DNA of 64,000 nucleotides from the NCBI GenBank assembly GCA_963281255.1, contig OY725488.1, positions 11,939,524 to 12,003,523 on the forward strand, written 5' to 3'. Shown one piece after another: positions 1 to 64,000 of this stretch. The notes below the pieces were generated by a model. The model was not told the DNA's origin, ran no database searches, and was given only the letters and a program-made list of their open reading frames with translations. A program made the position numbers and the translations under genes. Origin of the DNA: Aphrocallistes beatrix. Taxonomy: Eukaryota; Porifera; Hexactinellida; Sceptrulophora; Aphrocallistidae. The first letter of the stretch is position 1, and every line of letters begins with the position of its first letter.

Positions 1-2
1 CT

Positions 3-1466
3 ACAGATAAACTGGTGACTCGTCCTCGAATAAGATCTAAGAGTGTTCCAGTACAAACATTCTATCACGCAATGAACTCTAACAATTGCAGAAAAATTTC
101 ATTCGTTAAATCACTCTCTATGGAATCTCTAAATAAAAGCAATATAACAGATAAATGCTTTAATCATCCTCTGAAAAGATGTAAGAATATTCCATTACTG
201 ACATCAGTTAATGGCGCACGTGAAAACTATAATAAAATTACAAGCTTGCCATCCAAAATACTAAAAGAATTTCCTTTGGAAATATCTCAATCAAGTGAGA
301 ACAACGCTACTGATAAATGGTCCTTTAATCTTCCAAAAAGATCTGAGAATGTTCAAATTCCCAAAACTAGTTACGCACCTAACTCTCCTACTCACGATCA
401 GAACGGAATTACTTCCGTTGCCTCCGATTCATCGAAAGAATTCTCTCTAAGAAAGTCTCAACCAAACCTGAGCTATGCTACATATAAATATTCTGCTTAT
501 ATTCCAAAAAGATCTGAGTATGTAGTAAATGCTAGTGAACTGAATACACAAAATTCAGCTGAAAATTTAATAAACATATCTGATCACTCGCCCAGTGATA
601 TTGCGGAGAAGCAGAGCAAAACGTCATTGACAAGATCCTCTTTGATGACATCTCAACGAAATCAGAACATGAAAAATGAAAGTGTTATTCATCAGCCTCA
701 TCCTACTGGAAAATTTAAAGATGATCTAATACGAAATTCCTTTCGCTCACCTAAATTTCGTGGCAATCAAAGTGGGATCATTTCAACTGCATCCAATGCA
801 ACAAACAAATTTTCTTCAAAAATACCTCGACCTAATCGAAACAAGACAACAGATAAATGTGTAGCTAATCCTCCGAGAAAATTTGAAAATAATCCAAAGC
901 CCAAATTCGATTGCGCACATAAATCTCTTGTTGGTAGTAATGAAGGAGAAATTACAACAAATCCAATTGATTTTTTAAAGGGATTCCATTCGCAGATATC
1001 TCTACCTGATCATGGCAGCACTGTGGATAAAGTGAGAATTCACCTCCCAAGAAATTCTGAGAGTTCTACATTGCACGAATTCGATCGCACATATCACTCT
1101 CTTATTGATAAGAATCCTCATTCTAATAATACAAATGAAGTATTAAGTTCTCTTCCTTCTACATTTATACAAGAAATTCATTACGAGAATCCCGATACAT
1201 TACAAAAATTTACAACTTCAGATAAGATTGTCCCTAGGAATACTAATTCTAAATTTCAAGATTCCAATATTTCCATTTCGACTAAAATATATCACTTCAA
1301 AATACAATTGTCAAAAAAACTACTGAATTTCCTCGGTCCTATCTACCCATTCCTTCAGTTAAAAATAAAAATTCTCAAAATTATGTTAAAAGCATCAATA
1401 ATAATCCTCCCAATTCTTCTATTAGAAATGGACTATCACAAAGCACAAGAGATGACGAATCAATAA
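3..1466 (+). CDS. 3' part of a hydrophilic repeat protein, first frame (partial at left edge)
   Basis: I do not recognise this protein. The frame is open to the left edge of the window, so the gene starts upstream; the first in-window codons already read as part of a repeat. The product is very hydrophilic, rich in Ser, Asn, Lys and Pro, with no membrane segment or catalytic motif. It is built of degenerate units of about 54-58 residues anchored on a Thr-x-Asp-Lys motif (about positions 143, 305, 477, 846 and 1020), followed by a Pro-Arg/Lys-Ser-Glu-Asn stretch and a Ser-Ser-Gln-Ile-Ser stretch. After an A7 run at 1313-1319 this frame turns hydrophobic and stops at 1466, while the repeat-like hydrophilic reading continues in the -1 frame into the next segment. 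The two segments are therefore probably one gene split by a one-base indel, or less likely joined by -1 frameshifting. Confidence 0.6.
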   Translation, partial: TDKLVTRPRIRSKSVPVQTFYHAMNSNNCRKISFVKSLSMESLNKSNITDKCFNHPLKRCKNIPLLTSVNGARENYNKITSLPSKILKEFPLEISQSSENNATDKWSFNLPKRSENVQIPKTSYAPNSPTHDQNGITSVASDSSKEFSLRKSQPNLSYATYKYSAYIPKRSEYVVNASELNTQNSAENLINISDHSPSDIAEKQSKTSLTRSSLMTSQRNQNMKNESVIHQPHPTGKFKDDLIRNSFRSPKFRGNQSGIISTASNATNKFSSKIPRPNRNKTTDKCVANPPRKFENNPKPKFDCAHKSLVGSNEGEITTNPIDFLKGFHSQISLPDHGSTVDKVRIHLPRNSESSTLHEFDRTYHSLIDKNPHSNNTNEVLSSLPSTFIQEIHYENPDTLQKFTTSDKIVPRNTNSKFQDSNISISTKIYHFKIQLSKKLLNFLGPIYPFLQLKIKILKIMLKASIIILPILLLEMDYHKAQEMTNQ

Positions 1467-2170
1467 CTAGTTCCCCATCCTTCACTCCCTTAAATAGATC
1501 TCGAGGTAATAGAATCACGAATACATTATATATGCATCCAGAAAAAAATTGGAAAAATTCAAGATCCAAATCTGATCAAGCACCTCTCTCTTTTGCTGGC
1601 AATCGAAGTCGGATTATTTTTGTTGCATCAAATAAATTTTCTTCACAAATATCTCTACATAATCAAGCCCCCAAAACGATAGATAGACAAGTAGCTAAAC
1701 CTTCTGGAAGATCTGAAAATGGTTCAGTGAGCAATTCCGATCGCTTACCTAAATATCTTGCTGGTAATAAAGGAAGAATTACAACTGTTCCATCAGATTA
1801 TTTGGAGGAATTCTCTTCGCAAATGTCTCACCCTCATCAAAGCAAAACTATTGATAAATGGGTAGCTCATCCTCCAGGAAAATCTGAGAATTCTCTAGTG
1901 TGCAATCTTGATCAGGTACCTCACAGTCCTCCATCCTATTCTTCAATTGGAGGTAAATCACATACAAATACAAACGCTACTAAAAGAACGAATGAGAGAA
2001 CTCTATCCCATCCTCACCATTCTTTAACTGAAAACGAAGCCTTTCATAACACAAGGTTTGAAATTCATCGTAGATTTCTTGAAGCTAAGAGTCATTCTAA
2101 CTACCTTTTATCTCATAGGGAACAGCTAATTAAACATTTTAGTTTGCATGGGTATGAAAGTGATTATTAA
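1319..2170 (+). CDS. Hydrophilic repeat protein, second frame and C-terminus
   Basis: This is the continuation of the gene at the left edge in the -1 frame. The frame is open from the A7 run at 1313-1319; the first Met is only at 1532 and is unlikely to be the true start, because the residues between 1319 and 1532 have the same Asn/Ser/Pro-rich composition. It contains two further clear repeat units with Thr-Ile-Asp-Arg/Lys anchors at about 1674 and 1848, exactly 58 residues apart, each followed by a Val-Ala-x-Pro-x-Gly-x-Ser-Glu-Asn motif. The last 60 residues are charged, His-rich and non-repetitive and end at TAA 2168-2170. Function is unknown. The tail of the nearby E2 protein (8085-10178) is similarly Ser/Asn/Lys-rich, but I see no convincing alignment. 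Confidence 0.55.
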   Translation, partial: TTEFPRSYLPIPSVKNKNSQNYVKSINNNPPNSSIRNGLSQSTRDDESITSSPSFTPLNRSRGNRITNTLYMHPEKNWKNSRSKSDQAPLSFAGNRSRIIFVASNKFSSQISLHNQAPKTIDRQVAKPSGRSENGSVSNSDRLPKYLAGNKGRITTVPSDYLEEFSSQMSHPHQSKTIDKWVAHPPGKSENSLVCNLDQVPHSPPSYSSIGGKSHTNTNATKRTNERTLSHPHHSLTENEAFHNTRFEIHRRFLEAKSHSNYLLSHREQLIKHFSLHGYESDY

Positions 2171-3648
2171 TTTTAGGCTTATTTTCATATTTAGTACATA
2201 CTATGTAATGAACTCATTGCAATTTTGTATACGTACTTAATCTAATCTCTATTTTCCATATAACATACGTAGCTGAGACTCGTTTCAGTCGGCCCAGCCT
2301 AAATCTAGCATTGCATTTTTAGTGCAGCTCCTAGCGTAGGAAATGGCGTATGTCATGATCAGCGTCGAACGTCCGTACGTCCGCCTGTTCGCTCCTGGAA
2401 ATTCTATTGGGCCTAATTGCACCAAAAATGGAACATATATTCCCTATATGGTGGTGATTTGAACCTGATGAGTCACTAATGGAGCTGCACTATCAGTCTT
2501 TTGACTGACGTTTTTTGGAATGCATGTCATACTCTAGTAATTATACACCCAATTTTAATACCAAGCTTTGAATTACAGTTTATATTGGCCCATAGAGTGG
2601 TGTAGTATGGATAGTTGCGATATTTGGCATCCCATCTCCCGAATTTGAGTAAATTGTCTCACTTTTTATCTAATTTATTTGTACGATTATTCGTTAAAAT
2701 TTATTCTTAAGTTTTTGCCATAATAATAAATAATGTTATTATTGCATGATCTTATTTTTGTTGACAATTGTTTGTGTAGCAATTTCGTGGTGCTGACAAG
2801 ACATAAAATAATATTTTGTCATCTCAGTCGATATACTGATACGGGGTGCTGGATCAGTTTTGCAATGAGGTATTATAGTAGTAGCTAGATTCTTTTATTC
2901 TGAGTATATTTAAATACTATTTGATTGGTGGTAGCCATCTTTCAAAGCCATTCGCAATAACTTTAATTAAATGTTTCAATTTACTTTTTGTATTAATTTC
3001 TAATGAGACGAAATATGACACTTCAGTCAAAGATCTAGTGAAAATTTTTCATGTTCTTTGAGTATTGGGTTCATTTCTGAACAAATTTGAGGGTTTTTAA
3101 AAAATAGTTACCAAATCCTTAAGGAAGATGCCATGCTAAAAAGGATCGGCATCATGGTACAGTTTTTAGGCAATTAAATTAGAGTAGATATTGATTATAT
3201 TCAATTTTAAAATTACTTATTGTACAACTTTATAAGATATAAAAGAGGGAGACTTACTTTTTGAATACTAAAGTATACCTCATAAGTACGAAAATCATAA
3301 TTTGTGTATTGAAATTCCCAATATTAATAACCGTTGATACTCTTATCTTGCATCTACGTATACGATCATTCAGCATTGTGTGTGCCATCGACTATAGCAT
3401 TACGAAACTTGAAGTTACGTACTTATTTTTGTCTACTATAATGCCATATTCTAACTGACAAGAATTATTTATTCATAGAAAACTTAGGATATGACTTCAT
3501 ACACAATTTTCAACTATCTTACTATATGCACTGTCTCATATTTCATCTCATATCATTAATGAACTAATATCCTATATACTCTATATATACTCTTATGCAT
3601 GTCCAAGTAGGCACTAATTATATTTTAGTTTATTAGTAAGTATTATAC
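2171..3648. other. Intergenic region, old dispersed repeat, no gene seen
   Basis: No convincing coding region. About 2300-2520 is a degenerate repeat with inverted ends (a GCAGCTCC-type motif near 2330 and GGAGCTGCAC near 2480) and a stretch of alternating 'cgtccgtacgtccg' type; related sequence recurs at about 31630-31710, and related ends at about 12600-12640 and 13590-13620. The remainder is AT-rich. The short ORF at 3261-3458 has no recognisable family and looks fortuitous. Confidence 0.5.
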
Positions 3649-4822
3649 ATGGAGGAAGACCTTGGAACTATTTTTATTGTTGGACTTGAAGGAAAGACAA
3701 AAAGTGTGATTTTGGAAAACAGAAAAATCGCAGTTAGTTTTTATTGATTATTTATATATTAACTGTATTAATATGAAGAAGAATATCTATATCCAGCAAT
3801 TTAAAAATAGTTAGCTGTTAATATACTTCAAAAAGTTCTCATCCCATATCTGTATCGCAAATTATAGTGAAAATAGGATATTTTCGATTTGTCCATTGTA
3901 TTCCTTAGGGGATTAGTTTCCATTTTGTATATTGGTTTATTTTAAGAGGACAATGATTGTGGTTTCTACAATGGATTTTTGTTCATCGGTTTAGGGTAGT
4001 GTCGAAAAGTTGGAATCTTCCCATTGAAAATGGCTTGAAACTAAATTTGGAGAAAAAAGTTGTGAAAATCGTAGAATAAGGTCAATAAAGGTTAAATAAT
4101 TAGTTCCAAAGTGAAAAAGTAAACGGGAGGTGTTCAATAGTATTGCTCGTAATGAAAAATATCATGCCACTTTTAGTGGATTCACCAGTGTTACCAATCT
4201 CAAGTTTCTAGCTCTTCTAGTTTTTGTAAAATAAGCAAAAGAATGAAATCACATGAAATCACAGGCCAGCGGCCACCCGTTTGTAGTCCCTTACTGACCC
4301 TAAAACTGTGTATAACGGCCATGACCTGTCTATAACGGCCACTACCTATCTATAACGGCCATCACCTTTTTCACCTTTTTAAGTTTCTATTACATGACTT
4401 ATTACGAACGATAAACAAATTTCATGTAATTACTTCAAGTAATGGATTTCTAAAAGCTTGATATTTATTGCACTACGTTGATACCTTTGGTGATTAAGAC
4501 AATCACTTGTATATAATGGTCATCTGTGTATAACGGTCAATTTTGTCCAGTCCCTTGGGTGGCCGTTATATACAGGTTCCACTGTATATATAAGTATATA
4601 TAATTGTCATCCTCTCTTTACTAGAATTTTACAGTCTCTGAACTGAAAAATGACTTAGTTAAGAAGACTGGAATCGAAGAAGTGCAGCAGAGACTGATCT
4701 TTGCTGGGAAAGAGTTACTGGTAGAAAGAATGGGGCGAAAGATGATCATGAGTGATTACAACATTAGAAATGGGTCTACAATAATGTTGGTAATCAGACT
4801 TCCTGGTGGTATTTGCTCTTAG
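3649..4822 (+). CDS. Ubiquitin-like protein, copy 1 (two exons)
   Basis: Small ubiquitin-fold modifier of 93 residues. Exon 1 is 3649-3732 (28 codons), donor GTTAGT; exon 2 is 4625-4822, acceptor CTAG, with a phase-0 junction. Exon 1 gives strands beta-1/2 with the Gly-Lys-Thr turn of ubiquitin (Lys11 equivalent). Exon 2 contains [11 protein letters not shown], almost identical to ubiquitin 40-50 and so retaining the Ile44 patch and Lys48. It also has SDYNI and ends VIRLPGG followed by Ile-Cys-Ser. Arg72 is kept and Arg74 is Pro. A three-residue tail after Gly-Gly implies processing by a Ubl protease, as for ubiquitin precursors. It is the most ubiquitin-like of six paralogs here and has a longer N-terminus. 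The intron carries a truncated mariner-type MITE and a pogo-like repeat. The RBR gene at 6609 follows. Confidence 0.85.
3826..4190 (+). mobile_element. Truncated Tc1/mariner-like MITE in the Ubl-1 intron
   Basis: This is the left half of the same element found complete at 39386-40143 and, divergently, at 5735-6475. The shared order is an 'aaaagttctcatcc' end, a 'ccattgtattccttagggga' block and a 'gggaggtgttcaatagtatt' block. It breaks off just after the 'cacttttagtggatt' segment, so the right inverted repeat is missing. Confidence 0.7.
4262..4584. mobile_element. pogo/Tigger-like MITE relic
   Basis: The right end read in reverse starts CAGTGGAACCTGTATATAAC followed by GGCCACC; the left end carries a degraded copy (ggccacccgtttgtagtccc). 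Between them the motif 'tataacggcca' is repeated several times. CAGT ends and the 'accct' type start are usual in pogo/Tigger non-autonomous elements. It lies in the first intron of Ubl copy 1. Confidence 0.5.
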
Positions 4823-4983
4823 AGATATTAAGTAAAGAGGATAAGTTTATTTGTGAACATTTTTACTTGATTTCTCTATTTGCCATAAAAATGTTATTCT
4901 TTACCTCTTAGGTTATTTTGTATACATTTATATGTATTCAACATAATAAGTATATAATCTAAACTATTTTATACTTGTAAATA

Positions 4984-5216
4984 CAGTACACCCTCGTTAA
5001 TCTGAATAACTCTGTACAGATTATTAAAAACTCGTTCGGATTATTGAATTTTTCCGATTAGTGAAATATTACTAATTCAATAGGAAAATAGCCATAATAA
5101 TACTTATAAATTTATAATATGAAAGTATTAAGGTTATTATTTCTCTATTAGAGGCGAATAATATGCCACATTTTGCAGTTCGGATTATTAAGGTTCGAAT
5201 TCACGAGATTTGACTG
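4984..5216. mobile_element. pogo-like MITE
   Basis: It starts CAGTACACCCTCGTTAATCT and ends with a complementary imperfect copy finishing ACTG, preceded by TA. The central part is AT-rich and non-coding. Related ends are seen near 44640-44820. Confidence 0.5.
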
Positions 5217-5454
5217 ATAAGTCTATATGGCACGAAGGATCTACCTAAAAAGTTTTTCAGACCTCTATACTAATTAATATATGCATGTCTTGCATTTCTC
5301 ATACCAATCGGGCACTTGAATATTTCTCATTTTGCATTATGCATTGTTGCAGATTCAATGCTTCATGGTATTACCCTTAGGCCGCCTCTTTCAATCTCAA
5401 AAGCCATTTGATAATTATTGTATACAACTTATGTATATTTATACAGGTGTTTAA

Positions 5455-5715
5455 TGCAGTAAATTTGTAATCATATCACTTTATTATGACGTCATCATTA
5501 CGTATCAAAATTTTGAAAATTGACAGATTTGGTGAGTGATATCGATTATCAGTAGGTCAGACATATTTAGAGATACTATATCCCTTATAATTAACCAATG
5601 TGACCCCAGGCGACCGAAGGGAGCCTTCGGCGGACACAAAAGTGTCCGCCAGCCGCGCAGCGCAAGCAAGCGAAGTGAAGTGCGCTTGTATAGATTAATC
5701 GAGTTTTAATAGTAA
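5455..5715 (-). repeat. Dispersed hairpin repeat (family with GGCGGACAC/GTGTCCGCC), partial
   Basis: The sequence matches, in reverse, the longer copy at 46050-46622: the 'tgacgtcatcattacg' segment, the 'cgatatc' segment, the hairpin of ggcggacac and gtgtccgcc, a 'gcgcagcgcaagcaagcgaa' block and the end 'atcgagttttaatagtaag'. Non-coding. Class is uncertain; Helitron-like or foldback are possible. Confidence 0.6.
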
Positions 5716-5734
5716 GACTATATATATATACATA

Positions 5735-6475
5735 GGGCATTCCAAAAGTTCTCGTCCCAAATCTGTATCTCAAATGAGAGTGAAAATAGGATATTTTCAG
5801 TTTGTCCATTGTATTCCTTAGGGGATCAGCTTCCAATTTATATATTGGTTTATTTTAAAAGGACAATTATTGTGGTTTTGTACATCGGTTTAGGGCACTG
5901 CCTTTGATCGTGATTTTTGGGGTTCCCTTTGATATATTTCAGTTCTGAGCAGATTTAGATTAAACTGATCCCGCCATCCAATTCTACGCATCAACTAACA
6001 TATAGATTGAATTCTCTGAAGTATTATAGTTTGAGGCTGAGGGAATACTATGTTTTGAAGTGGTTTACTACCATTTTTGTCCCACTTTTTATTGGCGAAA
6101 ATTGACAAAAAATCCACTAAAAGTGGCATGATATTTTTTCAAAACGAGCAATACTATTGAACACCTCCCGATTACGTTTTCACATTGGTTCTTAATTATT
6201 TCACCTTTTATTGACCTTATTCTACGATTTTCACAGCTTTTATTCTCCAAATTTAGTTTTAAGCCATTTTCAATGGGAAGATTCCAAATTTTCGACACTA
6301 CCCTAAACCGATGCATAAAAATCTAATAAAGGAACCACAATAATTGTCCTCTTAAAATAAACCAATATATAAATTGGAAGCTGATTCCTTAAGGAATACA
6401 ATATACAAATTGAAAATATCCTATTTTCACTCTCATTTGAGATACAGATTTGGGACGAGAACTTTTGGAATGCCC
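5735..6475. mobile_element. Tc1/mariner-like MITE, about 740 bp, long terminal inverted repeats
   Basis: It begins GGGCATTCCAAAAGTTCTCG and ends with the reverse complement CGAGAACTTTTGGAATGCCC; the inverted repeats extend roughly 150 bp each. It is flanked by TA on the left and TT on the right (a mutated TA target duplication). The short ORFs on its minus strand (6089-6316, 6303-6497) are element sequence and not genes. Confidence 0.75.
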
Positions 6476-6608
6476 TTAGCATATACACAACAAACAAACA
6501 TTAATCGAGTTTTAATTGTAAGGAGATATATATACAAACAAACATTAATCTAGTTTTAATATTAAGGATAATGAATTCTTGCTTGTTTAGCCATAATACA
6601 CATTCTAA

Positions 6609-7433
6609 ATGTCTGGAGCCTGCAAATACGCACCTGATACTGACGGTATAAAGATCTGGAACATAAGGGTGGGATCAGATTATTTCATAGAGAACCGAGA
6701 CGAAACTAGAACAGTGAAATTTCCTCATGCTAAAGGGGAATGTTATGTGTGTGGTGATGAAGGAGGCCTTAAAATGCACTGCGAACATTTCATCTGTCCA
6801 GATGATCTGCTCGATCTCGCTTGGGAAAGTATTGGGACTATGAAACACGAGATTAGCTGTGGTAGTTGTACATCTATAATCAGCGTTGATGACATCATCA
6901 AATTTGGGATGCCAAAAATGGATGAGGAGCAGTTCCTAATTTCCGCGATTTCAGTTAATTTTTGTGAGAGTCAAGACATCCAACAGTGTCCGAGCTGTAA
7001 GAGCTACTGTGAGAGAATGGATACTAACAGTCCACAAGTTAAATGCACTGTCTGCAGTAAGAAGCTGGGGAGAGAATTCCAGTTTTGCTGGTATTGCTTA
7101 AAGATATGGAAAGACATAAAGAATTATGAAAATTGTGGAAATTCGAAGTGTAAGAAGGATGTCGTTAAGCAGCTACAGGATTCACCTAAAATGATTTTCA
7201 AGGATCGTCAAGACAAATCCGTTTCTGTTCCCAAAATTCGAGCTTGTCCAAGATGCTCTACCATTTTACAGCATAACACTGGGTGTAATGAAATGACCTG
7301 CAAAATGTGTGGACTGAAGTTCTGCTTTATCTGCCTCAGGAATACTATTGAAGGAACTTTGGTGTGTACTGGAAGAAATTATACTGGTATCACATGTACT
7401 CCTGCACCTATGCAAACTTTACGGTCTGCATAA
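6609..7433 (+). CDS. RBR (RING-IBR-RING) E3 ubiquitin ligase-like, copy 1
   Basis: 274 residues in one exon. RING1 at about residues 45-90 has Cys-x2-Cys (45/48), Cys-x-His-x2-Cys (58-63) and a final Cys-x2-Cys; the sixth ligand position is Asp (CPDD). An IBR follows at about 125-180 (CPSCKSYC, VKCTVC, FCWYC, CGNSKC). RING2 at about 210-245 reads ACPRC...GCNEMTC...FCFIC; the Cys after Gly matches the catalytic Cys of parkin/HHARI-type ligases, which accepts the modifier from E2 and transfers it to the substrate. It is the most divergent of the full-length copies: the family tail TPAPIQTKL is TPAPMQT followed by a different end. It follows Ubl copy 1 and precedes the E2 gene. The start is the first Met of the frame, matching the N-terminal length of its relatives. 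Confidence 0.85.
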   Translation: MSGACKYAPDTDGIKIWNIRVGSDYFIENRDETRTVKFPHAKGECYVCGDEGGLKMHCEHFICPDDLLDLAWESIGTMKHEISCGSCTSIISVDDIIKFGMPKMDEEQFLISAISVNFCESQDIQQCPSCKSYCERMDTNSPQVKCTVCSKKLGREFQFCWYCLKIWKDIKNYENCGNSKCKKDVVKQLQDSPKMIFKDRQDKSVSVPKIRACPRCSTILQHNTGCNEMTCKMCGLKFCFICLRNTIEGTLVCTGRNYTGITCTPAPMQTLRSA

Positions 7434-8084
7434 GAGAAATCCTTTCCCTTTTGGATGTAAGACATTTTCCCTAATTTACGAAATATAACCTTTATAGATG
7501 TAATGTGTACTATATTAACACTGTGAATTTTACCTGAATCTCGAGACTTCTATGTATACTGAATTTTCTCCTTTCTTTATTAGATATTTTCCTTTCTGTT
7601 TTTAGTGGCGCTCCTATAGGGAGACACCTTGTGGATCCTGTTAACTTTAACATTCCGATTTCTACAATCGCGCGCAGGGCTCTTTATTGTGTAGATGTGC
7701 ACTGCCGATATTTTTTGCGAAATTCCATCACTTCCAATTTTTGCAAACGTATTTATGTTCTTAATTAATGCCTTCAATGCAAAGTTTGTTTTAAGAAATA
7801 AGTGAGATTTCAACATTTCATTTGTAGAACTCGATTATTTCGATTTGAAAATAATAATAATCCGAATATTTAATGAGTTATTTGCATTGTTTTGCATTGT
7901 TTTAACATCCCTGTGTTTTAATGCAGCTATCAGAATGTCGGATTATTGTGCGATTTTAAGATATATACCTTAATGTGATTTGTTGGTTAGACCGTTGTTA
8001 CCCCTCTTCTAACATGAAATTTTATAGCAAAAAAATTCATTTTTCTCTATAAAACATGAATTTTTATCTGCCTTATATGATTAG
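7434..8084. other. Intergenic, dispersed-repeat remnant
   Basis: No gene seen. About 7608-7640 (a 'gtggcgctcctatagggaga' segment) recurs near 12790-12825, marking an old dispersed repeat. The rest is AT-rich. Confidence 0.4.
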
Positions 8085-10178
8085 ATGAGTTCAATATCCC
8101 TCCAATTACACCATCCCACACATAGCCATGGCATAGGTCGGGCAACGAAGAGGCTCCATAACGAATACAAGAAATTTTTAGAATCTCCTCCTCAAAATAT
8201 TAAGGTTGCATTCAAAGAAGATCAAATTTTAGAATGGCACTTCTTATTTACAGGGCTTATCGGCACCCCCTTTAAAGGAGGAGAGTACCATGGGATGTTG
8301 ATATTCACTGAAGATTACCCTTTCTCTCCTCCATCTATTCGGTTCATTACGCCTAACGGACGCTTCAAGACAGACGAGAGAGTTTGCTTTGAATTGAGTG
8401 ATTTCCATCCTAAGTGTTGGAAACCTGCGTACACTGTGTCAGCAGTGTTACAAGGAGTGTATAGCTTCATGATGAGTGAGACTACTGATACAGTGGGGAG
8501 TTTGAACATGAATGAGACTCAAATAAGAAGTCTAGTTAGAAATAGCAAAAACTTTAATAGAAAAGATAAGATTTGCAATGAACTATTTCACAATCAGTTC
8601 ACATCCAACCCTGGTCATACTGATTCGTCTACGACTACTCTTACCTCAGAGAGTCTACCAAATTATTCGGATCAGCAAAGTGACTTCTCGAAATCTTCGT
8701 CATATAATTTAAGATCACAAAAATGTACTTCGGGAACAGTTGCAAATTCCGAACTGAGATCTGCAAATATAAAACAGATGCCATCAGAATGTACTACATT
8801 TAACACCTTAGATACATCTCGACAAGAAAACCCTGAATCATCAGAATTTGGAGAGATTCCTACCAATAATAGTAAGCTCAATAATTCTGAAGTTTCGCTA
8901 CAAAGTCTTTATCAATCAGTTTCGCAACGACATGAGCCTTCTTTATTCTCAAATAAAGTCAATTCAAGTTTGTCAATGAAAAGGACTAAAAAATTATCTA
9001 GAGAATTTCAAGAAATAATTGATAATCCAAATGATAACATATTAGTAAGCTATAGTGAAGATCTAATCTCAGAATGGCACTTCTTATTTACAGGACTTAA
9101 TGGTACTCCCTTTGAAGGAGGAGAGTATCATGGAATGTTGATGTTCTCTGAAGATTATCCTTTCTCTCCTCCCTCCATTCGGTTCATTACGCCTAACGGA
9201 CGTTTCCAGATAAATAAGAGAGTTGAATTGAGTCATTTCTATCCTGTGTGCTGGAAACCTTCGTACACTGTATCATCATTTTTACAAGGAGTGTATAGCT
9301 TCATGATGACTGAGACTACTGATACAGTGGGGAGTTTGGAAAGGAATGAGAGTGAGATAAAAAAATTAGCTGGAAAGAGCAGAGAATTTAATTTTCAAGA
9401 TGGTTCTGCAGAGTTATTTCATAATGAGATCAAAGTTGCACTAATTGAAAATTCTGACACTGATCCAATACATTCACAAATCAATAAACCAGATATTTCA
9501 TCTCAAGAATCCCAATCCTGTTCTTCTCCAGATATGTTGAAGCCAGATGTATCATCAAAGGCGGTTGAAACATCTGAAACTACTGATACAGTTCGGAGTT
9601 TAGATGTAGATGAGAATGAAATAAATAATCCAGCTGGAATGAGCAATCCATTTTATCCGAACGACAGCCCCGCAGCGCTGTTCAAAACTGAGATCAAAGA
9701 TGATTTAACTCCTTCAATAAGCAAGAAAATCAAGAAGACTCATATCTCATCACTTCAAAAAATCAAATCCTCTTCTCTCCCAGAGGCATTGAAGCTAACT
9801 GTATCATCTAGTGAGTCTATCAAAACAGGAGAATTGGCCTCAACTAGCTCTGCTTCTTCTCCAGATAAAAAAGCGCAAGTTTCCAAATTAGGTCACACTC
9901 GAAAACATGATGAAAATATTTCCTCTAGATCCCAGATTAATGAAATAAATTCGAAAACACCACGCCTCAACCTTCAAAAAGAGACCAGAGCTTCCCGCGA
10001 TAACCAAAATTTGGATAAATATAAATGTACATCAATTTATCATAATTCTAAAGTGCAAAGCGGATCCCTGTTTCGAAAAGAAGAAATCAATGCACAAAAT
10101 TCCAAAATGCTCAAATCCATTGATATTCCAAAACCTAAGCTAGAGAACAAGTACATCGTATCTTCATTCAAATGTTAG
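8085..10178 (+). CDS. Tandem UBC-domain E2 (UBE2J2/Ubc6-like), second domain lacking the catalytic Cys
   Basis: 697 residues, one exon. UBC domain 1 spans about residues 15-170 and is UBE2J2/Ubc6-like: TPFKGGEYHG, FPF-type YPFSPPSIR, ITPNGRF, then the catalytic Cys101 in ERVCFELSDFHP, and a C-terminal TVGSL...NELF segment. After a Ser-rich linker (about 175-295), UBC domain 2 (about 298-460) repeats all of this. Its DNA lacks exactly the six bases TGCTTT between 9224 and 9225, so the active-site Cys-Phe is gone and the domain should be E2-inactive, like UEV proteins. A third copy of only the last part of the UBC fold (ETTDTVRSLDVDENEIN) begins at about residue 499. The tail is Ser/Lys-rich with no membrane anchor, unlike typical Ubc6/UBE2J proteins. 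It probably supplies the E2 activity of the cluster. Confidence 0.88.
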   Translation: MSSISLQLHHPTHSHGIGRATKRLHNEYKKFLESPPQNIKVAFKEDQILEWHFLFTGLIGTPFKGGEYHGMLIFTEDYPFSPPSIRFITPNGRFKTDERVCFELSDFHPKCWKPAYTVSAVLQGVYSFMMSETTDTVGSLNMNETQIRSLVRNSKNFNRKDKICNELFHNQFTSNPGHTDSSTTTLTSESLPNYSDQQSDFSKSSSYNLRSQKCTSGTVANSELRSANIKQMPSECTTFNTLDTSRQENPESSEFGEIPTNNSKLNNSEVSLQSLYQSVSQRHEPSLFSNKVNSSLSMKRTKKLSREFQEIIDNPNDNILVSYSEDLISEWHFLFTGLNGTPFEGGEYHGMLMFSEDYPFSPPSIRFITPNGRFQINKRVELSHFYPVCWKPSYTVSSFLQGVYSFMMTETTDTVGSLERNESEIKKLAGKSREFNFQDGSAELFHNEIKVALIENSDTDPIHSQINKPDISSQESQSCSSPDMLKPDVSSKAVETSETTDTVRSLDVDENEINNPAGMSNPFYPNDSPAALFKTEIKDDLTPSISKKIKKTHISSLQKIKSSSLPEALKLTVSSSESIKTGELASTSSASSPDKKAQVSKLGHTRKHDENISSRSQINEINSKTPRLNLQKETRASRDNQNLDKYKCTSIYHNSKVQSGSLFRKEEINAQNSKMLKSIDIPKPKLENKYIVSSFKC

Positions 10179-10995
10179 TGGAATGGTTGACTCTTCTATC
10201 TGAATGATCATACTTAGTAATTACAAGTACTATACGTATAGCTTAGTATACTCATTTATACATATTTCATATGTATTTTATTTGTAGTGGTGAAAATTTA
10301 GTTTACAAGCTGAATTTGCGTTTGAATTAACATCTTTATTTTTTGTTGACAATTATTAATAATATAATGATTTGAACTTAACCAAACCTAGTGATTGAAT
10401 AGTATTGATGCTTAGTTTTCACTACTTGGCGCAGAAAATTAGGAATATTTGATGTTATGAAACAGAAGCAGCACTAACTCTACCGCAGATGGGGCATAAG
10501 ACCTCACCTGCTGGTCTCACCCTCGCTCCGCCACTGTTATGAAATATTCTTACTTTTTGTTGTGCCAAGAATTCTTACTTGGTGTCACAAATCGGAATAA
10601 TCTTACATTCTAAGATATTCCTACTCATCGCTGCGCATAGAAGAATTACACGTTGACAACTAGTAGTTATTTTCCATTTATTTAAGGTTAGAAGTATCGG
10701 CATTGTATACGTCGAGAATGGAAAAGATGTACCGTATTTACTAACCAAAATATTTCATGCAAATACTGTTGAAGTGGACCTATTTATAGATAAACCTTTA
10801 TATTAATTCGTTATTAAATTATTTAAAATTACTCTTCTTTAAGACTTTAAACTAAATTCTTGGCAGCCCCATAGTGTTAGTAAATCCAAATACATAGATA
10901 TGCCACGAAAGAATATTTCAGCTCACTTTTTCATTAGAGTAAAAAAAATGTTCCTAACTAATGTTAATAGACAAGATACTTAGCATTACAGTGCA
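10179..10995. other. Intergenic, nothing recognised
   Basis: AT-rich non-coding sequence between the E2 gene and the short RBR gene. I see no ORF, RNA gene or clear repeat boundary, apart from a slightly GC-richer stretch at about 10460-10545. Confidence 0.4.
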
Positions 10996-11652
10996 ATGGC
11001 GTCTGAGATGGTGGTTGAAGAGTTGACTTTCGAGTGTCCCTCAGAAGCAGGAGCCTACTTCATGAAGAGAAGGGACCTTCACCGGGAACAAGTAGCGGAC
11101 GAGTTCGGACAGTGCACCACCTGCTTTGACGACAATTCTGGTAAGTTGGAATGTGAGCATTTCCTCTGCTCTCACTGCATGCTGTACTACGCCTGGCAGC
11201 AGCTAGAGAGAGGACAGCGGGAGTTCGGCTGTCCAGTCTGCAAAGTGAAACTGACCATGGACCTGGTGCTACAGCTGGGGAGACCGGATGAGCTGGAGAA
11301 ATCCTGGCTAGACAAGTTCCTGACTCGGAATCTGAACGAAGACCTGGAACGCAAGCCTAAAGACGCATCGGAGAAGATCAACCTCCTCCTCCACACTTCT
11401 CCCTCACGCGAGATCAGCGATGACAATGGAGTTAAGCTTCAGGTGCCCGAGTTGAGAGTCTGTCCGTCTTGCTACACTGTAATAATGCACTCAGAAGGCT
11501 GCTACAAGATCACGTGTATTGGATGTAGAACCACGTTCTGTTTCATCTGTCTCACACTCGTAACAGCTGATTCTTCTTGTGGGAGCACTTTTACCAGTTT
11601 TCACTGCCAGCCTGCAGGGCATCAAGTTATAAAGGAGAAGGTCTTACTATGA
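10996..11652 (+). CDS. Short RBR-related protein lacking the IBR, GC-rich
   Basis: 218 residues, one exon. RING1 at about residues 45-90 is CTTC...ECEHFLCSHC...CPVC, with the canonical Cys at the sixth ligand position where the other copies have Asp. The whole IBR segment (the CPxC...CTVC...CWYC run of its relatives) is absent and replaced by a charged stretch. RING2 reads VCPSC...EGCYKITC...FCFIC, keeping the putative catalytic Cys. The family tail TPAPIQTKL is absent. Codon usage is distinctly GC-richer than in all neighbours, so this copy has a different history (an older functional gene or a retained ancestor). It may act as a RING-type scaffold or an RBR-like ligase; without IBR the transfer mechanism is uncertain. 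Confidence 0.75.
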   Translation: MASEMVVEELTFECPSEAGAYFMKRRDLHREQVADEFGQCTTCFDDNSGKLECEHFLCSHCMLYYAWQQLERGQREFGCPVCKVKLTMDLVLQLGRPDELEKSWLDKFLTRNLNEDLERKPKDASEKINLLLHTSPSREISDDNGVKLQVPELRVCPSCYTVIMHSEGCYKITCIGCRTTFCFICLTLVTADSSCGSTFTSFHCQPAGHQVIKEKVLL

Positions 11653-12149
11653 GTTTGAGTTAAATATAATTAAATATGTTGTATCTATGCACTATTACAA
11701 CTCTCATTTGTATGTCCTTAGTCCTTACTAATTGTGCTATTTCAATTATTTTATAATAAAATATTAACAAAATTTGAATGTGATAGAAATAAATCCCTAA
11801 CAATACTTTTATATTTTTGTTACGAATAAACATAATTTATATAATTGATTTATCAAATATAGAGCATTTCATTTTGTAGAACTCGATTATTTCACTCTCA
11901 ACTTATAACATGTGTAGTTCGTATAAATGCATAACTTCACATCCTTTTAAAACCTGCAGATGGCTTGGTGTGTTTTTTTATTTATAGTCAGACCCCAAAC
12001 TTGTATGGCTTCCCCGCCCAAAATGGCTTAAACCGGAAATGACGCAACAAAACGCCTCGCCAAGCGCGGGTTACGTAATGAGCTGACTATCCGAATGTCG
12101 ACTGACATTTTAGTGTATATTCTATTACAGGAGCTGTTCTATTGGCATT
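11653..12149. other. Intergenic, nothing recognised
   Basis: AT-rich sequence without a gene. A short segment at about 11860-11900 (catttcattttgtagaactc) repeats one at about 7816-7840, so part of it is dispersed-repeat material. Confidence 0.35.
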
Positions 12150-12440
12150 GGCCATATCGAATTCTTGAAATTTATAGAATCTCCTGAAAATATTAAAGTT
12201 ACATTCTAAGAAGATCTAATTTTAGAATTGCACTTATTTACTTCTTATTTCAGGGCTTATTGGCACCCCATTTAAAGGAGAGTATCATGAAATCCTGATA
12301 TTCCCCCAAGAATATCCTTTCTCTCCTCCATCGATTCAGTTCATTACTAGAAAAAGTAAGGATTAATATAGAAAAAATAAGATTTGCAATGAAATGTTTC
12401 ACATTCAGTTCATATCCAATCCTGACCAGGGTATTATACA
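12150..12440 (+). pseudogene. E2 (UBC-domain) relic
   Basis: The sequence resembles the start of UBC domain 1 of the gene at 8085: 'gaatctcctgaaaatattaa', then 'gggcttattggcacccca', 'tatcctttctctcctcca' and 'cagttcattac'. Frameshifts and stops break it, the stretch around the catalytic Cys is missing, and it jumps to a segment like the end of the domain (aataagatttgcaatgaaat). Confidence 0.7.
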
Positions 12441-12599
12441 GCCCGCAGAGATACACTCCTATTCTCAAACCCCTAAATTTTCATACGTGTGACAGTCCAT
12501 TTCGAGAGGCCTGAAATCCAGCTTCACTAGAAGGTGGGAACAAATTTCAATGCAGTTCCTATTATAAGAGATGCATTATGTTATGGGCTGTGCATGACA

Positions 12600-13120
12600 T
12601 CCTTATGTCCACTGGAGCTGCACCATCATAAAATCCGAGTAACCAGCATTTTTCATTTCAAACCGGCATGATCATAAAATTCAAATTATCTTAAAAAGAT
12701 TCATTCTATCTAATACATAATAACTTTCTACAACAATTTAACCACTTTTGATGACGATTTATTGCCTAATTTTGAAAATTTAGGCCACTTTTAGTGCAAC
12801 TCCTATAGGGAGATGCCCCTATGGCATGGATGGAGTATCTCGTCTTTCAGCCTTCTATCTCCTAAAATGGCTGAGTTGTTGTCAAAGAACTGTAATTTCT
12901 AATTATAAAAAGGTGACAATGACGTCATAATTCCATGATGAGTCGACATTTTAGTCTGAACTCAGCACTTAGTGGAGCCATAGCAAAATACTCCCGCATG
13001 CCAAAAATCAGCTTTCTACGTCTGGCAGTTTCTTCAATCAATTCGTTTATAGTATATATATATATATATATGTATATAGACATTAATCGAGTTTTAATAG
13101 TTGGGATATATTCATATTTT
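12600..13120. repeat. Dispersed repeats including the TGATGAGTCGACATTTT family
   Basis: About 12830-13110 matches the copies at 46350-46620 and 47540-47780: 'tgacgtcataattccatgat', 'gagtcgacattt', 'ggagccatagc', then 'ttcttcaatcaattcgtt', a TA microsatellite (about 13051-13070) and 'atcgagttttaatagt'. Short ORFs across it on both strands are not genes. Confidence 0.6.
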
Positions 13121-13139
13121 AATACAACCACTACAATGC

Positions 13140-13625
13140 TTTGTTTAAGGATATAAGTAAGGTCTCAACGATTAATGTTCAATATTCACCATTCCGATTT
13201 TCGCTGTTTGTAAGTCATAATATGAATATTTTATAAGTTATTAACATATTAATTTACATATTTTCACACCTTTTGAAAAATTCTCATTTTGAGCTAAAAG
13301 CGAGTTCTCAACGGCTCATATTGAATATTTTAATATGTAGATTCCGATTTTGCACTTTGAAAGAAATGATGGGAATATTTAATGAGCTATGAAATTTTGA
13401 TATATTCATATTTTCACATCTATTGAAAAAAAGAATTAGTTTAAGCTAAAAGCGAGTTCTCAACGGCTGATATAGAGTATTTTAATACACGTATGTAGAT
13501 TCCAAGTTTCACACTTAGAATGCCTTAAAAGAGTATTTCCCGATATACTCCGATATTTACATTTAATATTCCTTCGAGTCACTTTCTGGAGCTGTACTAT
13601 CGGCCTGTCGACCGACATTTTTATT
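13140..13625. repeat. Direct duplication of about 150 bp
   Basis: Two diverged direct copies of a segment ('aagcgagttctcaacggct', then 'tattttaatatgtagattcc') occur at about 13300-13400 and 13440-13530. Non-coding, AT-rich. It ends with a dispersed-repeat end (ggagctgtactatcgg) just 3' of the ankyrin gene. Confidence 0.5.
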
Positions 13626-13628
13626 ATA

Positions 13629-14993
13629 TTACCTGTTCATTACTAGCATTTCACCCCCCTTATTCAAATATAATTCCTCACCTCTATTTTTCTCCATTTC
13701 CGGTCTTATAAGACAGTCCAGCATTGTTAATATGCTTTTGTAAAGCTTTTTGTCTATAACTTTGTGCCAATCGAATAGTTTGAAGTTCTTCGATCCTCTT
13801 AGTGCCCTGGCAACCAATGATAAGGCTTCATCCTGTTTCTCATTTCTTGCAATTGCGAACGCATCGTCGCCATCTCTGTCCTTTTCGTTTACAGATGCTC
13901 CTCTGAATATTAATTCTTTCACGCAGGCCGCACTTCCAGCTTTACAAGCCATCATCAACGGTGTCAGCTGTTCATTTGGGGTTTTGGAGTTGATGTCGGC
14001 GCCTTTGTTGATTAGAACAGGGAGCAGAACATCTCGGCCTCTCTGTGCTGCTATGTGAAGTGGCGTTCTTCCTTGTGAATCGGTTGCGTTCACGTTTGCG
14101 CCTCCACAGATAAGTTTGTAGACCAATTCCTCTCTAGCATTGTATATGGCGAGCAACAGTGGTGTGCAGCGTTTATAGTTTGTTTCATCTATTCGTGCAC
14201 CATTTTTAATCAGGTGAGACACGCACGTGGTACAGCCATGTAGACTAGCTAAATGCAAAGGATAGTTTGAATCGTTGTTTTTTTTATTAACACCTGCCTT
14301 GCGTTTGACAAGTAGCTCTACACACTTGATGTTCCCATTCTTACTGGCTAGATGTAACGGAGTGTTCCCTTCACTATCTTTTCGATTAACATACTCGCTT
14401 TCTTTAGTTATTAAAGCTTTCAACATCTCTTTACTACCGTAGAACGCGCAGATGTGATGATAACTTGCTTTCTTATCATTGTACTTGTATTTCTTGTCTT
14501 TTCGATCTGGTAGCTTTTTTTGTTTCTTCTCATCTACGTAAATATTTTCGTAGTTTAATTCCACATTCTCCATTAGGATTTTGCCTACTTCAAAGCTGTT
14601 TCTCTTGCAGGATATTTGCATTGCAATATTTGGATATAGAATATTGTTGTCTATCCCATCCCTCTTTGTTCGTTTCAGTGCTAGACGAGCTGTCTGAGGC
14701 CGATTTGTCTTAGCAGCGAAAGTTAATACCGACCTAAGTTGGCAACTTTCATCAAAACTCGTCTCATCAATGGGTGCACCTTCTTCAATCAACTTATCGA
14801 CAGTGTTTCCGTCACCCCTTGACATTGCTTTTATTAGTGGATTTCTTCTACGTCGGTCTATCTTGATATCTTCATTTTCTTCATTACAAACGTTTTTTCC
14901 ATTTTGCTGTACTTCTTCATCCTTTTCATTTCGTTTGACTAGTTTTTCTAACTCAATAAAGTTTTTATTTTTGACTATTGTTCCATCTGCCAT
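13629..14993 (-). CDS. Ankyrin-repeat protein, 454 residues
   Basis: Single-exon gene. Residues 1-50 are highly charged. Diverged ankyrin-like helices lie at about 50-80 and 90-150. Five clear ankyrin repeats follow from about residue 205 to 390: GNTPLHLASKNG, NYPLHLASLHG, CTPLLLAIYNA, GRTPLHIAAQRG and LTPLMMACKAG, each ending in a GAxVN/GADIN loop. The tail (about 400-454) has a helical segment (VIDKKLYKSILTMLDCL) and a charged end. Such proteins bind other proteins; no enzymatic or membrane part is visible. It stands alone on the minus strand inside the Ubl/RBR array and could be an adaptor for the local E3s, but the sequence does not show that. The start is the first Met of the frame, with stops just upstream. 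Confidence 0.85.
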   Translation of the reverse strand: MADGTIVKNKNFIELEKLVKRNEKDEEVQQNGKNVCNEENEDIKIDRRRRNPLIKAMSRGDGNTVDKLIEEGAPIDETSFDESCQLRSVLTFAAKTNRPQTARLALKRTKRDGIDNNILYPNIAMQISCKRNSFEVGKILMENVELNYENIYVDEKKQKKLPDRKDKKYKYNDKKASYHHICAFYGSKEMLKALITKESEYVNRKDSEGNTPLHLASKNGNIKCVELLVKRKAGVNKKNNDSNYPLHLASLHGCTTCVSHLIKNGARIDETNYKRCTPLLLAIYNAREELVYKLICGGANVNATDSQGRTPLHIAAQRGRDVLLPVLINKGADINSKTPNEQLTPLMMACKAGSAACVKELIFRGASVNEKDRDGDDAFAIARNEKQDEALSLVARALRGSKNFKLFDWHKVIDKKLYKSILTMLDCLIRPEMEKNRGEELYLNKGGEMLVMNR

Positions 14994-15152
14994 AATTGAT
15001 GAACAATGTATTTTTGGAATTTGAAGTGTATTACTAATAGAACTTCAAATCACTTTATATAGCTTCTCTTAACAGTTCTACGTAACGATAAAATGTCACA
15101 TGATTTAAACTCATTGTATAAATTTATGATCAAATCAGCAGAATGGTAAAAA

Positions 15153-15396
15153 TGAATTATCAGTTATTCACCGAACTCTACTTTGAATTATCAGCTACTC
15201 ATTGAACTCTACTTTGAATTATCAGCTACTCATTGAAATCAACTTTGAATTATCAGTTACTCATCGAACTCAACTTTAAATTATCAGCTACTCATTGAAA
15301 TCAACTTTGAATTATCAGTTACTCATCGAAATCAACTTTGAATTATCAGTTACTCATTGAATTCAACTTTGAATTATCAGTTACTCATCGAATTAA
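15153..15396. repeat. 31-bp minisatellite, about eight copies
   Basis: Tandem copies of a 31-base unit (tttgaattatcagctactca followed by ttgaactctac) with few substitutions, located about 160 bp upstream of the ankyrin gene start on its 5' side. Non-coding. Confidence 0.85.
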
Positions 15397-15984
15397 CTTG
15401 GATTACAATTAGTAACCTCCAATTTTATATAATTGCACCTTCTTACTGAATTTTGAATACTTGTTTGCTTACTTCAGCATCAAGCAACATCCCATTCAAA
15501 ACATAGGTTGATATTGCGTGATATGATCTAACTATAGCAAAATATGAATAAGTTCAATGTATATACATCTCACCTGGCATTATATCTCATGATCTGCCTT
15601 TATCTTAATTTCCTATTGAATCCATATACCCATCATGATTTAGGATATCATATTCCTAACAGAATTTCTCTTTTGGTCTAGCTATGTACTGAGGCGATTC
15701 CATGCTTTTTTACTTAAATTACAAGTTGTTTGTGATTTGATAAAGAATTCTCTTATAATTTACTGAAAAGACTGGATTCGGTTAACCAGTTGCTCGCCTT
15801 CAATCTCGGTTAACTGTTAAGAAAATCATATATTGCTTAGCCGATCTGTTTTATTTTCTAGATGTTTGCACTAATTTAATTGTTTCTCAATGGAGATTCA
15901 TGAATATTACTTCTAAAAATGTCATCATACAATATAAGTATATTCTTTACCATATAGTATACTTCAAGACCACTGAAAATCTTA
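15397..15984. other. Intergenic, nothing recognised
   Basis: AT-rich sequence. The minus-strand ORF 15876-16145 overlaps an E2 relic in antisense and is not a gene. Confidence 0.4.
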
Positions 15985-16262
15985 TTCCTGTTCATAACTA
16001 GCATTTCATAAAGTTCCACTGCAAAATCTTTATCAATCAGTTTCTCACAACAACTTGCGCCTTCACATACTTCTTTATTCTGAAACAATTCAAAATTGTC
16101 AATGAAAAGGACAGAAATAATTTCAAAAAATACTAGAAAATCCAATTGAAAACATAGTAGTAAATTATAGTCGAGATCTAATTTAGAATGGCACTTCTTA
16201 TTTGCAGGGTTTAATGGGATCCCCTTTAAAGGAGGAGAGTATCATGTTGATGTTCTCTGAAC
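15985..16262 (+). pseudogene. E2 relic: linker and start of UBC domain 2
   Basis: Collinear with 8895-9150 of the tandem E2 gene: 'tctttatcaatcagttt', 'ttgtcaatgaaaagga', 'gatctaat...gaatggcacttctta', 'ggaggagagtatcat', 'ttgatgttctctgaa'. It contains frameshifts and small deletions (for example the bases for His-Gly-Met are shortened) and ends abruptly where a GGGACGG-rich repeat begins. Confidence 0.8.
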
Positions 16263-16284
16263 TCGAGTCGGTTTATCACTATTT

Positions 16285-16440
16285 CCGGTACGGGACCGTC
16301 CCGAAAAATCTAGATGCCTAATTTCCGGGACGGAACGGCATCCCGTCCCGAAAATTCCTGGAAATTAAGCATCTTAACCCGTCCCATCCCTGAAATTAGG
16401 TACCTTTTCTGTCCCGTCCCAGAGATTAGGCTCTAGGAGA
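16285..16440. repeat. GGGACGG-rich inverted repeat
   Basis: Repeated 'cgggacgg' and 'ccgtcccg' blocks in both orientations separated by 'taatttcc' or 'aaattagg'. It is a diverged longer relative of the perfect hairpin at 48318-48362. Non-coding. Confidence 0.6.
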
Positions 16441-16490
16441 ATATATATATATCTTTACCCTAGCAATTGTACAGTATACCTACTACAATA

Positions 16491-16506
16491 TAATTCCACC
16501 TAGTGG
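16491..16506 (+). promoter_or_regulatory. Conserved motif upstream of Ubl copy 2
   Basis: TAATTCCACCTAGTGG lies 15 bases before the ATG. The same 16-base motif, with at most two changes, occurs at the same place before Ubl copies 3, 5 and 6. It could be a core promoter or 5' leader element; the role is inferred from conservation and position. Confidence 0.5.
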
Positions 16507-16521
16507 GCATCAGGAGAAAGA

Positions 16522-16843
16522 ATGGACAATATCTACATTTCAGGACTTGAAGGTAAAACGGTTGCTTTCCACGTCCAATCTACGAAAACAAAGGTTAGTT
16601 TCAAAAATCAATATTTCTCAACTTAATCCAAAATTTATTATGCTTTTAAATTAGAATTATAGAATATCAGAGCTGAAAGTGTGGATACAGGATAATATGG
16701 CAGTGAAAGTGGAGGATCAGCGTTTAATATTTGGGACTAAACAATTGGAAGATGCTATTGACGGTGAAGAAATGACTTTTGGAAAATATAGAATAAATAA
16801 TGGAGCATGTATTGTGCTAGTAATTAGGCTTTCAGGTGGATAA
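16522..16843 (+). CDS. Ubiquitin-like protein, copy 2 (two exons), ends in bare Gly-Gly
   Basis: 86 residues. Exon 1 is 16522-16593 (24 codons, donor GTTAGT) and encodes MDNIYISGLEGKT; exon 2 is 16655-16843 (acceptor TTAG), phase 0. Exon 2 contains ISELKVWI, then QRLIFGTKQLED (Ile44 patch and Lys48 equivalents) and ends VIRLSGG directly followed by TAA. It is the only copy here with no residues after Gly-Gly, so it would not need precursor cleavage. Position 74 is Ser where the other copies have Pro and ubiquitin has Arg. The RBR gene at 17365 starts only 522 bases downstream on the same strand, the tightest Ubl-RBR pair in the array. Confidence 0.85.
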
Positions 16844-17364
16844 TCGTATATCCCATTGGAATGTATCACTTTTTAATTTATATTTTCTTATCTTTGTTTG
16901 AATGTTTGCAACATTAATCTAAGGATTAGTTATAACTTTGTATCAAATATATTCACTTATTTTCTCAAATTTTTTGAATTGTATTCGACCTCCAATTTTT
17001 AAGGTTCTTAATGAAAAACTTACACGTAAAGCTTAATTGTTATATGCGGGTGTATTCGTATGTTTGTCTATACCCCTGGATCACCTGGCATCACATGCCG
17101 TCCATTAATGAAGCATCTCCTACTTAAGTATAATAGGAGCTGCACTCTTTATGATGGATATTAAAGGACATTGTTGACATCAAACGCGCGCACAGATTTT
17201 GAAAAATTAATACTTACATTGCAAGTTGAATTAATGCAATGCAACAAGGATGAAAAAAGGGTGTCGGGATTAATTTATTCCTATCAAATATGCTAAACAT
17301 ATATATTATTTGTAAATGGTTGAATTTCATTATTTTATCTTTTATGTGATTTCAGATAAATATT
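16844..17364. other. Spacer between Ubl copy 2 and the RBR gene at 17365
   Basis: AT-rich. A polypyrimidine-poor but plausible acceptor (gtgatttcag) ends at 17355, ten bases before the RBR ATG, which suggests a 5' UTR intron for that gene. Confidence 0.4.
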
Positions 17365-18231
17365 ATGGGCACGGATAATTCACGTCCCGCGATTATTCCA
17401 GAGGAAATCGCAATATCAAATCCATTTTCTTCCAGGGGGGTTGAATTTACTGATTCGAAAAATGGAGCGAAGTATTTTAAAGGCACACGCGATCAAACAA
17501 GGATGATTAAGTTTATTCATCCAACAGGACAATGCAATACATGCCATGAAACCGGTTTACGAATGGAATGTGGTCACTACATTTGTCCAGATGATATTCT
17601 CGACACTGCTTGGGGACAGTTGAGCAACAGGAAACATGAGATTGACTGTACTGAGTGTAATAAACATATAAAGCAGGATGATATCATAAAATTTGGTCTA
17701 CCAACTCTAGAAGAAGAGCAATTCCTCATCACTGCTATAACCACAAACTTTTGCAAGAGTCAAGGTATTCAGCCATGTCCTAAGTGTCGATCTCTCTGTC
17801 AGAGGACTCGGACAGACACTCCACTAGTACATTGCACTGTCTGTCTTAAGAAGCGCGGGAATTTATTTGAATTTTGTTGGTACTGTCTAGGTGAATGGAA
17901 TAACCCATTAAATTTCCAAGATTGTGGAAATAAGGATTGCGAAAAAGCTCTAATCGAGGCATTAATCAATTCACCCATGAAACAGCTCAAATACCTTAAT
18001 GGTAATGTCATAGAAATCCCAACTAGAAGAGCTTGTCCTCAATGCCATACCATACTTGAGCATTCTGAAGGTTGCAACGAGTTCACATGTTCTTTATGCA
18101 AACAAGAATTTTGTTTTATTTGTCTTTCAAAGTTAATTGATGGAAGTCTAAAATGCGGGAGCTTTACCTGTAATTCGATTGGCATTATGATTAGATGCAC
18201 CCCTGCTCCCATCCAGACCAAACTAAGATGA
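17365..18231 (+). CDS. RBR E3 ubiquitin ligase-like, copy 3
   Basis: 288 residues, the longest copy because of about 14 extra N-terminal residues. It has the family block RDQTRMIKF-HPTG, then RING1 (CNTC...ECGHYICPDD...CTEC) with Asp at the sixth ligand position, the IBR (CPKC...HCTVC...FCWYC...CGNKDC) and RING2 (ACPQC...EGCNEFTC...FCFIC) with the catalytic-type Cys. The C-terminus is CTPAPIQTKLR, the conserved tail. It should act with an E2 to transfer ubiquitin or one of the local Ubls; that choice is not visible from sequence. An acceptor-like 'ttcag' lies just before the ATG, so the coding exon is probably preceded by an untranslated exon. It is paired with Ubl copy 2. Confidence 0.87.
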   Translation: MGTDNSRPAIIPEEIAISNPFSSRGVEFTDSKNGAKYFKGTRDQTRMIKFIHPTGQCNTCHETGLRMECGHYICPDDILDTAWGQLSNRKHEIDCTECNKHIKQDDIIKFGLPTLEEEQFLITAITTNFCKSQGIQPCPKCRSLCQRTRTDTPLVHCTVCLKKRGNLFEFCWYCLGEWNNPLNFQDCGNKDCEKALIEALINSPMKQLKYLNGNVIEIPTRRACPQCHTILEHSEGCNEFTCSLCKQEFCFICLSKLIDGSLKCGSFTCNSIGIMIRCTPAPIQTKLR

Positions 18232-18234
18232 TGC

Positions 18235-19736
18235 AGCATCATAAGGAGAGAACTAATTTTGATTCTAAATAAGAACTCATTACTATTTACTATATAAATT
18301 TTTCATACGATAGTATTTTACTCCTAGTGTAGCTTTATCACTGTTCCTCTTCAGTATTATATTTTGTCTTTTCATTACATTTTTTCTAAGATTTTTTACG
18401 GAAATATAATCTCAGTCTTTTGCTGTTTTCCTTTTTAGGGTTCTCTCTGTTTAGGATTATTTATTAGTTAATTAGCATCTTAATTATTACAACTCTATGA
18501 CTTTTGTTTGTTTGAGCGAATTAATTGAAAAACAAAAGGAAAGTTGTAGGCTTATGAAAATTGGCATTTAGGGGCATGTAGGTGTTTGAATATCCAACCA
18601 AAATTTTCCCAACTCTGCAAAAAGTTTTTCACACCTTTCCTATGCATTATATTTGGCTTTACTCCAAAATAATAATAATTAATGACATAACAACTGTCGA
18701 TGTTAAAAATACTTCAAAGCAATCATTTGTATATACGACAAATGTTTTAATTTTTTCACAGTGCATAGCAATATAAATTATTTTGAGTATATTTTCAAAC
18801 TGATATATTTTGAAATATTTTGAAAAATATGCTAGCGACTAGCTTTCAACGGTTGACCTTGGGTTTTTAAGAATGTAGATTCCGAATATAGTCGTATTTC
18901 GAAACTGACATATTTACCTTTGTTTACTATAGAAGTGAATAAATTTACGAATAAATTGAAATTGATTGAGTGAAAGTAATCATTATTTGGTGTCAATAAA
19001 GGGACTCTGTAATATTTGATAATCCCAGTCGCCTTCTTTCTGTTCACCATAGTAAGGTATAAACGTATAATATAGCTATTTTACGTTTGTAAATCTCATA
19101 ATTCACATTCGAAATGCAAGTAACATGAGAATTTCAGAAGTATAACAACATTATTTTTGTATAAATTAGTCTTTAGGAATGATTGAGGCTTTGTTTACAG
19201 TATTTTTTTAAAAATTTATAACAGAAATTATTTAGTGATTTAAAATGTTCCCCTTTATAATTCTTATAGTGTACATTTCTGTTGCAACACCTTCAGTCTA
19301 TCGACATCCCAACCAATCATATTTCAGGCTCAAAAAAATAATTACTTATTCATTTACTTAAGTTATGTTTATTTATATTCATGACGCAGACATTCATTAA
19401 TTTATAGTGGATATAAAACTATCAGATGTACCATGAACCCGACTGCATATTTCTCGCAAACAAAGTACTATCATGTGTATATAATTTTCTAATTATTAAT
19501 CATGAAATATAGCATCACAATTCTTCCTTGGTTGATAGACCTGTCCTATATTATATAGATAACATGATATTCTCCCAACACAATACAATTCAGTAGTATA
19601 TAGGCACATTGTACAACTGTAAACTATATAGGCAATAATATATTATAATTTCTTATACTATAAGTATATATTTAATAGTAAGAACTTCTCGTAATCTATT
19701 TAGATAGATCTTCTCTCTAATACACATCTCATAATC
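18235..19736. other. Intergenic, nothing recognised
   Basis: AT-rich sequence between an RBR gene and Ubl copy 3. The ORFs 18582-18776 and 18832-19050 (minus) have no family signature and compositions typical of chance ORFs. Confidence 0.4.
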
Positions 19737-19752
19737 TAATTCCACCAAGTGG
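19737..19752 (+). promoter_or_regulatory. Conserved motif upstream of Ubl copy 3
   Basis: TAATTCCACCAAGTGG, 15 bases before the ATG; one base differs from the copy-2 motif. The upstream 60 bases (tctctaat-acacatctcataatct) are also shared with Ubl copy 5. Confidence 0.55.
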
Positions 19753-19767
19753 AGAAAGGACTTTGTG

Positions 19768-20449
19768 ATGGATAATATTTACATTTCCGGGTTTGAAGGG
19801 AAAACCAGAGCCTTTCACATCCCATCTGGGAAATTCAAAGTAAGTCAATTTGTTTCTAAATTTAGCTACCGTATCTAATGATAGTCAGGGTGGATTAATA
19901 ACTTTTAGTTCCATTTGCCACTTGATGAAAATTATGTTTCAGATTATTAAATCAATAAAACACACGAGCGATTAGATAAATGGTAGGTGGCAGTGGCGTA
20001 GCCAGGGGGTGGGGCAGCCGGGACCAGGCCCTGGTAGGGACCCCAACGTTTCAGTATTTCTGCATTGCGGCCCCGCTGAAATATTTGAGTGTCTTTGGTG
20101 TGTCCAGGTTAAGAAACGTCTGGCTACGGTACTGGTAAGAGGGAATAATTTGCTGTAAATATTTTTAAGGGGTAGCGAAAAGATATTACCCTGGGGAGGC
20201 GATTATTTGAGGGTCGACTACTGTTCAGGTTTATGCAGACTTCAATTTTAGAGATACAAAATTTCAGAGCTGAGGATTCTGGTTAAAACTAAGATAGGAG
20301 TGGCAATAGAGCATCAACGTCTTCTATTCGGGACGAAGGAGTTGGAGGACGTTTGTAATGGAGAAGTAATGACTTTTGAGAGGTATGGAGTCACTCCTGA
20401 GGCAAGCATCGTACTGGTAACCAGACTTCCAGGTGGTTGTGTCTCATAG
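19768..20449 (+). CDS. Ubiquitin-like protein, copy 3 (two exons)
   Basis: 89 residues. Exon 1 is 19768-19839 (24 codons, donor GTAAGT); exon 2 is 20252-20449 (acceptor TTTAG), phase 0. It encodes MDNIYISGFEGKT, then YKISELRILV, QRLLFGTKELED and VTRLPGG followed by Cys-Val-Ser. The Lys48 equivalent and Arg72 are kept; Lys63 is lost (the YGVTPEAS loop). It is nearly identical to copy 5 (42837), including the upstream sequence, so the two are a recent duplicate pair. Its intron holds a 144-bp hAT-like MITE (19991-20134) that copy 5 lacks. The RBR gene at 21910 follows. Confidence 0.87.
19991..20134. mobile_element. hAT-like MITE in the Ubl-3 intron
   Basis: It starts CAGTGGCGTAGCCAG and ends with the imperfect complement CTGGCTACGGTACTG. 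The flanking octamers gtaggtgg and gtaagagg match at six of eight positions, consistent with an aged 8-bp target duplication. Same family as 30084-30234. Confidence 0.75.
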
Positions 20450-21909
20450 GAGAGTAATTACCACTAAATTGATATTAATGACTTCTCTTGTTAGATCGAC
20501 TCATAGTTGTGCGAATTAATCTTTAGGATTGATTGAAACTTAACAGTATTTATTTACTTTATTTCTTTATAACAGAAAGTTATTTAATGATTTAAAGTTT
20601 TCCTTCATTCAGAGACGTAAACTCGGGATAAGGATTGGTAGGGCTATTTGGACGAACTGTATTATGCCTAATTAACAGGGTTGCCGTGGGAATGGCACTT
20701 CAATTCCCATTCCTACAGGATTTCTGTGGGAATTCTTACAGAATCTTACAGAAACCCACAGGAAATCCCACAGAAATGCACACGAATCTCATAGGAAATC
20801 CCACAGAATCCCACTTTGGGAATTCTCATAGCCTAAAAGTCATATAAGTATATAACATGAGCAACCTTTTAACCACTTTTAGGCATAAAATCTGCACAAT
20901 GTTTGAGATTTTGAATAATTCATAATTCTTCATCATCTTTCAATGAATTAGTCAACTTAGATTATATGATGCATTATTGAATAGCAACTGAAAGTTTATT
21001 TTTTGCGTCTGCCTATTTGTACATTTGTGATCGATTTACTTCACCAATTTATTCTTAGCGAATGCCTCCTCTCTTACATAAACTAGCATGCAGCATATGC
21101 ATACCAACCACTGTTCTGGTTACTAAGGATCATCGTTACTAAAAGTACTATACTGACTTAGTTTGCTACCATAGTACTGCCGATTATTACCACCAAAATA
21201 ACTGATTCGTTAAGGGATTCCAAATATATGATAGTATGCTTTATGACACGTAATTACTTAAAGACATTCTATGAGAATTTTTGAATTAAAACTGCCAAAA
21301 AGTACTTGTGCTTCAATTATCTTAAGGCTCGAAAAGAGGGGGATTATTATATTTTAGCTCCATTACCTTCCAGTGAAGGGGAAGCTGAATTTGTCCGAAT
21401 TATAGAGTTGTCGTTTGTCCGAATGGATTTTAGTAAGTTCTGCATTTTTCCAAATTGATTTTTGTATGTTCTGCATTTGTCCGAATGGATTTCTTTGAAG
21501 ACACATGCGGAGCCGGGCCATAACCCAGCTGCCCCCTAAATACTGCCCTGGACCTGGGACAAATGCATACTTACCAAAATCCATTCGAAAAATGCATACG
21601 CCCCCCCCCCCCAGTGAAAACGTAATTTTTCAGTTTCAAATGCTTTACAATAAATATAACCATACAAGTGATTGTATAATGCAGAGCATTTAAAAAGCGT
21701 GCTCCTTTGGTCGGAGCGGAAGATGAAATGCCCGCAATATTTTGGCATAGTGCTCTTTTTGATGAAGTTGTCCCCATAATTTCCCCAGATATCCTAATAA
21801 TGCTATTATCAGCATATACTACGATGCTTAAACCATTGTAGTGGAAAATTTTGTTATCTTAATTGTTAGTATACTGTGTAGGTACATATTAGCAATTTAC
21901 TAGTAGCTT
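20450..21909. other. Intergenic with simple repeats
   Basis: About 20690-20830 is a degenerate repeat of 'ggaatccca/cagaaatc' blocks, related to 38690-38790. A homopolymer C run of about 13 lies at 21600-21612. A 'gtccgaatggatttt' motif repeats three times at 21418-21495 (and once inverted near 21580). ORFs here are not gene-like. Confidence 0.45.
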
Positions 21910-22737
21910 ATGGCAGAATTTGATCCCTTTTTCGCCAGAAAGGTTGAATACAGCAATTCGCGTGCTTGCGGACATTTGTTTAAAGGAAGAAGAGATCAAA
22001 CCAGAACCGTTTCATTTCCGCATCCAACAGGAGACTGTACTATTTGCTATGATGATGGCGGTTTGAGAATGGGATGTGGTCATTACATATGTCCTGACGA
22101 CATTCTAGACTGGGCATGGGAACAGTTAAAACACATGAAACATGAGATTACCTGTGCCCAATGCAGGTATATTCTTAAGCAGGATGATATCATAAAATTT
22201 GGTCTACCAACCCTAGAAGAAAAGCAATTTCTGCTGACCGCCATAAGCACTAATCTCTGTGAGAGTCAGGATATTCAGGAATGCCCTCAATGTCGAACTC
22301 TCTGTCAGAGGACTAAGACAGATAATCCACAAGTCCATTGCACTGTCTGTCCTAAGAAGCGAGGCAATCTCTACATGTTCTGCTGGTACTGTATGCGCGA
22401 ATGGAATAACCCTTCAAACTATCAAGTATGTGGGAATGTGGGTTGTAAAAGAGAAATTATTGAAAAGTTGGTGAACTCACCTTTTAAAAACATTGTAGAT
22501 TATGGTGGTAAGACAGTAAGAATTCCTTCAATTAGAGCTTGTCCAAATTGTCACACACTCCTCCAACATAGATATGGTTGTAATCAATTCACCTGTTCTT
22601 CCAATAATTGCGGATTAGAATTTTGTTTTATCTGTCTAACTAGCACAAGTGGTGGAAGTCTCATCTGCAAGAGTTCAAGTGAAGGCAGTACTGGGATTGT
22701 GTGCACTCCTGCCCCCATTCAAACTAAGCTTAAGTAG
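21910..22737 (+). CDS. RBR E3 ubiquitin ligase-like, copy 4
   Basis: 275 residues, one exon. RING1 ligands are Cys43, Cys46, Cys56, His58, Cys61, Asp64 (in place of Cys), Cys82 and Cys85. IBR Cys are at 125, 128, 144, 147, 158, 161, 174 and 179. RING2 is Cys211, Cys214, Cys229, Cys234, Cys239 and Cys242, with Cys224 in GCNQFTC as the predicted catalytic residue. The tail is CTPAPIQTKLK. It is closely related to the next gene at 23635 (same order, long identical DNA stretches), a recent tandem duplication. The leader 'tattagcaatttac...' before ATG resembles those of the copies at 23635, 30465 and 49860. It is paired with Ubl copy 3 upstream. Confidence 0.88.
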   Translation: MAEFDPFFARKVEYSNSRACGHLFKGRRDQTRTVSFPHPTGDCTICYDDGGLRMGCGHYICPDDILDWAWEQLKHMKHEITCAQCRYILKQDDIIKFGLPTLEEKQFLLTAISTNLCESQDIQECPQCRTLCQRTKTDNPQVHCTVCPKKRGNLYMFCWYCMREWNNPSNYQVCGNVGCKREIIEKLVNSPFKNIVDYGGKTVRIPSIRACPNCHTLLQHRYGCNQFTCSSNNCGLEFCFICLTSTSGGSLICKSSSEGSTGIVCTPAPIQTKLK

Positions 22738-23634
22738 TACATACAGTTAGATTGTATATTTGATGTGTTGCATCTAATGTGTTCTACTTTCTAGAATTAA
22801 TTGTTTTATTCAATACTACAAACTTGTTTGTATACGAGTATATGTACCCTGGGATGTGATTATTTGTGTGTTATTCATAGCTGCTAGTTATTAGATTAAT
22901 GATCATTGTTTTAATTTACTGAGTGGGCAATACAAGGCTTTATAGATAATGCAGAGTCTAACAGTTGGAAACGGGTTCAAATCTGAGGTTCATTTTCGGG
23001 TTCGGGATCAGGTTCAGGTTGAGCTTACAGTAAAATATAGCAAAGTTTTAAACGTAGTAGGGTCTGGGGTCGAATACAGATCCAGATTCGGGTTCAGTTT
23101 AGGTTGAGTTCTGAAAAATGTACCAATTCCAACTCTAATACAAAGTTAGATCGTGAATATAAACAATAATATCTCTAATGAAAATAGTTATTAGAAGGAT
23201 AGAGAATTGTAATGAGTAATGATCTAGCTAGAAACAATTATGTAGAAAATTAATCGCGCTTATCCTACTTATAATAACGTAATCTAGAATTTCATCCTTT
23301 TAATTACGTAGTTTAATATTAAATACTCTGAGCACAGAGCGCAGAATTTGAAAATTGCTTAAAAGCCGTATTATGGACAAAAAATGATGTTAAAATTTGC
23401 AGTTCTCGCCAAACGTCCTAAAGAATCACTATATCCAATATCTACTGTACATTTGCTACAAATTCTTTGGAATATATCGTCCAACTTAACTTTAATTAGT
23501 CATCGTTTAGATTATTACGTTCTAGTAGATCCTTATTCATAACGATATACACACAAATAATGTAAATCAAATTTAATAGTATAGATAATCTGTAACTAAA
23601 AAATTATATACAGTGTGTGTATTAGCAAAAGCTT
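22738..23634. other. Spacer between two tandem RBR genes
   Basis: About 22960-23110 is a degenerate repeat of 'gggttcgggatcaggttcag' type, also recognisable near 50930-51030. The remainder is AT-rich with no gene. Confidence 0.45.
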
Positions 23635-24456
23635 ATGGCAGAATATGATCCTTTTTTCGCCAGAAAGGTCGAATACAGCAGTTCACGTGCTTGTGGAGAT
23701 TTGTTCATTGGAATGAGAGATCAAACAAGAACCGTTTCATTTCCACATCCAACTGGAGACTGTACAATTTGTACAGATGATAGCGGTTTGAGAATGGCAT
23801 GTAGTCATTTCATATGTCCAGATGACATCCTTAATTGGGCATGGCAACAGTTAAGTAACATGAAGCATGAAATTAGCTGTGCCGAGTGCCCTGAGATTAT
23901 CAGTCAGGATGACATCATAAGATTTGGTCTTCCAACCCTAGAAGAAAAGCAATTTCTCCTTACAGCCTTCAGCACTAATCTCTGTGAGAGTCAGGATATT
24001 CAGGAATGCCCTCAGTGTCGAACTCTCTGTCAGAGGACTCGGACAGATAATCCACAAGTCCATTGCACTGTCTGTCCCAAGAAGCCAGGAAATCTGTTCA
24101 TGTTCTGCTGGTACTGTATGCGTGAATGGAATAATCCTTCAAACTATCAAATATGTGGGAATGTGGGTTGTAAAAGTGAAATAATTGAAAAGTTGGTAAA
24201 CTCACCTTTTAAAGATATTGGAGATCTTCATGGTAAGAGAGTCAGAATTCCTTCAATTAGAGCTTGTCCCAAATGTCACACACTCCTTGAACACAAAGAG
24301 CTTTGTAATCAATTCACCTGTTCTTTCTGTAAACTATTATTTTGTTTTATTTGTCTGACTTGTGCAAGTGGTGGAAGTCTCATCTGCAAGAGTTCAAGTC
24401 TCGGCCTCGCTGGGATAGTGTGTACTCCTGCTCCCATTCAAACTAAACTTACGTAG
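23635..24456 (+). CDS. RBR E3 ubiquitin ligase-like, copy 5
   Basis: 273 residues. RING1 (CTIC...ACSHFICPDD...CAEC), IBR (CPQC...HCTVC...FCWYC...CGNVGC) and RING2 (ACPKC...LCNQFTC...LFCFIC). The residue before the catalytic-type Cys is Leu instead of the usual Gly, and the hydrophobic LLFCF end of RING2 is also unusual, so activity may be altered. The tail CTPAPIQTKL ends in Thr. It is a tandem duplicate of the gene at 21910; the DNA from RING1 to IBR is nearly the same, while the RING2 region has diverged. The leader 'tattagcaaaagctt' directly precedes the ATG. Confidence 0.87.
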   Translation: MAEYDPFFARKVEYSSSRACGDLFIGMRDQTRTVSFPHPTGDCTICTDDSGLRMACSHFICPDDILNWAWQQLSNMKHEISCAECPEIISQDDIIRFGLPTLEEKQFLLTAFSTNLCESQDIQECPQCRTLCQRTRTDNPQVHCTVCPKKPGNLFMFCWYCMREWNNPSNYQICGNVGCKSEIIEKLVNSPFKDIGDLHGKRVRIPSIRACPKCHTLLEHKELCNQFTCSFCKLLFCFICLTCASGGSLICKSSSLGLAGIVCTPAPIQTKLT

Positions 24457-25536
24457 CTTTATCGTAGTGCAAACTTTTATATTTATATCTTCCATATTAT
24501 TGTTGCAATACCGTTCTATATTACAACTATATTTACAATTGTTTGTTCAATGCATAGGCACTTTTAAGAAATCTAGGCGATCATTCTCACTGAACTTATA
24601 TGTTTTGTGTAATTTATTTATATCTTTTACTCCACTAAAGTTAGACATAGGAAATGTATTATTAATCCGCGGTTGGCTAGGAATGTTGAAAGTGAAAATG
24701 AAAGTACATTGAAAGTGAACTGAAAGTGAAAATGAAAGTGGGGTTTTCTCTATTTATACTTTTGAGACGTAGCCAGGCGAGGGTTAAGTGCCGTAGCTAA
24801 ACACAGGCCTGAACAATTTCCTCTGTGCCTGGGCATACGAATTTTTCTGATGTTAATCCCAATAGAATGCTAATTATTGATTTGGCATAAGTGCACCTGG
24901 ACGGATACTAATCTTTTTAAACAATCAGATGCTAGATGTAGAGGAGAAAGATACACTTTGAGTGTCTCTACAAAATTATGCTTGCCTCATCATGAAAACG
25001 TCGTGATTACATAGCAAAAATAGAAAATTTCAAAATCGCGTCAGTATTTTCCAATAACATTTATATCTCAGCGAATAAGATGAGATATAAGTTAACATAT
25101 GATCGATGAAATGTCTAGTATGGAAGATTCTTCAACAGAATACTAATTTCATTATAGTGATATGATTAATCAGCGAAAATCTAAGTATAGTGAATCAATT
25201 ACATGGCCTTTCATATGTGATTCGAAATCAAATTTTGTCTAAGATCAAATATCTTGCTCTGTGGCCAAAATTAACCAAATGACTTCGAAATCGATTTAAA
25301 CTTATTATTATTGGCGTGACTGATTATTTTTGCTTAGTGTCCGAATTTCAAATAATGTGCTTTCACTTATCAGTATTCATTTGGAAATCTTTAAAATGAA
25401 ATAAAACCATATTAATTTCCTTTCATCCAACGAAGCAGTAATATAACATATTTAGACTATATGTAAGCAATTTATTGACAAGAAGAACTAGGCAATCTTA
25501 TTAATAATGAAAAAGTCTACATCAAAACATAAAGAA
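24457..25536. other. Intergenic plus conserved receptor upstream block
   Basis: The first part contains a short 'tgaaagtgaaaatgaaagt' repeat (24690-24740). From about 24900 on, sequence is shared with 36000-36700 and 39040-39370, and the last 300 bases (about 25240-25536) with the region before each receptor gene (33240-33553, 36290-36706, 40144-40301). The shared block includes 'catccaac...aagca', 'taagcaatttattgac' and 'actaggcaatcttaat'. It probably carries the receptor promoter. Confidence 0.5.
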
Positions 25537-25674
25537 ATGCATCATTACGCATATATGCTAATGATATATGGATACGTGATAGCTTTACCACTTACTATGG
25601 TCTGTGCGTTGGTCTCTATTATCTGGAATGTATATTTCGTGAAAAAGATTGTACAGTTTATTATTACTTATTAA
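25537..25674 (+). pseudogene. Truncated multi-span receptor, first membrane segment only
   Basis: Forty-five codons matching the N-terminus of the receptor genes at 25964, 33554 and 36707 (GYVIALPL, CALVSIIWNVYFV), then a stop where a 19-bp tandem repeat begins. The conserved upstream block is intact, so it may still be transcribed. Confidence 0.75.
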
Positions 25675-25676
25675 TA

Positions 25677-25751
25677 CTGCCGTGTCTGAATATTATTGCC
25701 GTGTTTGATTATTATTGCCGTGTCTGATTATTATTGCCGTGTCTGATTATG
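25677..25751. repeat. 19-bp tandem repeat, four copies
   Basis: Four copies of gccgtgtctgattattatt at the breakpoint of the truncated receptor. The unit itself resembles 'ttattattgccgtgtctga' found once in the receptor upstream block (about 33310), so it may have grown from it. Confidence 0.75.
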
Positions 25752-25963
25752 GTTGTTTTGTGCTGAATATCAAACAAATTTCTTTTCCCTATAATAATTT
25801 GCACAATCATAAAAATACCATTAAAGTCATAATACATTCTAGTCATCATCCAACAATGCAATAACAAATCAGATTTTTAGACAAACCTTAAGCAGTTGTT
25901 TGAATATAAATATAGGCAACAAAATCTTATAACAATGATAAATTAAGTCTACATCTAAAAACA

Positions 25964-27091
25964 ATGAAATTTTATCACTTGAATGTAATCTTCGGATGCG
26001 TGATAGCTTTACCATTTACTGTGATCTGTGCGTTGGTGTCTATTATCTGGAATGTCTATTTCGTGAGAAAGATAGTACAGTTTATTCGCTCATACCGTCA
26101 TTGCGTTGAAAAGGCAAAATCAGATCCATTCGGAAATCTTTCAGAAGCAGCCTTACATCACAAGTCAGAGTTCATTAAATACGTATTTCTACTAATAATC
26201 AACATCACTGAGTGTGGTTCCTTGTCATTGTATTTGTTAGGCTATAGTTTAGCTGAGATACCAAACGCGTACAGATTTAGTGACCCAAACTGCACCAAAA
26301 TACTAACGCAATTTGTAAATATAAATACCAAGCTAATTTATGGAAATCGAATCAATTCCATCATACTATCCATTGGACAATCTGGAACATTGATATCCGG
26401 AGCATTTGGAATTTGTCTGTTGAAGTTCCTTCATGAAAACTTCCATAACATCCGTTCCACTGCATTTCATTCCATAAGACGCCTGCTGGTAGTCACGTGC
26501 CTGCTTGAAGTTCTTCTCATCACTACGGGATCTGTACCACAGCTGATGATCATTAACATTGTTCTTGTACCAATACTGAGCTTCATCTATTTCCTTATTT
26601 GGGTTAAGCACACTCGGATGTTCTACAGAACTCTAAGATGGAGGTCAGTAGAGTTGAGAATAAGAAGTAACAACGAAAGATTGGTCAGAAGAGCAGTCAT
26701 CAACTGTTATCAGTTTCTCGTCGTTATGTGCTGTTTCGGATTAACAATGCTATTTTTAAATTTATCTGAATTTCTAGACGATATCTTCACACTACTAACT
26801 ATCGCTCTACAAAACGGTCCGTGTCTATTCAATCATCTTTATGGAACTGCTTCCTACAAGCCAGTGCTTGTTACTGAAAAACAGTTTGAAGCGTTTAGAC
26901 TAGCTAATGATATCAAGGATTCTATTACTTTCATTCTTGAATCTTTAGCAGTGTTTTTGCTTGTTTCTCAGTACTTGTTGTGCACTGCTGTGTTCTTTGG
27001 TCGCATTCTCATCAATCAGCTGAAATATCGCTATGGCTATGTGCAAACTAGGTTTACACCTAACCTGACTCAGAGGCTTCTACTTAAGTGA
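25964..27091 (+). CDS. Multi-span membrane protein, receptor-like, copy 1
   Basis: 375 residues, one exon. About seven hydrophobic segments can be seen: residues 8-33, 70-98, 130-155, 168-190, 192-215, 240-265 and 315-345. This suggests a 7TM receptor or similar, but I cannot assign it to a named family and see no DRY, NPxxY or insect gustatory-receptor TYhhhhhQF signature. The loop after segment 1 (IRSYRHCVEKAKSDPFGNLSEAA) and the central part from FLHENFHNIRSTAFHSIRRL to RLVRRAVI are almost identical in all three copies, at DNA level too. The segments in between (about residues 95-155) and near the C-terminus differ. It lies between RBR copy 5 and a transporter gene, within a receptor/RBR duplicated block. 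Function as an odorant, peptide or other receptor is open. Confidence 0.8.
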   Translation: MKFYHLNVIFGCVIALPFTVICALVSIIWNVYFVRKIVQFIRSYRHCVEKAKSDPFGNLSEAALHHKSEFIKYVFLLIINITECGSLSLYLLGYSLAEIPNAYRFSDPNCTKILTQFVNINTKLIYGNRINSIILSIGQSGTLISGAFGICLLKFLHENFHNIRSTAFHSIRRLLVVTCLLEVLLITTGSVPQLMIINIVLVPILSFIYFLIWVKHTRMFYRTLRWRSVELRIRSNNERLVRRAVINCYQFLVVMCCFGLTMLFLNLSEFLDDIFTLLTIALQNGPCLFNHLYGTASYKPVLVTEKQFEAFRLANDIKDSITFILESLAVFLLVSQYLLCTAVFFGRILINQLKYRYGYVQTRFTPNLTQRLLLK

Positions 27092-27698
27092 ACAGCATTT
27101 GTTTAATATTAAATTCTTTATTCTGTACATTATTGTAGTTGTTTATTAATTTGTGATAATCACATGGCACACATAAATCACATTAAAAATGCTTGTTCTA
27201 TGCTTTGTTGATCAAGTATCACACATTATATTACAAAAATGCAAAATAATGTTTTTTTCTCATCCCAGTATATGTAAATGTCAGTTAAGATCTTCGAATA
27301 GATATCTAGATTTGTAATTTGGGAGCCTTATGAATTTCAATTTCTAATATATTCTAGTTTTTTTATCCAACTAAAAAATATAAAATAATAAGTTTACTAA
27401 CACACCATCTATTCTGCAATTTAAAAGGAATTTAGAAGACTTGAAGTTGCAGTTTAAGGATTCTAATTCCATCCTATACACAACTTTAATAAATTTTTAT
27501 AATAGTTAAGAATATACCTTGTATTGTTCAATGCACATACCGCAATTCCTCGTGTTTAAAATGAGAAGGCATACAATTCATATGAAAATCATTGAACATA
27601 GGCTATGCATTTTTATTATTAAATAGCAATTTTAAAAAATATTTATATGATTAAATTAGAGATTGTCAACAAAAAATATTATTTCTAGATAATATGAA
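27092..27698. other. Intergenic, nothing recognised
   Basis: AT-rich spacer. An acceptor-like 'atttctag' at 27681-27688 and a two-codon upstream ORF (ATG AAA TGA, 27694-27702, overlapping the start codon) precede the transporter gene. Confidence 0.4.
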
Positions 27699-29009
27699 AT
27701 GAAAGATATTCCGACATATTTCGCAGCATTAACATCCTATATATCCATTTTTGGACTGGCTTTTATTTTGGGGTATGCCTCTCCTACTCAGGAGCAGTTA
27801 ATTCAAGAGAAAATCATTAGTGAGGAGACATTATCAATTTTTGCATCGATTTCTATGATCGGTTATTTTATAGGAATTGCAGGTACATTTTTTGGACTGC
27901 AATATAAGATCAATAGTAATGTAATTGTGATGATAAGCTGTCTTGTTGGTGGGATTGGTTGGTTAATAATAGCAAATGCAAACTCAGCAATGGTGATTAT
28001 ATCAGGCATGTGTTTGGTGGGAGTGTTTGGAGGTTGTGCTGGAGTCTTTTCAAAAATGTACATCAGTGAGATAAGTTTAAGTAGTCAGCGTCGAGTGTTG
28101 GGTGGGATTGGCGGATTCTGTTTTAGAATTGGAGTCCTATTCGTTTATGCTTTAGGAATTTATCTTCCATTCAGATGGTTGGCTATAGTCGGCATATTCA
28201 TCATATTTATATTTGCTTTATCACTCTCATTCAATCCCAAATCACCAGAATGGTGCGTCAGTCAGGGATTAGATGAACAAGCAAAGAAAACATTGCTCTA
28301 CCTACACGGTAAAGACTTTGATGCTGATTCTGAATTACAGAATATTCAAAATAATCTTGAAGATAGACAATTCACTTGGATGGATAGTTTAAATGCGCTA
28401 AGGAGATGGAAAGTAGTGAAACCTATCCTACTTATTGTTACACTTGGATGTTTCAAGGAGTTCGGTGGACATGAAGCAATGGTGTCCTTTTCATCACACA
28501 TCCTACAAAACCAGCAAGGAATGAAACCAGAAGTGGCATCACTCTTCTACCCAATATTTCTAACTGCAGGTGCAATTGTTTCGGTTATAATACTCAAATA
28601 TTTCAAACTGAAATGGCAAATAATAGTTGGGAATATATTCCAAGCCCTATCACACCTTTCCATGGCTATCTACTATTTCATTTCAGATAATTATTTGCAC
28701 TGTACGCATGAAAGTTCACTGATTTGTCAATCGATATCTTTTTGGCCAATTTTGAACATTGCTCTTTATGCGTTTGCATTTTCGTTTGGCTGGGGTCTAA
28801 CATACTTCTCTTTGATAGCGATATTATATGTTTCTTATAAAGAAATCGCAATACCTATCAGCACTTTGACAGTCACTGTTTCGATGTTCATTGTTGTAAA
28901 TGTGTTCTACATTTTGCTGAGTACAATTGGAGGTTTTGGTACATTTTTGTGTTTAGCAATGGTAAATCTGACTTCTGTATTTTTCGTATATTTTTCTTTA
29001 AATATATGA
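27699..29009 (+). CDS. MFS transporter, sugar porter (SLC2/Tret1-like), divergent
   Basis: 436 residues with about twelve membrane segments in two groups of six and a charged central loop (about 185-235). After segment 6 there is PKSPEWCVSQG, the PESPRWL-type signature of sugar porters such as animal GLUT8 and insect trehalose transporters, followed by A-x2-L-x2-LHG as in those families. The second G-R/K-type loop and the QQxxGxN motif of segment 7 are not conserved (KEFGGHEAMVSF instead), and no PETKG ending is present, so substrate is uncertain. It probably sits in the plasma membrane as a facilitator. It is unrelated to the surrounding ubiquitin genes by sequence. The start may depend on reinitiation: an ATGAAATGA mini-ORF overlaps the ATG. 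Confidence 0.82.
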   Translation: MKDIPTYFAALTSYISIFGLAFILGYASPTQEQLIQEKIISEETLSIFASISMIGYFIGIAGTFFGLQYKINSNVIVMISCLVGGIGWLIIANANSAMVIISGMCLVGVFGGCAGVFSKMYISEISLSSQRRVLGGIGGFCFRIGVLFVYALGIYLPFRWLAIVGIFIIFIFALSLSFNPKSPEWCVSQGLDEQAKKTLLYLHGKDFDADSELQNIQNNLEDRQFTWMDSLNALRRWKVVKPILLIVTLGCFKEFGGHEAMVSFSSHILQNQQGMKPEVASLFYPIFLTAGAIVSVIILKYFKLKWQIIVGNIFQALSHLSMAIYYFISDNYLHCTHESSLICQSISFWPILNIALYAFAFSFGWGLTYFSLIAILYVSYKEIAIPISTLTVTVSMFIVVNVFYILLSTIGGFGTFLCLAMVNLTSVFFVYFSLNI

Positions 29010-29512
29010 TTGCTCAACTGATTGTTATACATTCAATATAAATACATGCTTTGCTCAATGGTTCTGCAAGTATCTCTGACTGTAAAGAACAATTATATTT
29101 CAATATGCTACTTCAATGTATGTCTCATATTTTACTCGTCGAAATTTTCGTTAGAAATTTGCAAAATTAGGCAAACTGCTCTAACATTAATATTTTCAAT
29201 CCCACTCACTCAATCTAAGATGAATGATTCGTCAATATTGTGAAGTGATAAATTCATAATATTCACAATTGTTTTGTAACCATCTCTCTACAAATGGAAC
29301 TATGGTTTACCAGTCATTCTCTCACGTGAGTTGTATGCATATATATGTATAAATAGTACAACTACAAGAGTAATTGCTTGTATGTATTCAAAAGAGCTCA
29401 CTCTTCACACAAAGTTCCTATCTCGATTCTGACTCTGAATTGCATATACATACATACTAGTATATATTTTGTTTATTTATCACCTATTTATCTGCTCGTA
29501 TTTATATTTTAG

Positions 29513-29636
29513 CACTAAAGAAGAAGATTCGTTTTGTTTGAGGAATGATTTTAATTATGTTTCAGACATTGACCTTGATCTTGATATTCAAGCTCTAGTT
29601 TATATTATTCTGATTGTGCTTATTATTTTGTATTAA
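29513..29636 (+). CDS. Possible terminal exon with a C-terminal membrane anchor
   Basis: After an acceptor (tatattttag) the frame reads TKEEDSFCLRNDFNYVSD, then an acidic DIDLDLDIQ, then a hydrophobic LVYIILIVLIILY and stop. The arrangement (acidic stem plus short C-terminal hydrophobic helix) looks like a tail anchor, but there is no start codon or upstream exon I can tie to it. Very tentative. Confidence 0.2.
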
Positions 29637-29714
29637 TCTTATCGGAGACCAGTTCTAACCAAATGATATCGATGGATACTTGTGTAGAAGGTAATGACAT
29701 TAATATTTCATCAG

Positions 29715-29825
29715 ATGGCACCAAATGGCAAGGAAGAATTTTTCATCTTTTCAGACAAAGGTTCCCGGGAGATAATTCTATGCCAAGCTGTTCACATTGC
29801 ACAAACGAGACTTCTTCAATTATTG
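29715..29825 (+). CDS. Possible exon of an unrecognised gene
   Basis: Bounded by an acceptor (tttcatcag) and a donor (gtatgt). The frame reads MAPNGKEEFFIFSDKG, continuing SREIILCQAVHIAQTRLLQLL, of a composition compatible with coding. No following exon found and no family recognised. Very tentative. Confidence 0.2.
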
Positions 29826-30083
29826 GTATGTTCTAGTATGTTATATACATGTATGTATTTTATGAAATGGTATGTCATGTGTATTGTATTCAACTTGTCT
29901 ATGAGCGATTATATCTTTGCTTCCTTTCGACGATCAATAAACCTAAAAAATTATATTTCTAATCTTTTTATATTTATATTTGTATAAGAACTAAATTATG
30001 TGTATCAGAATTCGAATTCATGTCAACTTTCTTAAAACCGAGTCGAACTAACGACAATATTATGTAAAAACATTGAGTCGAAC

Positions 30084-30234
30084 CAGTAGCGTAGCTAAGG
30101 GGGGCAGACCCCGTTTGGCGAAGCTGAGGTCACAGTAGGACCCCACCGCAGTATTTCTGCTTAGCGGGTCCCGCTGAAATATTTGAGTTCCCCAGGTATG
30201 CCCAGGTTGAGATCAATGTCTGGCTGCGCCACTG
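30084..30234. mobile_element. hAT-like MITE with perfect 8-bp target duplication
   Basis: It starts CAGTAGCGTAGCTAAG and ends CTGGCTGCGCCACTG (imperfect inverted repeats). It is flanked on both sides by AGTCGAAC (30076-30083 and 30235-30242), an exact 8-bp target site duplication, as expected for hAT elements. Same family as 19991-20134. Confidence 0.85.
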
Positions 30235-30464
30235 AGTCGAACTAATGGCAATTCAAAATAATGCATGCGCCCCGAATGCATACCACATTGGTTCGTCTAT
30301 CCGTGTGTATGTGTATGTATACTATACCCAATGTCTCAGGTCCTCATCTGGACGCTCCAAGGGGTGCGTGATTTACTTCTCCAACATTATACAAGCTAAC
30401 AACGAAGTATTATATTCCAAAAACTACTGACAATATTCTTAGATACATGTACTAGCAAAGTTAA

Positions 30465-31301
30465 ATGGCTGAATGTGAATCGAATCCATTTTCAAACGCT
30501 GGAATCGAATTTTGGGATGCAAGAAGTCGTGGACAATATTTCTCTTATGGGAGAGATCAAACAAGGACTGTATCATTTCCTCACCCACAGGGTAAATGTA
30601 CTACCTGCTATGATGAAAGCGGTTTACGGATGGAATGTGGTCATTACATTTGTCCAGATGATCTTCTCGACTGGACATGGCAACAGTTGAGTAATATGAA
30701 GTATGAAATTGGTTGTGCTGACTGTGATAAGCCTATAAAGCAGGATGACATAATCAATTTTGGCCTACCTACGCTAGAAGAAAAACAATTTCTTATCACT
30801 GCTATAACCACTAATTTCTGCGAGAACAAAGATATCCAGCAATGTCCTCAGTGCCAAACGCTTTGTCAGAGGACCAATACAGACAATCCACAAGTACACT
30901 GCACTGTCTGTGCTAAGAAGAGCGGAAAAATCTATATGTTTTGTTGGTATTGTTTACACGAATGGAATAACCCTTCAAATTATCAAGTCTGTGGAAATGA
31001 AAAATGCAGGAAAGAGCAAATCGAAGAACTGATGAACTCACCGAAAAAGAAATTCAAAGATCGGAACGGTAAAATATTGAATATTCCAACTATAAGAGCC
31101 TGTCCTAAATGTCAAAGAATTTTGGAACATTCCGGCGGTTGTAACACTTTCACATGTCCTGCTGTTACATGCAAGCACAAATTTTGCTTCATTTGTCTCT
31201 CAGATAAGACTGGAGTTAGTACATTCTGCAATACCATAAGTTACGATCAGGCAATCGGCATTAAGTGCATACCTGCTCCCCTCCAGACCAAACTGAAGTA
31301 A
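30465..31301 (+). CDS. RBR E3 ubiquitin ligase-like, copy 6
   Basis: 278 residues, one exon. The family N-terminal block is GRDQTRTVSFPHPQGKC. RING1 is CTTC...ECGHYICPDD...CADC, again with Asp at the sixth ligand position. IBR is CPQC...HCTVC...FCWYC...CGNEKC. RING2 is ACPKC...GGCNTFTC...KFCFIC with the catalytic-type Cys after Gly-Gly, as in parkin-like enzymes. The tail is CIPAPLQTKLK, a slight variant of the common CTPAPIQTKLK. Unlike the other pairs, its nearest Ubl gene (32002) lies downstream instead of upstream. The leader 'actagcaaagttaa' before the ATG resembles the other copies. Confidence 0.88.
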   Translation: MAECESNPFSNAGIEFWDARSRGQYFSYGRDQTRTVSFPHPQGKCTTCYDESGLRMECGHYICPDDLLDWTWQQLSNMKYEIGCADCDKPIKQDDIINFGLPTLEEKQFLITAITTNFCENKDIQQCPQCQTLCQRTNTDNPQVHCTVCAKKSGKIYMFCWYCLHEWNNPSNYQVCGNEKCRKEQIEELMNSPKKKFKDRNGKILNIPTIRACPKCQRILEHSGGCNTFTCPAVTCKHKFCFICLSDKTGVSTFCNTISYDQAIGIKCIPAPLQTKLK

Positions 31302-32001
31302 TTACTACATAGAGTTGCTACCTAGATAAGAGAACTACATAGGAAACATGTGATTTATTCTATTTTATTATTTCGACTAGTATTTAATCTTCTTAGTCAG
31401 ATAGTTAGTGATTTTCTAGCATTGAACAATCTCTTTATAAAGAGATCCTTCACCCTTCGCGTCTTTTCAGTTTGTGGTTAATTCAATTATTTAATTTATC
31501 ATGTAGATGTTTTTGAAGTTGACTCTAAAGTGTTTTCTTTAATTAAGCTAACCAATGATTAATAAAGTTTATTATTTAACATAAAATCTTTAAAAAAAGT
31601 GAAAAAAAACATCAATAATTTTTAGTTCAGCTACTAGTATAGGAATCATGATCGGCGTTAGACGTCCGTACGTCCGTTCTTACACCCGTCTGCTCGCTTC
31701 TAATCTACACTCCTAAAAAACCCCATGCCAACCTTTGGAAGCCAGTCTCTAGCATAATTTTCAAAGTTCGTCAAATGGTATTAAAATATGTATATATAGG
31801 TGTGAAAATATACGTAGACAAAACCTTTTTATTGACTATAATATAATTGAGACACATATCTAGTACGTAAGTTATTGCTTTGAAGTATTAATAACATTGA
31901 CAGCCTGAAATAAAATCCTAGCAGAGAGATATGTATTCTACCTTAGACAATTAGCTCTCTCATAATTTTGTCAAGTTTAGTGGACATAAAAACTAAGAAT
32001 A
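31302..32001. other. Intergenic with dispersed-repeat remnant
   Basis: About 31620-31720 matches the 'gatcggcgt...cgtccgtacgtccg' repeat of 2350-2400. Just before the Ubl-4 ATG, 'tttagtggac' is a weak match to the second half of the conserved Ubl upstream motif. Confidence 0.4.
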
Positions 32002-32338
32002 ATGGAAAATATCTACATTTCTGGACTCGAGGGGAAAACTAGAAATTTTCCAATTCTATCTTCAAAAATAAAGGTATGTATATTTCATAATTTTTAGACA
32101 AAATTATACACATTGACACCATTTATACGTACTTTAGAGATACAAAGTTTCAGAACTGAGAGCACTAATTAGAGATAGAATGGGAGTCAGTCTGGAAAAT
32201 CAACGTCTACTCTATGGAACTAAAGAGCTAGAAGATACTCATGCTGGTAATGCTATGACATTACAGGATTATGGTATCACAGGTGGAGCAACTATTGTGC
32301 TAGTGACTAGGCTTCCAGGTGGTTGTCCTTCATTATAA
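32002..32338 (+). CDS. Ubiquitin-like protein, copy 4 (two exons)
   Basis: 90 residues. Exon 1 is 32002-32073 (24 codons, donor GTATGT); exon 2 is 32138-32338 (acceptor CTTTAG), phase 0, with the shortest type of intron in the family (64 bases). It encodes MENIYISGLEGKT, YKVSELRALI, QRLLYGTKELED, YGITGGATIVLVTRLPGG and a four-residue tail Cys-Pro-Ser-Leu. The Lys48 equivalent and Arg72 are retained; Arg74 is Pro. It lies 700 bases after RBR copy 6. Confidence 0.87.
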
Positions 32339-33239
32339 AGTATTCTATATTAAAATGAACACTTTCCTTGTTTCTAAATACACTTTTTACAATATGACCT
32401 TTCTAAGTATGTAGAATAAAACACCTTTTTGTACATTAATAAAATCTATACTATTGAAATTGGATTAATAATAGGACTTAGCTAATTTCAGGAACGAAGC
32501 AGAAACATTCCCGAAAATATACTTGTAGATACCTAATTTCCTGAGTGGAATCATTCAGAATTTCTTAATACCTAACTTCCAGAATAGTGAAACATAACAT
32601 AGATACAGTTTATCTCACTACCACTATGACTTCTATACATGCGGCCTACTGAGTGCCCGAAATATCCTTTAATAAATGGCGCTAGATTTTGTCGATGTTG
32701 GGAGCTGGGGTCCAGCTGCTCCCCTCACAGGTTTATAGCTAGTGAATTCCTGAAAAATCTCTATTTTGGTGTTTAACTACCTGTTTGAACTATATTAGAA
32801 TGCAGAATTAACATTCCCTTAAGTTTATTGTTGCCCTCTGCATATGTATACTTATTGCAATCATCAAAATAAAGACATTAATTGAATATTTTTGGTGGTT
32901 GTCTCACTTCCCAGCTTTTCTATTACTTTTCAAAAATTGAGCGCCTATGGTAGCCATGTAAAGGAAATGCAGAAATTTCTTGATTATATTATTGCACAGT
33001 ATGAATCAAATACAGAACGAGATGGGCATAGTAAAAACTAGGGCCATTCTAAGAGCCACAGACCAACTCATTTTTCATCAATCTATAATACTAAAGGGTA
33101 GAGCGTATCGACCACCATGTTCAGGAATAAGCCCACCTTGTTCTCAGAACCTAGTTATACCGATAAAATAGTGTCCTGGGAATTATCTTATATCTCTAGA
33201 ACCATAAAATTAGAAGAATCTGGGGAAATAATTAAAGAA
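32339..33239. other. Intergenic, nothing recognised
   Basis: AT-rich spacer. About 32480-32590 contains weak 'cctaatttcctga/gaatt' repeats reminiscent of the GGGACGG repeat family. The ORF 32980-33171 is not gene-like. Confidence 0.35.
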
Positions 33240-33553
33240 TGTTGTCAATTAAAATATCTTGCTCTGTAGCCAAAGTTAACCTTAAATGACCTTAAAATTG
33301 AAAATTGATTTTTAAGCTTATTATTATTGCCGTGTCTAAATAATTTTGCTGTGTCCTAATTTCAAAAAATGTGCTTTTACTTAGCTGTAATCATTTGCAA
33401 AATCTTTAAAATGAAAATAAAACAATATTACTTTCCTATCATCCAACAAAGCTATAACAAATCAGATTTTAGACTAGACGTAAGCAATTTATTGACTATA
33501 AGACTAGGCAATCTTAATCTATAATCAAAAATCCAAATTCAAATATAAGGAAA
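33240..33553 (+). promoter_or_regulatory. Conserved upstream block of the receptor genes
   Basis: Nearly the same sequence precedes all receptor copies (about 25240-25536, 36290-36706 and, interrupted by a MITE, 39300-39385 plus 40144-40301). Shared landmarks are 'ttgctctgtggcc', 'ttattattgccgtgtctga', 'ctttaaaatga', 'tcatccaacaaagc', 'taagcaatttattgac', 'actaggcaatcttaatct'. Retention at truncated copies reflects recent duplication; a promoter role is inferred. Confidence 0.5.
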
Positions 33554-34633
33554 ATGTCTTTTTACACACATATAGAATTAATACTTGGATACGTGATAGC
33601 TTTACCACTTACTGTGGTCTGTGCGTTCGTGTCTATTATCTGGAATGTATATTTCGTGAGAAGGATAACACAGTTTATCCGCTCATACCGTCATTGCGTT
33701 GAAAAGGCAAAATCAGATCCATTCGGAAATCTTTCAGAAGCAGCCTTATATCACAAATCGGAGTTCATTAAATACGTATTTCTACTAATAATCAACATCA
33801 CTGAGTGTGGTTCCGTTTCATTATATGTTTTAGGATATAGCTTAGCTGAGATGCCAAATGCTTACAGACTTACTGATTCCAACAGCACCAAAATGTTGAC
33901 ACAATTTGTAAATCTACGCACTAAATTAATATATGGAAATCCGATCAATTCGATCATATTATCCATTGGACAATCAGGAGTATTGATGTCTCTAGCATTT
34001 GGCATTTGTCTGATGAAGTTCCTTCATGAAAACTTCCATAACATCCGTTCCACTGCATTTCATTCCATAAGACGCCTGCTGGTAGTCACGTGCCTGCTTG
34101 AAGTTCTTCTCATCACTACGGGATCTGTACCACAGCTGATGATCATTAACATTGTTCTTTTACCAATACTGAGCTTCATCTATTTCCTTATTTGGGTTAA
34201 GCACACTCGGATGTTCTACAGAACTCTAAGATGGAGGTCAGTAGAGTTGAGAATAAGAAGTAACAATAAAAGATTGGTCAGAAGAGCAGTCATCAGCTGT
34301 TATCAGTTTCTCGTCGTTATGTGTTGTTTCGGATTAGCAATTCTGTGCTTAAATTTGTCTGAATTTCTTGCTGGGCTTTTCACACTACTCACTATCGCTC
34401 TACAAAACGGTCCGTGTCTATTCAATCATCTTTACGGAACTGCTTACTACAAGCCAGTGCTTGTTACGGAACAACAGATTGAAGCATTTAGACACGTTTA
34501 TCATATTGAAGATACTGTCACCTTCTTACTTGAATCATTAGCAGTGTTCTCGGTACCTGTTGTGCACTGCTGTGTTCTTTGGTCGTATTCTTATCAATCA
34601 GCTGAAATACCGCTATGGATATGTGCAAACTAG
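33554..34633 (+). pseudogene. Multi-span receptor-like, copy 2, C-terminus frameshifted
   Basis: 359 residues as read. It is collinear with the copies at 25964 and 36707 through six membrane segments; then an 11-base deletion in the last one (after 'gcagtgtt' at about 34552, relative to 'gcagtgtttttgcttgtatctc') shifts the frame. The normal ending (QYLLCTAVFFGR...LTQR) is still encoded in another frame up to the TGA at about 34671-34673, and is replaced by an unrelated 25-residue end. The last helix is thus destroyed and the product may not be functional. The central core is near-identical in DNA to the other copies. Confidence 0.75.
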
Positions 34634-34892
34634 GTTTACACCTAACCTGACTCAGAGGCTACTGTTTAAGTGAGCATCTTTGATTAATATATCACATTTT
34701 GTATCTTATTTTGTTGTTTGTGATAATAACATGATACACATTTATTTTGCATTTAGCACGATGTGGGAGTTTACTATTACTTATACTAAATTATGAATAG
34801 TGCATGCGCGTACATACATAAATTATGAAAATAGATGAAGAGACGTTAATGTCGACATCCTCGATGAATAAACACTTTACGAAATTACATGG

Positions 34893-35678
34893 TGGGCATG
34901 ATATCCGGCAAGGTCGAACACAGCTATTCGCGTAATTGCAGATGTTTGTTTACATCAATGAGAGATCAAACAAGAACCGTTTAATTTCCGCATCCAACAG
35001 GAGACTGTGCTATTTATACTGATGATTGCGTTTTGGGAATGAAATTGTGGACATTTCATATGTCCAGACATTCACAACTAGGCATGGCAACAGTTAAGTA
35101 ACATGAAGCATGAAATTAAATGTATTTTGTGTAAGGAGGCTACCAATCCATAATATTTGGTCTTCCAACCCTAGAAGAAAAGCAATTTCTCCTTACAGCC
35201 ATAAGCACTAATCTCTGTGAGAGTCAGGATATTCAGGAATGTCCTCAGTGTCGAACTCTCTGTCAGAGGACTAAGACAGATAATCCACAAGTCCATTGCA
35301 CTGTCTGTCTTGAGGAACGAGGGAATTTGTTTATGTTCTGTTGGTACTGTATGCGCGAATGGAATAGCCCTTCAGACTATCAAGTATGTGGGAATTGAGA
35401 TTGGAAAGGTGGGATAATTGAAAAGTTAATACGCTTACCTTTTAAAGAAATTGGATATTATATGGTGGTAATAGAGTCAGTATTTGTCTCAATTGTCACA
35501 TACTCTTCCAAAATGAAAATGGTTGTTATCAATTCATCTGTTCTTCCAAAAAGTGTAAAAACTTTTGTTTTATCTGTCTAACTAGCACAAGTGGTGGAAG
35601 TCTCATCTGCGAGAGTTCCAGCACAAGCAAACTGGGATTATATGTACTCCTGCTCCCATTCAAACTAAACTAAAGTAG
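34893..35678 (+). pseudogene. RBR E3 pseudogene
   Basis: Collinear with the genes at 21910 and 23635 from 'gccaga'-like start sequence (ggtcgaacacagctattcgc) to the conserved tail codons and stop (ctaaagtag, 35676-35678). Stops and frameshifts occur in the RING1 region (for example taatttccgc at 34982) and near 35395, and the RING2 Cys block is shortened. The IBR segment (about 35217-35400) is best preserved. Confidence 0.88.
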
Positions 35679-36289
35679 CTTTATCTAATATTGACTATTG
35701 GATATATTTTAATATTAGCGTTGTAATAACGTGTTCTATTATTTACAATTGTTTATTCAATTTATATAGACTCTTTTAAGTGAGGATTATATGCGTTCAT
35801 TCTCGGGTCCATTGTGTAATATATTGATATCTCTTCGCTGAAGTTAGACATGGAAAATTAATTATTCAGTAGCGAAGCAAGGCCCAGGCCTGAGCAAATT
35901 TATTCTTGCATTATAGTAGAATTTTTCATATTGTTAATCCTATCCTACAAATGGTAAGGGATAAGAAAAAGAGTGATTAAGATAAATAGTATGGATGTTT
36001 CTACAGTATTAAGTTAACATTACCATGTTGATGTCATGATTATTCCGCAAAAAATCCAACATCGCATCAGCACTCCGTAATAAGATTTAAATTTCGCGAA
36101 AAAGATGAGATAGAAGTGAACATATGATTGATGAAATATCTAGTATGGCTAACTCTTGTTATGCTAATTCCATTTTGATGACTTAATGAAGAATCAGATA
36201 GATCTAAATCGGGATATATCGATTCAATTACATGAGCTCCCACATGTGATTCAAACTGCAAATTTTAACATATTTTTGTCCAAAATTCA
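35679..36289. other. Duplicated intergenic sequence
   Basis: Corresponds to the region after RBR copy 5 (about 24470-25200): a weakly similar RBR 3' flank, a 'gaagcaaggcccaggcctgagcaaat' segment and 'gatgaaatatctagtatgg'. This shows that RBR 3' flank and receptor were duplicated together. No gene. Confidence 0.45.
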
Positions 36290-36706
36290 TCATTTTGTTC
36301 TGTGGCCAAAGTTAACCTTAAATGAATTAAACTTATTATTATTGCCTTGTCGACTAAATAATTTGCTTAGTATTTGAATTTCAAAAAATGTGCTTTTACT
36401 TACCTGTAATCTTTTGCATAATTTGAAATTGAAAATTATATTAAATGATTCGAAATCGATTTTAAAATTATTTTTATTGACGTATCTGATTATTATTGTT
36501 TAGTATTTGATTTTCAAATAATTTGTTTTCAATTTCCTGTAATCTTTGCAAAATCTTTAAAATGAAATTAGAACCATATTACTTTCCTTTCATCCAACAA
36601 AGCGATAACAAATCAGATTTTAGACTATACGTAAGCAATTTATTGACTATAAAAACTAGGCAATCTTAATCTATAATAAAAAATCCAAAATTCAAATATA
36701 AGGAAA

Positions 36707-37837
36707 ATGCATTATTACCGACATATAGAATTAATACTTGGATACGTGATAGCTTTACCACTTACTGTGGTCTGTGCGTTGGTGTCCATTATCTGGAATG
36801 TATATTTCATGAGAAGGATAACACAGTTTATCCGCTCATACCGTCATTGCGTTGAAAAGGCAAAATCAGATCCATTCGGAAATCTTTCAGAAGCAGCCTT
36901 ACATCACAAGTCAGAGTTAATTAAATACACATTTCTACTAATAATCAACATCACTGAGTTTGGTTCAATGTCATTATATGTATTTGGATATAGTTTAGCT
37001 GAGATACCAAATGCATACAGACTTACAGACGCAAACTGCACCAAAATGCTAACGAAATTTATGAATCTACACACAAAGCAAATGTATGAAGGTCCAATAA
37101 ATTCTGTCCTACTATCCATTGGACAATCAGGAACATTTTTATTCATAGCACTTGGTATTTGTCTGATGAAGTTCCTTCATGAAAACTTCCATAACATCCG
37201 TTCCACTGCATTTCATTCCATAAGACGCCTGCTGGTAGTCACGTGCCTGCTTGAAGTTCTTCTCATCACTACGGGATCTGTACCACAGTTGATGATCATT
37301 AACATTGTTCTTGTACCAATACTGAGCTTCATCTATTTCCTTATTTGGGTTAAGCACACTCGGATGTTCTACAGAACTCTAAGATGGAGGTCAGTAGAGT
37401 TGAGAATAAGAAGTAACAACGAAAGATTGGTCAGAAGAGCAGTCATCAGCTGTTATCAGTTTCTCGTCGTTATGTGCTGTTTCGGGTTTGCAATCCTGTG
37501 CTTTGATTTGAGCGAATTTCTAGCCAATACAATCACACTACTCACTATCGCCCTACAGAATGGTCCGTGTCTATTCAATCATCTTTACGGAACTGATTAC
37601 TACAAGCCAGTGCTTGATACCAAACATGGGATTAAAGCGTTAAGTCTCGCTTATCATTTCAAGGGTCATGCCGTTTATGTACTTAATTTAATAGCAGTGT
37701 TTTTGCTTGTATCTCAGTACCTGTTGTGCACTGCTGTGTTCTTTGGTCGTTTCCTCATCAATCAGCTGAAATATCGCTATGGCTACGTGCAAACTAGGTT
37801 TACACCTAACCTGACTCAGAGGCTTCTATTTAAGTGA
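36707..37837 (+). CDS. Multi-span membrane protein, receptor-like, copy 3
   Basis: 376 residues, one exon, complete. About seven hydrophobic segments in the same places as the copy at 25964. The core from KFLHENFHNIRS to RLVRRAVIS is the same as in the other copies, while the third hydrophobic region and loop (about residues 95-150: YEGPINSVLLSIGQSG) and the late loop (TKHGIKALSLAYHFKG) are distinct. The C-terminus is KYRYGYVQTRFTPNLTQRLL. Family unknown; a chemosensory or peptide receptor role is only a guess from topology and tandem amplification. It is followed by an RBR fragment at about 38.5 kb, as copy 2 is followed by an RBR pseudogene. Confidence 0.82.
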   Translation: MHYYRHIELILGYVIALPLTVVCALVSIIWNVYFMRRITQFIRSYRHCVEKAKSDPFGNLSEAALHHKSELIKYTFLLIINITEFGSMSLYVFGYSLAEIPNAYRLTDANCTKMLTKFMNLHTKQMYEGPINSVLLSIGQSGTFLFIALGICLMKFLHENFHNIRSTAFHSIRRLLVVTCLLEVLLITTGSVPQLMIINIVLVPILSFIYFLIWVKHTRMFYRTLRWRSVELRIRSNNERLVRRAVISCYQFLVVMCCFGFAILCFDLSEFLANTITLLTIALQNGPCLFNHLYGTDYYKPVLDTKHGIKALSLAYHFKGHAVYVLNLIAVFLLVSQYLLCTAVFFGRFLINQLKYRYGYVQTRFTPNLTQRLLFK

Positions 37838-38490
37838 ACAACATTTGATCAATATTAAATGATGTATTGTGTTATTCGTGTACATTATTGTAGTTGTTTA
37901 TTAGTTTGTGATAATGACATAATACACATTCATATGCTTTTTGCACAATGCTGGATTTATTATTACTGTACATAATGAATAATACAAGGACATAGGTAAA
38001 TTCAGAGTAATAAAGAGGGACATTACTGTCGACATCCACGATAAGTATAAAACTTCATGAAATTAGGTAGAATAAGCCTTATAGTCTCGTTTGCCTCGCG
38101 GGAAGAAATCATCTACAAAAGCCGTTTCCTGCATCTTGTTAGTTTGTTTCATATCATTATTGTTAATCATTTTCGGTCATTGATTGTTCCATTTCCTACA
38201 TCGTATTTAAGATTATTTTCAGTGCAAAGGGTCTTGACTCTCAGACCACCAATTAACTGCTCCTTTGAGTGCCTTTATTCTACTCTAACTACGCCAATGT
38301 TAGTATTGTTAAATAGGAAATCGTATTTTGGGGTTCATTGGTGATATCATATCGACTTGCCTCAACTTTGGAATGTAAATTACTTGCACGTATGTGGTTT
38401 TCATCTTAAAAAATGTGCATAAAACAGGTCAGAATATCGCCAAAAGTTATCTTAAATATTTGAAAACCATATAACTTACTTTCCACAAAT
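37838..38490. other. Duplicated receptor 3' flank
   Basis: Shares 'gtcgacatcc...gaaatta' and other stretches with 34690-34900 after receptor copy 2. The ORF 38057-38344 has no family match and is probably fortuitous. Confidence 0.4.
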
Positions 38491-38635
38491 GGTTAGCTTG
38501 TCCCAATTGTCACACACCTTCCTCGAGCATATAGATCATTATAATCAATTCATCTGTTCTTTCAAAAACTGTGGATTCGAATTTTGTTTCATCTCTCTAA
38601 CTAGTGCACGTGGTGAAGTCTCATTTGCAATTTTG
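38491..38635 (+). pseudogene. RBR fragment (RING2 only)
   Basis: Encodes the RING2 part only: a Cys-Pro-x-Cys start (ACPNC equivalents), NQFICSF, NCGFEFCFISL. The catalytic-type Cys is Tyr here (DHYNQF) and the last ligand Cys is Ser (FISL). No RING1 or IBR remains. Confidence 0.75.
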
Positions 38636-38639
38636 ACAT

Positions 38640-38790
38640 ATTTCTTTCCAAAATCCAGAGGGTTGCTGTTCAAATTCTCATGGAAATACCCACAGATCTC
38701 CATATGGGATGGGAAGGGAATGACTTTAAGCCTATGGGTATTCCCACGTGTAGGAATCTGTGGGAATTATGTGGGAATTCATTGTGAGGT
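38640..38790. repeat. Degenerate 'tgggaattc' repeat
   Basis: Blocks such as 'atacccacagatctcc' and 'aatctgtgggaattatgtggg' in opposite orientation; related to 20690-20830. Non-coding. Confidence 0.5.
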
Positions 38791-39385
38791 CCTATTTATA
38801 TAATATCTATTGTACACATTCCTGTGGTTTAATATTCGATTATACTATTTGTATATCTTCAGCAGGGTTTCATACAGAGGGGGGGTGGCCCTGGGATTCC
38901 CCCGATGAAAATGTTGACTCATCATGAAAAAAAGACGTCATTGTCACCTATTTAATATTAGAAATTTCAGTTTTTCTATTATACCTCTCTTCATCCTGAA
39001 GCTAGACATAAGAAATTCATTATTATTTTCTTAGACAAGCAGATGCTAGATGTAGAGTACACTATAGGAGAAAGTATACTATGAGTGTTCTCTACAAAAT
39101 ATTATGCCGTCATGAGGATGACGCCATAAATAGACAGCAGAAAATCAAGATCCATTTTTTGTTGAAAAGATGCCTATCTTATGAATGGTAAGGGACGAGA
39201 CTCAATTACATGACCTCTCACATGTGATTTGAACTCAAATTTTAACCTATTGTTTTACCAAAATCCAATATTTTGCTCTGTGGCGAAAATTAGCATTAAA
39301 TGATTTTAAGCATTTTATCAATGCCATATCTGATTATTTTTGATTAGTATTTGAATTTCAAAAATATTTCACTTTGTTGTACTTA

Positions 39386-40143
39386 GGGCATTCAAAAAGT
39401 TCTCATCTCATATCTGTATCTCAAATGATAGTGAAAATAGGATATTTCCGATTTGTCCATTGTATTCCTTAGGGGATCAGCTTCCAATTTATATATTGGT
39501 TTATTTTAAAAGGACAATTATTGTGGTTCCTACATTAGATTTTTTGTGCATCGGTTTAGGGTAGTGTCGAAAAGTTGGAATCTCCCCATTGAAAATGGCT
39601 TAAAACTAAATTTGGAGAATAAAAGTTGTGAAAATCGTAGAATAAGGTCATTAAAAGGTTAAATAATTAAGAACCAATGTGAAAAAGTAAACGGGAGGTG
39701 TTCAATAGTATTGCTCGTGTTGAAAAAATATCATGCTACTTTTAGTGGATTTTTTGTCAATTTTCGCCACTCAAAAAGTGGGACAAAATGGGTAGTAAAC
39801 CACTTCAAAACATAGTATTCCCTCAGCCTCAAACTATAATACTTCAGAAAATTCAATCTATATGTTAGTTGATGCGTAGAATTCGATGGAGGGATCAGTT
39901 TTAATCTAAATTTGCTCAGAACTGAAATATATCAAAGGGAACCCGAAAAATCACGTTCAAAGGGACTACCTTAAACCGATGTACAAAAATATAATGTAGG
40001 AACCACAACAATTGTCCTTGTAAAATAAACCAATATACAAATTGGAAGCTGATCCCCTAAGGAATACAATAGACAAATAGAAAATATCCTATTTTCACTA
40101 TCATTTGAGATACAGATTTGGGATGAGAACTTTTTGAATGCCC
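39386..40143. mobile_element. Tc1/mariner-like MITE, complete, TA target duplication
   Basis: It starts GGGCATTCAAAAAGTTCTCA and ends with the complement TGAGAACTTTTTGAATGCCC, flanked by TA on both sides. The long inverted repeats (about 150 bp) enclose the same interior as 5735-6475. It interrupts the conserved upstream block of the truncated receptor at 40302. Confidence 0.85.
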
Positions 40144-40301
40144 TAAGTAATAATTAGTATAATTTTCTTGCGACAATCGTGTTACTTCCATTCATCCAAC
40201 AAAGCAGGAACAAATCAGATTATACGTAAGCGATTTATTGTCTATAAAAACTAGGCAATCTTAATCTCTAATAAAATAAATCCACATCAGATATAAGGAA
40301 A

Positions 40302-40382
40302 ATGCATTATTACAGATATATAGAAATAATATATGGAAACATGATAGCTTTACCATTTACTGTGGTCTGTGCGTTGGTTTTT
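40302..40382 (+). pseudogene. Truncated receptor, N-terminus only
   Basis: The first 26 codons match the receptor family (MHYYRYIE, MIALPFTVVCALV), then the sequence switches to a dispersed hairpin repeat at about 40383, which ends the homology. The longer ORF across the junction to 40568 is an artefact of the insertion. Confidence 0.75.
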
Positions 40383-40520
40383 AATAGCATGTATATACTA
40401 GTATTAATTAATACAAGCGCGCTTCGCTTGCTTGCGCTGCGCGGCTTGCAGACACTGCGTATCTGCAGATTTACTCAGTGGGCGCTTGGGGATATTAGAG
40501 AATCAATACGTCGCATTCTT
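40383..40520. repeat. Dispersed hairpin repeat fragment
   Basis: Contains the 'gcgcgcttcgcttgcttgcg/ctgcgcggc' block of the family seen at 46050 and 48165; inserted in the truncated receptor. Confidence 0.55.
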
Positions 40521-40910
40521 GTTTTATACAAAGTACGCTGGATTGTCATTTGTCTACGGTTACATTAATGAAACCAGAACTGTAGCAGAAATTTTTTTCG
40601 TGATAAATATAATTTACTTCGTATTAAGTCTTAAGTCAACTAATCCTGAATGTAAGCTCAATTTGAATTCACAAAGTTCGCATTGCTTAAGATTATTATA
40701 CTAAAATAATCAATTCCAGTCCATGTCGTTGAAAGTTATTTTATGATCGAATTGATTGATCGTAGCATATAACACACTTTAATTGTTGTTAACAATCAAA
40801 TTATAGACTCAATTTCGCTTAGATCTTCGAACTTAATCCTAGATTCATCATTTGACACCTACATGCCAATTTTCGTATTTCTACGACTTGCCAATTCTTC
40901 AATCAATTCA
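40521..40910. other. Intergenic, nothing recognised
   Basis: AT-rich sequence after the inserted repeat. The part at about 40490-40600 has a coding-like look (LGILENQYVAFLFYTKYAGL) but no start, splice signals or known family. Confidence 0.3.
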
Positions 40911-41028
40911 GACAAACAAACAAACAAACAAACAAACAAACAAACAAACAAACAAACAAACAAACAAACAAACAAACAAACAAACAAACAAACAAACAAA
41001 CAAACAAACAAACAAACAAACAAACAAA
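40911..41028. repeat. (ACAA)n microsatellite
   Basis: About 29 uninterrupted copies of the tetranucleotide acaa. The apparent Asn-Lys-Gln-Thr ORF through it is not a gene. Confidence 0.95.
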
Positions 41029-41049
41029 TCCTAGCATTTTAATATATAA

Positions 41050-41135
41050 GATACCTCATTTGCTTGCGCTGCGCGGCTGGCAGACACAGTGTCCGCCAGC
41101 CCTGCAGCGCAAGCAAGCGAAGCGCGCTTATTATT
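41050..41135. repeat. Dispersed hairpin repeat fragment
   Basis: Same 'cttgcgctgcgcggctgg' and 'gtgtccgccag' and 'gcaagcgaagcgcgctt' blocks as 46060-46150. Confidence 0.65.
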
Positions 41136-42801
41136 GTTAAATAGGAAATCGTATGTTGAAGTCCATTGGTAAACTAAAAATAGTTGAAAGTAACATTACC
41201 AAAATATTCCAATTTAACATTACTACGTACTTGTATATTTCCCATGTATACATAAAGGAATACGTGACATCGATGGTTACACGCGGGGCGGGGTTGATTT
41301 CTGTATTGGTCCTTGGCTGATAGTGCGCGGCGTGGATTTCTGGGAAGATAGCTTATCTGACCGTAATGTTTAACCTTGAGAATGTATTGTAAATGTATAG
41401 GGACTATGGATTCTGAACCTATTTTGTATGATTGTAATTCTTAATACAGTGAACAGAATTCCCTCTATTTAGTTATGTACTAATATCCCATAGAATCAAG
41501 AGTATCTATATTTTCACCTAAGCGAGTACATATATAGAGATATAAAATGTAATTGATACAATTTCAAATACGTATCTTCATGGAATATATGCACATTGAA
41601 AATGCTATTGAGAGATATAAGATATTATGTTATGGGAGTTTACTGCAAATTTAAACATACACCAGTGTCACAAATACTTACCACTGAGCTGACCTTACCA
41701 GTTATCACAGAATCAGTTCGAAAGCGCGCAACATTTCAAGTGAGTTAAAATGCTGGGTTTTGTTAAGTTACTTGTACAGATATGTTATTATTAATTCTCA
41801 TACTATACTAATAGAGTAATTTTTTCATTAAAGCAAATCTTAAGACTTCAATCATTGGTTCTCAATCTTTTTCACTCTGCGATCTCAAACACGTTACCCC
41901 TTTTAACTAAATTAATATGTATGTGTGTTTGTCCAGACGCCTGGAACAACTGGAATGGTTTAGAAATATTTTCTAGATGTACAGAGGAGTATGTTTATGC
42001 CCTGAGTGAACTTTTAGGTTTTGAAGCAATAATATTTTAATATTTTCTCCAAAAAATGTCATCTTTACATTTGACAAATCAACTTAGATTATTTTTGACA
42101 TACGTAGAATACGATGTGTTCATAGGAGAGTATGAGCAAGAGACATTTCAATGCATACTCATAATTTTTGGGGACTGAATGTGTATGTAGCTGTGTACTA
42201 ATCCTGGAGTGCCTGAAAAGTGACTTTGGCTGCCCCGTCATAACAAATCCATTTTTTTGGTATTTATGTGTTGAAACAAGTATTATTATTATTATTGCAT
42301 TACCTCATGCGCCCAGAGCAAAGGGCGGCTCATGGCGACAAGTGTTTGCCAGCTGCGCAACGAAGCGTGCTTCGCGAATAATTACCCCTCAAAGAGGGTA
42401 CTATTTTTATGTTACCCATTAGAATAACCATCAATGGTAAATTCTTTCATTTCTTGAATCACTTGTGTGGCTATATGCATTGTAAAGTCTCTGATATCCG
42501 AAATATAAATTTTCTTCAGGTGGTTAATGGATATTATACTCCACGTCTACTATCCAAGGATATACAGTATTGAATTATCTGATTAATTGCAAATCTAGCA
42601 TCAACCATTCTTATCTGTTCTAATCGACTTGTCCCGTGATACAGTTTCTAGGAATAACTAGCTAATAACATCGTCATCTTTATATGCATTATGAGACTAG
42701 CTCTATAGTAATTTCTTGTATCAATTTAATAGTGAGAAACTCTAGTAATGCACCATGTATGTATATAGATATATCTTTTCTCTAACACACATCTCATAAT
42801 C
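41136..42801. other. Long intergenic region
   Basis: No gene seen. About 42296-42385 contains another fragment of the hairpin repeat family (gccagctgcgcaacgaagcg). The ORFs 41855-42040 and 42168-42422 lack family signatures. From about 42700 the sequence resembles the upstream region of Ubl copy 3. Confidence 0.4.
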
Positions 42802-42817
42802 TAATCCCACCAAGTGG
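42802..42817 (+). promoter_or_regulatory. Conserved motif upstream of Ubl copy 5
   Basis: TAATCCCACCAAGTGG, 19 bases before the ATG; preceded, as in copy 3, by 'ttctctaa-acacatctcataatc'. Confidence 0.55.
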
Positions 42818-42836
42818 AGAAAATACATACTTTGTG

Positions 42837-43169
42837 ATGGATAATATCTACATTTCTGGATTTGAGGGGAAAACCAGAACTTTTCACATTCCATCTGGGA
42901 AATTCAAAGTAAGTCTGTTTGAAGTGTGGATTTTATCTCGAGTATTTATATACTTTCAATCTTAGAAGTACAAAATTTCAGAGCTGAGGATTCTGGTTAA
43001 AAATAAGATAGGAGTGGCAATAGAGTATCAACGTCTTCTATTCGGGACGAAGGAGTTGGAAGACGTTTGTAATGGAGAAGAAATGACTTTTGAGAGGTAT
43101 GGAGTCACTCCTGAGGCAAGCATCGTACTGGTAACCAGGCTTCCAGGTGGTTGTGTCTCATACTCGTAG
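42837..43169 (+). CDS. Ubiquitin-like protein, copy 5 (two exons)
   Basis: 91 residues. Exon 1 is 42837-42908 (donor GTAAGT); exon 2 is 42966-43169 (acceptor CTTAG), phase 0, intron 57 bases. It encodes MDNIYISGFEGKT, YKISELRILV, QRLLFGTKELED, YGVTPEASIVLVTRLPGG and a five-residue tail Cys-Val-Ser-Tyr-Ser. It is almost the same as copy 3 apart from the intron (no hAT MITE here) and a slightly longer tail. The Lys48 equivalent and Arg72 are kept. RBR copy 7 follows 1.9 kb downstream. Confidence 0.88.
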
Positions 43170-45112
43170 GAGAGTAACACTACATTTATATTATTCGTAA
43201 TAAGTCCCTTTCTTAGATTGATTTGACTAATACATGAATTAATATTTAGGATTAAATAAACTTTGTTTATAATTATTATTTCTTTGTACAGGATGTTATT
43301 CAGTTTAAAATCCTCTCCGTTTCATTGAGCCTGTTTATCCGCAACAGAACTATCTAAGTAGATTTAATGTTTACAAATAGGACTAAAATTGTTTTGAGAC
43401 AGGGATGTCGATACGGGAAGGACAAAGTGAGGTAATGTCCCACCCTGACAAAATTATTCTAGCTTCTAGTATCTCGTACTCCCATCTGAATTTAATAAAG
43501 TATATTTTTAAAAAAGATCACATTTATTTTGTCCAAATTTGAGGAATCTAAGCATAACTTGAGATAAATATGTGAAACTACCAGATGAAAAACCCTTGAA
43601 CCAGACTTTCCCCCATATCCTCATCTGTGTGTTGTACCCTCCATCAGAATATCTGTTTTGTGGTTTGTACCCCCTCCCCCCCTCTGGGGACTCGCTCTGC
43701 CTCCCCCTAGGGGAAAAATCCTGGCGATGTCCATGTATCGAGATTTCTTAGAATTGGTTCATGAGTATTGCTAAAACGAACATTCAAAATTGAACGAATC
43801 GAATACTTTTACCAACAGATTCCTCGTTTTTAATCTAAAGGAAAGAGCCGTCGAACTTGAATCAATCAATTAATAGGTAAAGCAAGGATTCATGCCCATA
43901 TATACCAATTGAGTCATTATAAAGCGGGACTCAGCGTTGAATTTCGCGGGACATGGCGGGATGCAATAGAAAAGTACTGTAAATAGAATACAAAAAAGCG
44001 GGACATAATGAGGAAATTTAATGTAAAAGCGTGACATCTCGCCAAAAACGGGACAGTTGGCATATATGCATGACAATTTATTTCTGAAGGCTTTCTCTCC
44101 GAAATAACAGTATATGTACCTTCATATTTAAAATTCTAAACATATGTACATAATGAATGATCAAAAAGCGTTTGGAATCGCGAGTCCTTTTTAATCTACC
44201 ATGATCGTAGACATAGTTTCTACTTCATCAGATCGGGATCACCAGATGTTTATTACACAATTTCAGGACTATTGAAAGAGAGAATTTCATAATTCCGATT
44301 GCTCATATTAAATCTTCGAAACCTATGAATAAAACCGCACTTTAAACATAAATAATGACGCTTTCCTCCACAGGCATTTAAAATTGAGTAACCACAACAT
44401 TATAAATTCCAGGTTTCCTAACAGTAGCTAAGAAATTTGAAAGTAAACAATTTGACATGCTTGCTAGATTTAGTGAGAATATACGTACGTATATGGAACA
44501 GAAGTACTACTAGGAGTGCTCCCATTAAAAGCGTGAAGCATTTTCTTCAAATCTCCTACACAATTCTTGTAATAGGACCATGATTACTCCATATAATATT
44601 ATACTAGAATAGTTAGAGCAAAATAAATACTGCCTAGTCCGATTAATTGGGACACCGGTTAATTGAGAAAAATGTCCAGGAACATAATGGTTCTCATACA
44701 TACTACTCATACTAGAACTCATAATATAAACTATGTATACATACTCGATTTCATTGGGAACTCATTAATCGGTTATCGAGTCCGTTGAGTCCCAGTTAAG
44801 CTGAGTTTACTTATATTTCCCTGTAGCTTCACGATAATTTTAAACGGAATTTAAATAGAAAGATCATCACTTTCTAAAATACTCCGAAAGTTGTAAGATG
44901 GTAGTCATGTCATCTAGCTTATGGAGTAAACCGCCTGTAAGAAATCATTTAGCTTATACGTAATTATCCTTATCTCTTACCCAAATATTTCCACTATGCA
45001 TTAAGTGTGAATTATACTATATACGTAAACATAGCAACTATTTATTTAGTCAATTTTTTGTAATTACCATTCTATTATATTATTCAGTTATTAGAGTTTT
45101 AGGTATTTTCAA
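43170..45112. other. Long spacer with repeat remnants
   Basis: About 43920-44065 has 'gcgggac' blocks in a row (degenerate repeat). About 44640-44820 has pogo-like inverted ends ('ccgattaattgggac' and 'cattaatcggttatcg'). No gene seen on either strand. Confidence 0.45.
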
Positions 45113-45946
45113 ATGGCTGAGTATACATCAAATCCATTTTTTGCGAGGGGAATCGAATTTATTGATTCGAGAGCTGGGGGTAAGTATTTTGATGGCACAC
45201 GCGATGAAAAAAGGATGGTTAAGTTTTTTCATCCCACAGGACAATGTAGTACATGTTACCATGAAACCGGTTTACGAATGGAATGTGGTCATTACATTTG
45301 TCCAGATGATATTCTCGACTGGGCATGGGAACAGTTGAGTAACATGAAGCATGAGATTGGCTGTACTGAGTGCGGTAAAACGATCAAGCAGGATGATATT
45401 ATCAAGTTCGGTCTGCCTACTCTCGAAGAGAAGCAATTTCTCCTTACCGCCATAACAACTAATTTCTGTGAGAGTCAGGATATTCAGACATGTCCCAAAT
45501 GTCAAACTCTCTGTCAGAGGACTCGGACAGATAATCCACAAGTCCATTGCACTGTTTGTGCTAAGAAGCGAGGGAATGTGTTCATGTTCTGCTGGTACTG
45601 TATGCGTGAATGGAATAATCCTTCAAATGCTTATGTGTGTGGGAATGCGAATTGCAAGAAGGAGTTAATCGAAAAATTGATAAACTCGCCTAAAAAGGAA
45701 TTCATGGATAATAACGGGAATAAGGTGGTTATCCCAACGACAAGAGCTTGTCCCAGATGTCAAACACTTTATGAACATACCTACGGATGCAACCTATTTA
45801 CGTGTACATCAGCTGGTTGTGGGCAACAATTTTGCTTTATTTGTCTCTCAAAGAAGATCGGAGGAAGTCTGATCTGTAAGAGCGTAAGCTACAACACAAT
45901 TGGTATTAAATGCAAGCCTGCTCCCATCCAGACCAAACTAAAATAG
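45113..45946 (+). CDS. RBR E3 ubiquitin ligase-like, copy 7
   Basis: 277 residues, one exon. It resembles copy 3 most at the N-terminus (MVKFFHPTGQCSTC; an extra His gives CSTCYHETG). RING1 is CSTC...ECGHYICPDD...CTEC, IBR CPKC...HCTVC...FCWYC...CGNANC and RING2 ACPRC...YGCNLFTC...QFCFIC with the catalytic-type Cys. The tail is CKPAPIQTKLK. The IBR DNA (about 45468-45640) is nearly the same as in the copies at 49860 and 23635 although the flanking parts match other copies, a mosaic pattern. It is paired with Ubl copy 5. Confidence 0.88.
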   Translation: MAEYTSNPFFARGIEFIDSRAGGKYFDGTRDEKRMVKFFHPTGQCSTCYHETGLRMECGHYICPDDILDWAWEQLSNMKHEIGCTECGKTIKQDDIIKFGLPTLEEKQFLLTAITTNFCESQDIQTCPKCQTLCQRTRTDNPQVHCTVCAKKRGNVFMFCWYCMREWNNPSNAYVCGNANCKKELIEKLINSPKKEFMDNNGNKVVIPTTRACPRCQTLYEHTYGCNLFTCTSAGCGQQFCFICLSKKIGGSLICKSVSYNTIGIKCKPAPIQTKLK

Positions 45947-46049
45947 CTTCACATACAGTGTCAGAACTAAACTAAGAATTGCCCCCTAGATAGGAAACTT
46001 TGTTGACTATACATGGTATATTACATCTTTATTTCTTTAGGTTTAGTGA
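45947..46049. other. RBR copy 7 3' flank
   Basis: Short AT-rich flank up to the boundary of the dispersed repeat; nothing else seen. Confidence 0.3.
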
Positions 46050-46560
46050 TCGTTATTACTGTTAGACAAGCGCGCTTCGCGCTTGCTTGTGCTGCGCGGC
46101 TGGCGGACACTTCGTGTCCGCCGGAGGCTCCCTTCGGTCGCCTGGAGTCACATTGGTTAATTATAAGGGAGATAACATCTCTAAATATGTCTGTTCTACT
46201 GTGCTAATCGATATCACTCGAAAAATCACCAAATTTGTCAATTTTAAAATTTTTGATGCGTAATGATGACGTCATAACAAAGTGATGAGTCATCATTTTT
46301 TGATGAAAGTCGCATCATATGTGAGGTATGTTAGTATACAGATTCTATTAAAATTTCAGCCTTCTATCTCCTATAATGGCTGAGTTATGCCCGAATAACT
46401 GTGTTGCTTAACTTTTAAAAATGTGACAATGACGTCATAATTCCATGATGAGTCGACATTTTGCTCTGAACTCAGAACTTACTGGAGCCATAGCCAAAAG
46501 ACTCCCACATGCCAAAAATCAGCCTTCTGCGCCCGGCAGTTTCTTCAATCAATTCGTTAC

Positions 46561-46597
<37 letters not shown>

Positions 46598-46622
46598 CAT
46601 CGAGTTTTAATAGTAAGGATGT
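46050..46622 (+). repeat. Dispersed hairpin repeat, apparently full-length
   Basis: The longest copy of the family: 'gcgcgcttcgcgcttgcttg', the hairpin ggcggacac/gtgtccgcc, 'aattataagggagat', 'cgatatcactcg', 'tgatgacgtcat', 'ctgagttatgcc', 'tgacgtcataattccatgat', 'ggagccatag', 'ttcttcaatcaattcgtt', a TA microsatellite (46562-46592) and 'atcgagttttaatagtaag'. No coding capacity; other copies or parts lie at about 5455, 12830, 47540, 47745, 48395 and 62765. Class uncertain (Helitron-like or foldback). Confidence 0.65.
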
Positions 46623-47068
46623 TATATTTTTCCCTTTATACAAAAACAAAATTTAAAAATTTCTAACCGTTCGACAGCTCACCATTTGAGGTTTCCATTC
46701 ACAAAATAAATTGTTTTCTACCATTTACAATTATCGATGTAACTTAGTAGGTACAAACATACATTTGGTAAACAAAAATAAATTTTCGCTCGACTGACAG
46801 CTAAGATAGTACAACTCTAGAGGAGTTACAATTAATGAGCTAAATTCATTTTTAATAGAACGAAGATGAATGGTAAATTCTTCCCTTCTACTATTTCTTG
46901 ATTCACTAATGCGGTTGTTTTCATTGAAGATCTCTTGTGTCTGAAATATTTATTGGCTTGTGGTTAGTGGGGGCCAAATTTTGTAATCACCTCAGCTACT
47001 ATTCGAGGATCTACGGTCTATGTTAATTCATTTGTGTTGAATTTGATATTCTAGCATTTGTATAGCTA
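46623..47068. other. Intergenic, nothing recognised
   Basis: AT-rich flank between the dispersed repeat and Ubl copy 6. Confidence 0.35.
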
Positions 47069-47084
47069 TAATTCCACCTAGTGG
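47069..47084 (+). promoter_or_regulatory. Conserved motif upstream of Ubl copy 6
   Basis: TAATTCCACCTAGTGG, identical to that of copy 2 and 24 bases before the ATG. Confidence 0.55.
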
Positions 47085-47108
47085 ACCGGAAAAGAAGAAC
47101 TCAAAAAA

Positions 47109-48711
47109 ATGAATAATATCCACATTTCAGGATTCGAAGGCCAAACCAGAACCTTCAACATTCCAGCTTCGAAGATGAAGGTATGTTAAAGATGAATATG
47201 TTCTTATTTGTACAATAAACCTGTCTATAACTGGAAACTGATGAACCTATTTAAGATGGTAATTATATAATTTTTTGTTTGTTGTCATAATGGGAAGGTT
47301 CAAAGGCGTCATTATCGATAGCCAATCCCATCTACATTGATGGGGCCAAGACCCTTCCTCTCCATTAACATTGATGGAGTCGAGAGCCACATCAATTTGT
47401 CGCTACAAACTCCAAAGTTTGACGCCCATAGGAAGGTTGACTGTTTTTGACCTTTTCACCGAATCTTAACTAGTAAAACGCGATTAATATGTATATACTT
47501 GTACATAAATTAATATACACATTATATTAAAAGACTTCTACCACTTAAAATGGCTGAGTTATGGTCGAAAGACTGAAATTTCAAATTATAAAAAAGTTAG
47601 TTGAGGTGACAATGACGTCATAATTCCATGATGAGTCGACATTTTGGTCTGAACTCAGAACTTGCTGGAGCCATAGCCAAAAGACTCCCACATACCAAAA
47701 AACAACTTTCTCTCTTAAATCAATTCGTTATACTAGTATATATATATCCTTACTATTAAAACTCGATTAATGTATATACTGTATATATATATATATATAT
47801 ACGTATATATATATATAATATATATTTGGCATGTGGGATTCTTTTGGTTATGGCTCCAGTAAGTTCTGAGCTCAGACGAAAATGTCGACTCATCATCGAA
47901 TTATGACGTCGTTGTCACCTTTTTTATAATTAGAAATTTTAGTTTATTGACGATAACTCAGCCAAGTGATAGAAGGCTCAAATTTCAATAGAAAGTGTAT
48001 ATTAATATAGCTCACATATGATGCAACTATCATAAAAAAACTGATGACTCATCACTCTGTTTTGACGTCATCATTACGCATCAAAATTATTAAAAATTGA
48101 CAAATTTGGCGATTTTTCATGCGATATCGATTATAACAGTAAGACAGACGTATTAGAGAGGTTATCTCCTTTATAATCAATCAATGTGACCCCAGGCGCC
48201 CAAAGGGCGCCTCCAGCGGACACAAAGTGTCCGCCACCCGCGCACCGCAAGCAAGCGAAGCGCGATTATAATATATATAACAAATTGATTGAATAAACTG
48301 GCGCAGAAAGCGGGCATGCCTAATTTACGGGACGGGACGGCATCCCGTCCCGTAAATTAGGCATCTTAACTCATCCCGTTCCATCTCCCCTATATTTAAT
48401 CAATGTGACCCCAAGCGCCCTCTGGAGGAGACAAACTATATGCCAGCCGCGCAGCGCATGCAAGCGAAGCACGCTTGTTACTATTGAATCAGGTTTTACA
48501 ATTATTTCTATTTTAGAAATATCCCATTTCAGAGCTGAAGATACTAGTTAGAAATAGCATGGGGGTGTCAGTGGAGTATCAACGCTTACTGATCGGAAAC
48601 AAGGAGCTGGAAGATGAGAAAGATGGAGTGGCGATGACTTTCCAGGATTATGGGATTGAGCGAGAAGCAACCATTGTTCTGGTGACTAGGCTTCCAGGTG
48701 GTTTTGCCTAA
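47109..48711 (+). CDS. Ubiquitin-like protein, copy 6 (two exons, repeat-filled intron)
   Basis: 88 residues. Exon 1 is 47109-47180 (donor GTATGT); exon 2 is 48517-48711 (acceptor TTTTAG), phase 0. The intron of 1,336 bases is filled with dispersed repeats. It encodes MNNIHISGFEGQT (Gln replaces the Lys11-equivalent), YPISELKILV, QRLLIGNKELED, YGIEREATIVLVTRLPGG and a two-residue tail Phe-Ala. The Lys48 equivalent is kept. RBR copy 8 follows 1.15 kb downstream. Confidence 0.86.
47540..48485. repeat. Nested dispersed repeats in the Ubl-6 intron
   Basis: A plus-oriented partial copy (about 47540-47780) and a reverse-oriented near-complete copy (about 47745-48290) of the hairpin family face each other across TA microsatellites, followed by a perfect GGGACGG hairpin (48318-48362) and another hairpin-family fragment (about 48395-48485). 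Confidence 0.65.
48318..48362. repeat. Perfect 20-bp-stem inverted repeat
   Basis: GCCTAATTTACGGGACGGGA, five-base spacer CGGCA, then the exact reverse complement. No mismatches. Confidence 0.9.
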
Positions 48712-49859
48712 TCTTAAGACAACACTATTTCTATCGTTATACTTTCGTAGCATGTAGTTGGATATTCTTCCATATACGTATGTATTTACAGTGATTATTT
48801 GCTTTCCCAAACATTTTGACTTCTTATTTTGTGAAAATCTTTCAAAATGAACTCTCTTTTATAATTACTGTACGTAGTCCTTAGTATTACGAACACCTGA
48901 GCTATCGGATCCGTTTAAATCAAAGTTTGTTTTCAGATTCTTTAATTCATCTAAATTTAAGTTCACTAATAAAAAGAGGGCATCTATGACTAATTGAATT
49001 ATCTAAAATAAACTCTTTAAAAAATTTGCGATTAAAAATATTTCCTGTTTTGTTATTAAAAGACATACTTTTGACATTTTGTAAAACGATGATATACAAG
49101 CCAAATGATATGAATTTCCGCTGCCTATCACTCACAACTGCTCCAAATTCTTGTGGTAATCTTCCTTTATTTATCAAATACTAATAAGCAATTAATAAGC
49201 AAGGTTGTTAATAACAATGAGATGTTATCAGCAATTTTGCAATTCTTATATAGTGCCTCGCTTTGTATATGCTATTCAACTACTATGTCAAGAATATATG
49301 ATGTTCTCAAAAAGATGTTATATATCAATTTATTACTGTAACTAAAACGTTGCTAAATCTATATCTTTGCAATTTTTTAATTCTACTAGTTTTCAGTTTG
49401 CCGAATATACCTTGTTACAATGCTAGTAACAACTAATTGGATTGTTTAAACGCCTCAAATTCGACTAAAATGGCATTTAAACTTTCTGTCAATCGGTGAA
49501 GAAATTTTGCTGTTAATACAGAGTTGCACGCTGGTTGTGCCAGGTCTCCGTATCGACTCATGGGCAAATGTGGGACGGTGTATGCGCGTTAATTTCAAGA
49601 GATTTAGAGTCAGTTGGCCCCCAAAACACTAGAATTTTAGGGCCCCTTAATCCCTAAATCGCGATCCCGATTTCGGTCCGCGTGTAACTAACATAACAGC
49701 AAAGGGATATAATTGCATAATTATCAATCCTTAACATGAGAGACCTTATTAATATAAATTGGTTTAAAGCATTTGAATACATTACCTAGTATTTATTGAT
49801 GATTCAATTAAATCCCAAACAATGAAAACCTTTCTTTTTGTTGGATTATTAGCAAAATT
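48712..49859. other. Intergenic, nothing recognised
   Basis: AT-rich spacer between Ubl copy 6 and RBR copy 8; the GC-richer stretch at 49530-49690 is non-coding. ORFs 48947-49177 (minus) and 49153-49341 have no family signature. Confidence 0.4.
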
Positions 49860-50681
49860 ATGGCAGAATCAAATCCTTTCTTCGCCAGGAACGTGGAATA
49901 CAGTGTCTCACGAATTTGTGGACATTTGTTCATAGGAGAGAGAGATCAAACAAGAACCGTTACATTTCCGCATCCAAAAGGGGATTGTATAGTTTGTACT
50001 GATGAGAGTGGTTTGAAAATGGGATGTGGTCATTACGTATGTCCTGACGACATTCTAGACTGGGCATGGGAACAGTTAAGAACCATGAAACACGAAATAA
50101 GATGTCCTGAATGCGAGTACATTCTCAAGCAGGATGATATCATAAAATTTGGTCTACCAAAAACAGAAGAAAAGCTATTTCTCCTTACCGCCATAACAAC
50201 TAATTTCTGTGAGAGTCAGGATATTCAAGAATGCCCCAAGTGTCAAACTCTCTGTCAGAGGACTAGGACAGATAATCCACAAGTCCATTGCACTGTCTGT
50301 GCCAAGAAGCGAGGAAATCTATTCATGTTCTGCTGGTACTGTATGCGCGAATGGAATAATACTTCAAATGATTATGTGTGTGGAAATGCGAAGTGTAAGA
50401 GAGAAATAATCGAAAAGTTAATGAACTCTCCCAAAATGGTAATTTCTGACATTAAAGGTAATAAGCTAACAATTCCTAAAATGAGAGCTTGCCCAAAATG
50501 TCATACTCTCTTAGAACATTCTCACGGATGCAATATGTTTACCTGTGGCCATTGCGGACTAGAATTTTGCTTTATCTGTTTGACTAATACGAGTGGTGGA
50601 AGTCTCATCTGCAAGAGCTCAAGTGGAGAGTTTACTGGAATTTTGTGTACCCCTGCTCCCATTCAGACAAAACTTAGGTAG
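49860..50681 (+). CDS. RBR E3 ubiquitin ligase-like, copy 8
   Basis: 273 residues, one exon. RING1 is CIVC...GCGHYVCPDD...CPEC (Asp at the sixth ligand), IBR CPKC...HCTVC...FCWYC...CGNAKC and RING2 ACPKC...HGCNMFTC...EFCFIC with the catalytic-type Cys; tail CTPAPIQTKLR. The N-terminal block is ERDQTRTVTFPHPKGDC. The first third is closest to copies 4 and 5, the IBR to copy 7. The leader 'attagcaaaattATG' is like that of copy 5. It is the last RBR of the array and is paired with Ubl copy 6. Confidence 0.88.
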   Translation: MAESNPFFARNVEYSVSRICGHLFIGERDQTRTVTFPHPKGDCIVCTDESGLKMGCGHYVCPDDILDWAWEQLRTMKHEIRCPECEYILKQDDIIKFGLPKTEEKLFLLTAITTNFCESQDIQECPKCQTLCQRTRTDNPQVHCTVCAKKRGNLFMFCWYCMREWNNTSNDYVCGNAKCKREIIEKLMNSPKMVISDIKGNKLTIPKMRACPKCHTLLEHSHGCNMFTCGHCGLEFCFICLTNTSGGSLICKSSSGEFTGILCTPAPIQTKLR

Positions 50682-51851
50682 TAATTGTAGTACATACAAT
50701 TAGACGCTATGTTCTTAATGTATTGCATCTAATGTGTTTTATACTATTACTATATCATGTTAAATACTGTCATGTTGTAGAAAACTGCTCATTTGTGTTG
50801 TCAATTAATAGCACTAGTTATTATATTAATGATCCATGCTCTCAATTTGCTGAATGGGAAATGCAAGGGTGGGACAGTTAGATGGTACAAATTGTCCATT
50901 CGTTTAAGCATGAATTGATTTCAATGTTCTATTGATTCATGGGCATAGACCCGGTATGGTTTGTAGCGGAGTTGGAACCGGGTCCACCTCTCAGAACTCC
51001 ACCCAAATCCGAATCTGGATCTGCATTCGAGCCCAAGTAATCTGTGTATATATTATATGTTCTATATTATATATGTTCGCCAGCTATGCAACCCAAGTAA
51101 GCAAAGCTAGCTCATTTACAAATGTGACTTTTAATTCAAAAAGTTCAAATAGAATGATTATATAGTAAAGAGGCTCTCGGAGCCCGAAGGACGCCTCATT
51201 TTAGTTTGCTATACAAGAAGCACTAACCTTTCTACATACTTGTACATCCTTAAGATGTATACTCCCCTTGGTTACTTTCTCATAAGATATTATTGGGGAA
51301 GAAAATACAATCGGGATTCCTTCTATCTCAGGTTGGGTGATCCCCTCGGAACACCACCTAGATACAGTACTGATAACATTTTATGAAAATAAAGACCTGA
51401 AAATTTAAAATCATGAATGCACATAATGACTTGTGCCCTAGAAAATATGCGAAAGACATCATTAATCTTAGACTGGCATGTTATTGAAATCGACTATAAA
51501 TATTTCACCTTTTCCAGGATGACACATCAGCGCGCAAGTTGTTATTTAGGCATATGGCTGGTTCATTCAGGAAACCATGATAAATACTTTTTACCGATAA
51601 AAATACCAGTTGCGCCAATGATATGATAACATGTTGCTGCATAAATATGTTAAGTTCAGAGTTATATCTGTCACAAAATAATTATCTCGGGTAAAATCAA
51701 ATGAAAAATTCCGAAAATTTAATGGAATACAAAAAATATGCACACAAAAAGTTAGTAGGGGAGATGATACAAAAGAATATATACGAGCAATTATTCAATC
51801 CATAAGGCTAACTGGTACTAACTAGAAAATATCCAGAAACTAAATTAGAAT
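50682..51851. other. Intergenic with repeat remnants
   Basis: About 50930-51030 carries the 'gacccggt/accgggtcc' repeat related to 22960-23110. No gene; the ORFs 50932-51165 and 51417-51626 look fortuitous. Confidence 0.4.
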
Positions 51852-54800
51852 TTATCGGTATTTGGATCTTTCATTCATCTCATTAGTCAAGAGGTCCAGG
51901 CACACCCCGGAATCCGGATTTCCGATGGCTTCGTGCATTAAGTTCTCACCTTTATCATCACGAATATCTAGACAGGAACCTGTCTTCAACAGCCTTCCAA
52001 GAGCGTGAGGGTAATTGTACTGTATCGCATAGTGCATGGCGGTGCGCTTTTTATGATCTTGATAGCAAATAACATTATTCATGTTACAATGAACACCAAA
52101 TTCATGTTTATCTTCAATATTGATAAATTCAAATATTTCATTGAATATTTCATCCACAAATGTTGGTTTGCAGAGAGAGTAGAAGGGGTCCGTTTTCTCC
52201 ATTATCTGTATGCCCGGTATAACAGAGAGATGTAGCGGGGTATGCATGTTATGATCTCTAAGGAATAAGGCCTGAGGATCAGAATTGAGTAGAATTCTTA
52301 TAACATTAACAGACTGAAGTAGTACTGCTAGATGCAAGGGAGAGTATCCCCTCATGTCTCTCATTAGAGTAAGAGTAGGTGTTTCTTCATCACTTCTTTC
52401 CTGCATAATGCCAGCATCATTGATAAGAATACATTTCACTAATTGTTTCCTAGTAAAACTATCCACATTCGCTATAGCATGATGTAGAATATTTCTGCCA
52501 TCGTTATCAGTTGTAAAACGATCAGCGTTAGAATGTAATAGCAGTCGCGTCATTAAGCAATTTCCATTTTTCACAGCATAATGAATGGGCGCCAGTCCAG
52601 CTCTGTTTTTAGAATCAATAATGTTCTTCGAACATTGCTCGACCAGAGCTCCAACAAATTCTAAACGATCTTGCATTACTGCTAAGAGTAGGACTGTGTT
52701 CAGATCTCTGTCCTGTTTTCCTAAGTCTGGAGAGTAAGTGAGGAGAGTTTTCATGTTTTCCAACTGCCCTAATTCAATGCAAGCATGCAACGCGGTTCTA
52801 AAATCGATATTTTGAGCATCAACAAAAGGTGAATTGTTCAATAACAGATTTCCAGTATTTTTTAACTTTGTAAAAAGAACTTCAATAAATGATGAGTCCT
52901 TACTATTTCCAATGATGATATGAAGTAATGTGTTATTATGAGTAAACCTATAATCAACTTTGGGAGTGTATTTTAACAACAATTCGAATACAGATTTAGG
53001 AATATCGTTATTCTCTAAACTTAGAATAAAGGCCCTTTGAAAACATGAATCTATTGAGATTGAATATTGTTCGTTATACATTGGATTGTCTTCATTTCTG
53101 ATAGTTTGTAGTAGCAATTCGAGAGTTTTAGGATCTGTTCTATTCAGTACAGCATATTCTACCATTGACATAACTCCATTTTCACAATTGTAGACTGGAC
53201 CTGTATAGAGCGTAAGAAAGTGGGACATTACTTGCCTAGATGCGTGCTGTGCGATCAGGTGCTTCAGCTGTCTCCCATCTTTGAACCTCGCATCCAGAGT
53301 GAAATAATTCAATTTTGAATTTAATGCAGCCGTGAATGTTTCAATGGATCGTGAACGTAAAATTTCTAACAAAAATGTCTTCACCAATTCAACTTGCTTT
53401 GTAGAGAAGAGAGTTGTGCTTTTTAGATCAGGCAATGAACAAGCAATCCAACTGTCTGTGCCTATTTTCATTCCAGCAAAATACTCATAAGACCCAACTT
53501 CCGAACCCCCTTCTCGCTGCAAAAATTCTATCGTTAGACCAAGTTTTCCATGACAGAGTGAGGAACAATCTGGAGTAGAATCGTAAGCTAGATTCACCTG
53601 ATATCCAATCAATGTTTGGGCTCCTTTTAGATGGTCATTCAAAATTGCAAACTGCAATGGTGGAATCTTGTCATTATTCTCAGCATATAGATACCGTGAC
53701 ATGGTTTCGGGGAACTTTTCAGTCAACCTTTCCAACAATAACTCTATACAAGTACCATCTTCAGGATATCTGACTGCATAATGCAACAAACTATTGCCAT
53801 CTTTATCATTCAAATCGAGATAAGGAATTGCTTCTAACAAGATTACAAGAGCTCCACTATTTTGATATTCAATGCAGAGATGTAGTGCTGTTTTATTTTC
53901 AAAGTCTTGCATGGAAAGTATATTTTCTTTCTCCCAATCATAGGTAGCTGAATGCACTTGAATTGCATTGGTTATCATTTTAATAATCTTGAGGTTCTGA
54001 CACGGAGTAGCTAAATGCAATGGAGTCTTTTCGTGTTTGTCAGTTAGTAGAAGGACAAATGGATCAACTCTAAGGAGTAATTCCACTGTTTCTTCGAATT
54101 GGTTGATTACTGCTAAGTGTAAGGGAGTTCGTTTGCACATATCTTGCGCACTGGTGAGAAAAGTTATGTCACCTTCGTGATTTTCTCTTTCCTTTTCAAG
54201 AAACAAGTTAATAAATTCTATTCTTTTACTAGCTATTCTTAACTTAAGAACATGATGAAGTGCTAGAAATAGAGAAGAACCAGATTGAACCAAATGCTCA
54301 CTGATTCCTAAGCTGGTATTTTCAATTGCAATGTGTAGTGGCTTCAGACCTATTGTGTTTTTTAAATTTAGCAATGATTGACAGTTAGCTTTCTTTACCT
54401 CAGCGATCAATATACTCAATGCTGTGAGACTTTTCGTTTGTACAGCAATATGCAAGATATTATCGTCATTGTGGTCAGTTAGAGATAGATTCGGAGATAA
54501 ATTTAGGATAAGTTTGATTTGAGGTATTAATTCTGCCTTGACAAATAAGTAGAGTGCAGTTTCTCCGAAGTTGTTCTGTGCATCTATGAACCGTACATTT
54601 TTAAATGCAATAGTCCTGTTGCTTTTCCCTAACCAGTCTAAGAGAGGAATGACAAACTTGGATGCACTTTTCGTGGCCATTAGATGCAGTATGGTACCGG
54701 CGTCTTTTCCATAAGGATTGTCTAATTTAACTCCAAATCTGAGTAAAATATTGAACACATCTGTGTCTTCTCTACTCAAGCTGATTTCAATTGAATTATA

Positions 54801-55316
54801 GAGACACAATGCAATTAACTGTTCACGGTTGTATTTAACAGTTTGTATGCCGGGAAGTTCAAGATTTTCAATTCTGGGCAGGTGTTTCAGAATCAGTAAG
54901 ATTGTGTCAACGTTTGGATTATGCTTGATAGCAGACTCCAAAAGAGAACTTTTATTGCGTTGAAAAACTTCAATTTTGAAATAGTCGATAAAAAATGTCA
55001 TAACTTCAGCAGTTGCAAATTTTCCAGCAAATTCAATCAGAGTATCTTCCCCAATCATGGCATCACTGCATAGAAAGTTACAGATTGCTGCGAATGGCTC
55101 GATAGAATGACAACGCAATATGGTTCTTAGATGTGATGCATTCAGAGAGTCTACTGAGTCCAAGAGTAGAATCTCATTTGAATTTTTAATTTCTGTTTTG
55201 GATACCTGAGGCAACTTTGATGTAACCCACTTTGTATGAGAAGTCAGCTTATATCCAGCATAAATAGTCGATTTATCATGCAGGTCTTGCAGAATGCATA
55301 GTTTTAAACTTGTCAT
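51852..55316 (-). CDS. Giant ankyrin-repeat protein, third open frame (C-terminal part)
   Basis: 1,154 codons from the first Met; the true reading frame is open further 5' to the T9 run at 55503-55511, so the Met at 55316 is probably internal. It contains two copies of a non-ankyrin module (GYKLTSHTKWVTSKLP with ILRCHSIEPFAAICN at the start; GMKIGTDSWIACSLP with ILRSRSIETFTAALN around residues 600-680). About 20 ankyrin repeats lie between and after them (GLKPLHIAIENT, KTPLHLATPCQN, NSLLHYAVRYPE, YSPLHLAVLLQS, RTAMHYAIQYNY and others). No membrane or signal segment is seen. It is likely a cytosolic scaffold. It forms one gene with the two segments upstream on the minus strand; the stop at 51852-51854 appears to be the natural end. 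Confidence 0.8.
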   Translation of the reverse strand: MTSLKLCILQDLHDKSTIYAGYKLTSHTKWVTSKLPQVSKTEIKNSNEILLLDSVDSLNASHLRTILRCHSIEPFAAICNFLCSDAMIGEDTLIEFAGKFATAEVMTFFIDYFKIEVFQRNKSSLLESAIKHNPNVDTILLILKHLPRIENLELPGIQTVKYNREQLIALCLYNSIEISLSREDTDVFNILLRFGVKLDNPYGKDAGTILHLMATKSASKFVIPLLDWLGKSNRTIAFKNVRFIDAQNNFGETALYLFVKAELIPQIKLILNLSPNLSLTDHNDDNILHIAVQTKSLTALSILIAEVKKANCQSLLNLKNTIGLKPLHIAIENTSLGISEHLVQSGSSLFLALHHVLKLRIASKRIEFINLFLEKERENHEGDITFLTSAQDMCKRTPLHLAVINQFEETVELLLRVDPFVLLLTDKHEKTPLHLATPCQNLKIIKMITNAIQVHSATYDWEKENILSMQDFENKTALHLCIEYQNSGALVILLEAIPYLDLNDKDGNSLLHYAVRYPEDGTCIELLLERLTEKFPETMSRYLYAENNDKIPPLQFAILNDHLKGAQTLIGYQVNLAYDSTPDCSSLCHGKLGLTIEFLQREGGSEVGSYEYFAGMKIGTDSWIACSLPDLKSTTLFSTKQVELVKTFLLEILRSRSIETFTAALNSKLNYFTLDARFKDGRQLKHLIAQHASRQVMSHFLTLYTGPVYNCENGVMSMVEYAVLNRTDPKTLELLLQTIRNEDNPMYNEQYSISIDSCFQRAFILSLENNDIPKSVFELLLKYTPKVDYRFTHNNTLLHIIIGNSKDSSFIEVLFTKLKNTGNLLLNNSPFVDAQNIDFRTALHACIELGQLENMKTLLTYSPDLGKQDRDLNTVLLLAVMQDRLEFVGALVEQCSKNIIDSKNRAGLAPIHYAVKNGNCLMTRLLLHSNADRFTTDNDGRNILHHAIANVDSFTRKQLVKCILINDAGIMQERSDEETPTLTLMRDMRGYSPLHLAVLLQSVNVIRILLNSDPQALFLRDHNMHTPLHLSVIPGIQIMEKTDPFYSLCKPTFVDEIFNEIFEFINIEDKHEFGVHCNMNNVICYQDHKKRTAMHYAIQYNYPHALGRLLKTGSCLDIRDDKGENLMHEAIGNPDSGVCLDLLTNEMNERSKYR

Positions 55317-55357
55317 CTGATCCCAAAACGTGATTGTTCCACACTTTTGTTTATGAG

Positions 55358-57694
55358 CTAGCTTTGCTCCTTGTTTAAGGAGAATCTGAACCCCAGAAAT
55401 GTTGCCTTTTTCGATGGCACTATGAAGGGGAGGAATATTCTGGGCGTTTTCAGAGTAGAGGTGAAATTCAGCGATCTGTCCAGAATTGCTCTGTATTTCC
55501 TCAAAAAAAAATTTTTAAATTCGGGGTCAGTCTCATTTCTAATAGCATGTTTTAATTTGAGATTCCATTGACAATTTGGTAAATTTAAGCAGAGCTTTTG
55601 AGTTAGCAACTTTCTTAGCGCATGTTTATTCTGAAACATTATGGATATTTGTAGAGCTGTAAGCCCTTTCTTATCTTCATAACATGCAATGCAATCAAAA
55701 ACATCTCGATATTTGTCTTGATGGATATAAATTTGATTAAAAACTTCATCTACAATATCATTGTCTCTTATCCCGCAAACTAAATGAAGAACAGACTGAT
55801 TGTCTTTGTCTCGATGATGCAGTGTTGATGGATATGTAGCAAGCAACTTGACTGCGCTTAGAGACTTTTTATTGATCGCATAGATAAGTGGAGTCGAAGT
55901 TTCCGTTCCTCCTATCTCCACGATTTTTTTACCTAACACAGGATCTTTGTGTTGTTCATATATTTCATAAGCCAATATAGATTCAATCATAGAGCTTTGA
56001 ATAGCTTGATCAGGATTTTCTATTGCATGATGTAGAATAGTTCTCTTTGTGAAATCTTGTGAATAAAACTTAGAACCATTATTCAAAAACATTTCCAATA
56101 GTTTGACATTTCCCTTCACTACAGCAAGATGGAGTGGGATACATCCATCTTGATTGGGCATATTAAATAATTTCCGGATGTTATCTGGAGAATTCAGGAT
56201 TTTACTGAAAATTATTTCTGTGATGGCCTCATCTCCAGCAGTAGCGACGTAATGCAGGATTGAATTTCCTGAGTCGCTTAGTGCTGTGAATGATGGTTTG
56301 TGTGTGAGTAGAAAATTCAAGATTCTCTCTTGCTTATTGGCGATACACAATGCGAGGGGAGTTAGGGATTCTGCATTTCTAGCATCAATCAGAGGCTCTC
56401 CTTTTATCAGAATTTTCTCTTTATTCTTTGTCTCGTATTCGCAGACTGTATTCAGGAACAGAGCAAGGAATTCGTTGGATTTTTCTTTTTTAATCATTGC
56501 ATGAAGCAAACTATCCTTTTCTACTCCGTATTGGACGGTCAAGCAAAGATTATGCGACAATAAGAAGTTAAAATATTCGATGGACTTGTTGTCCAGACTG
56601 TATAATAACGCGTTACTCAGGGCAATTGAGATTTGGTTCCTTTTTAACTCCTCTCCGCGTAATTTACTTGAATCGGGCCTAATAAAAGTAAAATTAAGAT
56701 TAGACAATGATTCAAAGATGAGTTTCATTTCTTTTAAGTCGAATATGCTGTCAAATATCCAGAAACATATTTCTTCTATATGCCGAAAGGAGTCTTTTAC
56801 AAATTTCATTACTTGAGCGGATCCATCTTTATTCTTAACAAAACTTAAAAGTTTTTTACCATTTTCAATCGTTTCGTGAGGAAAGAGATTCTTCTCAATC
56901 GCAACTTTTATAGGATCAATTGATTCGCACTTCACTAAATTTACTAAAATCTCATCTTCATAGCTGAAGTGAGTAACTACTGTAACATTTTGTTCTTCCA
57001 TTATTTTGATTGGCTCCATTTCAGGTAAGTTAGCCAAAACCCAGAATGGAAAGTGTTTAACCTTAAATCCAACGAACCAATTAACACCAATCCAACCTTC
57101 TGAAAGATTGTTCAGTAGTTGAAAGCGAGAACCATATTTAACCTGTTTTAAGATGCATAAATCCAACCCACCTCTCCCTGCACACATTATAACACTACCA
57201 GCCTTGTCTGTGTAACTGATTCTGGCTCCAATTTTTACAAGCATTTCTATGTATGACATATCGGTTGCTTTCATTAGTGCAAAGTGAAGCGGTGGCAACC
57301 CCTCATTATTAACAATGGTGAGGTAATAGTAGTTATTCGGTGAAAGCTGGATCTTCTCATCAATGGCTCTCAAAATATTGTTGAAAACCTCCACTCTTTG
57401 CAGAATAGCGAGATGAAGTGGTGTTTGACCTGAGTTGTCCTTGAGGTCTAAAGCAGCATTAGCAGACAATAACTTCTTCATTGAATAACAACTTTCATTC
57501 TTAATAGCAATATGGAGAGGTGAATTGCCTAGATCATCTTGCATATTTATGACCTGATCTTGTCCTCTTGTTGTACTAATATACTCTAGAATAAGTGTAA
57601 CTATCTCCTGACAGTTATCATAGAGGGATAAATGGAGTACAGTTTTCTTATTATTGTTAGATATCGCTAAGTTTGGACTTTGAGTTAGTAGCAT
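55358..57694 (-). CDS. Giant ankyrin-repeat protein, second open frame (middle part)
   Basis: 778 codons from the first Met, but the same frame continues upstream without break to the TAG at 57758-57760 (DKNGNTPLHSAL follows the stop directly), so the Met at 57694 is internal. It has ankyrin repeats (NSPLHIAIKNES, QTPLHLAILQRV, CIPLHLAVVKGN, TPLIYAINKKS) and one copy of the recurring module (GFKVKHFPFWVLANLP, LVKCESIDPIKVAIEKN, about residues 200-290). After the T9 run at 55503-55511 this frame loses the ankyrin pattern and stops at 55358. The next frame reads straight on as PPLHSAIEKG...ILLKQGAKL into the third segment. This is a frameshifted piece of one gene. Confidence 0.8.
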   Translation of the reverse strand: MLLTQSPNLAISNNNKKTVLHLSLYDNCQEIVTLILEYISTTRGQDQVINMQDDLGNSPLHIAIKNESCYSMKKLLSANAALDLKDNSGQTPLHLAILQRVEVFNNILRAIDEKIQLSPNNYYYLTIVNNEGLPPLHFALMKATDMSYIEMLVKIGARISYTDKAGSVIMCAGRGGLDLCILKQVKYGSRFQLLNNLSEGWIGVNWFVGFKVKHFPFWVLANLPEMEPIKIMEEQNVTVVTHFSYEDEILVNLVKCESIDPIKVAIEKNLFPHETIENGKKLLSFVKNKDGSAQVMKFVKDSFRHIEEICFWIFDSIFDLKEMKLIFESLSNLNFTFIRPDSSKLRGEELKRNQISIALSNALLYSLDNKSIEYFNFLLSHNLCLTVQYGVEKDSLLHAMIKKEKSNEFLALFLNTVCEYETKNKEKILIKGEPLIDARNAESLTPLALCIANKQERILNFLLTHKPSFTALSDSGNSILHYVATAGDEAITEIIFSKILNSPDNIRKLFNMPNQDGCIPLHLAVVKGNVKLLEMFLNNGSKFYSQDFTKRTILHHAIENPDQAIQSSMIESILAYEIYEQHKDPVLGKKIVEIGGTETSTPLIYAINKKSLSAVKLLATYPSTLHHRDKDNQSVLHLVCGIRDNDIVDEVFNQIYIHQDKYRDVFDCIACYEDKKGLTALQISIMFQNKHALRKLLTQKLCLNLPNCQWNLKLKHAIRNETDPEFKNFFLRKYRAILDRSLNFTSTLKTPRIFLPFIVPSKKATFLGFRFSLNKEQS

Positions 57695-57757
57695 TTTGAA
57701 GAGATTAGTTTTTAAAGGTGTAAGAGCTGAATGTAATGGCGTATTTCCATTTTTGTC

Positions 57758-60700
57758 CTACATATGTAACAGATCATTGCATGGATTCGGATTGATCTGT
57801 TGATAATCTAAAAGAAATTTGATGACTTTTTCACTCTCACCTTTGTTTTCATTCTCAATTGCATAATGCAGCACCGATTTTCTGTTCTTATCGATAGCAT
57901 ATAAATTTACTCCTTTAGAGAGAAGAAGATTGGAAATATGAATGTTTCCATTCATTATAGAAAAATGAATTGGAGTTAAACATGAATAATTAGCTGCATT
58001 CAACAGAGGTATAGCATCACCTTCCAGATTCAAGATACAAACAATAAGCGATTGAATAAGAGCATTTGTAGCGGAGTGTTCATGATTCGATTTAAGTTTT
58101 GTTGCCAGATGTAATGGTGTATTACCATCTTTATCTTTGCAAGAAAAATTTGGAGAATATTTTGAGATCAGATTCAAAAGAGTGGTTATATTTTTCAGAA
58201 TGCAGAGATGCAAAACTGTTTGTTGTAGATCACGAGTAGGATGGTTGAGATATTTCGCGAAAGATTCTTGTAAGATCCTTCTCTTAATTTCATCAAGCAA
58301 AGCTTCTAAGAATCTTTCATCTCCTCTTCCCTTCACAATCTTGTGTAAAAGGGTACAACCATCTGAATCTTCATATGTCAATTCCATCTGAAAAGAAGGA
58401 TCCAACATACACTTGAAAGCATCAAATTTATTCAGATCAAAGCACACTTCTAGAATTCTTTTGGAATTAGCATTTTCTTTGTTGAGAATGTTTGGATGAT
58501 GAGGATTTGTTACTAAACGTTCCAAAATGTTTGTCAATATACTAGCTAAAAATTCAAATATGTTTTGTTCGTTAGAATTTTGCATTGCATAGTATAAGAT
58601 AGAATTTCCAATACTATCTAGTGCAAATATATTCATGTGACGAACTAGTCGTTTATCGCATCCTTTATACTTAAAAAAATAATTTACAATTGAGCAATTA
58701 CTATGTCTGGCAGCTTGATGGAGTAATGTGGATTCATTTGAAAAACTATTTTCAAGGTTTATTACCTGTTTGGATATCAGAATTTGGAAAAGTTCAGTGC
58801 TTGGAACCTGAAGGAAGATGGAGAGATCTTCTTCATTGACTATATGAACAATCTCAACCTCTGTTTGTTGATAGAGCTGACATTGTATCAGATGAGGAAT
58901 GTCAGTTAAAATAAATATTGTCTCTTTAGGCGAATTTACTTTATAACCATATAGGAATGGTTTCCGCGTTGAATTAGGCGGGGTTTGTAAGTGTTTGCAT
59001 AATACGAGCTTATCAGTGAACAATTTATTAAAGAAGACGAAATTTCCTTCAAAAGGAACAGCAATGTTCAGATTGAATTGTTGGAATAGTTTCAGAGCTT
59101 CAGTGTTCTCACAATGAACAGCATAATGTAGAGGTGGTAAGTCAAGTGAGTTTGTTAACTGTAGCAGTGCATCCACATCTTCTCTGTTAATTTGATTGAG
59201 GAGATGCTTCAGTATCGGAACACAGTCTAGGAATCTCGTGGCTAAATGGATAATAGTATTTTCATTCTCATGATCAGTAATGAATAAATTTGGTCTCAGT
59301 TTTAACAGATCTCTTACAGCTGGAAAATAATTTTGGATAATAGAGTATTGGAAGAGGTTGAGATGGTTTGAATTAGGAATATCAATGATTTGATGCTGTG
59401 TATGTTCGTTAAACGTAGTTAGATACTCAAATATTATTCCCCAAATCTGATCATTTCTTAAATCAATAGCAAAATGAAGTGTTGTTTTACCTGAGCTATC
59501 TGAGATAGTTATATCGACTTTATGCTGTATTAATCTTTTAATGGAAAATATATTTTGGCAAGTTATCGCATTATGAAGTATATTTTTTTTAATATTGTCA
59601 ACCTTCAATAGAAATTCAATAGGTAAGTGATTAAAAATCGTATTTTGAATTCTTTGATTATCCAATTCAATAGCAAGCATCAACAATAATCTTCCATCAT
59701 CTCCTAGAAGGTTTTCAGGACTTATTCTTTCGATTGCGACTAAAGCCTCATTTATGTAGCCACTGCGTATGAGAAGATGAATGGGAGAATTTCCATCTTC
59801 ATTCGGCCTGCAGAATAAATTTGTAAATTTAGGTCGAGTCAACAAAATATTAATCATCGCTTGATCGGCAAAATGTATGGACACATGCAGAATATTATAT
59901 TTGTTTGCGTAAAGAGTCTCAATATCAGCTCCGATGTCTAGAATTAGTATTGTTAATGCATGACAACAATTTTTCACTGCCAAGTACAATGCTGTTTCTC
60001 CTTTCTCATTGATGGCATTTATAAGTTGAAGTGCCCTCTCGTCAGATTGAGCCAAGTCAGAAATTTGGTCTAAAAGAAAATTTAATTTTTCTTCAAATGG
60101 ATTTACAATTGCTAAGTGCAGTATTGTGTTGAGTTCATTATTTTGTTCGATTATTTTTGTTATTGGTAAGATCTGGAAGCATCTCTGAAAATGTTCAGAC
60201 TTACCATTCAGATAGAAATATTCCAAAATGTGACGCCCATTAATCGTAAGACTGTGAATCTCAACATCCCCGCTTACTCTTTCAATCACGGTTAAGGATT
60301 GGTTTATAAATCCGTTATGTATGAGCATTTGAACAGGAGTTTTTCCTTCTTTATTTAGTTTACAGAATAATTTTGTAATTTCAGGTTGAGCCAATAAAAC
60401 ATTAATCATTGCTTGTTTACCAAGGCGTATTGACACATGCAGAATGTTATCTCCATTGCCATAAAGAATTTCAATGCTAGCTCCAATATCCAGAATTCGC
60501 TTGGCAAATGCATGATAGCAATTTTTCACTGCTAAGTACAATGCTGTTTCTCCTTTCCCATTGATAGCATTTATAAATTGCTCAATTGCTCTCCTGTCAC
60601 TTTGAACTAGATCCGAAATTTCGTTCAGTAGAAATTCTGTTTTCTTTTCACACGGATTCTTAATTGCAAGGTGTAGTATTGTATCGAAATCAGTATTTTG

Positions 60701-62746
60701 TTTAAAAATATTTGAGAAAGAAAGATCTCTAAAGCACTTTCGAAAATCATTAAACTCACCTTTAAAATAGAAGTGTTCTAAAAGATGGTTTCTATTAAAC
60801 TCCAAATCTTGAATATCGGTAGGATTTATCAAACCCGTCATATTTCTACCATCAAGTTTCAACGTGAACAATCTTTCCAGAGAACTAAATTCTTTAGTAA
60901 TTTTTAAAAGCGAAGGTGGATCGACGTCTTTTATGCCTATTTTTGCTCCATTTGAAATCAATAACTCAGTGACATCCAACCTTTTCAGGCGAATGCTGAG
61001 TAGATACGGAGTAAGACTAACGGTAAATGGATTCGGATGGGTACAGGTATTGATCAAATTATTCATTGGATGTTTGGCATCATGCTTTTTTACAGCTGAG
61101 AGAACCATTTTGAATATGACTTCATTGTAATATATGATTGAATTATGAAATAAGTTAAAGCCAAATTTGTCTTGAGAATCCATAGATATACTTGAGTGCT
61201 CGAGTAGCAATTCGACCGCAGGAATAAATTGATGTATAATCGCAAATTGTAAGGGAGTACAGCCAATACTATTTTTCGATGAAAAGAACAAAACTGGCGT
61301 ATTCAAAACTAGGAATTTCAGGCATTCGAAGTTCAGATTCTCAACAGCTATGTGCAAGAAATTATTTCCTTGTTTATTTGAACATCCTTTTCTTGTTGCA
61401 ATAACTAAAGATTCGAATGCTTCACACTTTTCCATTATGGTGTTAGATGGAATAATTTTGGACTTATTTGGAGTGAATAGAAGCTGATTTAGCTCCTGTT
61501 TGGGAATACTATCAACCAAAACCTTGAGGTTTGCTAAATTTCTATAATCGATGGCAGTGTGAAGAACATTATCTCCAAAAACATTTGTGAATCTCCAATC
61601 TTCATATTCAGTGAGGAAATATCGAAATATTGTCGGATTAGCATACCTAACGGCTAGATGTACCATTCTATCTCCATTATCCGTAGCTATATCAACTTTT
61701 GTTAACAATGCATTTCTTGAATTGAAAATGTATCCTATTATCTCAAGACAGTTTGTTTGAAGGATGATATCAAACTGTTCCTTTAACATGTTTACTAACA
61801 CATCCGGTTTCTTTTGAAGCTTATTTGTCCTGACAATTTGGCACTGATTGAGTTCATTGAGTTTTGAATAAATGTAAGTACTATTTTGGAAACCTTTTTG
61901 TGGCAATTCATATGCAATAATGAGTTCACTCTTCTCTTCCTTCGCTTGAAAACAATCGATGAAGAATTGATTCATTACTACCATACTTTCAGATTCGTTC
62001 CTCTGAATAATCAAGGTTGCACCCTTTTTGATTAGATATTCGACTAAAACTGAAGTAATCGAATAATCGCCTCGTGGTAGATTTATTCTCTCCATGCATA
62101 ATCTTAACGGAGTCTGATTTTCAAAGTTAGCTACATTTATTAGAAGGTGATTTTGGTTCATTGCATTATCTATAATCACCTTTGTTAGTTCGATATTTTG
62201 TTTTAACTCACAAGCAGCGTGAATGAAATTATTTCCTTTATTATCGATAAAACCGCAAACAATGTTCTCAAGACTACTCAATCTCTTTATCATGAATATG
62301 TTAGTAGATATCGAGGTTATGTGATGTAGAAATGCAGCAATAGAAATAAACGGTGTTTGGTTTGAATGATTTTTCCAGTCTTTTCTTAATAAATTTGGGA
62401 GTAAATATTCGATAGCTTCCTCAGAAATTGCTTCAATAGCTGAAAAATAATGATCTCTTTCAGGAGTTTCAATCAATGATAAGTCAGAATAGAAAAAATA
62501 GTCGCAATTATGGATAAGAATTTCCTTTACTTTGTTAAGTTTAATGAAGGTTACCATATGGAACGTTCCGAAATTATCTTTCAACAGAAAGCATAATCCA
62601 TATTTAGTCTTTGTAAACTTACTAGAAGCGAGGCAATAATAATACAAAATGCGTCCTTTGTTCAAAATGTAATCCACATCAATTTGATCTGTATCCACTA
62701 AATAAATAATGTATATATTTTGAATATATATAGAGGTGTTAGTCAT
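57758..62746 (-). CDS. Giant ankyrin-repeat protein, first open frame (N-terminal part)
   Basis: 1,662 codons. The N-terminus has no signal peptide; residues 1-130 resemble the recurring non-ankyrin module only weakly (KYGLCFLLKD, then a hydrophobic strand region). Ankyrin repeats of variable quality fill most of the rest (DRMVHLAVRYAN, GNNFLHIAVENL, CTPLQFAIIHQF, GETALYLAVKNC twice, KTTLHFAIDLRN, NTPLHLATKLKS, LTPIHFSIMNGN). About residues 660-1020 are two tandem copies of a 184-residue block. One clear module copy (YGYKVNSPKETIFILTDIP) lies at about residue 1265. It ends at an in-frame TAG (57758-57760) in the middle of an ankyrin repeat, so the protein is truncated unless the stop is read through or is an error. 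The Met at 62746 is the first in frame and plausible as the true start. Confidence 0.85.
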   Translation of the reverse strand: MTNTSIYIQNIYIIYLVDTDQIDVDYILNKGRILYYYCLASSKFTKTKYGLCFLLKDNFGTFHMVTFIKLNKVKEILIHNCDYFFYSDLSLIETPERDHYFSAIEAISEEAIEYLLPNLLRKDWKNHSNQTPFISIAAFLHHITSISTNIFMIKRLSSLENIVCGFIDNKGNNFIHAACELKQNIELTKVIIDNAMNQNHLLINVANFENQTPLRLCMERINLPRGDYSITSVLVEYLIKKGATLIIQRNESESMVVMNQFFIDCFQAKEEKSELIIAYELPQKGFQNSTYIYSKLNELNQCQIVRTNKLQKKPDVLVNMLKEQFDIILQTNCLEIIGYIFNSRNALLTKVDIATDNGDRMVHLAVRYANPTIFRYFLTEYEDWRFTNVFGDNVLHTAIDYRNLANLKVLVDSIPKQELNQLLFTPNKSKIIPSNTIMEKCEAFESLVIATRKGCSNKQGNNFLHIAVENLNFECLKFLVLNTPVLFFSSKNSIGCTPLQFAIIHQFIPAVELLLEHSSISMDSQDKFGFNLFHNSIIYYNEVIFKMVLSAVKKHDAKHPMNNLINTCTHPNPFTVSLTPYLLSIRLKRLDVTELLISNGAKIGIKDVDPPSLLKITKEFSSLERLFTLKLDGRNMTGLINPTDIQDLEFNRNHLLEHFYFKGEFNDFRKCFRDLSFSNIFKQNTDFDTILHLAIKNPCEKKTEFLLNEISDLVQSDRRAIEQFINAINGKGETALYLAVKNCYHAFAKRILDIGASIEILYGNGDNILHVSIRLGKQAMINVLLAQPEITKLFCKLNKEGKTPVQMLIHNGFINQSLTVIERVSGDVEIHSLTINGRHILEYFYLNGKSEHFQRCFQILPITKIIEQNNELNTILHLAIVNPFEEKLNFLLDQISDLAQSDERALQLINAINEKGETALYLAVKNCCHALTILILDIGADIETLYANKYNILHVSIHFADQAMINILLTRPKFTNLFCRPNEDGNSPIHLLIRSGYINEALVAIERISPENLLGDDGRLLLMLAIELDNQRIQNTIFNHLPIEFLLKVDNIKKNILHNAITCQNIFSIKRLIQHKVDITISDSSGKTTLHFAIDLRNDQIWGIIFEYLTTFNEHTQHQIIDIPNSNHLNLFQYSIIQNYFPAVRDLLKLRPNLFITDHENENTIIHLATRFLDCVPILKHLLNQINREDVDALLQLTNSLDLPPLHYAVHCENTEALKLFQQFNLNIAVPFEGNFVFFNKLFTDKLVLCKHLQTPPNSTRKPFLYGYKVNSPKETIFILTDIPHLIQCQLYQQTEVEIVHIVNEEDLSIFLQVPSTELFQILISKQVINLENSFSNESTLLHQAARHSNCSIVNYFFKYKGCDKRLVRHMNIFALDSIGNSILYYAMQNSNEQNIFEFLASILTNILERLVTNPHHPNILNKENANSKRILEVCFDLNKFDAFKCMLDPSFQMELTYEDSDGCTLLHKIVKGRGDERFLEALLDEIKRRILQESFAKYLNHPTRDLQQTVLHLCILKNITTLLNLISKYSPNFSCKDKDGNTPLHLATKLKSNHEHSATNALIQSLIVCILNLEGDAIPLLNAANYSCLTPIHFSIMNGNIHISNLLLSKGVNLYAIDKNRKSVLHYAIENENKGESEKVIKFLLDYQQINPNPCNDLLHM

Positions 62747-63357
62747 ATTTTTTAAAAAATTTCATTTTTATATCACATAAAACGGCTGAATTTCTAATTA
62801 TATAAAAGATGACAATGACGTCACAATACCATGATGTGTCAACAATATATATATACAGGGTGTTCCAAAAGTTCTGCAACAAATTTTGCTGAAGTATTAT
62901 ACTTACACATGAGGATCTAGCATCCGACATTTCGTTTTACTTGAAAATCATAAGGGATAACCATAGCATTCTAATACACTAAGGCAATGGCGCAGACCTT
63001 TTTTTCTGGACCATGGATTGGTTAAACGAGCTAAATGAATTTTTCTGAAAATGGTTAGATTAAGCTGGTATATAACTTCGTATATTATATAATGATCCTT
63101 TTCATTAATTCTGCATCGATTTTCTTCAAATTGGTTCGAGGATGGCACTGTGGTTAGACTAATTTTAAGCAACCATATTACTTATATATTAACACACTAC
63201 TTACTTGTTTTGTTTTAAAATAACCCACCTGAATTATGTATTTATTTGCTACCTTGTTGTGAAGTTTTACAAATCACTGTCTTTTCCTATACACGACTCA
63301 AAGTTGATCCGAAACACTCCACATAAGCATCCATCTTTATTACTCTTCCGGTACGAC
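62747..63357. other. Intergenic with transposon ends
   Basis: About 62765-62850 contains a fragment of the hairpin family ('tgacaatgacgtcacaa...catgatgtgtc') and a TA run. At about 62857 starts 'cagggtgttccaaaagttct', a typical mariner-type terminal sequence, with no matching end found. No gene seen. Confidence 0.45.
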
Positions 63358-63809
63358 ATGTCCTGTGTTGTTCCAGGCTGCAAGTCCAACTATAAAAGTG
63401 AAGCAGAGTATCCCGCTTTTCATTTCCCAAAGAATCGTTTAGGGTAATTCCACGCCCACGGAAAGACTAGGAAGTAAACACGCTAATGTGAGTTTCTATC
63501 ATTTATGTGTTATACGTATTAAATGATTGTATCATTTACACTTCTACTCACCGTTTAGATATGTATACATTATTTCATACCAGATGACATCGAGAGAAGC
63601 ATTACCTACAATGACGGGCTTCGTACTGTTACAGTTTCCAGGATAGAATAGCTCTAAAGAAAACTTCAGTACCCAGTATATTCCCCGACTACCCTTCCTA
63701 TCTCTCTGAATGGAATTCCAAGCCTAAGAGACTATCTTTGGACCACACTGAACGATTGCTGATGGAATCTGCCTACTCTACTAAGAGCATAACTGACAAC
63801 GAAGAAAAG
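63358..63809 (+). pseudogene. THAP-domain gene, damaged
   Basis: THAP zinc-finger DNA-binding domain (C2CH). Exon 1 starts MSCVVPGCKSNYKSEAEYPA and continues FHFPKNR, with the first two zinc Cys. Its probable end is the donor after 'aaacacgctaat' (63486), but between Arg and that donor the frame is broken. Exon 2 starts at 63559 after 'ccgtttag' with ICIHYFIPDDIERS, giving the second Cys and the His, then NDGLRTVTVSRI. A frame slip at about 63646 is needed to reach ALKKTSVPSIFPDYPSYLS, the AVPSIF-type end of THAP domains. A donor follows at 63810. The two breaks suggest a decayed gene, often left by P-element-like transposases or host THAP genes. It may continue past the window. Confidence 0.6.
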
Positions 63810-64000
63810 GTAGATAAGTTCTTAGTTAGTTCATTTTCAGAGATATTCTTTCTTAGCTCGACCTACGAAACGCCTGGATAGCTCATGTGTCCAATAACTT
63901 TTTTTTAAAATTAAGATAATTATTTCAGAAACCTATATTTACTAACAGGCTCGAATACAAAATGATCCATTAAAACTGAATAAAACATCTTTTCAGCTTA
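63810..64000. other. Probable intron or downstream part of the THAP gene
   Basis: AT-rich. Acceptor-like sites (ttttcag near 63840, ttcttag near 63857) are present, but no exon can be assigned. Confidence 0.25.

Follow-up and report, generated by a model that had tools for sequence, protein, structure and literature searches.

Introduction

In UBA52 and RPS27A a modifier is joined through Gly-Gly to a second protein and is freed by cleavage. In the Caldiarchaeum and Bil operons, as described in PMC11354881, the modifier and an E2 (in Caldiarchaeum also an E3) are encoded together, and the operons include an E1 and a deubiquitinase. The locus presented here, from the glass sponge Aphrocallistes beatrix, encodes ubiquitin-like proteins (Ubls), RBR-type E3 ligases and E2s side by side. 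Each of its parts can be recognised as belonging to the ubiquitin world; it is their arrangement that is unusual. To our knowledge, no other animal locus repeatedly encodes a modifier, an E3 and an E2 as an ordered unit. In literature searches on glass-sponge ubiquitin, RBR fusions and evolution, ubiquitin operons and ISG15-like invertebrate genes, neither the cluster nor Ubl–RBR processing is named in the titles or abstract openings among the matches listed, and the main text of neither the Aphrocallistes nor the Oopsacas genome paper contains the word "ubiquitin". An earlier mention of the fused family discussed below is possible in the animal RBR ligase survey cited in PMC2904391.

Extent and composition of the cluster

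A preliminary description of the window (the whole 64,000-nucleotide stretch analysed) had placed Ubl, RBR and E2 genes within about 47 kb. The clustering is confirmed and is larger than that, spanning about 0.6 Mb and reaching beyond the window. When the 100.5-Mb genome was searched with one window RBR, all 37 matches fell in C1:11.40–11.99 Mb. Of the 70 matches to the window UBC, 31 are in C1:11.67–11.96 Mb, and these include every one of the closest. The part of the cluster read contiguously covers 263.5 kb and contains 13 Ubls.

Between positions 3649 and 50681 of the window (Table 1), the gene content agrees with the preliminary description in six Ubl genes, one tandem-UBC E2 and five Ubl-then-RBR pairs. 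The Ubl genes have two exons each and are all on the plus strand; the Ubl outside the five pairs, Ubl-4, precedes a broken RBR. The eight RBRs described as intact are all open frames, of which seven are full-length and one is short and lacks the IBR stretch. Membrane-protein and sugar-transporter frames of the window were seen by eye to repeat along the cluster, from which tandem duplication is evident. The cluster is apparently a glass-sponge expansion of a two- or three-gene cassette: a Ubl and an RBR E3, followed at five loci by an E2 of the UBE2J type.

Table 1. Features of the Aphrocallistes window (positions counted from its first nucleotide)
Feature	Position	Strand	Remarks
Ubl-1 exon 1	3649..3732	+	28 codons, then GTTAGT donor
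Ubl-1 exon 2	4625..4822	+	ends [12 protein letters not shown]
RBR, 274 aa	6609..7433	+	
UBE2J-like E2, 697 aa, two UBC domains	8085..10178	+	
First UBC of window E2	8130-8582	+	catalytic Cys kept
Second UBC of window E2	8970-9419	+	without catalytic Cys
Short RBR-like gene, 218 aa	10996..11652	+	IBR stretch missing in alignment
UBC remnant	12226..12363	+	
UBC remnant	16121..16248	+	
Ubl-2 exon 1	16522..16593	+	
Ubl-2 exon 2	16655..16843	+	ends RLSGG-stop, no extension
RBR, 288 aa	17365..18231	+	
Ubl-3 exon 1	19768..19839	+	
Ubl-3 exon 2	20252..20449	+	ends RLPGG-CVS-stop
RBR, 275 aa	21910..22737	+	
RBR, 273 aa	23635..24456	+	without own upstream Ubl
RBR, 278 aa	30465..31301	+	without own upstream Ubl
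Ubl-4 exon 1	32002..32073	+	
Ubl-4 exon 2	32138..32338	+	ends RLPGG-CPSL-stop
Broken RBR remnant	34928..35649	+	downstream of Ubl-4
Ubl-5 exon 1	42837..42908	+	
Ubl-5 exon 2	42966..43169	+	ends RLPGG-CVSYS-stop
RBR, 277 aa	45113..45946	+	structure prediction with pLDDT 86.9; parkin and HHARI as best PDB matches
Ubl-6 exon 1 (candidate)	47109..47180	+	
Ubl-6 exon 2	48517..48711	+	ends RLPGG-FA-stop
RBR, 273 aa	49860..50681	+	

Ubl, RBR and E2 proteins

The Ubls match ubiquitin, both in the PF00240 domain matches and, for one cluster Ubl, in the PDB. Each of the 13 Ubls from the 263 kb has the Gly-Gly, with 0–5 residues between it and the stop, and in the ten that were aligned the Gly-Gly and the equivalent of Arg72 are invariant. 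Since Arg72 is kept, an ordinary UBA1 or UBA6 could charge these proteins. Both the Ubls and the RBRs are under purifying selection: dN/dS is 0.12–0.55 for Ubl exon 2 (pairs with dS under 2) and 0.14–0.29 for the RBRs (pairs with dS under 1.5).

The predicted fold of the 277-aa RBR matched parkin and HHARI at an E-value of 1.5e-6, and the sponge RING2 aligns with parkin RING2. The RING2 catalytic cysteine is kept in 15/15 sponge RBRs compared. A histidine two residues after this cysteine has a role in parkin and HHARI; it is not universal in RBRs. It is absent from 14 of the 15 sponge proteins (present in R11854949), and the activity of these RBRs may therefore be weakened or altered. At the same position, 46 aligned one-gene Ubl–RBR relatives (see below) have His in 37 cases and Gln in 9, which weakens loss of the histidine as a sponge-only mark.

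Two features had been taken as marks of co-evolution between the parts, and neither serves as one. Of the six window Ubls, five have Pro and one has Ser at position 74, as the preliminary description held; in the wider cluster Gln, Arg and His occur there too, and in the fused relatives the position varies freely (L, P, H, R, K and other residues). The common C-terminal RBR tail, APIQTKL, has a counterpart, APVQTxIPG, in the fused-family consensus.

The UBC domains are of the Ubc6/UBE2J type, their best PDB matches being Ubc6 (9.4e-45) and UBE2J2 (8.4e-38). The catalytic cysteine is kept in 24 of 29 UBC matches and is lost, replaced or not covered in the other five. As to a possible C-terminal membrane anchor, by hydropathy only, some E2 copies end in a strongly hydrophobic helix and the window E2 does not.

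Ubl–RBR pairing and joint descent

Along the contiguous 263.5 kb, the next downstream same-strand gene belonging to the three families is an RBR for every Ubl (13/13; two of these RBRs are broken). This was reached in 38 of 200,000 shuffles of the Ubl and RBR labels only, and in none of 100,000 when the E2 genes were included. Label shuffles take no account of common descent through block duplication and therefore speak for non-randomness, not for independent events. Other genes can intervene between a Ubl and its RBR, as in the 11906280 pair, whose 4.0-kb gap contains a TRAF-type zinc-finger frame (11908522–11909394).

Within the contiguous stretch, four loci show the order Ubl, RBR, E2, and at one of these both the RBR and the E2 are broken. 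A fifth (C1:11.667–11.673 Mb) has a Ubl that was sought after the pattern was known and found by position. Four triads were reached in 4,309 of 100,000 shuffles, which makes them weak as independent evidence. In total, an E2 is known to follow only five of the Ubl–RBR pairs, and most E2s, among them the copies with a C-terminal hydrophobic helix, lie outside such triads.

A Mantel comparison of the distances among Ubls with those among their downstream RBRs gives r=0.83 over 11 pairs (2 of 20,000 permutations as high), a correlation that is expected if each pair was copied together. This bears on the alternative that the RBRs and E2s act on ordinary ubiquitin, with the Ubl mimicking ubiquitin or competing with it and the cluster no more than a product of tandem duplication of neighbours. 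The recurrence of other gene types fits such an origin, as do Ubl relatives on C12, C16 and C20, away from all matches of the cluster's RBR family. The correlated distances speak against it, though joint copying alone would produce them, and the fusion of Ubl and RBR in cnidarians, molluscs, deuterostomes and fungi suggests a link that predates the duplications. This alternative is considered unlikely.

One-gene Ubl–RBR relatives

Proteins of the same family, with Ubl and RBR in one gene, were found in cnidarians, molluscs, amphioxus, hemichordates, a flatworm and glomeromycete fungi. Their database labels are "DDB_G0292642-like" or uncharacterised. For an amphioxus fusion model, the matches listed by VIA-align are taken up by ubiquitin-fold entries, a result that does not address the RBR part. 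The presence of these one-gene relatives elsewhere is good evidence that the Ubl and the RBR belong to one process.

Across 96 fused relatives, no other of the 76 Ubl columns is as conserved as Gly75 and Gly76, each of which is retained in 92 of the 94 rows without a gap there. With the set thinned at 60% identity to 29 sequences, both are kept in 27/28 and are tied with position 4. The residue after the Gly-Gly in 92 fused rows is never Pro and is Ser or Ala in 65. The strong conservation of Gly-Gly with Pro never following suggests a precursor that is cleaved into a modifier and a ligase. The sponge Ubl–RBR pair is most readily understood as an older one-gene precursor that has become split.

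The same columns bear on whether the Ubl could instead remain unconjugated and regulate the RBR in trans, as the parkin Ubl does in cis, the cluster keeping regulator beside enzyme. Such a role would suit two domains that are neighbours or one protein, and the best fold matches of the RBR include parkin. It would have no need for Gly75-Gly76, yet these lead the fused-family columns and are invariant in the sponge Ubls, where a stop codon or a few variable residues come directly after them. Regulation in trans is accordingly judged improbable.

The preliminary description had also pointed to related species. In the glass sponge Oopsacas, a separate 91-aa Ubl ending RLPGG-NRYFH (P0174) is present, and the longest contig reported for P0174 and for the RBRs P0017 and P0043 is identical (75,650 bases). 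One gene model, P0012, joins a Ubl and an RBR. The Aphrocallistes Ubl and RBR might likewise be exons of one fused gene, a form common elsewhere, and in 6 of 11 pairs the interval from the in-frame stop to the RBR start Met does contain an AG. However, all Ubl frames stop 0–5 codons past the Gly-Gly, and in the other five of the 11 pairs an in-frame stop stands 0–3 codons before the RBR Met with no intervening AG, so there is no in-frame acceptor ahead of the Met (this concerns sites before the Met only). When the Aphrocallistes genome was searched with a fused query, none of 80 matches spanned both Ubl and RBR. A single fused gene in this sponge is therefore very improbable. Operon-type transcription was considered as well. 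Glass sponges have a spliced leader (PMC10282587), and an AG is found within about 15 bases upstream of several RBR starts; in AT-rich DNA such an AG may or may not be an acceptor.

E1s and proteases in the genome

The preliminary description had proposed a candidate dedicated conjugation module and suggested a search of the rest of the genome for E1s and proteases of matching specificity. None of 24 ThiF and nine UBA_E1_SCCH matches in the genome search lies on C1; all E1-type matches are on other contigs, and no cluster-borne E1 was found. The E1 on C14 is UBA6-like (470.6 bits versus 292.3 for UBA1), and an exon piece on C7 scores 90.5 bits for "E1 ubiquitin-activating enzyme", 67.7 for UBA1, 52.3 for UBA7 and 31.8 for UBA6, which makes the C7 E1 UBA1-like. 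Further E1-type matches are on C4 and C6. In the two protease classes searched, UCH and C48, none of the 61 UCH-type and nine C48-type (Peptidase_C48) matches falls in C1:11.40-11.99 Mb. What stands of the dedicated module is the clustering of the families and, through the fused relatives, the probable participation of Ubl and RBR in one process; an exclusive role goes beyond these findings, with no E1, UCH or C48 match in the cluster.

Proposed mechanism and significance

The reading that is modestly favoured, from sequence comparison, is that the cluster encodes a conjugatable modifier, its E3 and an E2, charged by a general UBA1 or UBA6, and that the Ubl–RBR pair is a split precursor. The Ubl would be made with 0–5 residues past the Gly-Gly, and a deubiquitinase-type protease would trim these where needed. 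The trimmed Ubl would then be activated by a general E1 (UBA1 or UBA6) accepting Arg72 and passed to the E2, after which the partner RBR would take it on the RING2 cysteine and transfer it to targets, the pairing of E2 with E3 being presumed. In the fused relatives, a protease cut after Gly76 would release modifier and ligase one to one. The many copies, several of them broken, suggest that the system may serve a fast-evolving task such as immunity.

A wider and more tentative proposal is that the Ubl–RBR genes of animals and fungi are precursors that each give a private modifier and its own ligase in a one-to-one ratio. Glass sponges may have split these genes, recruited a UBE2J E2 and multiplied the units into a diversified, fast-evolving tagging system separate from ubiquitin. 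For the fused relatives, cleavage after Gly76 freeing a new modifier is predicted, and amphioxus, corals, bivalves and Rhizophagus are accessible for this. If such cleavage takes place, an unrecognised family of ubiquitin-like modifiers has a wide distribution, and the Ubl–E3 pairs of glass sponges form a natural series in which to study the evolution of modifier–ligase specificity.

Comparison with known systems

The closest relatives are the one-gene Ubl–RBR proteins, which share with the sponge pair a related RBR, the Ubl-then-RBR order and the Ubl RLxGG. They differ in being a single polypeptide rather than two genes, and most of those aligned keep the RING2 histidine that only one compared sponge RBR has. 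Parkin also combines a Ubl with an RBR and its RING2 aligns with the sponge one, whereas the sponge Ubl is separate and ends in Gly-Gly, and the 277-aa length of the RBR would leave little room for a RING0. UBA52 and RPS27A resemble the family in the Gly-Gly fusion of a modifier to another protein; in the fused relatives, however, the modifier is joined to an E3 ligase, and the sponge already encodes modifier and ligase separately. The E2s share the UBC domain type of UBE2J and yeast Ubc6, and some sponge copies keep the C-terminal hydrophobic helix; by hydropathy the triad E2s of the stretch read lack it, and the window E2 has two UBCs. The Caldiarchaeum and Bil operons, as PMC11354881 presents them, share with the sponge cluster a modifier and an E2 (in Caldiarchaeum also an E3) placed side by side; they carry an E1 and a deubiquitinase, whereas the sponge cluster holds no E1, UCH or C48 match.

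Gene order and extent of the cluster

All the gene parts listed in the preliminary description were found in the window. Merging the window (C1:11939524–12003523) with the 200 kb to its left gave 263.5 kb of contiguous sequence without N on contig OY725488.1 (C1), which holds 13 genes for ubiquitin-like modifiers (Ubls). Each of the 13 has a candidate first exon whose GT falls on a codon boundary (among them that of the Ubl 11774265 and those at window positions 3649 and 47109); for two of the 13 further, less likely choices also exist. When Ubl, RBR ligase and E2 genes are listed together, the next downstream gene on the same strand is an RBR for each of the 13 Ubls, at gaps of 0.5–4.0 kb, and 2 of these RBRs are broken. 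An E2 comes next after the RBR at four of the 13 Ubls. A fifth group lies outside the contiguous 263.5 kb: its Ubl was expected upstream on the minus strand from the cassette pattern and was then found there.

Groups with the order Ubl→RBR→E2 on C1
Feature	Position	Strand	Remark
Ubl→RBR→E2	window 4625→6609→8085	same strand	
Ubl→RBR→E2	C1:11857855		
Ubl→RBR→E2	C1:11900883		RBR and E2 broken
Ubl→RBR→E2	C1:11906280		
Fifth group, Ubl	C1:11672407–11672601	minus	position searches; three genes known from match positions
Fifth group, RBR	C1:11668836–11669594	minus	position search
Fifth group, tandem UBC	C1:11667013–11668287	minus	position search

Across the genome (100.5 Mb, 28 contigs), all 37 matches to one window RBR lie within C1:11.40–11.99 Mb, 18 of them covering at least 259 of 277 residues without a stop. 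The first UBC domain has 70 matches, of which 31, with identities of 47–100%, fall within C1:11.667–11.956 Mb. Outside that interval, full-domain matches reach at best 41% (C16) and 38% (C1:5.44 Mb), and shorter ones 40% (C18) and 45% over 40 residues (C4). Ubl relatives are less confined than either, with further ones on C12, C16 and C20. At C20:475–492 kb five frames of 236–280 aa each carry a relative of the window Ubls inside one frame; the sole frame read (L049) keeps RLLGG, and the roughly 150 residues after it have no Pfam match. Weak, stop-riddled UCH matches adjoin these frames (C20:475059, 480242).

Other genes are found along the cluster. Copies of a hydrophobic, membrane-protein-like gene are interleaved with the cassettes (window 25964, 33554 and 36707, and 2425–3576 of stretch L035); by eye it recurs about 140 kb away, and two copies scanned gave no Pfam match. 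Sugar-transporter frames likewise recur by eye. The last cassette is directly followed by three very long genes on the minus strand, each in a single frame (778–1662 aa; window 51852–62746), which appear ankyrin-like by eye. A 1,708-aa open frame at C1:11913859–11918982 (L044) contains a single UBC domain, and its long tail has no Pfam match.

The many copies, together with the broken ones, suggest a birth-and-death family like immunity genes. For Aphrocallistes, AIG1-domain genes are reported to have expanded in tandem, in a paper that also discusses immunity (PMC10282587). Values of dN/dS are 0.14–0.29 for RBRs (pairs with dS <1.5) and 0.12–0.55 for Ubl exon 2 (pairs with dS <2), where single values are rough, with 62 codons and few changes. 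Ubl and RBR distances are correlated (r=0.83; 11 pairs with intact RBR; 2 of 20,000 permutations), as expected if the two were copied together.

Fused and separate relatives

The named relatives in the window-RBR search (6 of 55 rows) all come from a second glass sponge, Oopsacas minuta, and share 49–62% identity. In one gene model, P0012 (399 aa), a Ubl that lacks its GG is joined to a complete RBR, which has a MAD start of its own; most simply, annotation has run two adjoining genes together here. A Ubl encoded separately, P0174, ends in RLPGG-NRYFH. The longest contig is 75,650 bases for each of P0174, P0017 and P0043, and 5,973 bases for both the RBR P0003 and the Ubl piece P0178, which suggests that Ubl and RBR may share contigs in Oopsacas.

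Ubl–RBR proteins of metagenomic origin (P0054 and P0055) gave the weakest matches in the initial search with an RBR. P0054 as query matched 138 proteins, and the figures on relatives rest on the best 120. Animals among these include Saccoglossus, Ptychodera, Glandiceps, Branchiostoma, Dendronephthya, Montipora, Actinia, several bivalves, Gigantopelta, Macrostomum and Owenia; the fungi include Rhizophagus, Glomus, Cetraspora and others. No Dictyostelium protein is among the best 120 of 138, "DDB_G0292642-like" being the databases' label. The fused set comprises the 96 proteins with at least 70 residues ahead of the RING1 CxH, the other 24 being excluded on that ground.

In the fused set Gly75 and Gly76 are each kept in 92/94 ungapped rows, more than at any other of the 76 Ubl columns; after thinning to 29 sequences they stand at 27/28, tied with position 4. 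Arg72 is found in 90/96 and Leu73 in 89/95, and position 74 is mixed. The pattern [RKQ][LVITM]xGG occurs in 91 of the 96, being absent from P0071, P0148, P0155, P0163 and P0166. The residue after GG is Ser or Ala in 65/92 and Pro in 0/92. In the model of the amphioxus fused protein P0112 (mean pLDDT 90.1, pTM 0.64), the sole segment of at least three residues with pLDDT <50 is 81–83, at the GG. Searched against this sponge genome, P0112 gave zero matches spanning the Ubl and RBR parts; its RBR part matched nothing but the C1 cluster and, weakly, one site on C2.

Judged from these sequences, the simplest history would be one fused gene that underwent fission in glass sponges and then expansion; the reverse order, a fusion of separate genes, is possible.

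Proposed conjugation pathway

Ubiquitin-fold proteins with a GG end are activated by an E1 and pass to the E2 cysteine and, for RBR ligases, to the RING2 cysteine. The GG and both cysteines are present in most cluster copies. Two cluster Ubls share 39–42% identity with the ubiquitin encoded in this genome. Arg72, Gly75 and Gly76 are kept in 10/10 aligned Ubls and Lys48 in 9/10, and 0–5 residues follow the terminal GG in all 13 Ubls of the 263.5 kb. Since Arg72 is kept, the Ubls would be expected to be charged by a shared E1. In the window E2, the second UBC (8970–9419) has a two-residue alignment gap in place of the catalytic cysteine, suggesting a helper domain alongside the active one.

The preliminary description regarded the cluster as a candidate dedicated conjugation module; E1 genes and UCH-type and C48-type protease genes were sought genome-wide. 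Both exist in the genome, but none lies inside the cluster: E1 candidates are on C14 (UBA6-like) and C7 (UBA1-like), with further matches on C4 and C6, and UCH-type and C48-type protease matches are all elsewhere. Neighbouring Ubl, RBR and E2 may work together; the fused relatives argue for this in the case of Ubl and RBR, and neighbourhood alone in that of the E2.

Other arrays of the ubiquitin system were detected. One at C7:223–390 kb (L048, L047), unrelated to the C1 cluster, has 18 UBC matches, of which 13 lie in frames 900–1150 aa long, and a UBA1-like E1 inside it (C7:357.5–360.3 kb). L048, the sole piece read, has the arrangement vWA-UBC-U-box, with E2 and E3 in a single protein. A further expansion in the ubiquitin system lies at C17:3.63–3.67 Mb, where the minus strand carries all of 15 matches to UCH (USP-type) proteases within roughly 37 kb, most of them in long open frames. 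Dense diverged ubiquitin repeats at C15:555–585 kb, in frames up to 680 aa, differ from the polyubiquitin genes on C12 and C16, whose repeats score equally.

Comparison with known RBR ligases

The RING2 catalytic cysteine is kept in 15/15 of the sponge's own RBRs compared, and the His two residues after it is absent in 14/15; in 46 aligned fused relatives this position is His in 37 and Gln in 9. The predicted structure of the RBR at window 45113 (mean pLDDT 86.9; 50 aligned sequences) has parkin and HHARI as best PDB matches (E about 1.5e-6), with low TM-scores (0.25–0.35) because the domain arrangement differs. At the sequence level, the RING2 of the cluster RBRs matches that of parkin.
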